The position numbers and the translations under genes were made by a program. A stretch of DNA of 64,000 nucleotides from Paramacrobiotus metropolitanus (Eukaryota; Tardigrada; Eutardigrada; Parachela; Macrobiotidae), in assembly GCF_019649055.1 (NCBI RefSeq), contig NW_026570257.1, positions 248,001-312,000 on the forward strand, written 5' to 3'. Each line of letters opens with the position of its first letter. The stretch's first letter is position 1. Shown piece after piece: positions 1-64,000 of this stretch. Under the pieces are notes generated by a model. It saw nothing but the letters and a program-made list of their open reading frames with translations. It did no database searches and was not told where the DNA came from.

Positions 1-166
1 AAAACACCGCCTTCTCCTTGGCTGCAATAACGACCTGTCGGTTGTAAGGCAATGAAACGATTTAGACAAAAGATTTAGTGAAAGAGTACTTTTATATTAC
101 TGCACACACAAACAGTTGTGATAGAAAACGATTGCCGTCCACCAGAAAATGACCATAGTGCGAACT

Positions 167-3030
167 TTAAGGTTGCCATTCGACCTCATTCCAGAAAGCC
201 AGAGCAATACTGTTCACAGCTAGCTTGCTTAACGAATGCAAATCCAGACCGCGCAGGTCAACATCAGCCCAATTGATGGTGCTTCCATCCACTGTAAATC
301 CACTGTACCTATACAAGGAGAAAGCGTGTTAATTTTGATTTTTGAACGCTAAGCAAGGTACACACTACACAGACTCTCGGTACAGTAGAGGAGATACCGT
401 AGATATTCTTGCATGTTTGCTGTGCGTACCGACAGGGTACGGTATGTGTTAGTGTAATCGTTAAATCTTATGTAAATTACAACGCTAAACTTAATCGAAC
501 CGCGTCCCACTCCTCCGGATACGCGAGAGTCTCCATCCAACGTCGACGGATGCTCTCCACCCTCTCGTACATGGCATCCGGAATCGGAGGACAGCTGGTT
601 TCCGCCGCTTCCAGCAAACTTCTCACCATGTCTCCGTCGGTGTCCGTTGAGCGGAGAACCAAGCGAGGAACACGATTCGCAAGGTCTGGCGATGCTTGAA
701 TTCGTCACTTCCCCATATACGGGCATATATCTTATCACAATCGGGAAGGTTATTAATTATTATTATGTTCATCTTGGAGGAAATGTCGTCAACAGTGTAG
801 TTAGTCAGCACCAGTTGCCCACAAACAGCAAGAAGTCTGCGTACGTCCTTCTGTAGTCGAATAGGGGTCCAGGTAAGACCATCCATGTTGCGTTCACTGT
901 GCATTCCGCGGTAAGATGAGCCCCCTACGACGTGAATAACGCGCACTTGCAGTTTCTTGACGGTCATCAGTGCTGATGTGATGTAAGCAATGTGGTCGAA
1001 TTTCGTGTAATAGCGGGTGATATCCGTGAAGCTGATACTGGCCGTCTGCGAGGTTATCGCTCGGTCCAAACACCACGCACACTGATAATATCTCCCGTGG
1101 CCCGTGTCCAAACTGGGATACGATAGAGCCATGTAGCAGCTGATGATAAGGTGTCGGCTGGATCTGGAGTCGTTTAGTAGCTGGTACCATAAGCCGCAGA
1201 CTCTGCAAATACCGATACATCTCACTATTCTCTGAACGTACGGCGTCTTTGAATGTCGGCGCAGAGCGCATGCGCTTCTTAGCTTCCGAATTGTGAGGTA
1301 TGGCACTTGCCTTTTGGCTTTGGCTTGAGAATGCAGGTCAAGCAAGAGAAGAATCTCCAACAGGATTACATGGCCAACATAACTGATCTTCGCGTCTAGA
1401 GTAATGACATTTGGTCATGGCCCGGTACGAGCTGCACTACTAAACCGGTGCATAAATAAGTGCGAAAGGTTCATTTTGCTTAAATGCATAAACTCGTGCC
1501 TAAATAAACACAAAAGTTTTAGCCTGAACATTGTTTTGTACGCCCACCCTAAATGTTTTACTCAGTTTGTTTGCCCTTTCGATGATAAACGACTGGGTTG
1601 AGCGATCGAAAAATCCGTTTCCGGCCCTTTCTTCTATAAACAAAAAATTTTAACCCGTTTGCTTGCAAGTTTCTATCCGGGTTTTTTGGCCTAGATTAGT
1701 AAATGCCACTAAATTCCCATTCGACACAAAGCCAAAAACTTTGGAAACTTACTTGCTACCTAAGTCAAACCGTCCGGGTCAAACCATTCGGGGAAGCGTT
1801 TAGGCAGAATCCACATGTGGCGGGTCTTTATGCACGAGTTTATGCAAATATGCAAAATGAACCCTTCGCATTTATTTACGCACGGGTTTAGTTTTGCAGT
1901 TCGTATCTCGCCGTTAGGGGCCCAGTAAACTGCACATCCAGTAAATCCCAAATCCAGTAAATTTCACATATTCTTCTGCTATGCATGAGCATGATCGCGG
2001 ACGTACTGAAGTTTGCGATTGCTATACTCGCCCTAAAGCCACAGTTTACGGTTGGTTTCAAAACTTTGTACTTGCAGAAATTACCTTTTTAGCCATTTAA
2101 ACTTTTTAAGTGCAGGCTGTTTAACTGCGTCGGTTAATTATGGCATGAACGAAATAAAGCATTCTGCTTAATCACATTTATTCAATCCATCATACCCACA
2201 GTAAGGATGGATTCGTAGGGGGTATCTTTTATAGCGAGCCGGCGGACCCATGCCTTCGACCGTGGTGTTCCATTATCATCGTGATACACTTTCAAAGTTT
2301 TTTTGAAACCACGTATCATGCTGTCATCATCCCACTCCGCCGAGCAACGGTATGTCTCTCCCTCGCGCTGACCGCAAACGAATACTAGTGCTCCCGCCTG
2401 GACGCATACATAAAGCCGTAACGCTATATGGCTGTTGTATTCGTAATATCTGTCCCCCACTATTTTACCAGCAGCAACATTAATAACCCAGTCCACGGCC
2501 TCCAGGTCCAAAAACTCGATGCGTCTAACACACTTTACTGGGATAACATACTTACGAAAATACATCATTCCGCGCGCTGCCTCGAACATTGAAGGATAGT
2601 CGAATGCGTTGGTCGGTGCAATCTGCCACGGATGCGCTACCATGCAGTACGGCGATGGGCCATCCTCTACACTGGCATAAAAAAGTCCGAAATCAGCCGT
2701 TTGTGTAACGAGACGGGCCAGCCGAAAGATGTAGGGTCCATTGTCGGCATTACGCACCGCCACCTGAACTTCCAGAGACCCCTCATCTTTGATTATTTTG
2801 TCGAGCTCATGCCGGTTCTCAGATGTGTTTATACTCAGGTGTTCCCAGAGATAACGGGCATGAATCCAACGAGCGGGAAATGCCGCTGCGTTAAAGTCAA
2901 CAAACATTTGGTCAACATCGATGTCTCGAACGTATCCCAGCCATGATTCGCCGTTGGGCTGCTGAACGATCACTGTAGTGCCATTGTTATGTTCCCAGAC
3001 ATGGCTTTTCGGCTTTTGGAAGGGGTACAT
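167..3030 (-). pseudogene. F-box-like family gene, copy 1 (4 exons, one frameshift)
   Basis: Exons on the minus strand are 3030-2196, 1395-1311, 1202-481 and 308-167. Exon 1 encodes a ~278-residue domain starting MYPF, with a conserved core (HNNGTTVIV, then WLGYV.DID) that could be a small Tudor/SH3-like barrel (inference). Exon 2 (85 nt) plus the start of exon 3 gives an F-box-like helix pair: LLEILLLLDLHSQAKAK, then RVCGLW. F-box proteins usually recruit substrates to SCF ubiquitin ligases; that role here is inferred. Exon 3 ends at a GT donor that also looks like a stop codon, and the last exon supplies a conserved tail (LDLHSLSKLA). Exon 2 uses a GC donor where its paralogs use GT. Near 668 one base is missing relative to paralogs, shifting the frame, so this copy is either decaying or mis-assembled there. 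The start was chosen because MYPF/MHPF/MYHF is shared by the paralogs; an in-frame upstream ATG at 3087 exists. Family grouping is sure; the F-box call is moderate. Confidence 0.7.
1415..1905. repeat. Foldback repeat with long inverted arms
   Basis: The stretch 1420-1540 and the reverse complement of about 1790-1905 align clearly, with shared words such as GGTTCATTTTGC and GCATAAACTCGTGC. The arms are diverged, so the copy is old. It sits inside intron 1 of F-box-like copy 1. It is probably a non-autonomous DNA transposon; I could not define a clean target duplication. Confidence 0.55.
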
Positions 3031-4059
3031 GTTCGGCAGGGATGTATTTACAGGACGTGTTCTCGTGTGCAAAGATTCTCGACGCAATGATCAACTACAG
3101 AGCGTAATCATATACTCGATTGGAAACACGGGTCACTGCATAACTATTGTCCACTGTATAGTATGTCAGCAACTTTTCCAAAGCTCGTATAATTTGACAG
3201 TTGCTCTGACGAAATGAAATGCTATGTAGCGCCCATTGATGCAACAAATAGCTACGTAAGTCAGATCCATGTCGTTCGAAGATTTGGGCTGTTTCTTGTG
3301 TGCTGCGATAATCAATGACAGGGCAGATGAAAGGAAAATTGATTCGCTGATAATGCCACCCAAGAAGAGAGAGAGCAGACATTTGTCCCTGTTTGAGGAG
3401 ATTTTGAGATTACGTTTTTATTGTTCTGCCAAAATCAGAACTGGGCCAAACAGTCTGCTAGTAATTCAACTATCTGTACTTAGACTTCAACTACTTATAC
3501 TTATTCAGTCAGCAATTTCATGACCGATTGAGTCGTGAATTTGATTACTACAACTGCAATTAAGTACCAACAAACTTTTATAGACTGCTTGCAAGCAGCT
3601 CCTCTAGTGGAAGATTTTTTTATTTTTCATTGATTCTGCCGTCGTTGTATCCTTATAAAAAGACAGTTCCCGGGACCCGAATATTGTTGCAATACTGTCT
3701 CGTCTTATAGAGGCTGAAATAGATGCACCGGTTCTAAAATACATACTTCTATTGCAATGTTCTGGAATAAGGTCCCTTATGTCAGATACTGTATCAGCGT
3801 TTGGGCAATACTGTCTCCATGCCGGAAAGTAAATCCCTTCCCCAGCATTGGGTGATAACAAAATAGCAATCTACTCATGCAGAGAATCTGATTTTTGCTA
3901 ACTTCTTTCACTTAATTAGGCTTGGTAACGCCGGCGGCAGTGGTAGCGAGGTCACAGGTTGAAATGAAAAATGATAATTCATTGGGCTGGAATACAACAA
4001 CCGGCAAGCCTCAGCGCCTACTAGTAGGCGCTGCCTATTGGGTGCGATAATGATAGGCC
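3031..4059. other. Intergenic stretch, no supported gene
   Basis: Short open frames on both strands (for example 3604-3861 minus) show no family motif, no paralog in the window and no splice context. I see nothing else here. Confidence 0.4.
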
Positions 4060-5275
4060 CGTAAGCAAGCAAAGACTTTTTCGTACACTGTATCAGGGAT
4101 CGGAGGGCAATCGACTTCCGCCGTTTCCAGAAAGCGCCTCACAATGTCATCATTGGTATCACTTGAACGCAGGACCAAACGAGATATCAGGATCCGATAT
4201 AATGAGACCTAACCGTAATGGCATAATGACATAACCACAACGGCATGCTGAAAAGAGTAACTATATTAAAAGTGTAAAATAGGTGCCGAAATGTCAAGAA
4301 GTCGTAAATTTCCGTTCATTTCACCTCGTGCTACTCGTGAATTGTGCATTTACTGCAAGCATTGACTGTTTTTTACCGTTGTCCGAGCTTTTTGTAAACT
4401 CGTTTTAAACAATTTTAAACCATTTATCATATTCGTACCCATATCCAGGATTGGTTCCCAAGGGATATCTTTTATAGCGAGCCTACATTCCACATCGGTG
4501 TTTTACGGTCATCGTGGAACCATTCCAAGGTTTTTTCAAAACCACGTAGCAGGCAGCCTTCATCCCAGTCTGCTGAGGAACTATATGTGCTCCCTTTGTA
4601 CTGAGCGCAAACAAACATTTGCGCATTCTTCTGGACGCTGACAAAAAGGCGCCATGCTATCTGGCAGTTGTAATCACACTCCCTGTCTTCGACTCGTTTA
4701 ATGGCAGCAACATCGATCACGCACATCACGGCATACAGGTCCAAAACCTCGATGCGGCTGATGTCCTTTATTGGCACAGTGTATTTCCGATAATACATTG
4801 TTTCACAATAATGCTCAAAAAGCGAAGAATTATCAAAAACATCGGTCGATGCAAACTGCCATGAATGCGCTGCCATGCAGTAGGATGCCGGACCATCTCC
4901 TACCCTGACGTAGAACATGCGTAAATTAGCCGTTGGTATAACGAGACGGGCCGACCGAAAGATGTAGGGTCCATCGCCGGTTTCGCGCACTGCTATGAGA
5001 ACTGCCAGCGAGCCGTTTTCTCGAATTTCGTGGTCGACAGTACGCCGATCTCAGTACGTCGACAGTAGACTGCATCCAGATGCCATTGTACCCACAGATA
5101 ACGGGCATGAATCCATCGAGCGGGAAATGCTGTGGCATTAAAGTCAATAAACATGTGGTCTCCATCGATGTCTTGCATGTATCCCAGCCATGATTCGCCG
5201 TTAGACTGCTGAACGATTACTGTACTACCGTTATTATGCGCCTAAGCACGGGTCTTCGGTTTTAGGAACGGATAC
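4060..5275 (-). pseudogene. F-box-like family pseudogene, copy 2
   Basis: The N-terminal domain is recognisable from an ATG at about 5275 (MYPF start), through IDGDHMFIDFN at about 5160 and GDGPYIFRSARLV at about 4985, down to about 4472. A stop replaces a conserved Trp near codon 12, and the frame shifts near 5000. The F-box exon and most of the middle exon are absent. A scrap of the late middle exon (ISRLVLRSSDTND, then CPPIPDTVYEK) survives at about 4200-4060. This is a clear dead paralog of copy 1, lying head-to-tail upstream of it. Confidence 0.75.
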
Positions 5276-6637
5276 ATGTTGAGCTGATATGTGGCTGCTC
5301 ACAGGTGTCCTTCTGGTGACGTATGCAAGATATACTGATTAGGTAAGAATGGAGCAGTTTCCAAGATGAAGCAAGAACATCGCAAGAACTCTTTTCTGCA
5401 AAACGTTATATCGATTGGAAATACGTGTCAGCGCTCAAACAATTCTAACTTTCGCACAGCTTTTGTAATATGACCCACTGCATCGACGAAACGGCCGTCT
5501 TCTCCACGTTAGGAGGCCCCCAGACAGCTGGGAGCTGGCGAACTTCGCTCAGTAGGAACATTCAATGAAGAATTAGACCCAATTAACATGAGATGGGATT
5601 TCCGAATGCTTATTTTAGTTATTTCTATTTGCTCTGAGAGCGACAGGTGGTGCGCAGGATACTGGAAGGCAAAAGACGAAGCGCTGGTAATCACATTGCA
5701 GTCCAAGATTCCACTGAACACATGCAGTTGTCTGTCTGAGAGGATTTTGCAGTTCCTTATTGTTTTTTTGCGGCCTGAGGGGTTTCCAATTTTTACAGTT
5801 TCCAACGAGTAACATTGCCGTCAACGACTTTAGTGACAGGAATTTTAGTTGGATCGTGTATTAGATTAATTAATAAACACTATCGCAATTTTTTAAGCTC
5901 TATTATTTGTGAGCATTTTCTCAACAATTTTATTACAATTCTATTGGGTCATACTACGTATCGCCTCCAATGGGCCACTTAAAGGGCGTACAAAATGGAC
6001 TTTGAACTCTCTTTATCGGATAGCTGTTCCCGCTTGTATCCGGACATTAACCGAAAAGCGGCAGGAATAAGCGACATGCAATAAGGGTGCTTTCATTCGC
6101 TTAAGATAAGACGGCAGCGGTAGAGATTTGTAAAGGTCACGGCCACAACCCTCTAGATGCTGTTTTTAGTCTGATTAATAGTGCTTCCTACCAATCCCGG
6201 TGAGGTTTTCTCTGCACACTACTTTTTTATGAATGGTTGTATGAATGATTGTATTATGTTTATGCATGTTTGACCGGAATTTACATCATCAGTCGGTTAA
6301 CAACACGCTGAAGCGAATGCGCCAATCTCATGGTAGATACACGCAGTATATAGCTTCCGGTACAGAGTAGAGTTAGGTTTCTAGCTAAATTAATAAATTA
6401 CTAATGCCAGAATTGAGAGGCGCGATAAGTTATAAGAGAAGTCTGGCATGCAAATTCTGTGGGAGCTCTACAGCGCGAATATAAACCGCCATGGTACGCA
6501 CTTTGCACGAAATTGTACTGTAGAAATGGCAAAAATTACATTAAGAAATCGAACTTGGATTGATACGGTCGGGAAAGTAGAAATGTACTTTGTAGTATGA
6601 CGTTAATGATACGAGTAGAGGACGTGAAACTAGCTCG
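5276..6637. other. Intergenic stretch, no supported gene
   Basis: Only short overlapping frames (for example 5509-5812 on both strands) without recognisable motifs. One isolated AAAGGTCA occurs near 6132. Nothing else supported. Confidence 0.4.
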
Positions 6638-9133
6638 CTATGCCGGAATGGGGAGAAATGTAGCTGTTTGCAGTACAACGTTGCCGACCATGAACGCCAT
6701 CACAATGCCCGCCTAAAATGCAAGCACAGCAGTTATGCTTCCGTTTCGTTGTTAGAGAGCAAGAATAGTTCCCATAAATTCTGCGTACCATCTGAACGAC
6801 TCCGCGGCTAATGGGCATCCGACCCACTGCCAGACCCACGGGTCTACTTCTAATGCTTCGAATACTCTTGTACAAGTCATTCTCCACCTCTTTCGGAAGC
6901 GAACCGCCCACCCTGGAGACCGATCGATCCACAGAATGCGCCATATCATTCCCCTGAAAGAAACCAACAAATATTTCTTGTCAGGCAACGAAACTGCGAA
7001 AGCATATGATCTACGTAGATGCTAGTAATAATCGTGCTTCGGCAGTCGGCAGATAAAAATGTCAAACGATCAATACATTTACGTTACAATACCACTAAAA
7101 CATACGAGTATTACGGTACTCCATTAGCTTCGTAATCCAGGCTTTTACAGCTAATGACAATAGTGTGATTCCGTCTCAGACGTATTATGACGTGAGGTAC
7201 TAACAATTTAAAAGACAATTAAAGTTCGCTTTTCCTGGCCCCTGTATGGGCAAAACAATTTAAATTTGTATGCAAACTACAAAGCCGATTTTCAAAATGA
7301 AATCTTAGCCTTATACCACAAAATATTTGTTTATCGTCCGAAAATAAAGGATTATTGATTTACCTCATCACTGACTGTGGCAATCAGATATGCCAAGCTA
7401 CTTGCCATCAGGAGCTGAGCCAATACCGCTAGAAGGTCAGCAAGCGGCAGGCTAAATTCACGGGAAATATGTTCACCAAGGGAGACCGCAGTACCGAGAT
7501 AATCATAGCAGAATAAATAGAAAAGCATGTTGTTAAGGCCGGAATCCCAGGCAACGTCCCATATCGCATCATGATGCCAGGAAAATTTTCTTTTACAGAG
7601 TATATAAGTGCCATGCAGACACTGTCTCCTCATGCTCCTCATCAGATTTCAAGCCCTCCGTCGTGTGTGGGATCACCATCTGCCAGTTGTACAGCGCAGC
7701 CACCGTCAGCACACACCACGTTATCACGACACCTCGGACCAGGAGCAACTGCACATCCGCAATTATACCGGCGTACATCCCGAGGCGGTACAGCATCTGT
7801 CGCCGGCAGAAAGGTAAGTGGGTTGACGGTTGATCGCCGAAGAAGCCGCCCGGCAGCAGGGGTAAGCGTTAGGCGAGAAGATGGAAGCAGTTTGCAGCGG
7901 CCCACAATAAACATAACTCGGAAAGGTCAACATGTAAGATTGACGAGGCGCGTAAGAAGCGCTCGCACAAAAAACGATGCCTCACGGAGTGTTAATAAGT
8001 GAACGTTCCGATTCGATAACAACCATACTGGAATAGGTCATCGGTTTACTTGTCAGTGTGTCCGTTTAGCTTCGTTCAATATCTTCGCTAACTTACTTTT
8101 TTATATGTCGATAATTTTTTGGTGCTGTTATTATTGATAGTTCTTACGCGATTACCCGTTACCCTGCGCGAATGGGCTACACAGGGCATTTGACCTCTCC
8201 CACTGATCCGTTACCATATCAAAACTATCTCAGCCCGGGAAGAATGATGATGTCCTTCAACCTTTCTTAACTTTCCTGCCGGGTAGCTTCCTTGACCATC
8301 AGCCGTCAGTCAGTTCACCTTTCTGCCGGCCATAAATGGCTTAAGGTTAGGGGCAGGATCCCAGTCAGTTTGCGCATACAGCTGCGTTCCTTGTTCGGAC
8401 AAAATATCGACACGTGTCAAGAAGCGATATTTAGATAAAACAAAGATAACTGCGGCGATGATGTTGATAATCACTGCATAATCGAGCCATGTCCGTTGCT
8501 TGAATAGCGAAGGGGATTTTGCAGTTGCTTCCGTATGGGAAATTCGAAAGCTTCATATGAAAAAGCAGTTATGCCACATGCAATGTGAAATTATACAAAC
8601 AAATGAGTCACTTAGCTACAAAAAAGCTCTCACGTTGTGCTCTCCAAATAATGCTTGTAAGCATTTCGAAAATGCTTCGGCATGCGTTTCAGAAAGACGC
8701 TAATGGAAATGAACAACATGATGGACGATGTAGTTTTCCACAAGACTGCAGCTCTCTTCATGTACATCTGGTTCTTGCTGCACCAGTCCAACTGTGGGAC
8801 CATTTCCATATGCGAAATAATTATCAACAGGCCGGAAATTACTGCACACCATGCCACGTTGATGCTGAGTAAGCACGTTCTCCAGACCGAGTTGCGAATA
8901 GGGAAACACTGCACCAAACCGAACACCCGCAGGATAATCCAGGTATATTTCAGGAAACGATCGAAAGTGGCGATGTGCGGTTCGTTTGATTCCAGCATGA
9001 CCGCCCGTTCCGGTATTTTTTCCGCCAATTTTTCTTCGTCCGGAGTTTTTGGGACTGGCAACGGCTCACCCGCCACTTTTTTATCCGGTTCAACATCCAA
9101 CAACACCTGCACTAAATCGCTAGTCCCATCCAT
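6638..9133 (-). CDS. Gustatory-receptor-like membrane protein, gene A (one frameshift)
   Basis: Proposed exons on the minus strand: 9133-8634, 8550-8319, 7796-7364, 6953-6789 and 6712-6638. Exon 1 has a charged cytoplasmic-type N terminus and about three hydrophobic segments (WIILRVFGLV; LSINVAWCAVISGLLIIIS; SSIMLFISISVFL). Exon 3 carries MYAGIIADVQLLLVRGVVIT, a block shared with genes B and C. The last two exons are joined by a phase-0 intron and end in a short hydrophobic tail (AGIVMAFMVGNVV), the arrangement known from insect Gr genes. Relative to genes B and C the frame shifts by one base near 7607, so this copy may be a young pseudogene or contain a sequence error. Such receptors act as ligand-gated channels in sensory membranes; that function is inferred from layout, not from a diagnostic motif. 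Confidence 0.5.
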
Positions 9134-10015
9134 GGCGAATATAATTATATATCAGAGGAAAATTTTTTTACAAAAACAAAACACTGGCTGATGGCTGCTA
9201 AGTCCAACAGAGACTGAATGGCGCAATGGCGGAGAGGATAACAGAATGCCAACTGTTGCAATTCTTGCACCGCAACATATGTTCTGCGCGGGCCTGGAAA
9301 AATGAACCGGTTTACGCACCCTGCTTAGGAATTCATTTGCTTGTCATACTAAGGGTTCTCTTGTCTGTACACCTTTCCTTGCGTTCCCACAGGAATAGCT
9401 ATGGAAGCAGCCGCTTGTCAGCAGTCTCTTGCCAATAATCCAATTGACAGGTTCTTAGTAACCGTTATTTACACTTTGCTGAAGAGCACTGCCATATGTC
9501 TGCATATCAATAATGCGATCTTTGTTTGCAGAGGGATCATATTCTGGTGTTTCTGGTAACGATCCCGCGGCAGCACCTGTTGGAGAAGGTTTGCATGCTC
9601 CACGATGCTTCGCTAACTGTTTACTTGGGAGTATTATTTTACTGATTTTATAATGTACATACTAACTCAGTAAACAGCTGAACACCGCTCACAGCAAAAT
9701 AAGTACTGGAACATTCGAATGAAAAATTTGATCCCACTCATCCCAGTTGGCAGTTAGCATGAGATGGAACTGTACAAGTGCATAGCGCACTAATTCAATA
9801 TGTTATCCACCATAAATTGCTATAAGCAACAAATTGCTATAAGTCCGTCTGAAAAATTAGTAACAATCGTTCACAAACATCACCCAAACAGTATGATCTA
9901 ATTAAGGAATTTAAGGAATGCTTGCCTTCCCCCTGAGTCGGCACAGTACCCAAAACTCGCAACGTTTCCTCGAATAATTTCAAATACTATTTAAAACAAG
10001 CATATGCGGATGCGT
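9134..10015. other. Intergenic stretch, no supported gene
   Basis: This is the 5' flank of receptor gene A and the 3' flank of F-box-like copy 3. The frame at 9226-9438 has no recognisable motif. Nothing else seen. Confidence 0.4.
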
Positions 10016-11182
10016 CTAATCGAAAAATTTAAAGAACGCTATACTAATGCCGGCTATAGCCAGCTTGCTTAACGAACGTAAATCCACGGTACGCAGATCC
10101 ATACTCTTCCAGCGAAATACACCACCATCCGCATTAAATCTATTGTATCTACACACGAAGATAACATGACATACACGGGAGTGCACTGAGCAGTTTTGAG
10201 CGATTAAAGATAGTCATGAAGAAGTGTTTTCGCAAAAATTACTTAGTTGGTCGTCTACTAAATCGGTCCGATTCAGGAACCTTGCAAATTTTGTTAATCG
10301 AAAATTTTTTAATCGATACTCTGCTGTTTAAAAATTTCTCTAGGAAGTGGTTTCAGCCAGTCAATGGTAGTGAGTAAAAACTTTAATGTTCAGTCATTTA
10401 CGCAACACGTCTAAATTTCAATCGTAAAATTTCTTAATCGCTCATTTTTGCTTAGCGCACTGGCAGTTGTACAACCTAAAGCCTTACAGTTCCAGACATA
10501 GGCGAATCACCTCCCATTCCTCCGGATAGGAGAGCTTCTCTACCCAGCGGCGGCGAATTCTCTCGACCCTTTCATACACCACTTCCGGGAGGGAAGGGCA
10601 GCTGGCTTCGGCCGCCATCAAAAATCGCCTGACCAGGTCTGCATTGGTATCCGTTGAGCGGAAAATCAAACGAGAAATTGCTATTCGCAGCTTCCGGTAT
10701 TCGAAAAACCAGTCTGTGGGATATATAGGGGTGAACAGTTTTTCACGAATGGGGAGATTATCCAGGATATAAACTACATGGTGAATGATCCAGCGCATCT
10801 CGTAGGAAAATATCCTTAACGGTGTACACTGTAATTGCTGATCACTAAGCGTAGCTGCTGGCATACGGGGATAAGCTCGTCTAGGTCACGGCTTAAGAGA
10901 ACTGGTTTCCGTTCGTGATTACCGGCCTGGTTTACGCAAAATGAGCCCACAATTCCGTGTGAAATTACGCCACCCATAATGTGTATAAGACGCATGTGTA
11001 ATTTTTTGGCACTTAGAAATGCCTGGGTGATACGAGCTATGTGTTCGTGTGAACGATATCGGTGAAACTGATGCTGACGGTGTGCATGGTTAACGCATGA
11101 TCCAAGCACCATGCAAAACGATAGACATTATCGCTTCCTCGTCGATCGTACGGATGGTCTGAGAGGACCATGTAACTAACTG
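10016..11182 (-). pseudogene. F-box-like family fragment, copy 3 (5'-truncated)
   Basis: Only the middle exon (about 11182-10488) and the last exon (10148-10016) are present. Homology begins inside the middle exon (YMVL, then VYRFAWCLDHALT), so the N-terminal and F-box exons are lost. At least two frame changes separate the recognisable blocks. The best preserved part is RLIFRSTDTNADLVRRF through CPSLPEVVYERVERIRRRW. The exon ends in a GTAAGG donor at the position that reads as a stop, and the last exon follows (VDLRSLSKLAIA, then TAG). It lies just downstream of copy 4 in the same orientation, consistent with partial tandem duplication. Confidence 0.7.
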
Positions 11183-11350
11183 GCTCTAAATAAATTAATT
11201 ATTCTAATTCATAATTGTACAGTATAACAATAGCGAGAGCCCGATATCGTTAAATTAAATTAATATCAGATTGAAACTGACGGAATCGTCGGCATTCGAT
11301 GTCTGCAATAATTTCCAAATGTTATTTATTTTAAAACAAGCCCATGCCGC

Positions 11351-13736
11351 CTACTCTGCATATCTCAAGAACACAGTGTCCATGCTTGCAACAGCCACTT
11401 TGGTTAAGGATCGTAAATCTACACTGCGAAGATCGGCATCACTCCAATCAACTGCATTTCCATCCGCGTTAAATCCACTGTACCTGCATACGAAAAAAAC
11501 AGCTAAACTATTCCGTCGAATTATCGCACGCGCCGTGATCGTTACGCCTGCCGCAGGTAGGGTTATTTGTGAGGCAACTTATTAGTGTGTGAAGTCTTAC
11601 AACTGGAGACATCGCCGAATTAGTTTCCATTCGTCCGGATAAGAGAGCTTCTCTATCCAGCGGCGACGTATTCTCTCGACTCTCCTATACACTTCTTCCG
11701 GGAGGGAAGGGCAGTTGGCTTCGACCGCTACCGAAAACCGCCGCACAAGTTCTTCGTTGGTATCCGCTGCGCGCAAAAGCACTCGAGCACTCACAATGCC
11801 CAGTTGCCGGTGTTTCCTACGCTGGTGTGCGGAGAATACACGGATGAAATGACTTTTTTCGTGGTCAAAGCTGTTGTGCAGAAACACAACGATGGTAACC
11901 ATTTCGTGGGAAATGCTCTAAACGGTGTAATTGCTTGCTACCAGCTGGCCGCACACAGCGAGAAGTTCGCGCAGGTCACGGCTTAGACGAACAGGTGTCA
12001 CTTCTCGATTACCGGCTTGGTTTATGCAGAAGGAACTCTCAATTCCGTATTAAGACACTCCATTCTTAATGTGTACAAGACGCATGTGTAGTTTTTTGGC
12101 GGCTACTACGGCCCGTATAATGCGAGGTATAATGCGAGGTATGTGCTCAAACCGCGTATTATACTGGTCAATGTAGTCGGTGATACTGATGCTGACCGTG
12201 CGCGCGGTTAGTGCTTGATCCAGGCACCATGCAAAGAGATAGACTTTATCGTATCCTGGCCTGTACCACGGAGGGCATGACAGAGCGATGTAGCTGCTGA
12301 TGATTAAATGCTGGCTCGCCGTTGATGTTCTGAGCAGCAGATGCCATAATCCACAAACCCTAAAAAAAAGAAAACTAAAGCTGTGCAATGTGCAGTCTGT
12401 TGCTAAATGTTGTTGGTTTGCTCCACCGCCGCAAAAATTTATTGTTCACTCATGCTGGCTGCCTGCATTGGATCCAGTTTGCTACCTTTTGACTTTGGCT
12501 TGCGAATACAAATCTAGATTAAGAAGGATATCTTCCATGATAGGTAGTGTAATATCGGCCAGTTGAGCATCTACAATCAGAAGATGACAACTGAATCCTG
12601 ATTCCTGATAGATCTAATCGCTCTTATTTTTTCAGCAAGTTGCTATATTGTTTCTTTCTATAATTAACTGCGCGTTCGTTTACTGGAAGTGTACGTGTAT
12701 ATGCGGGCATCATATAACCTGTAAATAATTATTGCTGCCCGTAATCTCGGATAGCGTTCAACTTAGTTTTATTCTACCCTAAGTCGTTAACTTAATTTCA
12801 ACCAGAGAAACTCTTTTACTTCGCATTGAGGCATAAAGTATACTTGTCACTACTCATTGTATGGATATTTCATCGAATTTTTAATTCATACATCGCACCT
12901 GTATGCAAGCTAAATTCGAGGGTTGAGTCTTTTAGGCAGAGGAGGGGTTTCCACATCCGTTGAGGATGATATCCATAGCACTTTGCCAAGGATTCCTTAT
13001 AAGCACGCTTCAGGCAGCCTTCGCTCCAGTGGGCCGAGTCGATGTATTCTCCCCCAACATACTGAGCGCAGACCAGCGTGAAGACATTCGCGCGGATGCT
13101 CACAAAGAAGCGGCCAGCTATCAGGCGATTGTAACTGTGGTAAGCAATATAGTGGAGGCCCTTCTCTATCTTAGTTGCAGCACCATCAATAACCGAATAC
13201 ACCGCCTTTAGATCGAGAGCTGCAGTGTGGCTGGCATCGTGAACTGGGACTATGAATTTCCGATAGTAAATCCTCCCCCTGGCTTGTTCGAACAGCGAAG
13301 GATAATCAAATGCAGTGGTTGGGTTAATTTGCCATAAATGAGCAGCCATGCAGTAGGATTTTACACCATCATCCACACTGATATAAAATACTCCCAATTC
13401 GGTCGCTGGTGCAAGAAGCCGAGCCGGTCGAAAAATGTACGGCCCATTGTCACCATTGCGAACCGCGGCTAGAATTTCCAAGGCGCCATGTTTTCTGATG
13501 TGTCTATCGGCAGCACTCCGACTATTCCATTCATCCAGATGATGGTGTTCCCAGAGAAAACCTTTATGAATCCAACAACCGGCAACTGCACGGCAATTAA
13601 AATCTATAAACATGTGCTCTCCATCAATATCCTGAACGAATCCCAGCCAGGGTTCACCGCCGGGCCGTCGAACGATCACCGTAGTGCCGTTATTATGTTC
13701 CCAAGAGCTGCTTCTCGGTCGTCGGAAATGATACAT
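11351..13736 (-). pseudogene. F-box-like family gene, copy 4 (complete exon set, two in-frame stops)
   Basis: Exons on the minus strand: 13736-12899, 12570-12486 (85 nt), 12359-11601 and 11483-11351. Exon 1 is fully open and is the best example of the N-terminal domain (HNNGTTVIVRRPGGEPWLGF, FIDFN, CWIHKGFLWEH). Exon 2 plus exon 3 gives the F-box-like region (MEDILLNLDLYSQAKVK, RVCGLW). The donor of exon 1 is in phase 1, as in every other copy. Exon 3 holds two in-frame stops (around 12051 and 11919) at positions coding in paralogs. The last exon reads LDLRSLTKVA-like and ends in TAG. The splice sites and reading phases are intact, so inactivation is recent, or unrecognised splicing removes the stops. 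An ATG at 13790 extends the frame upstream; the MYHF start is preferred by family alignment. Confidence 0.7.
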
Positions 13737-14199
13737 GTCCTCTGAAAGTCTAATATTAAAAAATGGCTTAAGCTGGCGTAGCAGTGGCACTCACAAAATC
13801 ACAGTACAATTACCTACACAATGATAATCAGCCAGAAGAACTTCTCGACTCAAAAACGGCCCGATCTACAAGTTGGGCTGTGGTAATTTGTAACTCAGCA
13901 CTTGTATCGAAAGAAGATATGGCATGCTGGGCTCAACAACACATTGGGAAAAAGCCGGGGGATTCCAATAAAGAGCAAAACGCTCCGTACTTCGCGCTTG
14001 CCGCTTGCTCTATCTCTATGGAAAAGATTATGCCAGTAATCTCAACCTTACGGGAGCTAGTCACCTAGAGATAGTCGGGCGGGACGCGGTGGTTTGTTCT
14101 GTTTGTCTAGGAGTATGCCAGTCAGTTGTCATTGGTCAACATGTACCGTACCTGGTTACTTAGTCTGCAATCTCTGCACATGGCAGTTCAGCCCGCTGC
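13737..14199. other. Intergenic stretch, no supported gene
   Basis: The plus-strand frame 13784-14068 has no recognisable family. This is the 5' flank of F-box-like copy 4. Nothing else supported. Confidence 0.35.
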
Positions 14200-14490
14200 A
14201 GCTGTTCGCAAAGTATGCGCTTACCCTTGGCAAGAATCAGAATAGCCAAAATATTAAGCTTGCCTTTGAAAAAGGCAAAACAGCATATGTATTTTCTCGT
14301 ATTAATACACAGAAGTTTGAGGAAATTGTAGTTTACTCTGGTTAATAGAATCCAAATGATCTCCTTCCTCATGCCCACAAGTAATCGTCGCATGTGTAGC
14401 ACTTGCCTGAGTTGCTTCATTATGACGTTTTCCTTTGGTTTCGATATACCGTGCGTTTGTCGCAGTTTTGCTTTTACAAGTCTGAAGCAA
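14200..14490 (-). pseudogene. Gustatory-receptor-like last-exon relic, copy E
   Basis: The minus strand reads NVIMKQLRQVLHMRRLLVGM near 14430-14370, which matches the penultimate-exon block of genes B (NVILKQVRHMRRSPVG) and D. No upstream exons of the gene are nearby. This is a diverged orphan fragment of the receptor family. Confidence 0.5.
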
Positions 14491-14733
14491 ACGTATGATT
14501 TTGTTTAAAATGTGATCTTTACGGTAAACAGGTTATGCATAAATGCAGCCATATACTACAAATTTATTGAGGTTTATTACGCTGCGACAAAATTTATTGC
14601 TCTCATATTCCGTGGCTCGACGTTTATTACTTTCATATTTTTGTAACAAAGAGTGCCGCATCTGGTCTACGGTTGCCATTAGTTTTGCAAAAGTGCTAAA
14701 AACATTTATTATAGAATATAATTATATATATAT

Positions 14734-14846
14734 AATATAATTATACTGTACAGGATATCTGCTCTAGAGTAGGTAATATTATCTAATCACTGATTAGATA
14801 ATATTACCTACTCTAGAGCAGATATCTTGTACAGTATAATTATATT
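14734..14846. repeat. Near-perfect 56-bp inverted repeat (1-nt spacer)
   Basis: The arm 14734-14789 is the reverse complement of 14791-14846 at 55 of 56 positions, with one base between them. Each arm includes GCTCTAGAGTAGGTAATATT. It lies in AT-rich sequence (TATA repeats on the left). It could be a tiny foldback transposon or a palindrome left by end joining. Confidence 0.85.
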
Positions 14847-15158
14847 CTGGTTGCTTGTGTCCTGTGCTGTTTTACGCGTTGTTTTTGATTCACTGGTTAA
14901 CAGAATGTGAACAATATTACAACATACGCAAATTTTGTACGCACATTGTTACTAATCGTAAATTCTCATGAAGTTTAGTGGTATTAAGAAGCTAATAAGT
15001 TGTCAATAAGACGCATGAAAAGACCGCAAAAAATATCAGCGCAAAATTAGTACAAATGATGTAAAAGTAATACGATTTGAAGTTAGTAAGGTCATTAATT
15101 TATTCAGTACGACACGGATTCCCGCAGGCCGTAGTGCGGGATAGAAAAATGGACATCC
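14847..15158. other. Intergenic stretch, nothing recognised
   Basis: AT-rich sequence between the hairpin and the receptor fragment D. No frame or motif supported. Confidence 0.35.
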
Positions 15159-15499
15159 TTAGGATCCAGTTGGCTCTAATCCACTCAGTGCTCGCAGTAG
15201 CTCTGAATATTTGATGCTGTGAATATTAGTATTTGCGGTGAAGATCACGAGAACCATTACAGCCTGTAACGAAGTTTGCCATAAAAAAATGCTAAGAAAA
15301 ACAACGTACTAGTACTTATGCGCAAAAGTTTACGCACAGTCTGGAGCAAGTTATGGTTTACGATCCAAAATGCCACATTTATGCCAACCGGAGACCGTCG
15401 CATGCGTTGCACTTGCTTGAATTTGACATTTTGCTCCGATTCCGTTAAACCGTTCACCACAATTATCTCACCATCGATCTTGCGTACCAGACGATTTCC
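15159..15499 (-). pseudogene. Gustatory-receptor-like gene D, last two exons only
   Basis: Minus-strand exon 15499-15338 (54 codons) reads GNRLVRKIDGEIIVVNG, then ESEQNVKFKQVQRMRRSPVG, and ends LLQT before a GTGCGT donor. The last exon 15263-15159 reads AVMVLVIFTANTN, then a TAA. Length, phase and block order match genes B and C exactly. The upstream exons that should lie to the right are missing. A DIRS-type element begins about 260 bases to the right, so that insertion or an associated rearrangement probably removed them. Confidence 0.6.
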
Positions 15500-15684
15500 C
15501 TAGAAAGCTCATTTAATGCTGGAAGTATTAAATGTCGTTAACGCAGAGCTCACGTAGACCTTCGCAACGAATTATGTAGTTCGTTAAAAGCTGGAAGTAT
15601 AGCGCAGGGCGTAGGGCTTGTGAGAAAATTATCGTATTATATTGAGTTTTCGCTTGTGTATATTTCGCGCAACATTGACGGCTG

Positions 15685-15750
15685 GCTGGATGGATGACTG
15701 GATGACTTTTGGATCACTGGATGACTCTGGATGACTGGATGACTTCGAAT
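15685..15750. repeat. Short tandem repeat of GGATGACT-like units
   Basis: GGATGACT and close variants are repeated about six times just left of the DIRS-type element. Confidence 0.7.
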
Positions 15751-15759
15751 AATATACAT

Positions 15760-18700
15760 TGATATTATTCGAGGACTTAACACGCCCTTTGTTAATTTGG
15801 TTAGATTACGATCGGCGATTCCGAGAGCGGCTGACCTTTCCCAACGTAAGTGAAACAGCGTGGTTTTCTGAAGACTCATCTATTATGGCAGATGTTTTGC
15901 GGTCCATTCCTACTTTGTACGTGGTTGCTGCACTTCCTCAACAGAATGCAGTGGTTGTTCCATCACATCATTCTCCCGCTTTCAACCGATCTGCAAAGCC
16001 ACCTTACGGATGTTTCCTCTGCCGCGACCCTAACAATTACGCAACATTTTGCTCTGTAACAGGCGTTTCACCTCAACCATCCACGTCTCGTGCCACACAG
16101 CCCTTTCGCGTGGCCCGCGTTGTTGTATGCCGGGACTACAACGCGGGAAAATGCCAATCCCCTTGTCCCATTGCAGAATCCACATTTGTGACCAATGTTT
16201 CGAAACAAGTCGCACCCGCGAATTTCGCTCTGGAACCAGTAGCACTTACCCCTTCATCCCGCTGCGACCTTTCAAATTCCTGGGTTATTTACATGAGTAT
16301 CCAATTCGGGCAGCAGTCAATAGCTTTGTTGCAGGCTTATTGTATGGTTTCGTCATCGGGTTTACCGGATCCCAACATGACCGTCGTACTCCTAATGCTC
16401 TTACAGCTCGAAGTCGTCCAGAGATTGTACGAAAGTGCCTGGCAAGAAAGATCAGCCTTCGACATACACTGGGACCGTTCGATTACATTCCGTTGCCTAA
16501 TTTCGTCGTTTCCTCTCTTGGTGTACGACCTAAGAAAATCGGTGGTTCGCGGTTAATTATGGATCTTTCATGTCCATTTGGGGATTCCGTTAACGATTCC
16601 ATTTGTCGAAAATTGTATTCTATGAAATTCTGTTCTGTAGACGACGCAATTAAGATTGTTATTCGTCTCGGGAAAGGCGCTTTAATGGCAAAAATGCTTT
16701 TAATGGCAACCTTAAACACGCTTTTCGTTTAATTCTCGTCCGGCCCGAAGACTGGCATCTTTTAGGATACTCGTTTGATGAAAAATACTACTTTGATGTC
16801 GTACTTCCTTTTGTTTGTCGTTCGTCCCCGGCGATATTCGATCGAATGGCTTCCTTCTTACACTCGATTATTGTTAATGTCGGCAAATTCTCTGATGTTC
16901 TGCATTACATGGACGACTTCTTTTTTGCCGGCGCTTGCAATTCGCTGATGTGCAGGCTCGCCACGGAGTTGATGACAATTTTGTGTAACGATCTTGGAGT
17001 GCTATTAGCTCCAGAAAAGACAGAGGGACCATCTTCGCGATTAACTTTTCTTGGTATCTGTATCGATTTGAAGCACAAATGTATCGATTCTAGATTTAAA
17101 AGTGCAAGAGCTGCAGAATGAGTTCACAGTTTTTTCCGCTAAGAAATCGTGCTGCAAGCGAGACCTTCTCAGTTTAATCGGCAAACCTAGTTCTGCTACA
17201 AAGTGTATTTCTGCCGGCAGGATTTTCTTACGGCGGATGATAGACACTTCGCAATCAGTTAAAGAACTTCATCAACATTCGACTCTTACCCGCGAATTTC
17301 ATGCAGATCTCCAGTGGTGGATTCGGTTTTTGCCTCAGTGGAATGGCTCTGCATCGTTTCTTGAACCTGAATGGACCGATTGTGCTACCATAAAAATTTT
17401 TACCGACGCATGTGGTTCTAGTTGTGGTGGGATATTTCGCTCTCAGTGGTTCTATATCGCCTGGCCGGACAGTATACTCCATTTAAAGCCGCATATAACC
17501 TGGTACGAAATGGCACCGATCTTTTTTGCGTGTTCTATTTGGGGAGTACACTGGCATGGAAAACGGCTGACCTTTTTGCACCGATAACCAAGCAGTAGCC
17601 CTGGTTTAGACAAAGTTTTCTTGCAAGCATCCTGGTGTCATGCACCTTATTCGTGCAATTCACTTCGAAGCAGCGCGCTACAATTTTCATCTGCGAATAA
17701 ACTATCTTCTGAGTTGCGAGAATTTAGCGGCCTATGCCTTATCTCGACGCAAGATGGTCAAGTTTTTTAACGTATATCCGACAGCGTCTCCTGAACCTAA
17801 CACCTTCACGCCCGATTTGTTGCCTTTCTTCCCAGTCTTGCCGATTCTAAACGGTCACGTTCAAAGTATTATTTCGGTTGAGTATTCGTTATGTTTATCA
17901 CTAATTGTATTTATTCTTGTTTTAGGATACCCGCATAATGCCCAGTTTAATTGCACTATTACATCGCTCTTGCACGCTCATTTAGCCCCTTCAAGCCGCC
18001 AAGCTTACGGAGTTGCATTACGCTGCTTCAGTAATTTTTGTTTGGTTTTCAAGTATTGCGCGATGCCCTCGGATTCTCATGTCAGTCGGAATTTTTAGCA
18101 TATTTAAATCAGAAAGGTCTTTCATGTGCAACTATACGTGTTTATCTTTCTGCAGTAGTGACCCAGCACTTACTAAACGGATATAGCGATCCCGTTCCGG
18201 ACAAGCGGTTTTTGGCGTTCATGTTTTCCGGGTGAATGAGAATCCGTGGGCATCCAATTCGTAAACGAGATGGAATTACTCTGGACAAGCTAACTTTTTT
18301 ATTGCGCGATATTTCTTCTTTGCCTGTACCTCCGCACACTATTGCTATGCTTCGCGCTGCCTTATGTCTTTCTTTCTATGGCTTTCTTCGAGTTTCCGAA
18401 TTTTGTGCACCAAAGCAAGCAGCCGTTTCCAGTTCAACTCTCTTAAGATCTGATATAGTTTTTTCTAATCGTTGTATCCGGCTTATTTTAAAAATCTCTA
18501 AATCTTCTCAGCTGACTCCTGTCACCGTTCCCATTCCTAGCTTGCACAGCAAAACCTGCCCAGTGCTTAACTATGGTACTTATCTTTCTTTTCGAGATCG
18601 TATTCATACTCCTTCGTCTCCTTAATTCCTTTTCCCTGATGGATCATTTCTAACTCGTCAGTATCTTTCTTCATTATTGAAACAAGTCTTGGCCATGCGT

Positions 18701-18880
18701 ATTCTTCTCACTGGATAAGAATTGGTGCAGCCTCCACAGCAGCCATTGCGGGAATTCCTGCAGAGCAAATCCGCATGCTCGGACGTTGGTCGAGTGATGC
18801 AGTTCATCGCTATATTAAGTCTGATGTTTCTCATATTTCCAGAATGCTTATTCGGATGTTGTCTGTGCAGTAACCGGTCT
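15760..18880 (+). mobile_element. DIRS-type (tyrosine recombinase) retroelement, broken fossil
   Basis: Parts in order on the plus strand: a Gag-tail region with cysteine-rich zinc-binding patterns (about 15.98-16.25 kb); a reverse transcriptase with a YMDDF-type catalytic core (about 16.4-17.1 kb); an RNase H region (about 17.3-17.6 kb); and a tyrosine recombinase (about 17.95-18.87 kb) with blocks such as FYGFLRVSEF and MLGRWSSDAVHRYI. This order, with no aspartic protease or DDE integrase, is typical of DIRS/Ngaro elements. It is broken in several places and looks moderately old. Terminal repeats were not resolved. Its left edge abuts receptor fragment D. Confidence 0.8.
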
Positions 18881-19616
18881 ACATTAAAATATTTTCCTCA
18901 TCCGTTTTTTCTTCCGCTCCGGGTTGGGGGTTGCGTTCCGTTTGGTGTGTCCGGTGCGGTTTGTGTTGATTTGCCAAGCGACCTGCGGTTGGCTTTCGTC
19001 GTCAGTGCACCGTACGGACATTGCGCGGCGTAGACGACAAGCCCCGTCATCCTCAAGCGGCAAAGGTTTACTTCCGAGATCTCGATAACCGTTAAACGCA
19101 TAGTAAAGGAGTGCTTCATTCAACACGTAAAGGTGATCCTTCAATCCCTCGCTGCCATTTGCAAAAGCACTTCAGTGATTACAGATACATTATGTAATCA
19201 TTGAAGTGCTTTTGCAAATGGCCAATAAACAATATACAGTATCACGTGTATGCAGTGCTGTAAGGACCCTTATCCTGTGTATCACTTTAATTTCCTGTTT
19301 CTAGATAAGCAAATGTTAGCGTCTGTGATACGGGACTTTCGAATGCCATAAATAAAAAGTTTCTCAAAAACTTTCAAGATGTCGGTAAGATAAATAAGTA
19401 ACATGAGTAGCGAGTAACAAAAGAATGGATAACTAAAACGCTCACGAGAAGCATACTATAAACTATAATGAAGCACTAGTGCAAATTTAACGATGCACGA
19501 CTCGAAATACACAAAACTGTCGGTATATTCCACAATAAGCAAATTCTGCGCAGGCCGTGTACGGTGAAAAAAGGCTTTCCGTAGAATTCTGCCGTGATGA
19601 TTCCTTCGACACTCTC
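18881..19616. other. Intergenic stretch with one hairpin
   Basis: Apart from the inverted repeat at 19154-19222 I see no gene or motif. Confidence 0.4.
19154..19222. repeat. 30-bp inverted repeat with short loop
   Basis: The arm 19154-19183 is complementary to 19193-19222 at 29 of 30 positions, with a 9-nt loop. The arms contain GCAAAAGCACTTCA. It lies about 270 bases right of the DIRS-type element and could be a foldback relic or part of the edge of that element. Confidence 0.75.
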
Positions 19617-21430
19617 CTAGCTGGTATTCGCAAGCATGCAGATGTAAGCCAGAACAACCTGAAAATCATGGTTGTCTTCAATAACGCTAAACAACCTACG
19701 TAATTTTCTGTAGAAGTATAAATAATTTCATACAAGTTGGAGAAGGGGATATGACGTAAATAATGTCCACATTTCCGTCCCTGTGCCCACAGGTGACCGT
19801 CGCATGTGCCGCACTTGCTTCAGTATAACATTTTGCTCCGACTCCGGTAAGTCTTTGATTGAAGAGATTTCGTCGTCGATAATGCGTGTCAGATGATGAC
19901 CCTAAAGGAACTTTTGTTGAGTAAATCTTAGAAAAGAGACCTTACCGCAATGTAACATTCCTTACCTCGGCGTCGACACCAAGTATTGCGACAATGGAAG
20001 CCGTCGAAATCAGTACTTGCGCCCCCAGTTCCAAAATGTTTACCAATGGCTGATCAAATCCGCGCATAAATAGTTCACGTAACACTAGTGCATTTCCGGA
20101 GAAATCGTGAAAGAGCAAGAAGAAGAAAAACTTCGCGTCGGAACCCCATTTCTTGGTAATCTTTTGAACTTCGTCGTAGTATCGAAGGTAGCTTTTCCCG
20201 TGTATCTGCCATGCACGGACGATTTCCCCACCGTCAGCCTTTTCGGCATGTGGCTGGATTTTCATCCGCCAGTAATACAGCGCCACGTTGGTCAGTACAA
20301 ACCACGTAACGATCATACCGCGGACGATCAGCAGCTCCGCATCCGCAATAATGGTGGCATACATTCTTAAGTGGTACATCGTTTTTACGCCTGGAGAAAC
20401 GCTAGTGCAGTAAGTTTCCGCGCACAACTGCGTTTCTTCTACAAATAGCATGCCAGCAGTCACGTGGTACTTATGAGCCACAAAAAAGCACACTGCAACG
20501 ATGCTGATGACCAGTACGGGATAGATTTTCGCCCACTTTCGCAGTTTCGCGCTCGGAGATACAGTTGAATGCCTAACGACATGAGATCAATCAGTACGAG
20601 CTCGAAGTTAATAATTAGTGCTGTACCACTAAATAAAATTATTTAATGACCATTTACTTACTAAAAGTCCGCCTGTTATTATAAGTCTAGTAATGCCAAT
20701 GGTTACGTTGTCTTTTATTTAAAATTTTTTTATACCCGGCAAGTTCATTAAAGCGGAAGTGCCAATAGTGCCAGGGAATGCAGATACAATTCCTATATTA
20801 TCATTCAGAATGCGCTAAAATGTTTATCTGTAGTAGGAGCAGGGTGTTGCAAAGTGATATTACATCAGCCGTAATGTATGCTGCTAGATATATTATGATT
20901 GTGCATAGGCGCAATACACAGTACATGCATCATGGTTCTGTACTCAAGACTGACATCTTGATCTCCAAATAGCGTTTGTAAGCGGTTTCCAGATGGCGTG
21001 GCATTCCATGCAGATCGAAGCTGACGCACCAGAACAGGAATATCAACGCCATAGTTCTCCACGTGAGAGCAACTGCCTGAAAATACTGGTGCTGCTTTCT
21101 GTACATTTTCCATTGCGAGTCGGCTTGAATCATCCACGGTACAACGGCTAGCAATCCAGAAATTACTATGAACCATGCCACATTCAGGACAAAAATACAC
21201 GTTTTCCAAAGGGAGTTATCGGAACCGTGGAAACCAATCAAACCGAGCATACACAAAACTATCCATACGCGGTCCACCAAACGCCTGAACAGCGCTGTCT
21301 TGTTTTCGTTGGAACGAAGAATGGCCTCGTGATCCGGTAAGATTTCTTCAGGCTTTTTTTGAGTCGGAACATCTTTAAGTGGCTCATCTTCTCGTACAAC
21401 CAAAAGAAAACCGTCTTCGGAAGCTTCCAT
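19617..21430 (-). CDS. Gustatory-receptor-like membrane protein, gene B
   Basis: Minus-strand exons: 21430-20955, a short exon near 20.7 kb not securely placed, 20572-19966, 19901-19734 and 19658-19617. Exon 1 starts MEASEDGFLLVV, has a cytoplasmic-type N terminus and three hydrophobic segments (VWIVLCMLGLIGF; CIFVLNVAWFIVISGLLAVV; ALIFLFWCVSF). Exon 3 holds four more, including MYATIIADAELLIVRGMIV and FFFFLLFHDFSGNALVL. The penultimate exon reads ESEQNVILKQVRHMRRSPVG and ends at a GTATGA donor in phase 0. A 13-codon last exon (VVLAYICMLANTS) takes the place of the TYhhhhhQF tail of insect Grs. This is the most intact member and shows no break in the placed exons. Its 5' flank resembles that of gene C. 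Confidence 0.6.
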
Positions 21431-21640
21431 GTTGAAGCGCGATGAAACTAGCAGGAAATTTTAGCGGCGGAATTATGGAAAGGTCAAACTGTTAGGAAAT
21501 GTTGAAGTGTCCAGAAAACCGTAAAATATATGAACCGCAATTTTTCTGTATTAAAACGTTTGTAAAAGCCCGAATGGGATCAGTGAAACGCAACACATTT
21601 CCATTAATTAAAGTGCTGCACAGAGAATTCACACAGCCTG
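21431..21640 (-). promoter_or_regulatory. Conserved 5' flank of receptor gene B
   Basis: This flank, the flank of gene C (27122-27345) and an orphan copy (22545-22705) share blocks such as GAATGGGATCA followed by AAACGC (21573, 22650 and, with one change, about 27274). Shared upstream sequence beyond the start codon suggests a duplicated promoter unit. It contains one AAAGGTCA near 21479. Confidence 0.4.
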
Positions 21641-21829
21641 AGTCGCTGCTGCTGTCCCCTGAGTCGTTATTGAAGTCGAGAATTTAAACGCAGTGCGCGT
21701 CATTTGTGTCAACCGATCTTTGAAAACGATATCCACCTACCAGTTTTTCAAACATAAATATTTTTGGGCGATAGTGCCGAACTGTGTAAGCTCTTGCAGA
21801 TGCAAGCAACAAGACCTTTTGCGCTCGCT

Positions 21830-21955
21830 ATCGATTACTGCTTACTGTCCGGCACAGTTCCTTCCGGCTTTTCTGGAGATGGTGCGTCTTTTAGAGGCTT
21901 TTCTTCCGGTGAATAAAAATAAAGCCGTTCTCGGAAGCCTCTATGGTAAATAACG
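21830..21955 (-). pseudogene. Relic first exon of a receptor-family gene
   Basis: The minus strand reads EASENGF at about 21945, matching the N terminus of gene B (EASEDGF), with the start codon changed to ATA and a stop soon after. Its 5' flank has been pushed away by the foldback element 21970-22510. Confidence 0.5.
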
Positions 21956-21969
21956 GAGAGAGTGATTTA

Positions 21970-22510
21970 GGGAAGTGGCCCGGTACATGGTGCCAAATTC
22001 GTGTACGTGCACGAAAACTTTCACTTTCGCGCACTCCCAAACACATTTTTCTTTCGGTTTATGACATTATGTAGCCAGAAGATTTGCATACACTGGCGTG
22101 AAAACCGTTTGTGCGCGCAACGTCCGGTTCGGGAGTTATGGCTGTTAGAAAATTCCAAAAAGATTAAATGCATTCAGGTGTACCAAAAGTCTCGTTATGG
22201 ACCGATCTTCCTCAAATTTCGCACGTAAATGCACATAACCACGAAGAACGTTTTTACACCGATCCACTGTTCTCGCATGTTTTTCAAATTTTAAAATGAA
22301 TTTCAAAAATTTTAAAATTCATTTTAAAATTTGAAAAAAATCATGGCAGTCTGGATCGGTGTAAAAACGATCTTCATGGACTTGCGCATTTACCTGCAAA
22401 ATTTGATGGAGATCAGTCCATAATGAGACTTTTGGTACACCTGAATGCATTGAAAGTGAAAGTTTTCGTGCTTGTACACGAATTTGGCACCATGTACCGG
22501 GCCACTTCCC
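21970..22510. mobile_element. PIF/Harbinger-like foldback element (non-autonomous)
   Basis: The ends are inverted repeats starting GGGAAGTGGCCCGGTACATG, continuing to about 60 bases with few mismatches, then pairing again further in. The centre (about 22280-22340) is a TTTTAAAATT-rich palindrome. TTA is duplicated at 21967-21969 and 22511-22513. A 3-bp TTA/TAA target duplication is the known signature of PIF/Harbinger elements. It has no coding capacity. It splits a relic receptor exon from its 5' flank. A second, more diverged copy lies at 35670-36118. Confidence 0.8.
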
Positions 22511-22544
22511 TTAAGCGCTTTGTATGCGGAACTCAGAAAAGTTC

Positions 22545-22705
22545 AAATTTATTGAAAAAACGGGATTATCGAGCAAACCGTAAAATATGTGAAGCGCAGT
22601 TCTTCAGTGCAAAAGATGTCTAGCTTTCACATTAACCTGTCCGAATGGGATCAATGAAACGCCCTGCAATTCCGCTTCTGCAATGCGGCACAGTCTTTCG
22701 ACAGA
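22545..22705 (-). promoter_or_regulatory. Orphan copy of the receptor-gene 5' flank
   Basis: It matches the 5' flanks of genes B and C and lies directly right of the foldback element, which separates it from the relic exon at 21830-21955. Confidence 0.4.
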
Positions 22706-24053
22706 TATGCCTAATGCTACTATCCTTCGAGTCTTTCATCAAGTAGTAAATTGTAATGCAAGCCACTTGCGCCAGCAGTACTTGCAAATCGATATTCCCC
22801 TCATAGTGCTAAATTCCCCTCATTCCCCTCATAGTGCTAAAATGTTCGAGCTCTTTTAGTTGTTAATAATACGAACGTTCGCGCTCGCTATCAGTACCCG
22901 ATTGGCGGGCCGTTTTTCATGATTTTGGGCACTTTTTAAAGCGATGATAAAATATCTATCTGCGCGCGAAATGGAGACCGGCTCTTTTTGTTAAAGCGGG
23001 GCTTACAAAAGCTGCCATGGCGTGGGAAAAGCTTCCGGAGACATTTTAGAGCGTTGGATGATCTATCAAGTAAAACGAAATTTGCGCTGCCAGGCAGACC
23101 CGTTAATTAGTGTCGGCTCAGCCAGAAAGATGACAACTGACAAGTATATATATTGTAGGTATGGCAGCCACAACACGTTTTTGCAGGATAATGTTGACAT
23201 AAAGCTCTGTATTGGTAGTGGTACCACCGTACCAGACAGAAAATGTACCTAAGTAGTAATGCTTTAATACCAATGCATCATACAGTAATTAGACTTGCTA
23301 ACTTTGGAAGGTGTGATTACCACTTCGTTGACTGGCATGGTTCCTACTAAAAGCGGCCTTATTATAATCAGTAACTAATTTCAAAGAATTATTTTCACTT
23401 AGAAATTATGGCTGCCCATTGATGCCGCTGTGACGTGCTTACATGGTAAAGACTCGAGCAGCAAAGAAGTTCGGAGCGCATACCGCTAGGGCAGTACAAG
23501 ACACGGGACCGTTTGACCGTTTGATCAGAGATTGAATCCGGGCTACAAAGTAGTTTAGGCAAAGCAAGACAACAGCAGCGATTAGTTAGCCAATAAGCTC
23601 AAGATTGCATCTCGAAGACGTTCCCAAGTCTTTTCACTGCCAGTAAACTGGGCGCATATATTATCGTCCATCTATTCTATTTTTTGCCTCACTGATACAT
23701 GCGGTTGGTAAAATCTTACTAAATTCAAAAGAGCGACGAGCGACCCGCTAGAATAAGATTATGCGGGCCAATGGGCCAAACAGATATGTTACTAACGAAT
23801 TATAAGTAAGGATTAATTAAGCACAACACAGGTGACGGATATACTAAAGATTGACGACTATCTGTATGCGCGTAAGAAAAAAACAATTATACAATACGTA
23901 GTATGTTAGCACAACCTACAACCAATTTGCTATTTGCAAAACAGCTAATTTATTTTGCGACTCCAAATGACGAAACTTCAAAGCACATAGGCCAACAGCA
24001 TAAAAAGATGGACACCACAAAACCCTGTGCTCGCCGATCCATTCTTAGCTCTG
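22706..24053. other. Mostly unassigned stretch with one homologous fragment
   Basis: The minus strand at about 23290-23130 reads SVWYGGTTTN in a context that matches 27.9 kb (PVWYDGVSIT), including matching bases upstream (TTTAATACCAATGCA versus TTTAATATCAATGCA). It is a diverged copy of the small membrane-protein frame at 27696-28019. Nothing else is supported. Confidence 0.35.
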
Positions 24054-27000
24054 TCATCGGATATCTGCAAATACGCACGAGAGAGCCAGAAGAGTCTAAA
24101 AATCACATTTGTCTTGAGAAATTCTTAACAGTTGATATGCGCTCTCGTCAGTAATTACGTACAATCTTAAGGAATTTATTGTCCAAGGTCCAGTTGTCTA
24201 TTCTTATGCTCATAGGATACAGTCGCATGAATCGCAGGTCTTTATGAATAAGATTTTCCTCCGATTCCGACCAATCCATCATCCGAGTCATACCTTTCTC
24301 GATTTTGTGCGGCAGACGGTTCCCCTAAACAAGTATGAAGAAGGTCAGTTCCCAACATTTTACTTACGTAATTCGTAAGCGGCTGCAAAGCGTCTGCCTG
24401 CTGTCGTGTCTGCTATTGCCTTTGGTTAAAACAATTTAGCGCACTATATTCAGCCGAGTTTGGAAATCACTTACAAATGTGAATTGTAGTGAAATTAAAA
24501 TATCAGGCAAACGATCCGTATGTTGTGTCATTGGCCACATTGTGCAGTGGATCACTTTACAGTGAACCATAGTGCCATTAGCGCAGCCAAAAGCTATATA
24601 AATACACTAGTTATGAGCAATATTTAGCACGCTTCCAATTTTCTCAATTCCCTTTGCCAATTTACCCAAATTTTGAGGGTTGCAGGCATATTGTTTAAAA
24701 TCGACGTTTGTCGTTAAAAATTGATTTTTATCAATCCAAATGGCCATCCACGAAGCGTTTTAAATTAAAGTCGTCTGCCAAAAGCCGAAAAGGTCATGCC
24801 TTAAATGCTCACCTCCGAGTCGACAGCAGCCATTGCGACAAATGAAATCGTTGCAATAAGCACTTGTGACACGAGTGCCAGAAAGTTAATCATTAACTGC
24901 GGCTGATCGACTCCGCGATGGAATACTTCACTTAGTAATAATGCAGTTCCAGTGAAATCACGAACGAATAAAGCACCGAAAAACTCCGGGGCAGAAGCAG
25001 TCCAACCTAAGGTAACCTCTTGAGCTTCGTCGAAGTACCGAAGATATTGTTCCGAGTGTAACTGCCACGTACGGATGACTTCAGTACTAGCAGTTTGATC
25101 GCCATCTGGCATAATTTTCATTCGCCAATAATACAGCGTAACGGTGGACATGACACACCATGTAATGATCACACCGCGGGCGATCAGCAGCTGCACATCC
25201 GCAATAATGGCAGCGTACATTCCCAGATCATAGAAGGTTTTCATGCATGGAGAAACGCTGATGCACAAGGTTTCCGCGCACAACTGCATTCCTTGGACAG
25301 AATGCATGCCAGTAATCCTGTGATACTTATAAGCCACAAAAACGAACACGGCGACGATGCTGACGAGCAATGTGGAATTAATTTTCTTTTGTGCTTCTTG
25401 TTTCACATGCCGAGTTGGAACAGTTTGTCTGTTGAAAGGGAACCATTAAGAATGGATGCTTTAATACTGCCGTAACTATCGTTTACGGCCTTTAGAATTT
25501 CTGAAGCCGCAGTTAAAAAGCCACCTAATATTATTAGAGTAATAAACCTGAAAATACGTTTCGGCACCATATGAAGGACCATAATTATTTGGAGTTCTTT
25601 GCATATTACTGTACGTTTGTAATGCTTAACGAGAAAAAAAAACAGAAGACTTTATAATACCGGCTTTTGCAGAGTAAAAGCATTAGCGGTATAGTGTGCT
25701 GCTGTACATAAGCTTATGTACAGCAGCACACTACAGTGAAACTTCTCTACAACATACACCCTCCGTTCCAGGCTTTCTGAATGTTACAGAGGGGTGTATG
25801 TTATACAGAAGCAGTGCCCCAGGGGCACTGCCCTCAGGGGCTCAGGATTTCATTCGCCAATTAAAAAGCGTAACGCTGGACAGGGTGCACCATGTAATGA
25901 TCACACCACGGGCGATTAACAGCTGCACATCCACAATAACGGCTGCGTACATTCAAAGATGACACAGGGTTTTAACGCATGGAGAAACGCTGATGCACAA
26001 CGTTTCCGCGCACAACTGCATTCCTTGGACTGACAGCATGCCAGTGATCACGTGGTATTGGTAAGCCATGAAGACACACACTGCGGCGATGCTTATAAGC
26101 AGCGTGGAATCAATTTTCTTTTGCGCTTCTTGTTTCACCCTCCGAGCTGGAAGTGTTTGCCTGTTGGCAGCGAATCATTAAACACTTGTGCTTAAACATT
26201 AACACTTATACATTAACACTTGTGCTTTGATAACGTCGAAAGTATCGTTTACGGCTTTTAAGATTTCTGAAGACGTAAGTAAAATGCCGTTTGTCACAAC
26301 GAGAGTGATAAATCTGAAAATACACTGCAATGCAGTACATTATTGTGGAGTAGACATACAAAGCGATCCGTAAACAAAGGTGAGAATATACACGAGAAGT
26401 CACTGTATGTGGCGTATACGGCTAAAGCCGACATCTACGGTGATTTCTCACGTATAGTGGTGCCTTCGGTTTATGCGTTACACGATGCGTCCACCTTATA
26501 CACCAGCTAAAAATGCCGGTTTCGAATGAACAAAAGATTTGTTCCAAGCCGTTTGAACTGCATCCAAAACTACTCAAAACGAAGGGTCATTTTTTCGTAA
26601 AGTAGTATAGAAACAGTGCCTAATGAAAGTTTTTTCTGCAGTTAAACTTACATTTTGCTTTCCAAATAGCGCTTGTAAGCCATCGCCAGACAGCGAGGCA
26701 TTTCGTGCAGGGATAAATTCACGGAAGTAAACAGGTATAATAACGAAAGAGTTTTCCCGATGAGAGCAAACGCTGTAAGATATTTGTGCTGCTGTCGATA
26801 CATCTCAAATTGCGGGCTCACTTGAATAAGCGGTACCACGCTGAGCAGCAAAGCAATCACTACGAACCATGCCACATTCAGGATGAGAATGTGAATTTTC
26901 CAACGGGAATGGTGGGTGGAGTCGCAACTGATCAAGCCGAGCATTCGCAAGAGAATCCATAAGTGTCCCACCAAACGCTTGAACAGCGCTGTCTTTCGTT

Positions 27001-27121
27001 CGTTGGAACGGAGAATTGTCTCGTGATCCGGCTTGTTATCTTCCTGCGTTTCTTCATCGAAGTCATTAAGGGGCTCCTCTTTTGATGGAACAAAACGAAA
27101 ACCGTCTACGAAAGTTTCCAT
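24054..27121 (-). CDS. Gustatory-receptor-like membrane protein, gene C (internal exons duplicated)
   Basis: Minus-strand exons: 27121-26652 (METFVDGFRFV start; ends at a GTAAGT donor), then two sets of inner exons. Set a: exon 2 from 26313 and a truncated exon 3 (about 26160-25860) with a stop where the paralogs have Gly. Set b: exon 2 from 25547, and a full exon 3 at 25428-24813 (MYAAIIADVQLLIARGVII). Then 24324-24163 (ESEENLIHKDLRFMRL, GTACGT donor) and a 13-codon last exon 24095-24054 (TLLALSCVFADIR). Splicing exon 1 to set b would give a full receptor; set a looks dead. Membrane topology and final phase-0 intron match gene B. An alternative reading is two partial tandem genes. Confidence 0.55.
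25692..25733. repeat. Perfect 42-bp palindrome
   Basis: Positions 25692-25712 are exactly complementary to 25713-25733 with no spacer, centred on AAGCTT. It directly abuts a short repeat (25734-25816) whose ends (CAGTGAAACTTC and, reversed, CACTGCTTC) recall pogo/Tigger-type termini. Confidence 0.9.
25734..25816. mobile_element. Small pogo/Tigger-like relic
   Basis: The imperfect inverted repeat pairs CTACAACATACACCCTC with the reverse complement of GAGGGGTGTATGTTATACAG. The terminal CAGTG and flanking TA on the left suggest a Tc1/mariner-pogo type element. It sits where inner exon 3a of gene C is truncated. No coding capacity. Confidence 0.35.
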
Positions 27122-27345
27122 GTTAAATAGCGATAAAAGGTGCAGGACTGCTCATCGGCGAAATTACCGAAAGGCTAGAGCAATCGGAAATGTTTGAGTC
27201 CAGAAATCGGTATGAAGCGTGACAGTGCGCAGCGCAGTTTTTCCGTTACAAATTTTTTTTGCTATTCACAGTTCGAATGAGATCAGTAAAACGCAATGTA
27301 TTTTCACATTTGCAAGTGTTGCACCGAAAATTCACACCGCCTGCT
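27122..27345 (-). promoter_or_regulatory. Conserved 5' flank of receptor gene C
   Basis: Homologous with the flank of gene B and the orphan copy at 22545-22705. No clear TATA box was seen. Confidence 0.4.
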
Positions 27346-27695
27346 GTGCATATCCCTTGAGTGATCAAGCACTCCCACAAGTATTTAAATGTAATACAAG
27401 TCGCTTGTGTGTCAAGTGTCAACAGATCCTGGAAATCGGTATCCTACAGTCGGTGTGCAAGTAGAAATGGTTTTGCATGCAGAAGAATGCACAATTGTTA
27501 AGCCATTCTAAATGCACACGCCTTTTAAGCGCACTGCCGGTAGACGGTAATATTTTACCCCGCGTTTTTTGTACGATTTTGCTCATAACGCACATACGCT
27601 GTATTTTGAAATCACCTATAAAAATCACCTATAAATATATTTTAAAATAACCTATAATGATGAATTCCATTGTTTACTCTTTTACAAAAGCGGAG

Positions 27696-28019
27696 CTAGT
27701 TGATGTTATTGCACAGTACTGGAAAATCAATAAACTTCGATGGAAGTTGTGCTGCTACAGTATACAATACTGTACTGCTGAATAGTGCCAGCAGACTCAA
27801 ACACAACAGGAAAGATGACAAGAACAAGGTAATGCTGACACCATCATACCAGACAGGGAGATGCAGAGGAGTGTAAATAACGTTGTTTAATATCAATGCA
27901 AATATATAGCGAACGCTTTCGATATAAACTACATTAAAAATTATTGCTTCGGCTTGAGCGAATTGTAGTTTAGTACAATATGTTGATAGGTGTAGAATAA
28001 GTTCTGTCATCGAAGTCAT
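27696..28019 (-). CDS. Small membrane-protein frame, unknown
   Basis: A 107-residue frame starts with ATG at 28019. It has a hydrophobic run (ITLFLSSFLLCLSLLALFSS) preceded by LHLPVWYDGVS. A diverged copy lies near 23.2 kb. Each copy sits upstream of a receptor gene (B and C), so this may be an extra 5' exon, a separate small gene or a duplicated relic. I do not recognise a family. Confidence 0.35.
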   Translation of the reverse strand: MTSMTELILHLSTYCTKLQFAQAEAIIFNVVYIESVRYIFALILNNVIYTPLHLPVWYDGVSITLFLSSFLLCLSLLALFSSTVLYTVAAQLPSKFIDFPVLCNNIN

Positions 28020-28869
28020 GATTATGCTTGTTGGAGGCGAATATAATTTAATAAACAGTCTTTTCTGGAATTAATAACAGTCCTTAAACAGAGTTAGAAT
28101 ATTTCCCATTTTTCGTTTGCTGTTATTGTACTGTGGTTGATATTGTTTAATTAGGAATTTCTGCTAATTAAGGTGATGCACATTCAATAGTTGTTTAATT
28201 GTACACCTGAAACCTTAAGAGGTTTTGTAAATTTTGTAAAATGTAAATCTACTCCTGAAGTGAATCTTCCGGAAGATATCATGGTAATTAAAAACAATTC
28301 CGTCCAACACGCGGTTTTTGAGCCAGCCAGGGCGGGTCAATTAAAGCAGTAAAATAAGCGCCCACTAGAAATAAGTACTACCTATCCAGCATCAACTAAC
28401 AACGAATGGGAAACGCTATCTGTACGAGATGCTGATTGTATCCACCTATTACCTTTTGAAAAAAAATTGAGTTACTGTGTAACCACGATTTACTGTGTGT
28501 CGCCACCTCTTCACACGCCAGGATAACTTAATTTGCTTATAAACATAATACGCGGGGTAGGAGTATTACTGAATATCCCCCTCCTCGTACTGCGCAGCAG
28601 GGGTTTATATTATACGTGAGAACCTTGTACAACTTTAATTTGTCGCTTGTTATCTGATGCAACGCTTGTGAGTACTGTACTTGCTGCGCATAATTTATAA
28701 CACAGCTGCTGTGTCGAATAATCACATACGTAAACAATTACTGGACAACTATGTGTACTAACAAAAGCAAACTTCTGCCGCAGGAGGCCAGTTTCTTCAA
28801 CATTGTGATCGACATAAAGTCGCTTTTACTGCTTTCAGTTGCTGTTCCTACTTCCTACATGGTAATCGC
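28020..28869. other. Intergenic stretch, no supported gene
   Basis: Short frames only (for example 28537-28737 minus), with no motif or paralog. Confidence 0.4.
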
Positions 28870-29798
28870 TCAGAGTCGATCAGTAAGTCCCCATTTAGCG
28901 AACAGCGTTTGAGTCGTCCCAATGGCATTCAGTTTCTCAATGACCCGGGACAGTTGTAGCCGCAGCGGCGAACCTGTAGCATGAATCGTTGTCAAACGGC
29001 CCATCCGTTACTTCCGTAACGTTAGCGGTTAAACTGACCTTGCTGTACACCAAAGGCATAATACGTTTCCCAGAGAACATCGTCCGTGATCTTTGCCACA
29101 CCCGGATTGGCGGCGTTGAACGCACCGCCCGCCACGCTCTCCATAATCAGGGCGTACCCGCCCGATAGGACTTTATCCAAACCAACCTGGTAGTTGTCCA
29201 CAAAACCGTTATTGGCCTGGATGTTGGCCCAGATTGCCTGGATTTTTGGCTCTTTGGATGACTGCAAGTGACAACGGTTTTCATTCTAGTTGCACCATCG
29301 AAAAACGGAGCGCTGCGTAAGTGTATATTTACTTGTATGAAAATCTGATCGGAGGAGTCTTTAGTAACCAGGTACTTCAACCCATCAGCGCTCGAGGCGT
29401 TTATGTTGATGACCACGCGCAGATGGACCGGTGTGTATGGATCGGTAAAATCGATGACGGTATCACGGATGGATGTGATAGTCAAGTCGGCTGCGACGAT
29501 ATCGGCCGACTAAGAAACCGTATAATTCAACGATACGTTCCTCACATTGCAATAAGAAGTTCACATAACCATATAAAGGGAAAACGCGAAAAGTAATTGA
29601 GCAGATCGTAACGTGGTTACTGACCTTGTTTACTAGGCTTCCAACAAGACCATTCCACGTTCCATCCGCCTGTAGCGCACCGTAACGCGAGTCGGGTTGT
29701 TGTGTGACCGTGTAGGTTAAATTGGCCTGCGCCATTACCGCGGCGACATAATCGTTGAGAAATCCCGTTACTTTGTCGGCAGCGGCCGAGCCGTTAAG
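28870..29798 (-). CDS. Channel-less ionotropic-glutamate-receptor-type ligand-binding protein, copy 1
   Basis: Minus-strand exons: 29798-29625, 29509 to about 29334, 29261-29039 and 28973-28870. A 5' exon with signal peptide is expected but was not found. Lobe S1: WNGLVGSLVNK, ADIVAADLTIT, then an Arg (SIRDTVIDFTDPY) at the place of the glutamate-carboxylate-binding Arg of iGluRs. Lobe S2: SSDQIFIQ, YALIMESV (Glu at the amino-group-binding position) and PLRLQLSRVIEKLN, ending FAKWGLTDRL. In iGluRs three membrane segments and a pore loop lie between S1 and S2; here only about ten residues do. The product should be a free or secreted amino-acid-binding protein (inference). It lies head-to-head with copy 2, and all shared introns fall at the same places. 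All placed exons are open. Confidence 0.7.
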
Positions 29799-30702
29799 CT
29801 GCCAAATAACCACATTTTATCAAATCAACTAAATGCAAGTATTACTGCATGGACCTTACATGGATCATGTAAACTCGAACTTGGCCATATGCGCCGCTAC
29901 ATAACCAGACATTAATTAAAAGGAACACCCACAACATCTTTTGGCAGTCTTAAAAAACTGAAATAATTTTAGTCTGACTGAAAAAGCAAAAGAAAAACGA
30001 GCAAGAAGAGATAAACGGTATCGAAAAAAACTGTTGAAAAAGTGTATGACCACTTTGCCGCTCGGTTTGTTACTGCTGTGGTCAGTGCGCTACATCGAAG
30101 TAATTAATTAGGTCGAACAGCGGTTTAAGGTGCGCCACGTATCATCTACACAGCGGAAACATAACCGTGCTGTCATATAGACTGAGTATAATGGGCAATG
30201 AAGCGAACATTTATGATGAGTTATTTAGTTCGATGACAAATTTACGATCCATAAAGATATAACCACACCTGAATGCCGAACGTCTTCCGTTGTTAATCTC
30301 GCTTTAGCTGTTCAACGTCAGGCCTATTGTAACAGATAAAGATCAACGATTTGGTTCCTTAATAAATCTGTTTGTCATTTTTAATGTAGAACTGACAGTT
30401 TTTATGATCAGAAGACGAAGCAGAATTAGGTGAACGTGCTAAGTGAAAGTACAGAAAATAATTTTACTGTGGCAGTAAATCTTTTGAATGGTTAATTATT
30501 GAGAACACACGCTACTGCTCGACTTTATCGAACAGTTGTCGAAGCCATCGCGTACATTTTTACCGAAATAATTTGCGAAACAAATCAAACCTTAGCGATC
30601 GGATGTAAGCATTCCATGCAGCTGTGCTTAAGTGAGGGTTTGCTTCGTTTTTAACGTTTGGTTTTTATTTTACTTTAAACTCTTTAAACTTTTTTTTCTG
30701 TC
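29799..30702. promoter_or_regulatory. Intergenic region between the divergent ligand-binding genes
   Basis: About 0.9 kb lies between the two diverging genes. It should hold the missing first exon of copy 1 and the promoters of both. No certain element is visible beyond AT-rich stretches just before the ATG at 30703. Confidence 0.3.
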
Positions 30703-32505
30703 ATGATGAGGGGATTAAAAATTTTCGTACATTGCTTCGTTTTGAGTGCATCGGTTTACAGCCAGCAGTATTACAGCAGCACACCGCTGACGGTGCTCAT
30801 ATTGGACGTAAGTTACCGTCGCGCATTTCAAAGACTTCGAAATACAATACGTACGATTTGCAGAATAATGCTCCCTTTTCATCGAAAGATGCCAGTGGAA
30901 ACTGGGTGGGATTCATTCCCGATTACGTTAAAGCGGTGGCTGCTCAAGCCGGTTTGACGTACAATCTCGCAGTGCAAGCGGATGGAGTTTATGGTATGCC
31001 ACAAGCAGATGGAAGCTGGAATGGCCTGATCGGCGCTCTGGCTAGCAAGGTAATCCAATAAACCACAGCAATGTGCAGACAAGTTAAGTTCGGTAGACAG
31101 CTTTTTCGCCCTTATTAGTAATGAATAGCATTTTTGCTTAGCCTGATGTTTATTACTATTTGCAAACAAAAATTTGCGTACTCAGTTTGTGACAAACCGA
31201 TTTAAAGCAGCAGTCTATAATTTGGCATTTGCTTTACGTTTTTTTCCTGGGGTTGCAGAAAGCCGATATAGTAGCTGCTGACCTGGTTATCACACCCCAG
31301 CGGTTGACTGTTGTGGAGTTTCCTACGCCGTATATAGCCGTTGGTTTGAGAATTCTGCTGCCCGCTTCCGCTACGAGTGCCACTGGACTCAATTATGTCG
31401 TCCTCAAAGACGGCTCGGACCAAGAGTTCCTGCAGGTACTAAAGGCATAATTTGTTGAACTTAACATAAGGGAAATTGTGGCCGAATAGCCGGTTTTTTG
31501 AGCTTACGACTGAAAAAACCGGTTTCATCCTCTGGCCAAAGTATTCATCGGGTACACTCCATCGAAGGTTTGGTCAGCTGATCTGCTGGCGTGGTAGACC
31601 GGCGGAAAACACTGAATGCCCTAAATTGTACTGTCAGGATTATAATGTGGTGAAAGAGATTTGTAACTCACTAGTATACCGGTCAGCCGGATAATTGTCC
31701 TCCTCGCAATAACATTTAACCGGTACAGATTGGTATACATCCACTGAAACCTTCACTTTCGGTTCTTCCAAGCAATTTCTTGTCCCGTTCGCATTATGAA
31801 TTTGAGCCCACACGCAGTATGGTTAAAGTGCCTGAGAAATAACTGAGTGGGCAAAACTTACCTCGAGCGTCAAATACGCCCTTGGGGTGTGGAAATGTTT
31901 TGAGACGGTCCGCGTCTTTCGTTAATCTCTATACGCCACTAAAGTACACGATCAGTGTCATGTTATCATTGTTATGATATTGTTCACCATTAAAGTATCC
32001 AAATGCTTTTGGAGATAGGAGTACGTACTCTGTACCTATGGTGTTGTCAAATGGAGGTGAATATCATTTTGTGGGGAAATAGACTTCTCCGGATCCGAAA
32101 GTCCAGGCCATTTTGGCCAATATTCAGGCAACCAACGGATGGCTGACTAGCTACCAAGACGGGGTTAACCGCGTACTGGCCGGTGGTGTCGCCATGGTTG
32201 GGAACGAGGTCCAGCTACGTCCCTATATTGACGCCAATCCCGGGAAGCTCAAGTTTGCTGATGGGGAAGCTCTGGCTCAATCGTACTATGCCTTGGCCGT
32301 GCAAATAGGTACTGTACGAGAATATTCACGTTTAATTGTTTCGTCATTGTTTGCCGGGATGCGTGATTTTGCTCAACACGAAAATTTTTACGCAGGCTCT
32401 CCGTTGCGCGATCAGCTTAGCATCGCTGTGTCAAAGGTCAACGAAGATGGAACAACTTCGGCACTGCTACGCGCCAACAAGATCGGATACATCCAGAGAA
32501 CGTAA
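30703..32505 (+). CDS. Channel-less ionotropic-glutamate-receptor-type ligand-binding protein, copy 2
   Basis: Exons: 30703-30807, 30864-31049, 31259-31435, 32083-32308 and 32396-32505, joined by GT-AG introns of about 56, 209, 647 and 87 nt; total about 268 residues. Exon 1 encodes a signal peptide (MMRGLKIFVHCFVLSASVYS). S1: GNWVGFIPDYVKAVAAQAGL, WNGLIGAL, ADIVAADLVITPQR (Arg retained), VVEFPTPYIAVGLRILLP. A short linker (ASATSATGLN) stands where the channel would be, then S2: KDGSDQEFLQ, VNRVLAGGVAMVGNEV, ALAVQIG, SPLRDQLSIAVSKVNEDG. There is no membrane segment after the signal. The nearest known architecture is the iGluR S1S2 core or a bacterial-type solute-binding protein of the same fold; introns and copy 1 show a settled eukaryotic gene. 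Secretion is predicted; the ligand is unknown. Confidence 0.8.
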
Positions 32506-33454
32506 AGCCGCGTGCAGACATTTGTGTGTAAAACAAAAGACGACCGGAAAAAAAAAGAGATTTTGTCGAATACTTCCGCAAATCTTTTGTTGGCTCTAAT
32601 AAGTAATAGGCCATTGATTTTTTATCAGATTTTATCCTGACATGGGCTGCCTTAAAGTAGAAGAAGCGCTGGTCATAACGGAACCGTTCTTTGCATAGTG
32701 GCAACCGCATTTATGAAGATTGTATTCATACCTACTTGAGTTGTTCACAAATGCAGCGTTTAATACTTTATAAAACTTTGTAAAGGCGTATATGGATCAC
32801 GTACTGGCTGTACCAGGTAATATCTGTTCAGCTTGTTGGAAGAGTGCCCTATTTTGCATTGCCCTAGAATGATCAAGATCAATACAGTCTAAAGCATTCG
32901 TATTGCAAAAATAGTCCAATGACGGTCATTACTGACATCCGTGATCCTTTGCGAAACGCGGCGTTGTACTGCTTTACTAGCTGATCCGTTGGTATGTAAT
33001 ATACTCGTAATGCTCATCACATATCCTTGCCTTGCAAGTGCAGATTATGTGAACCGGAGGTTTTCAAAACCACAAAGCAAAAAGAATAAGCAGCAGATTC
33101 TGCTTTAGCCTTTATTTGAAATCGCCCCGCTTCCTTGCAATCGTGCGGTTCATGAGCAGTCTTCCATTTCGCTTTTTGATGGTGTGTGAAATGTTAAAAG
33201 CTACAGTCAACGAGTGAACGGCGAGTCGTTTTTGAAGCAACAAGGAAAGTTGTGAAGGATCGTGGACTACGGACGCGTTACTTATAGTCTTACAGACATA
33301 TCGCGCGATCCCGCTGGTATCAGTGAAGTTCACTATAATTCACTGGTATCGCTGTAATTTTATATGCGGTAATGTTTCTGGCTTCCTTTACCGCGGCATT
33401 ATGCATGTACGACCGTACAGCGTGGTTACAAGACTTTTGTTATTATTACTAGAC
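32506..33454. other. Intergenic stretch, no supported gene
   Basis: 3' flank of the ligand-binding gene and 5' flank of F-box-like copy 5. Only motif-free frames (for example 33112-33333 minus). Confidence 0.4.
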
Positions 33455-36400
33455 ATGCATCCCTTTCGAAGACCGAGAGGCAGCGCTTGGGGACACAATA
33501 ACGGCACTACAGTGATCGTTCGTCGACCAAACGGCGAACCCTGGCTGGGATACGTTCAGAACATCGATGGAGAGCAAATGTTTATTGACTTCAACTGCCG
33601 GTCAGTTCCCCCTTGCTGGATTAATTCACGTTATCTCTGGATGCACCTTCATCTGGATGAATCCGAGAGGAATGAAGTCGATAGAATAATTACAGAAGAT
33701 GGCGACTTGGAAATATTAGTAGCACTGCGCAATATTGACGACGGACCGTACATTTTTCGGTCAGCCCGGCTCATTGCACCAACGACTAAACTGGGAATGT
33801 TTTATATCGTTGTGGATCATCTTGGGTCTTCTTACCGCATGATTGCTCATTTATGGCAAATAGCCCCAGCCACCACGTTCGATGAACCTTCACTGTTCGA
33901 ACAAACCAGTGGCAGAATATATTATCAGAAATTCACAATCCCAGTACAGGATGCCAGCCACATGAACGTTCTCAATCTGCAAGCGATGTGTGAAGTTATT
34001 GACGGCGCTACAGCTAAGCTAGTGGACGATGTTCTGACCTATTGCTATGACCAGGAGATTGCCTTTCGGTTTTGTGTGGGTCTCCACGCGAACGTGTTAA
34101 CAACTTAACACTGGTTGCGCTCAGTTGGTTGGGGACAATCACCGCCAGTCGACCTACTGGAGTCAAGATGACATGGATCTTGCCGTGGAAAGATATCTTG
34201 AGCACCCTACCCACCGAATGTGGACACCTATGCGCTGCATAATGGATTCTCCCTTTGAAGCACTTCCTGGTACGTGAAAGTACGAACATTAATAATTAAG
34301 CACGAAGATATACATATGTACATCACCAGCGCCCGAATGGAATTCAAGTGCGAATATATTACGTACCGGTAACTACGGCGCAACGCAGTCACTCGAATTT
34401 AAAAACTTGCGATAATTGTTTTGATAACTTACACGTTTCTGCAGAAATCACAGCCTAGCGTTATTGACATAGTGACATAAAAAATAAATAAGAATCAATT
34501 ATAAGGTATTTTACTTTGTATGTATATTTTATGTTCTATTATAACGGTATATACTCTGTCTTCAATATGCTATGGGTACATGCGAAGAATTACTAAAGCA
34601 AGATAGTACCGGTAATTCTCCTCTTCCATTTATACGTATACGGAGGCGTTGTTACATAATGTGATAGCGATTCTGCATTAGCCTGTACGTCTCCGTACGC
34701 CCCTGGAATTATTGATGTGGACGAACAAAAAGCAAGCAGGTCATCAGATTTTTGATTTTAGATTCAAAAATTCCCAGCTTGACACTATCTAACCTGGAGG
34801 AGATTTTGTTTCATCTAGACCTGCATTCTCAAGCAATAGCCAAGAGGTACGTACTTAAGCTTACACTAACTGGGACTAAAAATATGTGTGAATGATGGGC
34901 GCTGACAATTTTTAAGCTTTTGACGGCAGATTGGGAATATGATAACAACGTTTTGCGGTGGTGTAGCCAATTTACAACCAAACCTAGTAGGAAAGCAAGT
35001 AAACAGCATTGGGTTCGTTTTTCCAGGGTCTGTGGTTTATGGAATCTGCTACTCATTAATCCAACAGCCAGTCAGCATGTACTCATCAGCAGCTATCGGG
35101 TCCAGTTTCGCTATCCGAATAGCAGACCAGGTTACGACAGAACCTACCTATTTGCATGGTGCCTGGATCAAGCGTTGACCGCGGACACCGTCAGCATCAG
35201 TTTCGTTGGTATCCGCATGGAAGTCGAATTCGAGCACATAGTTCGCATCACGCAGGCCTTGATAACTGCCAAAAAGCTGCACGTCCTCCTTATCCACTTG
35301 AAGGGCGCTTCATCCATGTACGGCATTCAGAGCTGTTACCGCATAAACCAAGCCGGTGTTCGCGAACGCACACCTGCTCGCCTAGACGGCTACTTCAGTG
35401 AACTCCTCACTGTATGCCGGAAGTTGGTCGTCAGCAGTTACACTGTCAAAAATATTTCGGGCGAGATGGACACATTTATCATATTTAATGACCTCCCAGC
35501 GACTGAGAGGCCCTTTACACGTATACGAGCGGATGTCAGTAGCGCACCTGAAATAATTCCCTGTACTTGCTGCCGTTAGCCGGGCGGAGTTGGACGCTGT
35601 GGGCCTGTGGCCATACATGGTGCTTGTATTTGTACCGCGACAGATTTAGCCTTAAATTAACTCACAGATAAGAAGTGACTTGGATGTATAGCAGCAAATT
35701 CGGGCACATGGACGAAAACCACTTTTTTGCATCATTTTATTGCATTCTGTAGGCACATGATTTGTATACATTGATGGGAAAACCGTTTGTGTGCGCGCAA
35801 TATCCGGTTCCAGGGTTAGGAGGTAACGAAATTCCAAAAGTTTTAACGTTTTCCGGTGTACCAAAAGTCTCAGTATTTAACTCACCTCTTTCAAATTTTA
35901 CACGAAATTGCACTTTCTGTAAGCCAAAAGGTTGTTTTGACACGAAACTAGGTTTTATCATGTTTTTAAATTTCAAAATGACTTTAAAGAATTTTAAAAT
36001 TTATCTTATTAAAATTTATTTTAAAATCTTTAAATTTAATTTTAAATTTCAAAATGTATTTAAAATGGCAGAATGCTGGTTCCGTGCCAAACTTTACTGC
36101 ACTTCAAGGAAGAAGTAAGAGTAATACATCGATGTTCTACAATCAAAGTAATATGCGCTGCATTGCCGCAGCGTCATCCACCAGCCGGCAACAACACAAG
36201 TACATGGATTATTTAAATGCGCTACTGACATGCCCTCGTATTTCGATCTCGGAACTCCAGCGTCTTAAGCGCAGAGACCTCCAAATTGTGGTTTCTCGCT
36301 TTATTCTCCACTCAGCGGATACCGACAAGGAAATGGTGAGACGGTTTCTGGTAGCCGCCGAAGCCAGCTGTCCTCCCATCCCGGACGCGGTGTATGAGGA

Positions 36401-36774
36401 TGTCGAAAGCATATATCGCCGCTGGGTGGAGACGTTCTCTTATCCGGAAGAATGGGAAACAATTCGTCGATGTCTTAAACTGTAATCCAGTACAACGCGC
36501 ACATGCTTATGACGTCATAAAATAATGTTTAGTAATATCTGTACTTACAATTATCGCATAGATGGTAGCGGTGTATCGCTGCAGTGATTTCATCGAAAAT
36601 GCTCGTATTTAATCTGCTGTCTGCGCATGCAGGTATGGTGGGTTTAAGCCGGACGGAAGCGCGCTTGATTGGACAAATGTGGATTTGCGCAATTTGGATT
36701 TACGTTCGCTAAGCAAGCTGGCTGTTGCTAGCATCAATGTGGTGTTCTGTAAATCTGCAACATCGGATAAATAG
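33455..36774 (+). pseudogene. F-box-like family gene, copy 5 (full exon set, one frameshift, extra intron)
   Basis: Exons: 33455 to about 34271, 34762-34846 (85 nt), 35027-35534, 36261-36481 and 36633-36774. It starts MHPFRRPRGSAW. The F-box-like region is LSNLEEILFHLDLHSQAIAK, then RVCGLWNLLL. Exon 1 contains a short duplication near 34106 (AACTTAAC) and a lost base, which shift the frame; downstream the family sequence resumes (CAQLVGDN, then DSPFEALP before GTACGT). The middle exon is split by an intron at 35535-36260 that other copies lack; it contains a diverged PIF/Harbinger-like repeat. The last exon reads NLDLRSLSKLAVASINVVF and ends in TAG. Apart from the frameshift everything is open, so inactivation, if real, is recent. 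Confidence 0.7.
35670..36118. mobile_element. Diverged PIF/Harbinger-like element copy
   Basis: It shares long blocks with the left arm of 21970-22510, such as AAAACCGTTTGTG, GTGTACCAAAAGTCTC and the TTTTAAAATT-rich centre. The arms are shorter and more diverged. It lies wholly inside the extra intron of F-box-like copy 5. Confidence 0.6.
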
Positions 36775-37529
36775 ATTTCTTTTCAAATTAGAGTAACAAA
36801 ATAACGGAAATTATGCTTGTTAACGCTATGGATGTTTTAGCCACTATGGATGTTTTAGGTCTCTAACAGGAAATACTTTTTTCTTTTAATGATTACTGTA
36901 CTGTTTTTGCACTGCATGACATTATGAATGTTGGACTTGCAATATTGTAAACATCATCCTTTTGCTGTATTAATTTTGTTTTTGGTGTTCGGTCTAGAAT
37001 TTTCGGAGGAACTGTACCGGTTTCAAAGCATACCCTGTCTGTCTGCCGTATGCCGGTCTGCTGCGTTTTTTTTGCATTTGCTCAGTATTATGTGTACAAG
37101 TAGAGATTCCAGCCACAGTTTACACACATTCTGAGAAAGGTTCAAAAGCACAAAAAGCAAATCGTTTCAGTCAATGATTCTACTGCGTAATTGCCATTGA
37201 CCGCAGTACCAACGGTTGCCATTAGGAAGCTAAAGCGTACTTACTCATTGCTTCCCCTTTTATGACAGCATTGGTATTATCAGGTACAGATATACACTGC
37301 AAGAGACTGCTTTCTTAAATGCAGCACGGCGATTTTGGTTATTAATAACACGTTAGTATACTTGATTTGGCGTCGAACAGCCGGAGGAACGGAGAAATCA
37401 ATATTCCACATCGGTAATGCCAGAATTATTATTCTGTCACAATTATTTTACAAACTGCGCGCTTGTGTTTTGTAAATAATGCTGTGTAACTTTTCATCGC
37501 TACAGACTACAGTATATTTTTGAAGGTTT
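36775..37529. other. Intergenic stretch, no supported gene
   Basis: No convincing coding frame or repeat was recognised. Confidence 0.4.
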
Positions 37530-37705
37530 TATCCACGATCTGGGAGCGATGTGCAGTGTTATTGATCGTGCTGCAGCAAACCTAATTAACGGCGCCCTGA
37601 CTTATTACAAGCAGGAGATTGCCTTTCGATTTTGTGTGGGTCTTCACGCGAACGTGTTAACACTGGTCTGCGCTCAGGCGAGACGCGCAGCCACGAGTTT
37701 TTAAG
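37530..37705 (+). pseudogene. Fragment of F-box-like N-terminal exon
   Basis: The sequence reads MCSVIDRAAANLI, then QEIAFRFCVGLHANVLTLVC. It is closest to the matching part of copy 5 (nearly identical bases around FRFCVGLHANVL), and keeps the intact version of the site where copy 5 has its duplication. It ends abruptly on both sides: an isolated scrap of a recent duplicate. Confidence 0.75.
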
Positions 37706-38817
37706 GCAGAACATTTCTTTAGCTGTTCAAAGAGGTAATGCCGCTTCTGTTATTGGTACTGTTGAAAATGCTGTTATGTTTAAGTGAATCTGAACCTTGA
37801 TATTGTTATCGCGTTACGGAAATAAAACTTCAGAAAAAAAAACTTGTAACTCGGTGAAATCGGTTGCGCATCTTTAAGCCATGATATTGTTTCTTAATGA
37901 AAGCTAATGTTTTGGGATGGGTAAATGACTGCAGTTACTGTGACCTTTTTGATTTTTGCAACTTACACTGCTCTCCCATATAAAAACTGCTGTGTATCAT
38001 GCGGTTTTTTAAATATCACTCTGTCCAGCAGACTCCAGCTCGTTATCCGTTCAGTAAAATTAAAGTCACTCAGCATTGTTGGTAAAATATCAACAGATTT
38101 CATCAGTTTAGGCCAACGAAAGGTTGTGCAAAATTATCAGCGCTGCTTAAGTCTGTGGCGGTCGCCTTTTTGGTTGCCAACCGTTTCTTAGGTTTCTCAG
38201 GCGTCGGTTTCTTAGGCAAAGTTCCAGAAAGTTGCTGCTTGCAATTAAAGCAATACATAAGAACATTCGTCCATAAGTGCATTACCTGTACAGTGACACA
38301 CTATATACGAGGCGGTTGCCACAGGCAGCAGTTTCAAAAGCGATGCCAGGAAAACAAGTAAGGGATTGGATGGTCACAATAAATACCATCCTGGTGGCTA
38401 GGACATCGGAGCCCTACTTGCTGTTGACCTCTTAAGAATTTGCAGTCTCTTTGTGTTTGTTCGTATTGCTCTGCCTGAGCCGGTTGAATCATAAAACTGG
38501 CGCTTGCTTTGTGAGCAGCAGAAGTTATTCCAACTGTTTAAAGTAGCGTATGCAATATAACTGGGACTGAATGCAGTACCGTATTTTGCAAACTGAATTT
38601 TCTATGCCATTCAGTTAGTGCAGTTGCCGTTTTCGGAACTAGCTGGATAAAGCCGGGTGCGTTCTGCTTAATCCTTCGGTTGCGTTCTTTTCTGCTCTGT
38701 TTCAGTTTAATCCGAAAGACCATACCTTTTAACTTCCGTAGTGCAGTTTAACTTTATTATTATATTGTGGTAATCGACAGTTAAAAGTTTTAGTAAATAT
38801 CATCATTTGGTTTAGCA
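37706..38817. other. Intergenic stretch, no supported gene
   Basis: Frames such as 37925-38191 have no motif. 5' flank of F-box-like copy 6. Confidence 0.4.
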
Positions 38818-40176
38818 ATGTATCCGTTTCGTATGTTACATCGTAGTTCAGGGGCACAAAACCATGGGAACACTGTGTTGATCCACCGCGATAACGGTGA
38901 GTGGTGGTTGGGATATGTTCAAGATATTAACGGAGAAGAAATGCTCATCGACTTTGACTGCACCGCGATTCCCGCTTGTTGGATTCATTCCAGCCAGATT
39001 TATCCGCACCCGTATCTGGATAGTTACGACCAGGCAGCATCCATCGATGGTTTTATGCAGAAAACGGGAGGGTTCGCAATACAAGTGGCCCTGCGTCCTA
39101 ACGAGCACGTGCCATATGTATTTCGTCCAGCCCGTTTAGTTGTACCCATTGTTCGCCTGCGCATGTTTTGTGTCAGCATGGAAGATGATGTGTCGTGCCA
39201 CCACACAGTAGTTCACATGGGGCAGATTGCCGACAAAGCGCATCCTAGACGCTCTCTGTTTGATCAACTAAGAGGAATTTATTTTCGGAAGTTTATTGTC
39301 CCAGTAGCCGATCCCAGCATGTTTAATATCATGGGCGTGGATTTTGCGCATAGAATGATTGATCTGGCTGCAAAGAAACCAGTAACCGGCGGTCCCGACC
39401 GTTCGTATCTATACAACGAGCACGTCGCCTTCCGGTACCATGTGAGCATCGGCGAACGGGCGTTGAATTTCATTTGCTCACAGATCGACAGCGACTATCC
39501 CGAGGATGCTGCAAAATGAAATCTGGAAGACCTGACGAAAGCTTTTGAGGAAACTGTAAAGTGTTGCCGTATTCATTCAAGTCTGCCGCTGGAGAATGTT
39601 GTCCCGTGCGCACCGGATAGCGTTGATAAGAAGCAAATCCTTAACATGGGTAATGAATATGTCATGGGTATTGCTATTTCTTTGCCCTTCGCTCTTTATA
39701 TTGCTGTTTTTGAAAGAGTTAATTTAAAGCGTTTTAAAACTGCTACATGTTCTTTAGCGGCTCGACCAAGTTGCACCACAAAATTTGCATACAGATAAAT
39801 TCAGCAGCTCACGGGGTAGCGTGTCCACCAGGCGTTGACATGCGGTAGCAGTGTACACGCTGCAGATGCTGCTTTTCCGCACACAAACTCTGTGGTGCCA
39901 CTTGGTAGAGCCGCTACAGGATCAAAAATTGTTTGTCACTTCCGGTTGTCGTATTGCAATGCAGCATATTTGTTGTAAAACCACTAGTACGTAATACATA
40001 CTCGCGTATGCCTATATGTACGCGAAATACATAGTGTGAGTGACGATGAACCCGTTGAACTAGAGCTTAAAGGCTGTTGCGGTGGTTTCAGACGCGACGA
40101 TTGATAATCTGAAGCATCCAATTCTGACAGATATTCTTCTGCTTCTGGATCTGCATTCTCAAGCAATTGCAAAAAG
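38818..40176 (+). pseudogene. F-box-like family gene, copy 6 (3' exons missing in window)
   Basis: Exon 1 is 38818-39649, with ATG at MYPFRMLHRSSG and a phase-1 donor (ATGG, then GTAATG). One in-frame TGA at 39517 stands where the paralogs have a conserved Trp (as in AEWDDD, AHWSEG); the frame is open on both sides. Exon 2 is 40092-40176 (85 nt): LKHPILTDILLLLDLHSQAI, then a GTATCT donor. No middle or last exon follows before the giant retroelement begins at about 40.8 kb. The element may have landed in intron 2, which would place the remaining exons beyond 64 kb, or the gene is truncated. Confidence 0.65.
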
Positions 40177-40800
40177 GTATCTAATGCTAGATCCAGCAGT
40201 GATCCAGATACGGAGACCTAAACGGAATAGATCCCGTGGAAGCGAGCGATACGATATGGATCGCGAGCTATGCGGAAACACAAACGTCGCACCGTAAATC
40301 GCTGACTTTTAATAATATTGAAAGTCTGTGCAACAGAAAATCAACAAGTGATCGGCGCAGCTCGATCGTAAAACGTAGAGCCAATTCAACAGCGTGCAAC
40401 GCTGTGCAGCACGTGCTATGCCGCGCCCACTAATAAAGCGCAAGCCAATCAGAAGCGAGACACAACACAGACCGTAATCCAAAGGCGTAGCGCCTAGCGC
40501 CACTGGCGTGAACGCTAGTGAGGCCTCGTCTCACATGCCTCTGGGGGGATGCCGAGCTCCTGTGAGGCCCAACATACTCCCGAATCCACGAAAAGACGGT
40601 CGCCGGTGTCTGTGCGTGCTCGAAAACATCAAATTCTCTTATTCCATTTATCATATCACAACAATTCCATAAGGCACAATTCCATTTAATACGATATGAA
40701 TAAAGAGATCCAATTACAAAAATACTATCATAAAAACAGATCAACAGTTATAAGATCAACAAAAGTATTAATCAAAATGTAGACTAGGATCCTCCATTTC
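40177..40800. other. Junction region between F-box-like copy 6 and the giant retroelement
   Basis: It starts as intron 2 of copy 6. Around 40430-40620 the sequence is GC-richer, with CCAATCA and CGTAGCGCCTAGCGCC. No boundary repeat was identified; the first AAAGGTCA of the retroelement lies at about 40809. Confidence 0.4.
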
Positions 40801-40808
40801 TGACTCGT

Positions 40809-41300
40809 AAAGGTCACAGGTCCTGTCCACCGTTTTCTGCACTTTGGCCCATTCCGCTCTGTTGAGCAATTCCGCGCATCCGTAGTGCGACTTTTCATCA
40901 CAATCCGCTTGAGAATCTGGTGCGTATCAAGTACGACTTGAAATACTGCTTCAATCTTTGGAATAAGGTGCGTATCAATTGTACGACTTCAAAATGAGAT
41001 CCATAAAGGTCATGGAGGGACGTCATGTAGACAAGCGTAGTTCGCTTCCTCCCTAGTAAAGGTCATCCTTTGTTGAGATGATCCGTTGAGATGTGCGACT
41101 CGTTTTGGGTTAATGGTCCCAAAGGTCATGCGACTTGAATTCCGATACGGTGACTCTGTTGGGCAATTGATGATCCCAAAGGTCATCCCACTCGTCAAAG
41201 CTTCCATTAAAGGTCATGGAGGGACTTAGCCAATTTTCTGCGGCTTTCAAGCACTTCTTCGCTTGCCTCCCTGGTAAAACTTGCAGTTTGACCTTTCCGT
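40809..41300 (+). repeat. AAAGGTCA cluster in the retroelement tail
   Basis: Six exact plus-strand AAAGGTCA copies fall between 40809 and about 41218 (often followed by TGG, TCC or CGG), and one TGACCTTT near 41290. In this non-coding tail they run antisense to the element, unlike most copies in its coding part. Confidence 0.85.
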
Positions 41301-41336
41301 CGCACATCCAACTTCAGTATGCCTCGAGCGGCCAGA

Positions 41337-41812
41337 GTGCCGGCAAGTTTACCGTAGCATCTCTGATGGGGCCGGCTAGTTACCGCATTAAGTTTACCCC
41401 ATGAAATTTCCACATTTAATCTTTTACTCTTGTTCGCCGCCTGTGGCCCATGTCAATACGAGAAATCCGGCTCGATAACCGTAGTTTTTCTCGTTTCACC
41501 TTTAACACTGAATCGCTTAAGAAGAGTGCCGGCAGAGTTTACCGTAACAACTCTAATGAGGCCGGCTGGTTGCCGCATTAAGTTAACCTCATCAATATTC
41601 CACCTGTTGTCTTTCTCTTTTTCGCCGCTTGTGGCCCCGTTTCGTATTCAAGAGATCCGGCTTGATTACCGTAGTTTCTCTTGTCACTTTATAACACTGA
41701 ATCGCGTAAGGAGGAGAGCCGGCTAACTGCCGTAACTGCTCCCTTGGGGCCGGCTTTATAGACCGAATCAATTTCAACCCCAATAGTATTCCACATGATT
41801 TCTTTAGGCAAT
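41337..41812. repeat. ~190-bp tandem repeat, about 2.5 units
   Basis: Units begin near 41337, 41527 and 41717. Each has GCCGGC or GCCGGCT pairs flanking a short stem and the words ACCGTAG, CACTGAATCGC and TTCGCCGC. Units 1 and 2 are alike over their whole length; unit 3 stops after about 95 bases. It lies in the non-coding tail between the last accessory frame and the octamer cluster, perhaps as an RNA structure or a duplicated 3' element. Confidence 0.75.
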
Positions 41813-41969
41813 TCTGTGCTATAAATGCTGCAACCAACAAATACACAAATACAATTAATGTTAACATGTCAAATGTCACGCCCTTTATACAACACCGTTT
41901 TTCATTTTTGTGACGTACCGACAAAATGCCGTAGACGTCCTTTCAATAGTGTGATCCTAACGATCAGCA

Positions 41970-44711
41970 CTATTCCATTTCATTTGAATCGCCCTCACCA
42001 TCTCTTGGCGGGCGCTTCTTAGCACTTTCGGGTTGATTACGGTCAGATGTTCGATCGACTGGTTCAGTTGAGTCAACTTCCATGACCTTTGACGGGTCAA
42101 CTTCTCGCTGGCCACGACCTTTTCCTTGACGGCTCCGCTTGACCGCCTCAAGTCGATGACGCGCGTCATTTTCTTCAAGTCGCAGTCTTCGGTTATCAGG
42201 GTCTTCCGCCAATCGACGCTGCACGTCGGCGAGATTATCCCGCAGCTGTTGGTTTCGTATGCCGCGTCGTCCCATCTGGTTGGGAGCGCGTTCCGGACGT
42301 CGGTCGCTTTTCTTCACTAGGAATTCATCGATGTACGTTTCGATTCCGTCCACCGGTTCGACGTAGTCGCTTCCCAGAGAATCTTTGATCTTATTAATCC
42401 TTTCTTCAACTTGGGATGCATGGCGCTGTATCAAGTTGCCCTTTTCCATCCGTGTCTTACACTTCTTCAGCGCCTTGCGAGCCGTATGCGCTATGCTGAT
42501 GTGTTCCATCGGTTGTCCCAATTTAGCGACATGAGCTCGGAAGAACGGTGGAATGTCGTCCTTCATAGTGTTAGACACCAATTGATTCTGTGTCTTGTAA
42601 TGTGCCAATCTCGCAGCGAAGACCTTTTGCCCCATCCTTTTTGCGGCATAGTCCTTCGGATCTACCTGTAATCCGATCGACGCTCTCGCAGCTAACAACT
42701 TGAAAGCTGGATTCACATATCGTAAAACGAACTGGGCCACGTATTCTTGTCGTTCCGGATAGTCGCGATAATAAAATTGGGTCATCCCAATTGGATCCGT
42801 TGTATCCAGTGGCACATCCAGTAGGCTCAAATCGACCAAACTGTGTAACCCATTCCGTCTAATAGGGAGATAACAGTCCCGTGCCGAATCGCGGTGGATG
42901 AATAATCGACGAAAAATTCCCTTTTCTACTCCCTCTTTAATTTCTTTTGCGTAGCCCGAGTCAAGTAAGAATTGGCTCAACTGTCTCAGAATTGTGGCAA
43001 TTTTGTTGGCTTCGACCGAGTCCGATTCAAGTCCAAAGTATCGACAAATTTCGACCGTTTGCTCATCAGTATCAGTCGTCTTATATTCCATGTCAATGCT
43101 TTCAGGTTGTCGGTTATTAAATCTGGAGTTTAATCGCTGATCACCTTGGCGACGATTATCCGGTTCGCCTTGACCTTCCAGTCCACGTCGCTCTCCTGAC
43201 TCAGGCTGCGACGTTTCATTACTCGTCGGTGTAGCCGGTTGAAGGTCACTATCCAAAATCACGTTTCGTCGATGGGTCACGTTTTCTTGAGACGCTTCCA
43301 CAATCGAACGGGTTCCTTCCATCGCATCGTCCTCTTGTACGACGCTCACAATTGGATCCACGACGTGAACCATTGACTCCACCCGCTGATACTTTGGGGG
43401 TGAATCTTCCCGTTCGGTGCTTGATGACCTTTTACTTGAGCCCGAGTCAAAGGTCGCATAAAATGCAGCTCTCTGTTGCCATCTTTTATCCTGTGGGTCG
43501 GGTGTTCGATTCCGCGTTTGTTCGCGTCTTTTGTCCCATGACCTTTCAGATGTTGACATTCTGACATTGCGATTCCGGAATGCAACTCCCATCGGCACCT
43601 GATGTCCTTGCTTCTCGGGTTCTGTACGGAATGTCTCCGCACGCCGTTTCTCTTCACGTCCTCTTGTGGCTGCCAAGATCTTTGCCGTGTCGATTTTCCT
43701 CTGAACACTCGTTTCTGTTACTTCATTTCCATGGCGCACCCATCCTCTTCCGCCGCGGTAATCTCGGTCGCGAGAGTGTTCGCGTGACCTTTCACTGTGG
43801 TAGTCACGTGTCCTTTCACGAGAGTGTTCACGTGACCTTTCGCTCCGTCTTTCAGAAATCCGTTCATGTTCACGTGAATGTCCGCGTGACCTTTCTCTAT
43901 GCGGAGGCGATCGAGGTCGAATGAAACCTTCGTCCCGTTTAAAATTTCTGAGTGCTTGCAGCACATCGCTTTCGGTTCGGCGAGATTTACGTAGGTCATC
44001 CATACGTCTTTCGACTTCCTTCTTTATGTATGGTGCCGGCGCGAACCCGTCTTGCAGTCGTTTCTTCTCCCGCAACAGCATTTTGAATAACTCGTCTGAC
44101 ATAGCAGCTGGATCTTTCGTTAACGTTTCGATTTGTATGATGAGCGACTGTCGTACAAGTTGCATTTCGTCTTCATTAAGGCTGGCCATGCCCGTGGGTG
44201 CAGCTAAACCCGACGTACTGGGCAATGCTTCCCGTGCGGCCTGTTCACTTGCTCTTTTATTTTCCGCATTAATTTTCGCTCTGATTTCATCCTCCATTTG
44301 CTGAACACGCATCTTCTCTTGATCTTCTTCAAACTTCTTTCGATACGCGTCTGTTTGTGGACATTTCAACGGTTCCAAGGTGTCATCCCAACCAGGTTCG
44401 TTGTTTCGGATCGCTTCCCGATAACGATCCTCAAATAGCATTCGCTCTTCTACTGGGATGCTGCCGTAATTTCTTGCGCTTATGAGATTTCGAAAAACGT
44501 CCAAGTTCCCACGTTTGGCTTCCATGATCCCAACAAGCGTGACGACATGTGGGTCTTCCAGCTTGTGAATACAAGTGTAGCAAGGGAATTTCTTATCAAC
44601 CTTTTTGTTGTTCCGTAAACAGTCCGGACATTTTGGATTATAGCCCGTAAACTGATCGATGTCTGCCGCCATTCCCGAACGTTTAGGAGTGGCTTGACCT
44701 TTTTGTGCCAT
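41970..44711 (-). CDS. Retroelement accessory frame 2 (913 residues)
   Basis: An ATG-started open frame downstream of integrase. Near residues 34-56 there is a zinc-ribbon-like pair (CPDC, 14 residues, CYTC). A charged, coiled-coil-prone region follows (EEDQEKMRVQQMEDEIRAKI). Residues of about 265-330 are rich in Arg-Ser (SERSREHSRERTRDYHSERS), resembling the RS domains of splicing factors. The C-terminal half has alpha-helical, basic blocks (QLRDNLADVQRRLAEDPDNR). No signal peptide or membrane segment is visible, so it is not an obvious envelope. I do not recognise the family. Several octamers lie inside it, some of them building the RS-rich stretch. Nucleic-acid binding is inferred from composition. 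Confidence 0.6.
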   Translation of the reverse strand: MAQKGQATPKRSGMAADIDQFTGYNPKCPDCLRNNKKVDKKFPCYTCIHKLEDPHVVTLVGIMEAKRGNLDVFRNLISARNYGSIPVEERMLFEDRYREAIRNNEPGWDDTLEPLKCPQTDAYRKKFEEDQEKMRVQQMEDEIRAKINAENKRASEQAAREALPSTSGLAAPTGMASLNEDEMQLVRQSLIIQIETLTKDPAAMSDELFKMLLREKKRLQDGFAPAPYIKKEVERRMDDLRKSRRTESDVLQALRNFKRDEGFIRPRSPPHRERSRGHSREHERISERRSERSREHSRERTRDYHSERSREHSRDRDYRGGRGWVRHGNEVTETSVQRKIDTAKILAATRGREEKRRAETFRTEPEKQGHQVPMGVAFRNRNVRMSTSERSWDKRREQTRNRTPDPQDKRWQQRAAFYATFDSGSSKRSSSTEREDSPPKYQRVESMVHVVDPIVSVVQEDDAMEGTRSIVEASQENVTHRRNVILDSDLQPATPTSNETSQPESGERRGLEGQGEPDNRRQGDQRLNSRFNNRQPESIDMEYKTTDTDEQTVEICRYFGLESDSVEANKIATILRQLSQFLLDSGYAKEIKEGVEKGIFRRLFIHRDSARDCYLPIRRNGLHSLVDLSLLDVPLDTTDPIGMTQFYYRDYPERQEYVAQFVLRYVNPAFKLLAARASIGLQVDPKDYAAKRMGQKVFAARLAHYKTQNQLVSNTMKDDIPPFFRAHVAKLGQPMEHISIAHTARKALKKCKTRMEKGNLIQRHASQVEERINKIKDSLGSDYVEPVDGIETYIDEFLVKKSDRRPERAPNQMGRRGIRNQQLRDNLADVQRRLAEDPDNRRLRLEENDARHRLEAVKRSRQGKGRGQREVDPSKVMEVDSTEPVDRTSDRNQPESAKKRPPRDGEGDSNEME

Positions 44712-45049
44712 CTTTCTTCTTCAATCTGCAATTATAAAGCAATCCGTCATAGTAACCTTTTCCACGTCAATCTTTTCCATTCCTATCCATGTTAAGGCTT
44801 TCTATCATTTTTACGCCTATTCCGTTACTGAGCTGAGACTTTCCTAGCTCCTGCTGGCTTTCTATCACTGTAACGTGGTGACCTTTCTCACGTTATCAGC
44901 ACTCTCCGACTACTGTGACCTTTTCTATTAGTCCTATTGCTGCTTTCAGGTGACCTTTCCTAACACTTTTCTCTTTCGTTTTGAACTATTTTATGCTTTT
45001 TCTGTAATATGCAGGGTTCATTACTCGCTGCATATTACACTGTCGACAT
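44712..45049 (-). other. Spacer between the two accessory frames
   Basis: It has no frame of note. Three TGACCTTT copies occur within about 80 bases (around 44880, 44921 and 44950). It could hold splice or promoter signals for the downstream frame. Confidence 0.4.
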
Positions 45050-48000
45050 TCATTCTGCTTCTTTCTCTGGTGGTGGTAACGGTGGAAAATCTATCCGGCC
45101 ATCGCTGTTGATGTGAACTGCTTCGTCCGCAATCAAAGCTTCCACCGCATTCTTGATCCATTCCTTATCTTTCTCGATGTTCAATTCGCCCAATTCATAA
45201 TGAACGGCCATGAAATTTGAAAGGTCACCCCATGACGCTCCGTTGGTACCTCCGATGGCGTCCAAAGCCACGTCTGTGATGGCTATCTTCCATGCCTCTA
45301 ATGCCATTGGAAGTCTAGGAGTACGCTCTCGGCCCTGTTTCGGTAGGTAATAAATGACCTTGTTGTCCTTGTTGTATTTACATCCTAATTTCCCTTCCTT
45401 GTATGCTCGTTTCAGAACTCTTTCGGTCATATTGAGTGACGACCTCCCCTTCGAGTTTTCAGCCACTTGTCTCTTCAGTTCGGGGCCAAGTAGTTCGCCT
45501 TCTCTGACCATCTGGAGCGTATTTTGGACTTCCTTCCATGTACGGTTGTTTACGTCCAATGCCGGCCCTAACGTGTAATCTGTAGCCTCCTTCACTGGTG
45601 TATCGCTACTTTTCTGGGAGGATGTCGAATCCGTTGGGTCAGCTGTCGCTGTTTCATCGATCCTCAGCTTTGCCAATGATCCTGATGATGACCCCGCTGA
45701 TTTTGGTTCGGCTGTCTTCTTCTCCTCTTGCGGCAAAGTCTCTTGACCTTTTAGATCGCCAACCGACTTCGATCGTTCCTTCTCAAAGACCTCCTTTAAT
45801 GGTATGAACAGTGATTTGTGAAACACCTGTCGCGCCGAATCCGCTTCAGCTTCTGCCGCTGCCTTATCCATCGGGAGCATGACCTTTTCTTTCTCCCGTT
45901 TGTCTGAAGTCTCATGACCTTTCGGTTGAACTTCTGCGGTAGTTCCAGATGTCTTTTGACCTTTCGACTGTTCATCTTTTTCTGTCGCAGGTCCAGAAGG
46001 AGCCGTTATTGTAGTATCGTCATCACTTCCCGATTCCGAGTCCATTGGTCCTTTTTTCCTCGGCACTTTCGGGGCTTGTGATTTCAACCTCGCCGCTGCA
46101 TCTTCTTCGGCCGTTTTCTGTGCAATCTGATCCAATATCGGAGTTGACGGGTCTCCGCTCGATGGGACTATGACCTTTTCCGTATCCTGACTGTCAGACA
46201 TGTGACAGTGGATTTGTCTTTCCGGTGGTATCAAACCAACTCTCGTGTATCGGATTGGATGTCCTTTATTTGCGTTTGTTGTGGCAAGGACATTCTGTTT
46301 AATCAACTTTGGCAGTACGCGCTCGGTTGCCGTGTCGATCTCCTTTATCATCCCGTTCCCATCATTCCAAACTGCGTTAATATATTGGCTAATCCGATGG
46401 CTTGTTGATCCTAACGGGCTTGTCATTCCTGCGATTGCCCTTTCTACTCGCATTGGGACCGCTTCATTCGGAGTAGTCAGCGCTTTGTCCGAACTGGCAG
46501 GTCTGAACAGCTTGGCTTTATACGAAAAGTTTGGGTGCTTTTGGATAAGTTTCCCTGCACTCCGTGCGAATTCCAATACAACGTCGAACTTTCGTTTAGT
46601 GAAGCTGCGACTCTGTTTCTTCAGATAAGTCTTCAGGCCCGCTTTAAATTTCGCTGTCACCGATGCTGTTCTTATTCGTGTGAAATTCTTCTCGGCTCCG
46701 TTATACGCGTTGATGATTTCATCGACCGTGGTCAAATTGTCGTCGTCTGAACCATCGAACTCTTCATCTGAGGTGAAATCCAGTTCACTCTCTCCATCTG
46801 GTTCAGTGTAATTGATCATTGCCATTGCGTCGACTTTTATGGCTGTCTTGACCTTTCCTTTTGTCTTAACGGGTTCGCTCTTTGCTTTTTGCCTTTTATC
46901 CAGTGCTTCCGCTAAGCTCCTTGGTTCAGTGGTTCTTGATCGTGTCGTTTTCGAATCCGCATGTGACCTTGCACTGACCGTCGAAGTGCTTGGAAGGCTC
47001 ACTTCCGATGCCTCCGATTCACGCGACGTCTCCCGTTTCGCTTTTTCGCGGATCTGTTTGTCCTTGCGCTCTTTTGGCGTGGATGCAGAGATGACGATGG
47101 GGACAACTTGTTTCACTGCTATGACCTTTCCTTTGGGTTTTGATGGCTCTGCTGTAGCCGATTGGATAACTTTCTTTGACTTCGTAGGTGTCGATGACCT
47201 TTCTTCAACTTCACCAACTGACTCGTCCAATATCTCAACATCATGAGACGCTGGTTCGTCTCTTTTCTTTGATCCTTCCCTTTTCTTCTTCCCGGTGCTT
47301 GTGCTATCGCTTTCATCACCGCTCTTTTTCTTCTTATCTTCTTCCTCCTGTCGTTTCTTCTTCTCTTCTTCCTCCCGTCGTTTCTTGAGAAAATCGCCTT
47401 TCTTAACCTTGTCACGGTTCATGGCCTCTTCCAATCTGGGCGCTTTCCTCGGTTTGACTTTTGAGGGCTTCACTTTTGAGGGCTTTTTATGCTTGTCGGT
47501 CGTTTCTTCGTCTGAGCCTTCTTCCTCAGGTGGGTTATCGTCTTCCGACTCTGGTTCGTCGTCACCAGGTGGATTACAATGGGCACAGTTTGGTTCATCA
47601 CACTGAAGGTGCTCATGACTTCCTTGGGCAATCTCGAGTACTCTTTGTAGCGAGCGTCTGGCCCCTCCTGTTTCAGTTACATTTGCCGACGTGCCCTGCG
47701 CCTCTTCCGTCTCTCCGGCTCCGCCTTCTTGTGCCGGGGGATGAATTTCCAAGTGTCTTGTCTCTTTCGGAGATCCCTGTGAGGCGACCTCCCATAAAGG
47801 GTTCTTCTTAGCGTCGTAAAATACCGTTTTGTACGTTCCGTCTTCCATTCGTCTTGTGAGTCGGAAATGTGCTCCATCGATCTCCGCTCGATGCCGCATC
47901 ATGCCAATCAGTGTGCTCGCTTGAACCACGGCATCTGTTCGGTCACTTTCAGGTATCAAATCCCATAACTGCTCAATGGCTGCCTGATTCGCGTTTCGGG

Positions 48001-50068
48001 CGCTCTCTTCTGATACATCCCATGGAGCATATGGAATCGGGTCTCCTGTTATTGGGTCGACTATTACTGCAGTTATGGTTTCCACCGCTTCTCCATTACT
48101 AGCGAAAAGTCTGAGGGTGACCTTTCTGCTTGTCGCCTCTGTATATCTCAGGACCGACTCATAATCATCTGACGATCGTTTCTTCGGATCTGGATCCGCC
48201 GTCGGTTTTGAGCGGGTTCTTTCTTTGGTCAACAATTTGCCGTCCGTTGTGTATGTGTATGCCAAATGGTCATCATTTGTGCCCACTTTGATACGGATCC
48301 ATGCATCTTCTTCGGTTGCAACTTTAGATACCACGTGCTTCATCATCTGAATGATAACTCTTGGGTTATGACGTTCTTCTGGGGGAATAAACTGTAGCGC
48401 CTCATTAACTACCGTTTTTGACTCTTCCCCAATGGCATCCTTAACTGACCTATCCGCGAGGGGATTATACGAGTCGATCTCTTTATTTGTTTTCTTGTCA
48501 ACTATTCGTGCGGTGACCTTACGTTCTTTATGGTCTTCCCCAGTGTATTTGGCAGTGAAACTTCTACACTTCGGGAATCGAATCTGACCTTCTGTTCCAG
48601 CTGGTGTGGGTGGCACACTCTTTCTACCCACTGGGACTGGGCCTTGTGGCTTTGCCGGCTCAGCTGGTGTTGCTTTACCTGACGTGGCCTTCTTCGTTCG
48701 CTGCCCTTTCTTGTCAGTTTCTTTTGGGCTTATCGTTGGTGACCTTGCTCTTTTTCCACTCTTCGTGGCTCCGCTAGATGGTTCTGTAACCGAACTAGTA
48801 CGTCCACGTACTGATCCTGCGGTCGAGCTGGCCCATGACCTTTCTGCTCGTTCAGTTAATTCGGCATCAATCTTTCTCTTTGTTGCCAACAGATCCTCGT
48901 CCGTCATTTCGCCGACCGGGGCGTTCTTTTCAGCTATTGGTTTGGATGGTCCCGCGACGCTGGTAGTCGGCGTCTGTCTTGTTTCTGGGAACACCTTGAG
49001 ATATCGAAGGATCTTTTCGACAGTCTCCGGCCACCTTCTACCTTTTATTGTCGGGTGATATTGCCACATCGATGCAACTTGGATTGCGTATTCCTTACGC
49101 TTTGCTTCGACCTGCTTCGTCTTATCTTTCATGGCAATGTGGCATGGTTTGATAACAGCTTCCAAGCTGATTAACTTTCCATACCATGCGTGTTCGTCTT
49201 CAACTCGCATGTGGATTCTGTAAAGGTCACGGCATTTCCGATTGAAGTCGCGAATGGCTTCTAAATCGGTTTCCGTCAGTTTTTCCTTTTTATCCACGAT
49301 TAAATTCAGGTTTGGGTCATCGTCCCTCAAGTCCAAAGGGAGCTTCGGTGCGTATTCGTGTAATGAGGGTTCGCCTGGGGGCGTAAGCCGTAAGCCATCT
49401 GGTCCAGTCTGCTCCAAGTTGGGACCCAGTGACGGTAAAATGCCTCTCGGTCGCCTTCCTCCTCTGTGTGGCGAATTACGGTGAGGGCGCTGCGCTCCAA
49501 GTTGCTGCGGTGTTCTCATGCGAGGCGCTCCGATGTCCGACAATGACAAGCCTCCCGTCTCCGGAAAAGGCGGTAATATCGGAGATGACCTATATGATCG
49601 CGCTGGAGTTACCATCATTCCACCGAATCCTCCCTGTCCCGTAAATCGGCTTGGTGTAGTCTGTTGTGGTGGCGGCATCAACATTCTTGCCGGTCCCATT
49701 ATCATCTGTGAGGGTCCCGACGGTGGGGTATACGATCCCGGGTACGGTTGATAAGGGGTGCCCGTTACTTGTCCCGAATACTGGGTTCCGGCAGGTGAGC
49801 CGTGGTGCACCCAGCTAACCGTGTCCTGGTAATTCATCTGCTGTCCTGGATCGTGATACACGTAATACCCTTGGTCGCCATAGTAACCTCCTTGAACTGT
49901 TCCGGGTTCGTTCTGAGCCGTTCCCGCTGACGACGTCGATCCTTCACCATATGAGGTGTCATAGCCGTATTCACCTTCCATTCTTATAGGTGTCGATGCT
50001 TTTAATGGGTTTCCAATACTTTCCGAATCAGAATTATCCGAGTTTTGCCGTTCCAGTCTTTCCATCAA
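45050..50068 (-). CDS. Retroelement accessory frame 1 (~1670 residues)
   Basis: A very long open frame between integrase and accessory frame 2; the first ATG is at 50065. The N terminus is low-complexity (Gly, Tyr, Pro, Gln). Two copies of a ~95-residue domain lie at about residues 511-605 and 660-752, sharing the pattern VTARIVD/ITAVIVD, a Tyr-Pro step, FIPPEERH or LIPESDR, then a Met-rich helix. Next come a long Lys/Glu-rich, probably disordered stretch (PSKVKPSKVKP, RREEEEKKKRQEEEDKKKK), a basic helical region near 1150-1260, and a C-terminal alpha-helical block. No signal peptide, membrane span or furin-like site was seen, so it is not an evident envelope. It might be a second structural protein. 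The family is unknown to me. Confidence 0.6.
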   Translation of the reverse strand: MMERLERQNSDNSDSESIGNPLKASTPIRMEGEYGYDTSYGEGSTSSAGTAQNEPGTVQGGYYGDQGYYVYHDPGQQMNYQDTVSWVHHGSPAGTQYSGQVTGTPYQPYPGSYTPPSGPSQMIMGPARMLMPPPQQTTPSRFTGQGGFGGMMVTPARSYRSSPILPPFPETGGLSLSDIGAPRMRTPQQLGAQRPHRNSPHRGGRRPRGILPSLGPNLEQTGPDGLRLTPPGEPSLHEYAPKLPLDLRDDDPNLNLIVDKKEKLTETDLEAIRDFNRKCRDLYRIHMRVEDEHAWYGKLISLEAVIKPCHIAMKDKTKQVEAKRKEYAIQVASMWQYHPTIKGRRWPETVEKILRYLKVFPETRQTPTTSVAGPSKPIAEKNAPVGEMTDEDLLATKRKIDAELTERAERSWASSTAGSVRGRTSSVTEPSSGATKSGKRARSPTISPKETDKKGQRTKKATSGKATPAEPAKPQGPVPVGRKSVPPTPAGTEGQIRFPKCRSFTAKYTGEDHKERKVTARIVDKKTNKEIDSYNPLADRSVKDAIGEESKTVVNEALQFIPPEERHNPRVIIQMMKHVVSKVATEEDAWIRIKVGTNDDHLAYTYTTDGKLLTKERTRSKPTADPDPKKRSSDDYESVLRYTEATSRKVTLRLFASNGEAVETITAVIVDPITGDPIPYAPWDVSEESARNANQAAIEQLWDLIPESDRTDAVVQASTLIGMMRHRAEIDGAHFRLTRRMEDGTYKTVFYDAKKNPLWEVASQGSPKETRHLEIHPPAQEGGAGETEEAQGTSANVTETGGARRSLQRVLEIAQGSHEHLQCDEPNCAHCNPPGDDEPESEDDNPPEEEGSDEETTDKHKKPSKVKPSKVKPRKAPRLEEAMNRDKVKKGDFLKKRREEEEKKKRQEEEDKKKKSGDESDSTSTGKKKREGSKKRDEPASHDVEILDESVGEVEERSSTPTKSKKVIQSATAEPSKPKGKVIAVKQVVPIVISASTPKERKDKQIREKAKRETSRESEASEVSLPSTSTVSARSHADSKTTRSRTTEPRSLAEALDKRQKAKSEPVKTKGKVKTAIKVDAMAMINYTEPDGESELDFTSDEEFDGSDDDNLTTVDEIINAYNGAEKNFTRIRTASVTAKFKAGLKTYLKKQSRSFTKRKFDVVLEFARSAGKLIQKHPNFSYKAKLFRPASSDKALTTPNEAVPMRVERAIAGMTSPLGSTSHRISQYINAVWNDGNGMIKEIDTATERVLPKLIKQNVLATTNANKGHPIRYTRVGLIPPERQIHCHMSDSQDTEKVIVPSSGDPSTPILDQIAQKTAEEDAAARLKSQAPKVPRKKGPMDSESGSDDDTTITAPSGPATEKDEQSKGQKTSGTTAEVQPKGHETSDKREKEKVMLPMDKAAAEAEADSARQVFHKSLFIPLKEVFEKERSKSVGDLKGQETLPQEEKKTAEPKSAGSSSGSLAKLRIDETATADPTDSTSSQKSSDTPVKEATDYTLGPALDVNNRTWKEVQNTLQMVREGELLGPELKRQVAENSKGRSSLNMTERVLKRAYKEGKLGCKYNKDNKVIYYLPKQGRERTPRLPMALEAWKIAITDVALDAIGGTNGASWGDLSNFMAVHYELGELNIEKDKEWIKNAVEALIADEAVHINSDGRIDFPPLPPPEKEAE

Positions 50069-50192
50069 CTGTGCTTACCTTCTATAAAGATGAAACAATA
50101 AAGGTTAACTTTTTGCACAGTGATGACCTTTCTTTTTGCCTTCCCAACTCCTATTTTTAATCTAGTGTGACCCCTTATTTATGTCTATGTGG

Positions 50193-52085
50193 TTATTTGT
50201 TCTCGCGTCCTTTAGTTATCCGATCAAGGAGTTCTTTCTCGGCTGCGTCCTCAGGTTCGCCTTTTTGGGTTAGCAGTTCCGTAGGAGTTGGTTTCTTCTT
50301 CTTCTGCTTGACCTTTCGCTCGTTGATTGCTTTCGCTATATCGCGGCCCAATTGTTCAGCTTTTGATTTGACCGTCTCTATCTCCTCTTTTCTCTGCTTT
50401 ATGAGGTCGTCCTCATTACCGGTACCAGTGCGTGGTTCGAAAAAATTCGGGTCACGCTCTAATATCTCAGCGTCCGTACGCTGTTTCGAAAGGTCATCCT
50501 TATCTTCGGTAGCAGTGCGTGGTTCGAAAAAGGATTGTTGCAGGTCCTTTTTGGAGGTGCGCTCTGGTACTTTGGAGGTCGGTTCGTTGTCTTTTTCCAG
50601 TGACCTTTCTGCCAAATTACCAGCCTCTGCGTTCAACTTGATTGTGACTGCTGTTTCGAAATCCTTATCCTCTTTCCGCTTTCTTCCTCCTTCCTTTGTA
50701 GGTTTGTCTTCCTTTTCCATTTCAGGTAGCAGAGGTGGTTCGAAAAATTGATTGGTACAATTTTTTGAAGCATGCTCGGTTTCTACCATTTCTTTTTCGT
50801 TCGACATTCGTTGCGAATCTTTCTCTTCGGGTAATGGTGGGTGCCACGGCTTTAACCGATCAATCGAAACCACTTTTAGATCCGCTTCCTTCTTCGGATT
50901 CTGTTCGATGACCTCCGCTTCGTTTGTTCGCGGGAAGCTAAGAATTTTCCACACTTTATCGTATTTCGACTTGAAGTCCGACTGGTTTTCTTTCTTCCCC
51001 TGTTTTGTATCTTTTGGAAGTCGTATAAGTACCAAATCGCCCACTTTGAAATTCGGCTCCGATTTCTTCTTATTATAAATTTCCGCATTTTTCTCGTATG
51101 CATCTTTGATGTTACATCTCGCCACTTCTTCGGCAAAGGTCAAGTTCTTTTTCATGGTCTCCACCCATTCGTCTGGAGTTCCGTAATCATCGGGTATATT
51201 CGTTTTTGTAACCACATCTTCCGGCATTGTCATTTCTCTGCCGTGTAGCATATAGTATGCTGAATATCCCGTTGTGGCGTGCACGACTCTGTTCATCGCC
51301 GAAATAACATATGGGAGATACTTGTTAAACTTTCGTTCATTTCCCGCTTTTAGGTATTGCGCCAAACCATCAGCAATCGTCTGCATCTGTCTCTCCACTT
51401 GGCCTTGACCTTCTGGATGATACGCCGTTCCAAATGTGTGTTTAATCTTAAACACATTTGTGACCTTTGTCAGTACTTCAGCCGTAAAGTGCCGTCCCCG
51501 ATCCGTGTGTAGGATGTGCGGTGCTCCGTGTACCAATATCACGTGCTTCACGAACACTTTAGCGAATTCTTTGGCCGTTGCCGTCTTCATTGGTACCGCA
51601 ATCACATATTTCGTCAGTTGATCAATAAACACCGCTATGTATTTATATCCACGTTTCTTGGTCGGTAACAAAGGTCCTTTCAAGTCAGCGTACACTCGAA
51701 AGAACGGATGTCCCACTTTAATCTCTTGCAGTTTTCCCGGTGGGCATTTTCTTGGTGTCTTGCGGAACTGGCAACCTTGGCAGGCGAGTATGTAATTCTT
51801 CACATCTGTACTCATCCTGTCCCAGTAGTATCGGAGTCTTATCGCTGACAATGTCTTTTCGAATCCCAAGTGACCTGCTGCTTTCTCGTCGTGCAATGCG
51901 TGGATTATCGCTCTTCGCATTGACAACGGTACCACATATGACCTTTCAAATCTCCCATTCTTATCTTTTACCCGGTACAATATGCCGTTCCACAATTGGT
52001 AATGTACTTCGAATTTCGATCTTGTTTCCGCATCTGGTAAATGTTCCAGTTCGTCTATAATCATTGCCAGATGGGGATCTTTCAA
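50193..52085 (-). CDS. Retroelement integrase frame (630 residues)
   Basis: The N-terminal zinc-binding HHCC region is visible (HDEKAAGHLG, then CQGCQFRKTP). The DDE catalytic core follows: Asp in YADLKGP, Asp in HTDRGRHFT, and Glu in HPEGQGQVER. A C-terminal chromatin- or DNA-binding-type segment (FKVGDLVLIRLP) precedes a long charged tail with repeated FFEPRTxT blocks (about 50.4-50.5 kb and 50.75 kb). Integrase inserts the element's cDNA into the host genome. It overlaps the end of the reverse transcriptase frame by four bases. The charged tail is longer than is usual for gypsy integrases and contains several octamers. Confidence 0.85.
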   Translation of the reverse strand: MKDPHLAMIIDELEHLPDAETRSKFEVHYQLWNGILYRVKDKNGRFERSYVVPLSMRRAIIHALHDEKAAGHLGFEKTLSAIRLRYYWDRMSTDVKNYILACQGCQFRKTPRKCPPGKLQEIKVGHPFFRVYADLKGPLLPTKKRGYKYIAVFIDQLTKYVIAVPMKTATAKEFAKVFVKHVILVHGAPHILHTDRGRHFTAEVLTKVTNVFKIKHTFGTAYHPEGQGQVERQMQTIADGLAQYLKAGNERKFNKYLPYVISAMNRVVHATTGYSAYYMLHGREMTMPEDVVTKTNIPDDYGTPDEWVETMKKNLTFAEEVARCNIKDAYEKNAEIYNKKKSEPNFKVGDLVLIRLPKDTKQGKKENQSDFKSKYDKVWKILSFPRTNEAEVIEQNPKKEADLKVVSIDRLKPWHPPLPEEKDSQRMSNEKEMVETEHASKNCTNQFFEPPLLPEMEKEDKPTKEGGRKRKEDKDFETAVTIKLNAEAGNLAERSLEKDNEPTSKVPERTSKKDLQQSFFEPRTATEDKDDLSKQRTDAEILERDPNFFEPRTGTGNEDDLIKQRKEEIETVKSKAEQLGRDIAKAINERKVKQKKKKPTPTELLTQKGEPEDAAEKELLDRITKGRENK

Positions 52086-55000
52086 TTGTTTGTTTCGCAG
52101 CTGTAGATTGAGTCATCTTCTTCTTCTTCGTCACCTTGCAGGTTAACGATGCGCACTGTTGCTGTACTGAGTTCGTTCCAATCTCTGATGACCTTACAGC
52201 GTGGTAACGGCTTATACCTCTTTCTCGTCTGTTTTGGGAATCTCAGCAACTTAATGGGACATTCGTTCAACGCCTGTGTAACTTTGTCCGTTTCCCAAAG
52301 GTCATCTCTCTTCTCCGCTGCTTCATCGAGTCCAGTGACCTTTCCATTTTGGACTTCGGCATCTATTTCAAGTCCGGTGACCTTTAAGTCACTAACGGTG
52401 GGCAACCAACTTTTTACACGATTCACATTAGCTTCTATTTCAGCCGACTCATTCGCCGTAGCTGAAGTGACCTTTAATCGTTTTTCTCTTTGTTCCACCA
52501 TCTGCAGGAACAGCTGTCCAATTTCAATTGCGGGTTCCTTCGTGTCAAATTCCTTCTTATAATCTTCAAAATTTGGGATCTCATCAAATTCCTCTTCTTG
52601 ACACGTCGGGCCTTCAATTGGCGCTCTTGATAACGCGTCCGCGTTGTCACAATATTTTCCCGGTTTGTATTCGATTTTAAACTGGTGGCCTTGTAGTGCC
52701 ATTGCCCATCTTGTTAAGCGTGGGTTCATTCCAACTTTATTCGTTTCTGACCTTAGCAGGTTAGTAAGCGCCTGATGATCCGTCCTTACGGTGAATTCTG
52801 CGTAATCAATGTACGGCTTGAATTTCCTGACAGCGAACACTACTGCCAGACATTCCCATTCTGTTACACCGTAATTCTTCTCCGCTCCATGTAGGACGCG
52901 ACTCGCATACGCGATTGGATGTCCATCTTGTGACAACACAGCTCCAATTCCTTCTTTACTTGCGTCGCATTCGATTACGGTCGGTTTTGCAGGGTCAAAC
53001 TTTGCCAATACCGGACCTTCACATAACAGTTGTTTTAGACTGTTGAACTCTTCTTCATGTACTGCTGTCCAGTCTTTTTTGACATGTTTATCTTGTCTCA
53101 ACAGTTCATACAAATGGCTCGTCTTCTGGGCATATCCCATTATGAATTTGCGATAGTAGTTTGCCAATCCAAGGAATGACCTTAATTGCCTTTCAGTTTG
53201 AGGCCGTTTGAATTCCGAGACCGCGGTGACCTTTTCTGGGTCCATTCTGATTCCATCTTCGCTGAGTATGTGACCCAGGAATCCCATTTGTCTCATCCCA
53301 AATTCACACTTAGTTGGTTTGATGGTGAATCCCGCTTCAACCAGACTCATTAAGACATTCCTCAAATTCTGCATGAAAATTTCCCAAGTTTTTCCGGCGA
53401 AGATTACGTCATCGATGTACCCGAAAACGCAACCCTTTCTTTTCGCTTTCAAAAGTACTTTATCCATACACAATTGAAATGTTGCTGGTCCGTTGCATAC
53501 GCCAAATGGCATCCTTTTAAACCGGTACATTCCATCTTGCGTAACAAAGGTCGTCTTATTGATTGACGCTGGATCCATTGGGATCTGCCAGAATCCACTT
53601 TGTAAATCCATTTTTCCGTAATATTTGTTGCCTGCACACGCGTCAAGCAGTTCATCTGGGTTTGGTAGCGGGTAGTTATTCTTTCTTGTCCGCTTGTTGA
53701 GCATGATGTAATTGACGCAAAATCGCGTTCCCATTGTTCCGTCGCCATTTTTCTTTATTGCCAGTACGACTGGGAAACTCCATTCGGCATCTGACGGTTC
53801 AATTACATCTTGTGCTAACATTTCTTCGATATGCTTCGTTATAAACTCACGGCCTGTCCAACTCGTTCTGGCCGGGTTGCATTTGACTGGTTTCGCGTCT
53901 CCCGTATCGATTACATGGGTGACCCCTTTGACATCTCCATATGGTTTCTTTGATGTGGGTAAGACCTTCCAGAATTCCCAGAATGCGTTATACACGTCGT
54001 TCATCTGCTCTTGGGTAAGGTCAGGTCCCAATTTCAAGTTTTCAATTATCTTTTTCAATTCAGCTTTCGTTGTGTCGTCCACCTCCGGGTCCTCGAGTAC
54101 GTTCTTTACTGTCCCGGCGTTGACCTTTACATTTTCCATATGCTCGTACGGTTCGACGTATCCGAGAAGCTGATTTTTCTTCACGATCCGATATTTGCTA
54201 CTGTGATTCGCAATAACGATCTCGAAGTACTTTCCTCTGTGGTCCGTCACTCCTGCCAACGGTTGCACCTCAGTTTCCACTTGTGGGACCGGTGTAAACA
54301 TCAACTTGTTTTGAGCCGGTGCATATTTTCCCATCTTGACCTTTACACGTGTGCAGTTTGACGGTTTCAACTTGATTCGTTGGTCACTGTAGACTTTAAT
54401 CACATCTTTCGACATTCTAGCTTTCTCCACTTTCAACCTTCTGACTTTAATATCCTTTTCTTTTTCCTCATCCACTTCGTCATCCTCATCCAAGTCCATT
54501 AAATCCTCTTGCTCCGAAAGGTCACTTACACCTGAATCTTCCGAAGTTGTTGAGTTATCACTTGAACTCGTCCACTCTGAATCTGAGTTACTGCTCTCAT
54601 ATTCTTGTACAGTAGCTTGACCTTTGTTAGCTTTTTCAATTGGGCGCTCATCAACTCCTTCGTCTTCTGATGAAAGGTCACTTTCGTTTTCCCGCGAATC
54701 GCTAAGTTTTTTCGCTTTCGAATTTTTGAGCAGAGGTTTGTCCCTTTCTTTTGCCTTTCGTCCGTTTCGTGCGGCGACTCTTGGGTGACTCCTTGCTACC
54801 CGAATTCTCGTTGGTGACCTTTCTGATTGATCGGAGTTTGACCTTTCTTCGTCCGATTTTGACTTTTCCAGTTCATTTATTTCTTCAAGGCTCGTTAATG
54901 GCTTTTCGGTCAACTCGACCGGCGGACATTCCTCACCGTTATCGAGTGACCTTTCCCCGTTTTTTGCCTCAGTTACTGGGTTTTGTTGTTCGTTCGATAT

Positions 55001-56656
55001 CCTTTCAACTTCCTCTTTAAACCTTTTCCACATTTCACCTCTGTCCGTTAACATCTGCGCAATATCGAAAGCCGACTTTGAACTTTCTTCTGTTTCATTC
55101 GATTGTCCTTCGGCTATCTCTTGAACTGGTTCCTCTTTCTCTGCTTCTTTGACAGTCCCTTTATTGGCTTCATCCTGTTGAACTGTTTCGTAACCTTTAG
55201 GTCGTTTAGGACCAACGAAAATGCAGTTTGCCATCAGTTCTTCGGTGACCCATTCATCATTCGGAATCGTTTCATACATGCACCACGTATCACCACCTCG
55301 TTCTGGGTAGTCCACTCCATCTGGATCTGGTGCAAAGGTCACCTTTTTCTTTTGCATTAATCCCGGTAACCTTCTTTTCCGGGTTACCTGTAGTTCTCGC
55401 ATTTCTTTTACGTCAAATTTGGGGATTTCTTCCTCGAATTTCTTCCAGTATTTCTCGAATGCTTTTCGTTTCCTCTTTAACGCGTTGTAGTACACTTCAA
55501 GTGATTCGTAGACAGGTGTACCAAGTCCTGCCGGGAAGATGATCGTTCTCCCTTCGCCTTTATACATGTGGTTCACACGGAAGTCCCAGAAAAGGTCAAC
55601 TCTCGCTTCTTCCCACATTTCTCCTTCTTCGGTCATCTCTTCTATCTCTCGTTCAAATCTCCTTTCTGTTGATACCGGATCGAGAGGATCTTGGATTCCT
55701 TTCACCACACGTTGCAACCAATGGTTTAGCCATCTGCCTCTTCCGATTATAAAACTTCCCACGCATAACAACCACGTTCGATATCTATTCCAATGATACC
55801 GTTCGATGTGTGGTTTCCACATTTCGTTTGTCCGCATGATGCTTTTCACTTCCTTTTGGGCATGACCTTTAAGGTCTGCTAATGCGGCATTACATCTTGG
55901 CCATTCTGAAAGGTCATCTTGGGAGGCATTTTCACAACATTCCGCGCATTCCCATTGTGGTTGCACTCTGCACGGATCCTCAAAGTAACCGTGGTGACAA
56001 CTCCCGGCTCGTTCTTCTGGAGTTAATGTCCTTTGACTCGCTTGAGGTTTAAGCTGTTCGTGTACTGTGGTATCTTCCTCACATTCGATTGGAGTCACGC
56101 TTTTATCCTCAGAGGATATTACGATGACCTCTGGTTCTTTGTTTTTCCGGTGACCTTTCAACTGTTCGAGTGCCCTGTCGCGGATTTCACTTGTAAACAT
56201 CTGTTCCTCTTCAGTTATTCGCTTCAAAACTCGTAACCTTTCACTCTTTTTATCCTTCCCCACTTTAGCCGTCTTTATTTCCAGTGCCTCTGGTACTGGG
56301 ATAGCTTTTTCAACACCTTTTTCTGTGTCTCCTTGCTTACAGTCATCTGCGATCATACTTCTCCCGTCCGGGAGAAATATGATCGCCTCATCCGTGTCTG
56401 GCGCGAGTGGTTCCTTTTTCCTTTCGTTGACTTTTTTGACATTTACGCTTTCGCTAATCTTCTCCGGTGCCTCTGGTACCGGGATTATCCGTTGGCTAAT
56501 CTCGTTCTGCTGCACTCTCGTCATTCCCGGTGCCTCTGGTACTGGGATGACCTTTTCTCTTCCCTTTTGTGTCAGCATTGTCCGGTTTAACGTGTTTTCG
56601 ATCTCCTGCTGAATCGTTTGCAACTGCTCAAATGGTGACAATTCTTTTCGCGTCAT
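52082..56656 (-). CDS. Retroelement reverse transcriptase-RNase H frame (1524 residues)
   Basis: The first ~900 residues are charged and unusual for a pol gene. They include repeated VIPVPEAP peptides (residues 1-130), a Cys/His cluster (SCHHGYFEDPC, WECAECCE) and Ser/Glu/Asp-rich stretches. The reverse transcriptase follows with the canonical blocks NYPLPNPDELLDA, MDLQSGFWQIPM, FKRMPFGVCNGPATFQ and the catalytic FGYIDDVIFAG, then FLGHILSEDGIRMDP. RNase H follows (VIECDASKEGIGAVLSQDG, RTDHQALTNLL, DNADALSRAP). These are typical Ty3/gypsy sequences. The frame copies genomic RNA into DNA within the particle. The protease frame lies just upstream in the same phase. Confidence 0.9.
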   Translation of the reverse strand: MTRKELSPFEQLQTIQQEIENTLNRTMLTQKGREKVIPVPEAPGMTRVQQNEISQRIIPVPEAPEKISESVNVKKVNERKKEPLAPDTDEAIIFLPDGRSMIADDCKQGDTEKGVEKAIPVPEALEIKTAKVGKDKKSERLRVLKRITEEEQMFTSEIRDRALEQLKGHRKNKEPEVIVISSEDKSVTPIECEEDTTVHEQLKPQASQRTLTPEERAGSCHHGYFEDPCRVQPQWECAECCENASQDDLSEWPRCNAALADLKGHAQKEVKSIMRTNEMWKPHIERYHWNRYRTWLLCVGSFIIGRGRWLNHWLQRVVKGIQDPLDPVSTERRFEREIEEMTEEGEMWEEARVDLFWDFRVNHMYKGEGRTIIFPAGLGTPVYESLEVYYNALKRKRKAFEKYWKKFEEEIPKFDVKEMRELQVTRKRRLPGLMQKKKVTFAPDPDGVDYPERGGDTWCMYETIPNDEWVTEELMANCIFVGPKRPKGYETVQQDEANKGTVKEAEKEEPVQEIAEGQSNETEESSKSAFDIAQMLTDRGEMWKRFKEEVERISNEQQNPVTEAKNGERSLDNGEECPPVELTEKPLTSLEEINELEKSKSDEERSNSDQSERSPTRIRVARSHPRVAARNGRKAKERDKPLLKNSKAKKLSDSRENESDLSSEDEGVDERPIEKANKGQATVQEYESSNSDSEWTSSSDNSTTSEDSGVSDLSEQEDLMDLDEDDEVDEEKEKDIKVRRLKVEKARMSKDVIKVYSDQRIKLKPSNCTRVKVKMGKYAPAQNKLMFTPVPQVETEVQPLAGVTDHRGKYFEIVIANHSSKYRIVKKNQLLGYVEPYEHMENVKVNAGTVKNVLEDPEVDDTTKAELKKIIENLKLGPDLTQEQMNDVYNAFWEFWKVLPTSKKPYGDVKGVTHVIDTGDAKPVKCNPARTSWTGREFITKHIEEMLAQDVIEPSDAEWSFPVVLAIKKNGDGTMGTRFCVNYIMLNKRTRKNNYPLPNPDELLDACAGNKYYGKMDLQSGFWQIPMDPASINKTTFVTQDGMYRFKRMPFGVCNGPATFQLCMDKVLLKAKRKGCVFGYIDDVIFAGKTWEIFMQNLRNVLMSLVEAGFTIKPTKCEFGMRQMGFLGHILSEDGIRMDPEKVTAVSEFKRPQTERQLRSFLGLANYYRKFIMGYAQKTSHLYELLRQDKHVKKDWTAVHEEEFNSLKQLLCEGPVLAKFDPAKPTVIECDASKEGIGAVLSQDGHPIAYASRVLHGAEKNYGVTEWECLAVVFAVRKFKPYIDYAEFTVRTDHQALTNLLRSETNKVGMNPRLTRWAMALQGHQFKIEYKPGKYCDNADALSRAPIEGPTCQEEEFDEIPNFEDYKKEFDTKEPAIEIGQLFLQMVEQREKRLKVTSATANESAEIEANVNRVKSWLPTVSDLKVTGLEIDAEVQNGKVTGLDEAAEKRDDLWETDKVTQALNECPIKLLRFPKQTRKRYKPLPRCKVIRDWNELSTATVRIVNLQGDEEEEDDSIYSCETNN

Positions 56657-56815
56657 CTTTTTCTTTTCGTTTCCCGGTGCCTCTGGTACTGGGATTAGCG
56701 TTTTATTAGCAGTTTGAACATTTTCCTGTTTTACAAGTTCGGTGACCTTTCCGACTTGAACTTGGGCGACTGGTTTGGGGTCATCTTCTTTTTTCTTCTT
56801 CCCCTTCGTTATCCA

Positions 56816-59056
56816 TCAGTACGAACTTCTTCTCTCTAAGAAGTCGAATCCCAATAACACCTGTACGTCGTCGCACTTCGGTCGGACGTAGAACGAATGT
56901 TCGCTAGTCTTTTTTCTTAAGGTCACTGGTGCTACGCAGTAGTGCGTCACCAGGAATCCTGACGTTCCACTAATTCCGTTTATTTTCACCAATCTGTCTG
57001 GTGGCAATGGGAGCATGTGGAGTCCATTCTTTTCACAAAACGGTTTGCTGATCAGCGACGTCTCAGCGCCGGTGTCCAGCATTGCGTTGACCTTTATGTC
57101 TCCCACTTTCACTTCGTGTGTATATGCTTCAATTCTCTTCGGTAACTTTCCATTTTGAATCTTCAAGGTGTGAATCTTACATTTCACAGGGATAAGCGAT
57201 ACTGGTCCCGGGTCCATATCGGAAAGCACTTGTCCTTTTGCTGGAGTGCTATGACCTTTCAGTATCTCGCTCAGCTTATCAATCCGATGTGGAACGTTAG
57301 TCCGAACATCGTAATATTTTCGCGGCTTTTCTTTGTTTGTTCGCTTCTCTGTAGCCTTTTTACCATCGGTGACCTTTTCCACATTCTGCACTTGCTCATT
57401 TGCTTTTGTGCTATCCATGTGGCCTTTAGTCACTTCATTTATCGTCTGATGGATCAATTCCTCTTTACGGTTTTCATTTCGTTTATCTCTCAGCTTCTCA
57501 ATGACTTCACTTGTTATTTGGTCAGCTCGCTTCAATTCGTCTTCTTCGCCATCTCTCATCTCCTCTGGTGACCTTTCATATGTAACCATGTCATATCCTT
57601 TTTCGGTCATCCATTGCATCACTTTTGCAGATACTTCATTGTTTGTTTTCGTCGGGTCGATTTGTGAAGACATTCCGTCTGTTCGGGCTGGTGACTTGTC
57701 ATTGGCATCCTTTTGCAGTGCCTCCGATAAGTCCCGTGACCTTTCAACTGCGCCACTCTGTTGCATCTGCGCCATCTCGTTTGACCATCCTTTTTGTTCA
57801 TTCTGCGCTAAGTCCTGTGACCTTTCGTTGCGCTTCATGACAAATCCGCCGTTTGTCAGCTTTTGTATGGGGACTTTTTCTCCATAATTCGGCGGTTTAT
57901 CCTGTGGCGGAGCATTACGTGAATAATTCCAGTCAGCGCATGTCTTCTTATATTCCTCTGCGTTGAGTGCTGGGACTGGGTTCGGTGACCCTTGGGTTGG
58001 TTTCCCGGTAACCAACTCTTCCAGTCGCTTTCTTTCACATTGCGTTCGCAACTGTTGCATGTCCCAGTAGTCCTCTTGTGACATTCTTGCTTTCTGCTTT
58101 GCTTTCGGTGTCACAGGTATCCACATCCCGTGATTGCCATTCGGTCTGTAGGCCACTTTTTGCCAGATTTCCTTCCGTTGCAGCGTTATTGCATCTACAA
58201 GTGAGTCATCGGAGTTCTGTTGTGCCAATTCGCCATTCTTTTGCTGCGCTGTTCGCAGTGTCAAGTCTGTTTCTTGACCTTTTAACACGACGCTGTCGCC
58301 GTGACCTTTCGCATTCGCACTCGCTCCTTGACCTTTAACTTGGACTTTTCCAACAGAAGGTGACCTTTCATCTTTACTAATAACGGTGATATTCTGCTTA
58401 ATCCATTCTTGCCTTATTCGCTTCTCTTCTTCGTCTTCTGAACAATTCCAAAACTTTGGCTTTGGCTCCCCGTAACAATCGCAACTTGGCTCATTCGCCT
58501 TATCGTTTTCTGCCAAAAATTTTCGGAATTTCGCATGCTGCTCGTTTTCTTCTTGCGCAGTATCGTTCTGCGGTTTCTTCTGATTCAGCAGCGCCTGTTT
58601 AATCTTTGCGTTCCGTTGTGCGCGTCGTTGCGCTAACACTTCTTCGCTGCAGTACGGTGACCTTTCGTTTTGCTGCACTTTTTGCAGTGTCGCGCTACCG
58701 TCACGACAATTTCCACTCGCAGTACCATTCTGCGGTGACCTTTGGTCCCGTTGCGCGTTTCCACTCGCAGTACCATTCTGCGGTGACCTTTTACTTTGTA
58801 ACGGTATCCCTATAACCGTTCCATTTCCTTTTTGCGATGACGGCATCCATATAGCCGTTTCTCTTTGCTGTGGCGGCATCCATCTAGCCGTTTCTTGTGG
58901 TTGCGGCATCCATATAGCCGGTCCACTTTGCTTTTTCGCTGACGGCATCCATATAGCCGTCGCAGTGGTCACATTCACTGCAGTACCATTCTGCAGTGGT
59001 GACCTTTCCGTTCCCTTTATCCGGTGGTTTAGGGTCGGGTCGATCAGTAGGCTCAC
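56816..59056 (-). CDS. Retroelement protease frame with peptide repeats (746 residues)
   Basis: The C-terminal ~110 residues form a retropepsin-like domain with the catalytic DTGAETSLIS motif and a later LLGFDFL block. The N-terminal part has short peptide repeats: IWMP/RWMP units at about 58.84-58.97 kb and SPQNGTASGN units at about 58.69-58.80 kb. The middle is hydrophilic with KGH/KGQ, ERS and KVT tripeptides that arise from the AAAGGTCA octamer. Retropepsins mature Gag and Pol in the particle. Its position between the Gag-like frame and the reverse transcriptase is normal for the family. Confidence 0.8.
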   Translation of the reverse strand: MSLLIDPTLNHRIKGTERSPLQNGTAVNVTTATAIWMPSAKKQSGPAIWMPQPQETARWMPPQQRETAIWMPSSQKGNGTVIGIPLQSKRSPQNGTASGNAQRDQRSPQNGTASGNCRDGSATLQKVQQNERSPYCSEEVLAQRRAQRNAKIKQALLNQKKPQNDTAQEENEQHAKFRKFLAENDKANEPSCDCYGEPKPKFWNCSEDEEEKRIRQEWIKQNITVISKDERSPSVGKVQVKGQGASANAKGHGDSVVLKGQETDLTLRTAQQKNGELAQQNSDDSLVDAITLQRKEIWQKVAYRPNGNHGMWIPVTPKAKQKARMSQEDYWDMQQLRTQCERKRLEELVTGKPTQGSPNPVPALNAEEYKKTCADWNYSRNAPPQDKPPNYGEKVPIQKLTNGGFVMKRNERSQDLAQNEQKGWSNEMAQMQQSGAVERSRDLSEALQKDANDKSPARTDGMSSQIDPTKTNNEVSAKVMQWMTEKGYDMVTYERSPEEMRDGEEDELKRADQITSEVIEKLRDKRNENRKEELIHQTINEVTKGHMDSTKANEQVQNVEKVTDGKKATEKRTNKEKPRKYYDVRTNVPHRIDKLSEILKGHSTPAKGQVLSDMDPGPVSLIPVKCKIHTLKIQNGKLPKRIEAYTHEVKVGDIKVNAMLDTGAETSLISKPFCEKNGLHMLPLPPDRLVKINGISGTSGFLVTHYCVAPVTLRKKTSEHSFYVRPKCDDVQVLLGFDFLERRSSY

Positions 59057-59062
59057 CGGTGC

Positions 59063-60493
59063 CTACTGATCTTGCCCGTTTCCCTGAACCGGCGCCCCTC
59101 CTTGTTGCGCGCCCTGCACATTCCCTTGCGCTTGCTCGTTCACCGGGCCACCTCCGTTTTGCTGGCCACCACCCTGTTGGTAGTTTCCTTGGCCGCCGCC
59201 ATTGTTCTGGCCTCCTCTGAAGTTTCCGCGGCCGAAGCCTCTGTTTCTTCCTCTGAAGCCGCCGCGGCCGAAGCCACCACGGCCGTAGCCACCGTTCTGG
59301 CCACCGCCATTTCCATTTCCATAGTTCCCGTTTCCATTCCCTTGTTGGTTTTGGAAGTTTGCTTTGTGCTGATACCATTGGGTGATGAGGTCATATCCGT
59401 TATTTACCGCTAGACGCCAACCACCAAGCCCGCGCAGTCGTTGCCACTCGTTGAAGGCAAACAGATTCGGGTTCTGTTCTGGTGATGTGTTAGCGAATTT
59501 GCACCCCTGTGTCTGATGATTGCCGTCCATACAGTACTGGCACATCTGAACGTTGTTCGCCACCCATCCGTCAATCATCTGGAACTTGAATTCGGTTCGT
59601 GACCCTTGATTTTGCTGACTATTGTTCTGGTTTCCTCTGTTTGGCTGAAAGTTGCCTTGACCTTGACCTTGATTCTGAAAGTTTCCTTGGCCTCCATTCC
59701 AGTTTCCATTTCCATATCCATTTCCACCGAAATTTCCATTACGCCCACCTTGTTGTGGTAACCCGACATTCATAGGGGCCACATTCTGTGGTGCCGGTGC
59801 AGCCGCATTTGGAGGTACTGGCCTCGCTTGAGCGGCCACCTGTACCGCCGCCGCTTGTATGGCTGCCACCATTGCGTCAGCAAGGGTGACCTCTTTGGTT
59901 ATTTCTTGAGCCAGGTTTGCTCTGCGGTAATCCGGTGGCTGCTGAACTGGTACCGCTGCCATTCTCTGTTGTGGCATATCTTCGACTTGACCGGTACGGA
60001 TTGTCACGTAATCTTGGTTACGTTGACCTTTTGGCGCTTTATATTTTTCTTCTCCAGCTGACCAGTGTCGGAAAAAATCTTTGATTTCGGTCGGTGTTCT
60101 GCATTGTTGCGTACGCAGTGCCTTATAAAGGTCACTGTCCACTCTGCATCCCTCGATTAGGAAACCGACTGCTTGTTTTTCAGTGATAATCCGCTTCGCC
60201 TTGTATTTCATGATCGCCTGATAAAACTGATCGAGCGATTCTTTTCCAAGGTCGAATTTCCTTGCCATGGCTTCTCGTAGTCCGAGGACTTCTTCATCAC
60301 GGTCTCCATATTCATCTTTGAATTTGGCCATCCATTCCGTAATTTGTATTCTGTTTCCTCCTGGAGTGCGATCTCTCTCTCTCCTTCGAACCAGGTTTTC
60401 GCTGGTCCTTTTACTGCGCTGGCTATCTCGATTAGGATTTGGTCGTCGGTGAGATGATACGTTCGTTGGGTATCTCTGACCAGTTGTGTCCAA
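59063..60493 (-). CDS. Retroelement Gag-like nucleocapsid frame (476 residues)
   Basis: The N-terminal part resembles retrotransposon Gag helices (WMAKFKDEYGDRDEEVLGLR, LDQFYQAIMKYKAKRI). A CX2CX4HX4C zinc knuckle (CQYCMDGNHQTQGC) near 59.53 kb is a typical RNA-binding nucleocapsid motif. Gly/Asn/Gln-rich runs flank it, and the C terminus is RGG-rich (GGFGRGGFRGRNRGFGRG), both suggestive of RNA binding and condensation. It overlaps the coiled-coil frame in another phase over about 285 bases, as gag regions of some retroelements do. Confidence 0.75.
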   Translation of the reverse strand: MDTTGQRYPTNVSSHRRPNPNRDSQRSKRTSENLVRRRERDRTPGGNRIQITEWMAKFKDEYGDRDEEVLGLREAMARKFDLGKESLDQFYQAIMKYKAKRIITEKQAVGFLIEGCRVDSDLYKALRTQQCRTPTEIKDFFRHWSAGEEKYKAPKGQRNQDYVTIRTGQVEDMPQQRMAAVPVQQPPDYRRANLAQEITKEVTLADAMVAAIQAAAVQVAAQARPVPPNAAAPAPQNVAPMNVGLPQQGGRNGNFGGNGYGNGNWNGGQGNFQNQGQGQGNFQPNRGNQNNSQQNQGSRTEFKFQMIDGWVANNVQMCQYCMDGNHQTQGCKFANTSPEQNPNLFAFNEWQRLRGLGGWRLAVNNGYDLITQWYQHKANFQNQQGNGNGNYGNGNGGGQNGGYGRGGFGRGGFRGRNRGFGRGNFRGGQNNGGGQGNYQQGGGQQNGGGPVNEQAQGNVQGAQQGGAPVQGNGQDQ

Positions 60494-61938
60494 CCATTCA
60501 CTGCGTCGCGGCTGCCGTCAAAGGTCACGAGTGTGTTTTTTCGAGCCATCGAGTTGAGCGCTTTTGTCAACTGCGCCGCTGTATCTTCTGCTCTCTGGTC
60601 CTCCTCCTCTTTGCTACTTTCATCATTGTTTTGATTTCGTTTCGCCTTTCCATAACGGGATTTCCTAGGACGCTCCTGCCGGCTGGAGGGTCTGTCCCGT
60701 CGCCCTTCATCCATGAACACGTTTGTTTCAAAGTGCGAGGGAAATTGTGAAGGGTCACCTCGACTCATATGCGGGTTACTTTCCGAAGGTGGCTCTTTGT
60801 CTTCTTTGCCCTTTTCTCCTTCTCGTTCCGCTTTTACGCTTCCTTTACCGGTACCAGTTCGTTTTGGCATCTCAAAGTGGAAGCTTTTGCCCGTGCCCGT
60901 TTCATGTGCCTTACTGTAACTGGGCGGGGGTGACTCCACTGTTGCTGTTCTGACTCCATATTGCAGCAGTTGTTCATCTTTGTGTTTATTCGACATGTTG
61001 AGCGCCTTATTTTCATCTTCAAGGCGACGGACTTTCAACTGGAATTCCTCTTTTTCCGTTTTCAAATTCTGATTCTCCTCGTTGACCTTTAGCATGTGCT
61101 GATGGAGTTGGAAGGTCTTCTCCTGGATGACCTTTTCAGTATCATTCTCCATCCTCTTAATGTGTTCCGCCAACTGGGTCACATCCCTTTCCAACGTCGT
61201 GTATTCCTCAGCTGCCGCTTTCAGCTGGTTTTTTGTACGGGTGACCTCATCTTCCCTCGTCATTGCCGTTTGGGTCATATTGATCAGCTCCGTGTTGAGT
61301 CTGATGATCTCCTGTGTTTTCTGATGTACCGTCTGTTGCCATTCTTTATCTTTCAGTTCGAGCACCGTGACCTTTTCATCCAAAAGGTGTGCCTCATGTT
61401 CCCACCTCGCGCCTTGTTCTGCAATCGTCTTGGCGGCTTCCTTCAACTCTTTGATCTCATCGGTGACCTTTTTGTTGTCCTCCTTCAACACCTTGTTCTC
61501 TTGCATCACCTGTCTTATTTCATTATTCAACCGTACACCTTCGGTGGCTGTAAGATCTCGCAAGTCCTTTGCCACCTTAGCGGCTTCATCAGCCCTTCTC
61601 TGGTGATCGTATGACTCCTTCTGGAGGGTCCCGATATTCTCGTCACGGAGCTTCAGGTCATTCCTGAGCTTGAAGACTTCAGTAGTGTTTGTCAACAACC
61701 GCTGAGTAGCATCGGCGAGTTTGGTTGCGTATTCATCTCTTTTCGTTTCGGCTTCAGTGACCTTTAGTTTCAGTGAGTCGCATTCGTCCTTCAATTCTGC
61801 CAAGTGTCGTGACCTTTCCGCTGATTCTTCCGACATGCTCTCGTTAAGGTCACTGACTGCAAGATGACCTTCCATTTCTCTGTCATCTACCATTTTCAGA
61901 TACTCTTCGGCCAGTTCCCCTTGCTTTTCATATTTCAC
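60208..61938 (-). CDS. Retroelement coiled-coil frame (576 residues)
   Basis: Long heptad-rich coiled coil over most of its length (RLTNTTEVFKLRNDL-like, then LRDLTATEGVRLNNEIRQVM), followed by a proline- and charge-rich link and a C-terminal capsid-like helical region (WTQLVRDTQRTYHLTDDQIL, KGPAKTWFEGE) that matches the start of retrotransposon-Gag-type capsids. It probably contributes to particle assembly together with the overlapping nucleocapsid frame. ORF1 lies just upstream in the same phase. Octamers read as KVT here are frequent (KVTVLEL, KKVTDEIK). Confidence 0.65.
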   Translation of the reverse strand: MKYEKQGELAEEYLKMVDDREMEGHLAVSDLNESMSEESAERSRHLAELKDECDSLKLKVTEAETKRDEYATKLADATQRLLTNTTEVFKLRNDLKLRDENIGTLQKESYDHQRRADEAAKVAKDLRDLTATEGVRLNNEIRQVMQENKVLKEDNKKVTDEIKELKEAAKTIAEQGARWEHEAHLLDEKVTVLELKDKEWQQTVHQKTQEIIRLNTELINMTQTAMTREDEVTRTKNQLKAAAEEYTTLERDVTQLAEHIKRMENDTEKVIQEKTFQLHQHMLKVNEENQNLKTEKEEFQLKVRRLEDENKALNMSNKHKDEQLLQYGVRTATVESPPPSYSKAHETGTGKSFHFEMPKRTGTGKGSVKAEREGEKGKEDKEPPSESNPHMSRGDPSQFPSHFETNVFMDEGRRDRPSSRQERPRKSRYGKAKRNQNNDESSKEEEDQRAEDTAAQLTKALNSMARKNTLVTFDGSRDAVNGWTQLVRDTQRTYHLTDDQILIEIASAVKGPAKTWFEGEREIALQEETEYKLRNGWPNSKMNMETVMKKSSDYEKPWQGNSTLEKNRSISFIRRS

Positions 61939-61959
61939 TTTCCATTCTTCTGCTGTACT

Positions 61960-62871
61960 CTACAGGTATCCCCGTTGTTGTTCCAACTCAAATAGCCGAG
62001 TCTCGAGCGATGTCAGTCTCTCTTGATATTCCTGTTTTCGTCTCGCCGTCTGGTCCTCCTTATTATGGAGTTCATCTTCCAGATCCTTCACGCGCCTCTT
62101 CACAGTTGACGTGGGGCTATTCGGTGACGGCGGTCGTACGTTGATGACCTTTCCCGTTTGTGTCCGTTCGATGAGATGCTCTGGTATGTCCTTAAAAAGT
62201 GTCATCCCTTCAGCGCGGTCAGCTTGTCTCATTGCGGATTGGAATGACATATTCATAGTCGTTTCATCGTCCGTGAAATAGGACTCGTTTGATTCGTCTG
62301 AGACCATTGGAGTTGCCCAAAGGTCATCGCCTGTGGTTTTATCGATCAGTGAAAGGTCATCCAGTCCCAGTTCAACGAGTTCTTCTTCAGTGACCTTTGT
62401 CTTTTCCATTTCCATTTGAGCCAGGTTCACATTTTTATCCTGCTCATTCATTCCACTGGTGGTAGCATCCGACTGTGATGCTCCAACTGGTTCCGCTCCT
62501 CTTGCTGTGGGTTTCTCCTCCCCAGTAACCTTCGTCTGGTTCATCGGGTCACTTCCCGCTGTAGGCGCGGGAGTGTGTTTCTGGTCGTCACTGGAGCTGT
62601 CCTGATTGGCGACCGCCTCGAGCGCCTTCTGATAAGTACTATCAGAGCCTCGTGAATCCTTCTTCTCAAATGCCTTGGGCGCTCGAGTGTTCCGCTCGTG
62701 TCCAACTGGACGCGAGTACGGGTACAAATCTTTTTTGTACGGATTTGGTGCACCTTGCTGTGAGCTTCGGGAGCTTTTGCTTCCCTGACTGCTGTTAGAT
62801 GTCGGTTCCTCTTGGTCTTTATCCATGTTGATCGGATAACTTGGACGCTCCTGCCAATTGTTCTCACACAC
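61960..62871 (-). CDS. Retroelement ORF1, unknown (up to 303 residues)
   Basis: The first ATG is at 62826 (MDKDQEEPTSN). The product is acidic, Ser/Thr-rich and probably disordered, with a predicted coiled coil at its C terminus (KDLEDELHNKEDQTARRKQE). It contains both sense octamers (GKVTGEEK-like, KVTEEEL) and antisense ones (LDDLSLID, GDDLWATP). No catalytic domain is seen. By position it is the first product of the element, and being in phase with the coiled-coil frame it may act as a Gag N terminus. Confidence 0.55.
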   Translation of the reverse strand: MCENNWQERPSYPINMDKDQEEPTSNSSQGSKSSRSSQQGAPNPYKKDLYPYSRPVGHERNTRAPKAFEKKDSRGSDSTYQKALEAVANQDSSSDDQKHTPAPTAGSDPMNQTKVTGEEKPTARGAEPVGASQSDATTSGMNEQDKNVNLAQMEMEKTKVTEEELVELGLDDLSLIDKTTGDDLWATPMVSDESNESYFTDDETTMNMSFQSAMRQADRAEGMTLFKDIPEHLIERTQTGKVINVRPPSPNSPTSTVKRRVKDLEDELHNKEDQTARRKQEYQERLTSLETRLFELEQQRGYL

Positions 62872-63340
62872 ACGTTATTGTATGGTTTATTCAATAATCC
62901 TAAAGGTCGCTCTGTACCTCCGAAATTTTTCTAAGTCCTTATTAAAGGTCACTTTTCGACTGAAAAATTTTGACTAAGTCCCGTTTAAAGGTCACTTTTT
63001 GATAAAAAAGTTCGAGAGTTCTGCCCTAAAAGGTCACTTTCGGACAAAACTTCGAAACAGCTTTTACAGTTTGGGACACGTTAGCGAATGAAATCCTACA
63101 GCTGCTGATATCGCTGTACTACTATTCAGTTCAATTTCACTTCGGTAAAGGTCACCGTTTGTCAATTTCGAATCATAAAGGTCACTTAAATAGGTCAATC
63201 CGGTCAATTCCAAACTTTTTGGTAAAGGTCAACTTCTGGTCCCAAAGGTCACTTTCTGACTCAACTCAACTCAAAAGGTCACTTTCCAGCTCAATTTCGA
63301 GTTAAAGGTCACTTTTCATCTCAATTATCTCATCTCAGAT
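62872..63340 (+). repeat. AAAGGTCA cluster in the retroelement leader
   Basis: Nine exact plus-strand AAAGGTCA copies lie between about 62944 and 63311, most extended to AAAGGTCACTTTT. The variant AAAGGTCGC occurs near 62902. Spacing is irregular, between about 25 and 120 bases. The stretch is non-coding, upstream of ORF1, and the motifs run antisense to the element. Confidence 0.9.
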
Positions 63341-63359
63341 CAAATTTCCCATTACTGCT

Positions 63360-63600
63360 AAAGTTCAACGGAAAATCCCCATTCGGGTTGTTTACGTCGT
63401 TCTGATTGGTCAGCTAGTTCAAGTTATTCAGTTCAAATTTCGACCAATCACAGCTCAGATAACTGACCAATTACGTCGTTCCTCTTAAAATCTATATCTG
63501 CCTGACGTCACGGTCAACGGCCAGACATGCGCGTCGTGTGCAAAACTCCGCCTACATCTACGCTCAGCTCAGTACGGACCAATAAAAATTGCCAATTTTA
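63360..63600 (-). promoter_or_regulatory. Promoter-like region of the giant retroelement
   Basis: Three CCAAT-type boxes (ATTGGTCA near 63404, GACCAATCAC near 63444, TGACCAATTA near 63467) and a perfect cAMP-response-type palindrome TGACGTCA near 63504 occur within about 110 bases. On the minus strand a TATA-like AGATATAGATTTTAAG follows near 63490. This lies 500-700 bases upstream of ORF1 and would drive the element. It may be part of a 5' terminal repeat, but no matching copy was found at the other end. Confidence 0.45.
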
Positions 63601-64000
63601 CCAACTATCCAATCCCGTAATTAACAACGGTTTTCTACCTGTTAACCGTCCGTCTGTTCCACGTCCGTCCGTTCCGCGGGGAGGATGATCCAGATGATCC
63701 AGATTCTTCTTCCAACTCCGTTCCCGCGTCGCCGCTGTTCCGTAGCGTGCCTCGCGCTATCAGTAGGCTACTGTGCCGGCTGTGCCGTAGCAACAGTAGT
63801 TTTACGCTCTACACCAGTTTGGTGGAGTCTGATCTGTCTTTTCCCGTGCGCCCCTTTCGGCGTTTCGGCTCTTGTGCCCCACGGCTTAGGATTCGCTGAA
63901 TCCTTGCCGAGTATCAGCGACACCAGTGTAGGTCTTCGCTGAAGACTCTACACCGAGGAACGCTGACGACTGAACTCTTGTACTCTTTCACAGCTAAGGA
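63601..64000. other. Unassigned right end
   Basis: GC-richer sequence with CCGTCCGT repeats (63645-63680) and the words GTGCCGGCTGTGCCGTAGC near 63770 that loosely resemble the tail repeat units at 41.3-41.8 kb. It may still be within the retroelement's 5' end. The plus-strand frame 63685-63942 has no recognisable motif. Confidence 0.3.

Follow-up and report, generated by a model that had tools for sequence, protein, structure and literature searches.

Some LTR elements, for example mouse mammary tumour virus, carry a few sites for hormone receptors within the LTR. Signals that run through a gene body are found in germline genes of C. elegans, where periodic An/Tn clusters are linked to resistance to silencing, and in bacteria whole genomes are saturated by exact short words of the Chi and uptake types. 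Dense sites for a host protein are exemplified by the insulator of Drosophila gypsy, which packs 12 Su(Hw) sites into 340 bp of the element's 5' untranslated region (PMC2374998). The octamer AAAGGTCA is itself a described site, known as the NBRE, to which NR4A receptors bind as monomers, and NURR1 is also reported to bind the non-canonical words ACAGGTCA and AGAGGTCA (PMC9022205, PMC8998927).

The stretch of Paramacrobiotus metropolitanus DNA analysed here (64,000 nucleotides, called the window) contains a Ty3/gypsy-type LTR element of 24.4 kb on the minus strand, which is its sense strand, and the exact NBRE word stands at 92 sites of this element. Like the virus type, it would be a retroelement using a nuclear receptor, but the few viral sites lie in the LTR and the LTRs here hold none. 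With the An/Tn clusters it shares a DNA-level signal through the gene body and, as proposed below, a link to silencing resistance, although theirs is a periodic base-composition signal and this one an exact octamer. The bacterial words share saturation by an exact short word, but they are strand-polar or tied to recombination or uptake machinery, which is not seen here. Gypsy belongs to the same Ty3/gypsy type and likewise has sites tightly clustered in the transcribed leader, there for a host zinc-finger protein. Leader clusters of this kind are found both here (9 octamers in 368 bp) and in a diverged copy (5, all antisense; L054). The word is a different one and the protein family presumably so, and whereas the gypsy sites, as far as that description extends, are confined to the leader cluster (PMC2374998), about 76 more stand here in coding and other internal sequence and 7 in a 3' cluster. 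Compared with the NBRE of host promoters, the octamer is identical and likewise a monomer site; the host gene studied in those papers has a few sites, some of them non-canonical (PMC9022205, PMC8998927), in contrast to 92 exact ones in a mobile element. A literature search, with subscription literature mostly outside its coverage, found no published counterpart of an octamer-saturated retroelement. The features are as follows.

40179..40535, minus strand: 3' LTR, 357 bp, recognised by a BLAST match between the two ends of the element, no octamer
40809..41296, unstranded: cluster of 7 octamers in the 3' untranslated part, 6 of them antisense to the element
41970..44720, minus strand: long frame encoding 916 aa, with 7 octamers, each of them on the coding strand
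44879-44958: 3 octamers between the 916-aa and 1674-aa frames
45050..50074, minus strand: open frame of 1674 aa, 12 octamers
50193..52112, minus strand: integrase frame with H2C2 zinc-binding domain (PF17921) and rve core (PF00665), 6 octamers
52082..56815, minus strand: reverse transcriptase (RT) and RNase H frame (PF00078, PF17917, PF17919), 20 octamers
56816..59062, minus strand: frame with a retropepsin-like aspartic protease at its end (PF13975, PF13650), 14 octamers
59063..62874, minus strand: gag-position frames (59063-60517, 60208-61959, 61960-62874), 13 octamers
62944..63311, unstranded: cluster in the 5' leader with 9 octamers within 368 bp, every one antisense to the element
63312..64000, continuing to 64223, minus strand: octamer-free part of the leader adjoining the 5' LTR
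64224-64580, beyond the window: 5' LTR, no octamer
40809..63311, unstranded: 92 octamers AAAGGTCA(H), 63 sense (minus) and 29 antisense

The two LTRs are 99.4% identical (BLAST) and start with TGTGAG when read on the sense strand, and the element is flanked on both sides by GGTAT, a likely target-site duplication whose boundary is uncertain by 2 bp. On the sense strand the 5' LTR is followed by TGGTAGCAGAGCC, where a tRNA primer-binding site would be expected. Pfam domains along the minus strand follow the order protease, RT, RNase H, integrase. The RT appears nearest to Ty3/gypsy proteins, judged by the domains of the best 120 of 4903 matches to its region, which carry PF00078, PF17917/PF17919, PF17921 and PF00665. 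The three upstream frames have no Pfam match above cut-off and no recognisable Gag, and their position and composition suggest a gag role. Neither the 916-aa nor the 1674-aa frame has a Pfam match; all 9 database relatives found for the latter come from P. metropolitanus. An earlier note, made from the letters of this DNA, had seen a retroelement at 40809..63311. The LTR pair and the domain order bear out the retroelement, and the span holds as its octamer-bearing part; the ends of the element lie farther out, at the LTRs.

That note's counts by eye, about 90 exact sites in some 22.5 kb and about eight in the 40.7 kb before them, proved close: within 40809-63311 the plus strand holds 29 copies of AAAGGTCA and 63 of TGACCTTT, about 4 per kb, and the first 40.7 kb of the window holds 8. 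Neither of the two outcomes that it had set against its own reading, a count near the shuffled expectation and an equal density across the host genome, was found. In 200 dinucleotide shuffles of 40179-64000 the mean was 1.3 and the maximum 5, and under an order-2 model AAAGGTCA is the most over-represented of all 8-mers (92 against 2.0). When proteins and codon use were held fixed in 1000 synonymous-codon shuffles, the coding sequence held 5.3 octamers on average and 15 at most, compared with 72 observed. The exact word is raised about 40-fold, its one-mismatch neighbours 1.7-fold. Elsewhere in the genome, 20 stretches of 10 kb, hand-picked with their content disregarded, hold 22 octamers (0.11 per kb). 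This background is itself raised over the 6.6 expected in its 200 kb, which tells against a simple picture, and in the whole genome the octamer is counted 42,562 times (0.25 per kb), the same letters in reverse order 15,522 times.

The arrangement of the coding sites bears on whether selection is needed at all. All five usable phases are occupied (sense 12, 21 and 25; antisense 3 and 11), and the sixth, in which the word would bring a TGA stop into frame, is empty. The octamers sit among many unrelated flanks. Their density is highest in the protease frame (6.2 per kb), and their scarcity in the conserved RT core would fit protein constraint. That repeat expansion, codon usage or a repeated peptide produced the pattern without selection is scarcely credible: some octamers do lie within short tandem repeats and the peptide ERS is found at 18 of the 72 coding sites, but the phases, the unrelated flanks, the codon shuffle and, as described next, conservation in place at low sequence identity and absence from sister lineages all contradict it. 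Chance, codon usage and peptide repeats were thus rejected on shuffles, phase counts and in-place conservation.

The earlier note had also proposed comparing related copies for conserved and gained positions; shared and private sites are both present. In pol and integrase, where a diverged copy (L030) is 67.3% identical to the window by local alignment, 14 of 26 octamers are in place and 12 and 16 are private, with 8.2% of aligned 8-mers identical; these counts depend on the alignment, an earlier one having given 69.5% identity and 17 of 26 common by eye, and the lower figure is adopted. The leader and gag of this copy, at 54% identity, have 8 of 23 octamers in common with the window and 3.0% of aligned 8-mers identical. 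At about 67% identity in pol, it retains the octamer density. For a subset of 11 sites, 7 are in place in L030, 7 in L047, which was selected for showing an octamer cluster, and none in L010 (3 of them in gaps). Unbiased octamer-rich evidence beyond the window comprises one DNA copy (L030 with L054) and two annotated proteins. Samples of 10 kb, 3.3 kb and 3.3 kb from related lineages hold no octamer, so that the saturation is confined to one clade; tree support at the nodes bearing on gain versus loss in L010 is too low to tell the two apart (45 and 64 of 100). Amino-acid triplets able to encode the octamer are in excess in both rich-clade proteins (25 against 8.3 and 46 against 13.8), in contrast to both sister-lineage proteins, which have no such excess. 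The octamer is under selection at the nucleotide level, most simply as double-stranded DNA.

Strand usage bears on a role in RNA. Coding sites are mostly sense (58 of 72) and terminal-cluster sites mostly antisense (15 of 16), which makes long-range pairing of terminal UGACCUUU with coding-region AAAGGUCA conceivable; the word might also be a protein-binding motif in RNA. Either form is very improbable: partners with a wobble or one mismatch show hardly any increase, the antisense orientation is found at 14 coding sites, and the overall ratio of 63 sense to 29 antisense, against 1.85 to 0.25 expected, is a coding-strand bias weaker than composition predicts. The RNA or particle recognition entertained in the earlier note is likewise weakened because both strands carry the word, and in the terminal clusters it is mostly antisense. 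The sites of these clusters are not independent because of tandem duplication.

As to the reader of the word, the match to the NBRE supports the earlier view of a nuclear-receptor site (PMC9022205, PMC8998927). ROR/Rev-erb, FTZ-F1 and ERR, which that view had put forward, fare poorly: the octamer is the site of NR4A, a subfamily it did not name, and their words are few. Pooled octamer-rich sequence holds 195 AAAGGTCA against 6 TCAAGGTCA and 7 TAGGTCA, the words of ERR, FTZ-F1, ROR and Rev-erb; CAAGGTCA and TAAGGTCA are nevertheless somewhat raised, at 10 and 13 where 3.1 and 1.6 would be expected. The host has an NR4A gene, with its DNA-binding domain at C45:296809-297642 plus an extension exon. 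The best PDB match of the domain is NR4A1/NGFI-B (E 1.7e-39, 136.6 bits), followed by RXR at 111.7 bits, and it is followed by VRTDSLKGRRGRLPTKPK, the extension contacting the 5' A bases. A search by title or abstract returned nothing on tardigrade NR4A and little on the receptor in the group. On balance, it is somewhat more probable than not that the octamers are selected double-stranded DNA sites for a nuclear receptor of the host that binds as a monomer, with the tardigrade NR4A as the likeliest candidate. The receptor would bind densely at the leader and 3' clusters and more sparsely over the rest of the provirus; binding would raise transcription in NR4A-active cells or stages and protect the 24-kb body from silencing by keeping it open. 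In the competition among copies, many small gains would pile up through changes of single bases, even where these alter amino acids.

Several observations count against the NR4A reading. The LTRs, the expected promoter, and the 903 bp adjoining the 5' LTR hold no octamer, and the terminal clusters are mostly antisense, for which an orientation-free reader has no need. In the same pool ACAGGTCA is found 0 times and AGAGGTCA 8 times, an exactness beyond what NR4A requires. The base after the octamer is G in 3 of 194 cases, a near-absence for which the sources consulted offer no explanation. Such strictness, together with this base-9 rule, is unlike a typical tolerant receptor site and would suit another host DNA-binding protein with the same consequences, be it an ERR, FTZ-F1, HNF4 or COUP-type receptor or an unrelated zinc-finger protein; the host genome has 63 matched zf-C4 exon stretches. 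Such a reader seems rather unlikely, given that the A at position 1 and the free position -1 suit NR4A better than ERR or FTZ-F1, and that the host NR4A has a specific match in the PDB.

A protein of the element itself, for example the 1674-aa product, the 916-aa product or Gag, could instead bind the word and package, protect or regulate the element DNA. The two very long extra frames lacking Pfam matches would leave room for it, and the C-terminal 319 residues of the 1674-aa product are predicted, at very low confidence (mean pLDDT 40.5), to form two winged-helix-like helix-helix-helix-strand-strand runs. This is nevertheless improbable: the sister L010 keeps a relative of the 1674-aa frame (37-44% identity over the main stretches) yet has no octamer in 10 kb, and the word equals the site of a receptor that the host possesses. 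Transcription-factor sites have reportedly been proposed to act in plasmid nuclear import, and by the same concept a shuttling receptor might coat the 24-kb reverse-transcribed cDNA while it is still cytoplasmic and bring it into the nucleus. Octamers along the whole body, on both strands and beyond the vicinity of the promoter, would agree with this, but the densest clusters lie in the leader and 3' untranslated region and the spread is uneven, and little probability is attached to it.

A broader reading, doubtful but to be taken seriously, is that the nine-base rule (AAAGGTCA with no G next) is an element-long address code on both strands and through the genes, with one host receptor as its reader, coating the DNA from end to end. 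It would be a continuous state mark licensing expression, nuclear entry or escape from silencing, rather than a local enhancer, under selection that may, with the same doubt, be strong enough to reshape the proteins of the element. This is a natural and heavily replicated case of a putative binding word selected inside coding sequence, where a DNA signal shapes the choice of codons and even of amino acids. The rich clade and its word-free sister lineages in one genome would allow a direct test of the capture of host regulators by selfish elements. NR4A is well studied across animals, and a mobile family covered with its sites could readily serve to report its activity in a tardigrade.

Octamer richness is not common to all local mobile elements: three polB elements chosen via protein similarity (Pfam DNA_pol_B_2, Maverick-like by eye) hold 0, 3 and 0 in 3 kb each. 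One polB group has 6 or 7 in 3 kb in each of four copies, a sample biased because it was found by searching for paired octamers. Within the element, none of the 91 gaps between octamers is shorter than 20 bp; a strict minimum spacing was dropped, as gaps of 14 to 19 occur at other loci.

The octamer AAAGGTCA, read on either strand, occurs exactly 100 times in the window, with 92 copies in 40809-63311 and 8 in the first 40.7 kb, in good agreement with the roughly 90 and eight estimated in an earlier note. That note had named two outcomes contrary to its reading, a count near the shuffled expectation and an equal density across the genome, and neither was seen. Dinucleotide shuffles of 40179-64000 gave a mean of 1.3 octamers and a maximum of 5 (n=200), and 20 stretches of 10 kb elsewhere in the genome, hand-chosen with their content ignored, held 22 in all, itself 3.4 times the 6.6 of the model; one of these 20 proved to contain a sister element (L010). 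Within 40179-64000, AAAGGTCA is the most over-represented 8-mer, no other reaching as high, and coding sequence harbors 72 octamers against 5.3 after synonymous-codon shuffling per frame (maximum 15, n=1000). Across the whole assembly (169.8 Mb, 533 contigs), 42,562 copies of AAAGGTCA are found against 15,522 of the word reversed.

The octamers are carried by a retroelement with the following features:

LTRs: 40179-40535 and 64224-64580, element sense on the minus strand; 357 bp, 99.4% identical
Leader cluster: 62944-63311, antisense to the element; 9 octamers
3' cluster: 40809-41296; 7 octamers

The retroelement identity proposed earlier is borne out by the paired LTRs and by the gene order protease, RT, RNase H and integrase, which is of the Ty3/gypsy type (Pfam). 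The proposed span of 40809..63311 contains all 92 octamers, but the element itself ends at the LTRs, at 40179 and 64580. Given the 99.4% identity of the LTRs, the insertion is young. Downstream of the integrase lie two frames, one of 1674 aa and one of 916 aa, neither of which had a match in a Pfam search. Over the 525 residues searched, the former shows 100% identity to LOC129589746 of Paramacrobiotus metropolitanus, the host tardigrade; all 9 of the relatives found, the frame itself among them, are from this species. Its last 319 residues (window 45050-46009) are predicted to form two helix-helix-helix-strand-strand runs resembling winged helices, a lead only at a mean pLDDT of 40.5. A GC-rich locus (L016, 55.6%) with no octamer in 10 kb has coding sequence distantly related (27%) to parts of both frames. 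An integrase search of the genome gave at least 117 matches, many of them split pieces; since 69 of 1841 candidates were scored, the copy number is a lower bound. The part of the window before the element (1-40178) harbors many diverged direct and inverted repeats (e.g. 13166-13739 and 34022-33452, 76%), which may represent a gene family or mobile elements of greater age.

Octamers are densest in the leader and 3' clusters, and exact counting found none in either LTR, in the 903 bp of leader adjoining the 5' LTR or in the 265 bp adjoining the 3' LTR. A 190-bp unit present twice with a partial third copy in the 3' region (41334-41723) is also octamer-free. Densities per kb are 6.2 in the protease frame, 4.3 in pol and about 2.5 in the two downstream frames. 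Coding sites fill all five possible phases (sense 12, 21 and 25; antisense 3 and 11), and the sixth, which is an in-frame TGA, holds none. As 63 sense and 29 antisense octamers stand against 1.85 and 0.25 expected (order-2 model), the excess on the coding strand is no evidence of an orientation rule. In the terminal clusters 15 of 16 octamers are antisense, a bias that comes partly from short tandem copies.

The related locus L030, picked by its integrase (77% aa) and not by octamers, harbors 30 octamers in 6.6 kb, and the corresponding stretch of the window copy 26. The two are 67.3% identical in DNA; 14 octamers occupy the same place against a background of 8.2% identical aligned 8-mers (binomial 2e-9, sites treated as independent), and 12 are private to the window copy and 16 to L030. 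L054, which we take to be the 5' part of the copy to which L030 belongs, has 20 octamers in 4.5 kb, of which 8 are shared with the window copy (54% identity, 3.0% background), and its leader carries a cluster of five, antisense as in the window copy. Another locus, L047, has 53 in 10 kb, a biased sample fetched for a cluster visible in the genome listing. By contrast, the sister element L010, from the blind sample of 20 stretches of 10 kb, has none in 10 kb. Its RT shows 91% aa identity (369 aa) and its integrase 61%, a gap that may reflect recombination between lineages. At 76.5% DNA identity, none of 11 window sites is kept: 3 fall in gaps and 8 show 1 to 5 mismatches. In a more distant lineage, picked by protein similarity, L055 and L056 have no octamers in 3.3 kb each. 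A tree places L010 beside the octamer-rich clade with weak support, so that the difference may be a gain in that clade or a loss in L010.

In the window copy, L030, L047 and L054 pooled, the exact octamer occurs 195 times against 4.8 expected, and its 24 one-mismatch neighbours together 117 times against 68. The most raised are TAAGGTCA (13 against 1.6), ATAGGTCA (6 against 0.9) and AAAGGGCA (8 against 1.8); some raised neighbours may be decayed sites. At the base after the octamer (base 9), the 194 pooled sites with full flanks have C in 91, T in 59, A in 41 and G in 3; with G following CA at a share of 0.19, the probability of three or fewer G is 4e-14. Background sites in the 20 stretches have G there in 4 of 22, and those in window 1-40178 in 2 of 8. 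Amino-acid triplets able to encode the octamer are in excess in the proteins P0001 (25 against 8.3 expected) and P0002 (46 against 13.8) of the octamer-rich clade, whereas P0008 (5 against 6.0) and P0015 (7 against 6.6) of the sister lineage show no such excess, which argues that the rich-clade proteins were probably shaped by the octamer as a DNA signal. Six more distant Ty3-type proteins gave 16/12.4, 9/8.1, 4/7.8, 10/9.2, 7/7.8 and 4/6.1 (seen/expected).

The octamer is a selected, clade-specific word at the nucleotide level that is also a receptor site, and the gene for this receptor is present in the host. In excerpts of PMC9022205 and PMC8998927, AAAGGTCA is described as the NBRE, to which NR4A receptors bind as monomers. 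The nuclear-receptor zinc-finger family has 63 matched stretches in the host genome, and the 16 receptor pieces fetched include, by eye, NR4A, FTZ-F1-like and two ERR-like genes. The best PDB matches of the host NR4A domain are NR4A1/NGFI-B and NR4A2 chains (136.6 to 132.2 bits), with RXR next (111.7). The following exon encodes VRTDSLKGRRGRLPTKPK, presumably the extension by which NR4A touches the 5' A bases. The nuclear-receptor reading of the earlier note is thus supported as to the class of site, but the receptors it named (ROR/Rev-erb, FTZ-F1, ERR) have 5' preferences that differ from the octamer, and their words are few. From these sequences we infer that NR4A would be the reader; the octamer would be read from the DNA duplex, since either strand and every usable phase will do but a near-miss will not.

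The leader and 3' clusters could act as receptor-dependent enhancers or boundaries, a proposed role comparable to that of the gypsy leader insulator, described with 12 sites in an excerpt of PMC2374998. The body octamers might keep the provirus open or, alternatively, aid entry of the cDNA into the nucleus. This model leaves unaccounted the exactness of the octamer, the base-9 rule, the octamer-free LTRs and the antisense terminal clusters. A bolder reading, which we consider unlikely, is an element-long address code, with one host receptor coating the whole DNA as a state mark. Site clusters in retroelement leaders are already known; searches of open-access full text gave no case of a coding body saturated with a single exact receptor site.

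Octamer clusters also occur outside the element. Four loci of one polB-bearing group, Maverick-like by eye (L001, L003, L006 and L007, a biased sample found via a paired-octamer search), have 4 to 5 octamers in common, lying between two polB frames in a stretch of about 200 bp. On the window's own contig, about 10.7 kb past the element, six copies of AAAGGTCA lie in a single orientation within 218 bp (L009:2259-2476), where the DNA does not match that part of the element which lies inside the window. They are located directly upstream of an open frame resembling a host gene, and are possibly a receptor-bound regulatory region of the host.
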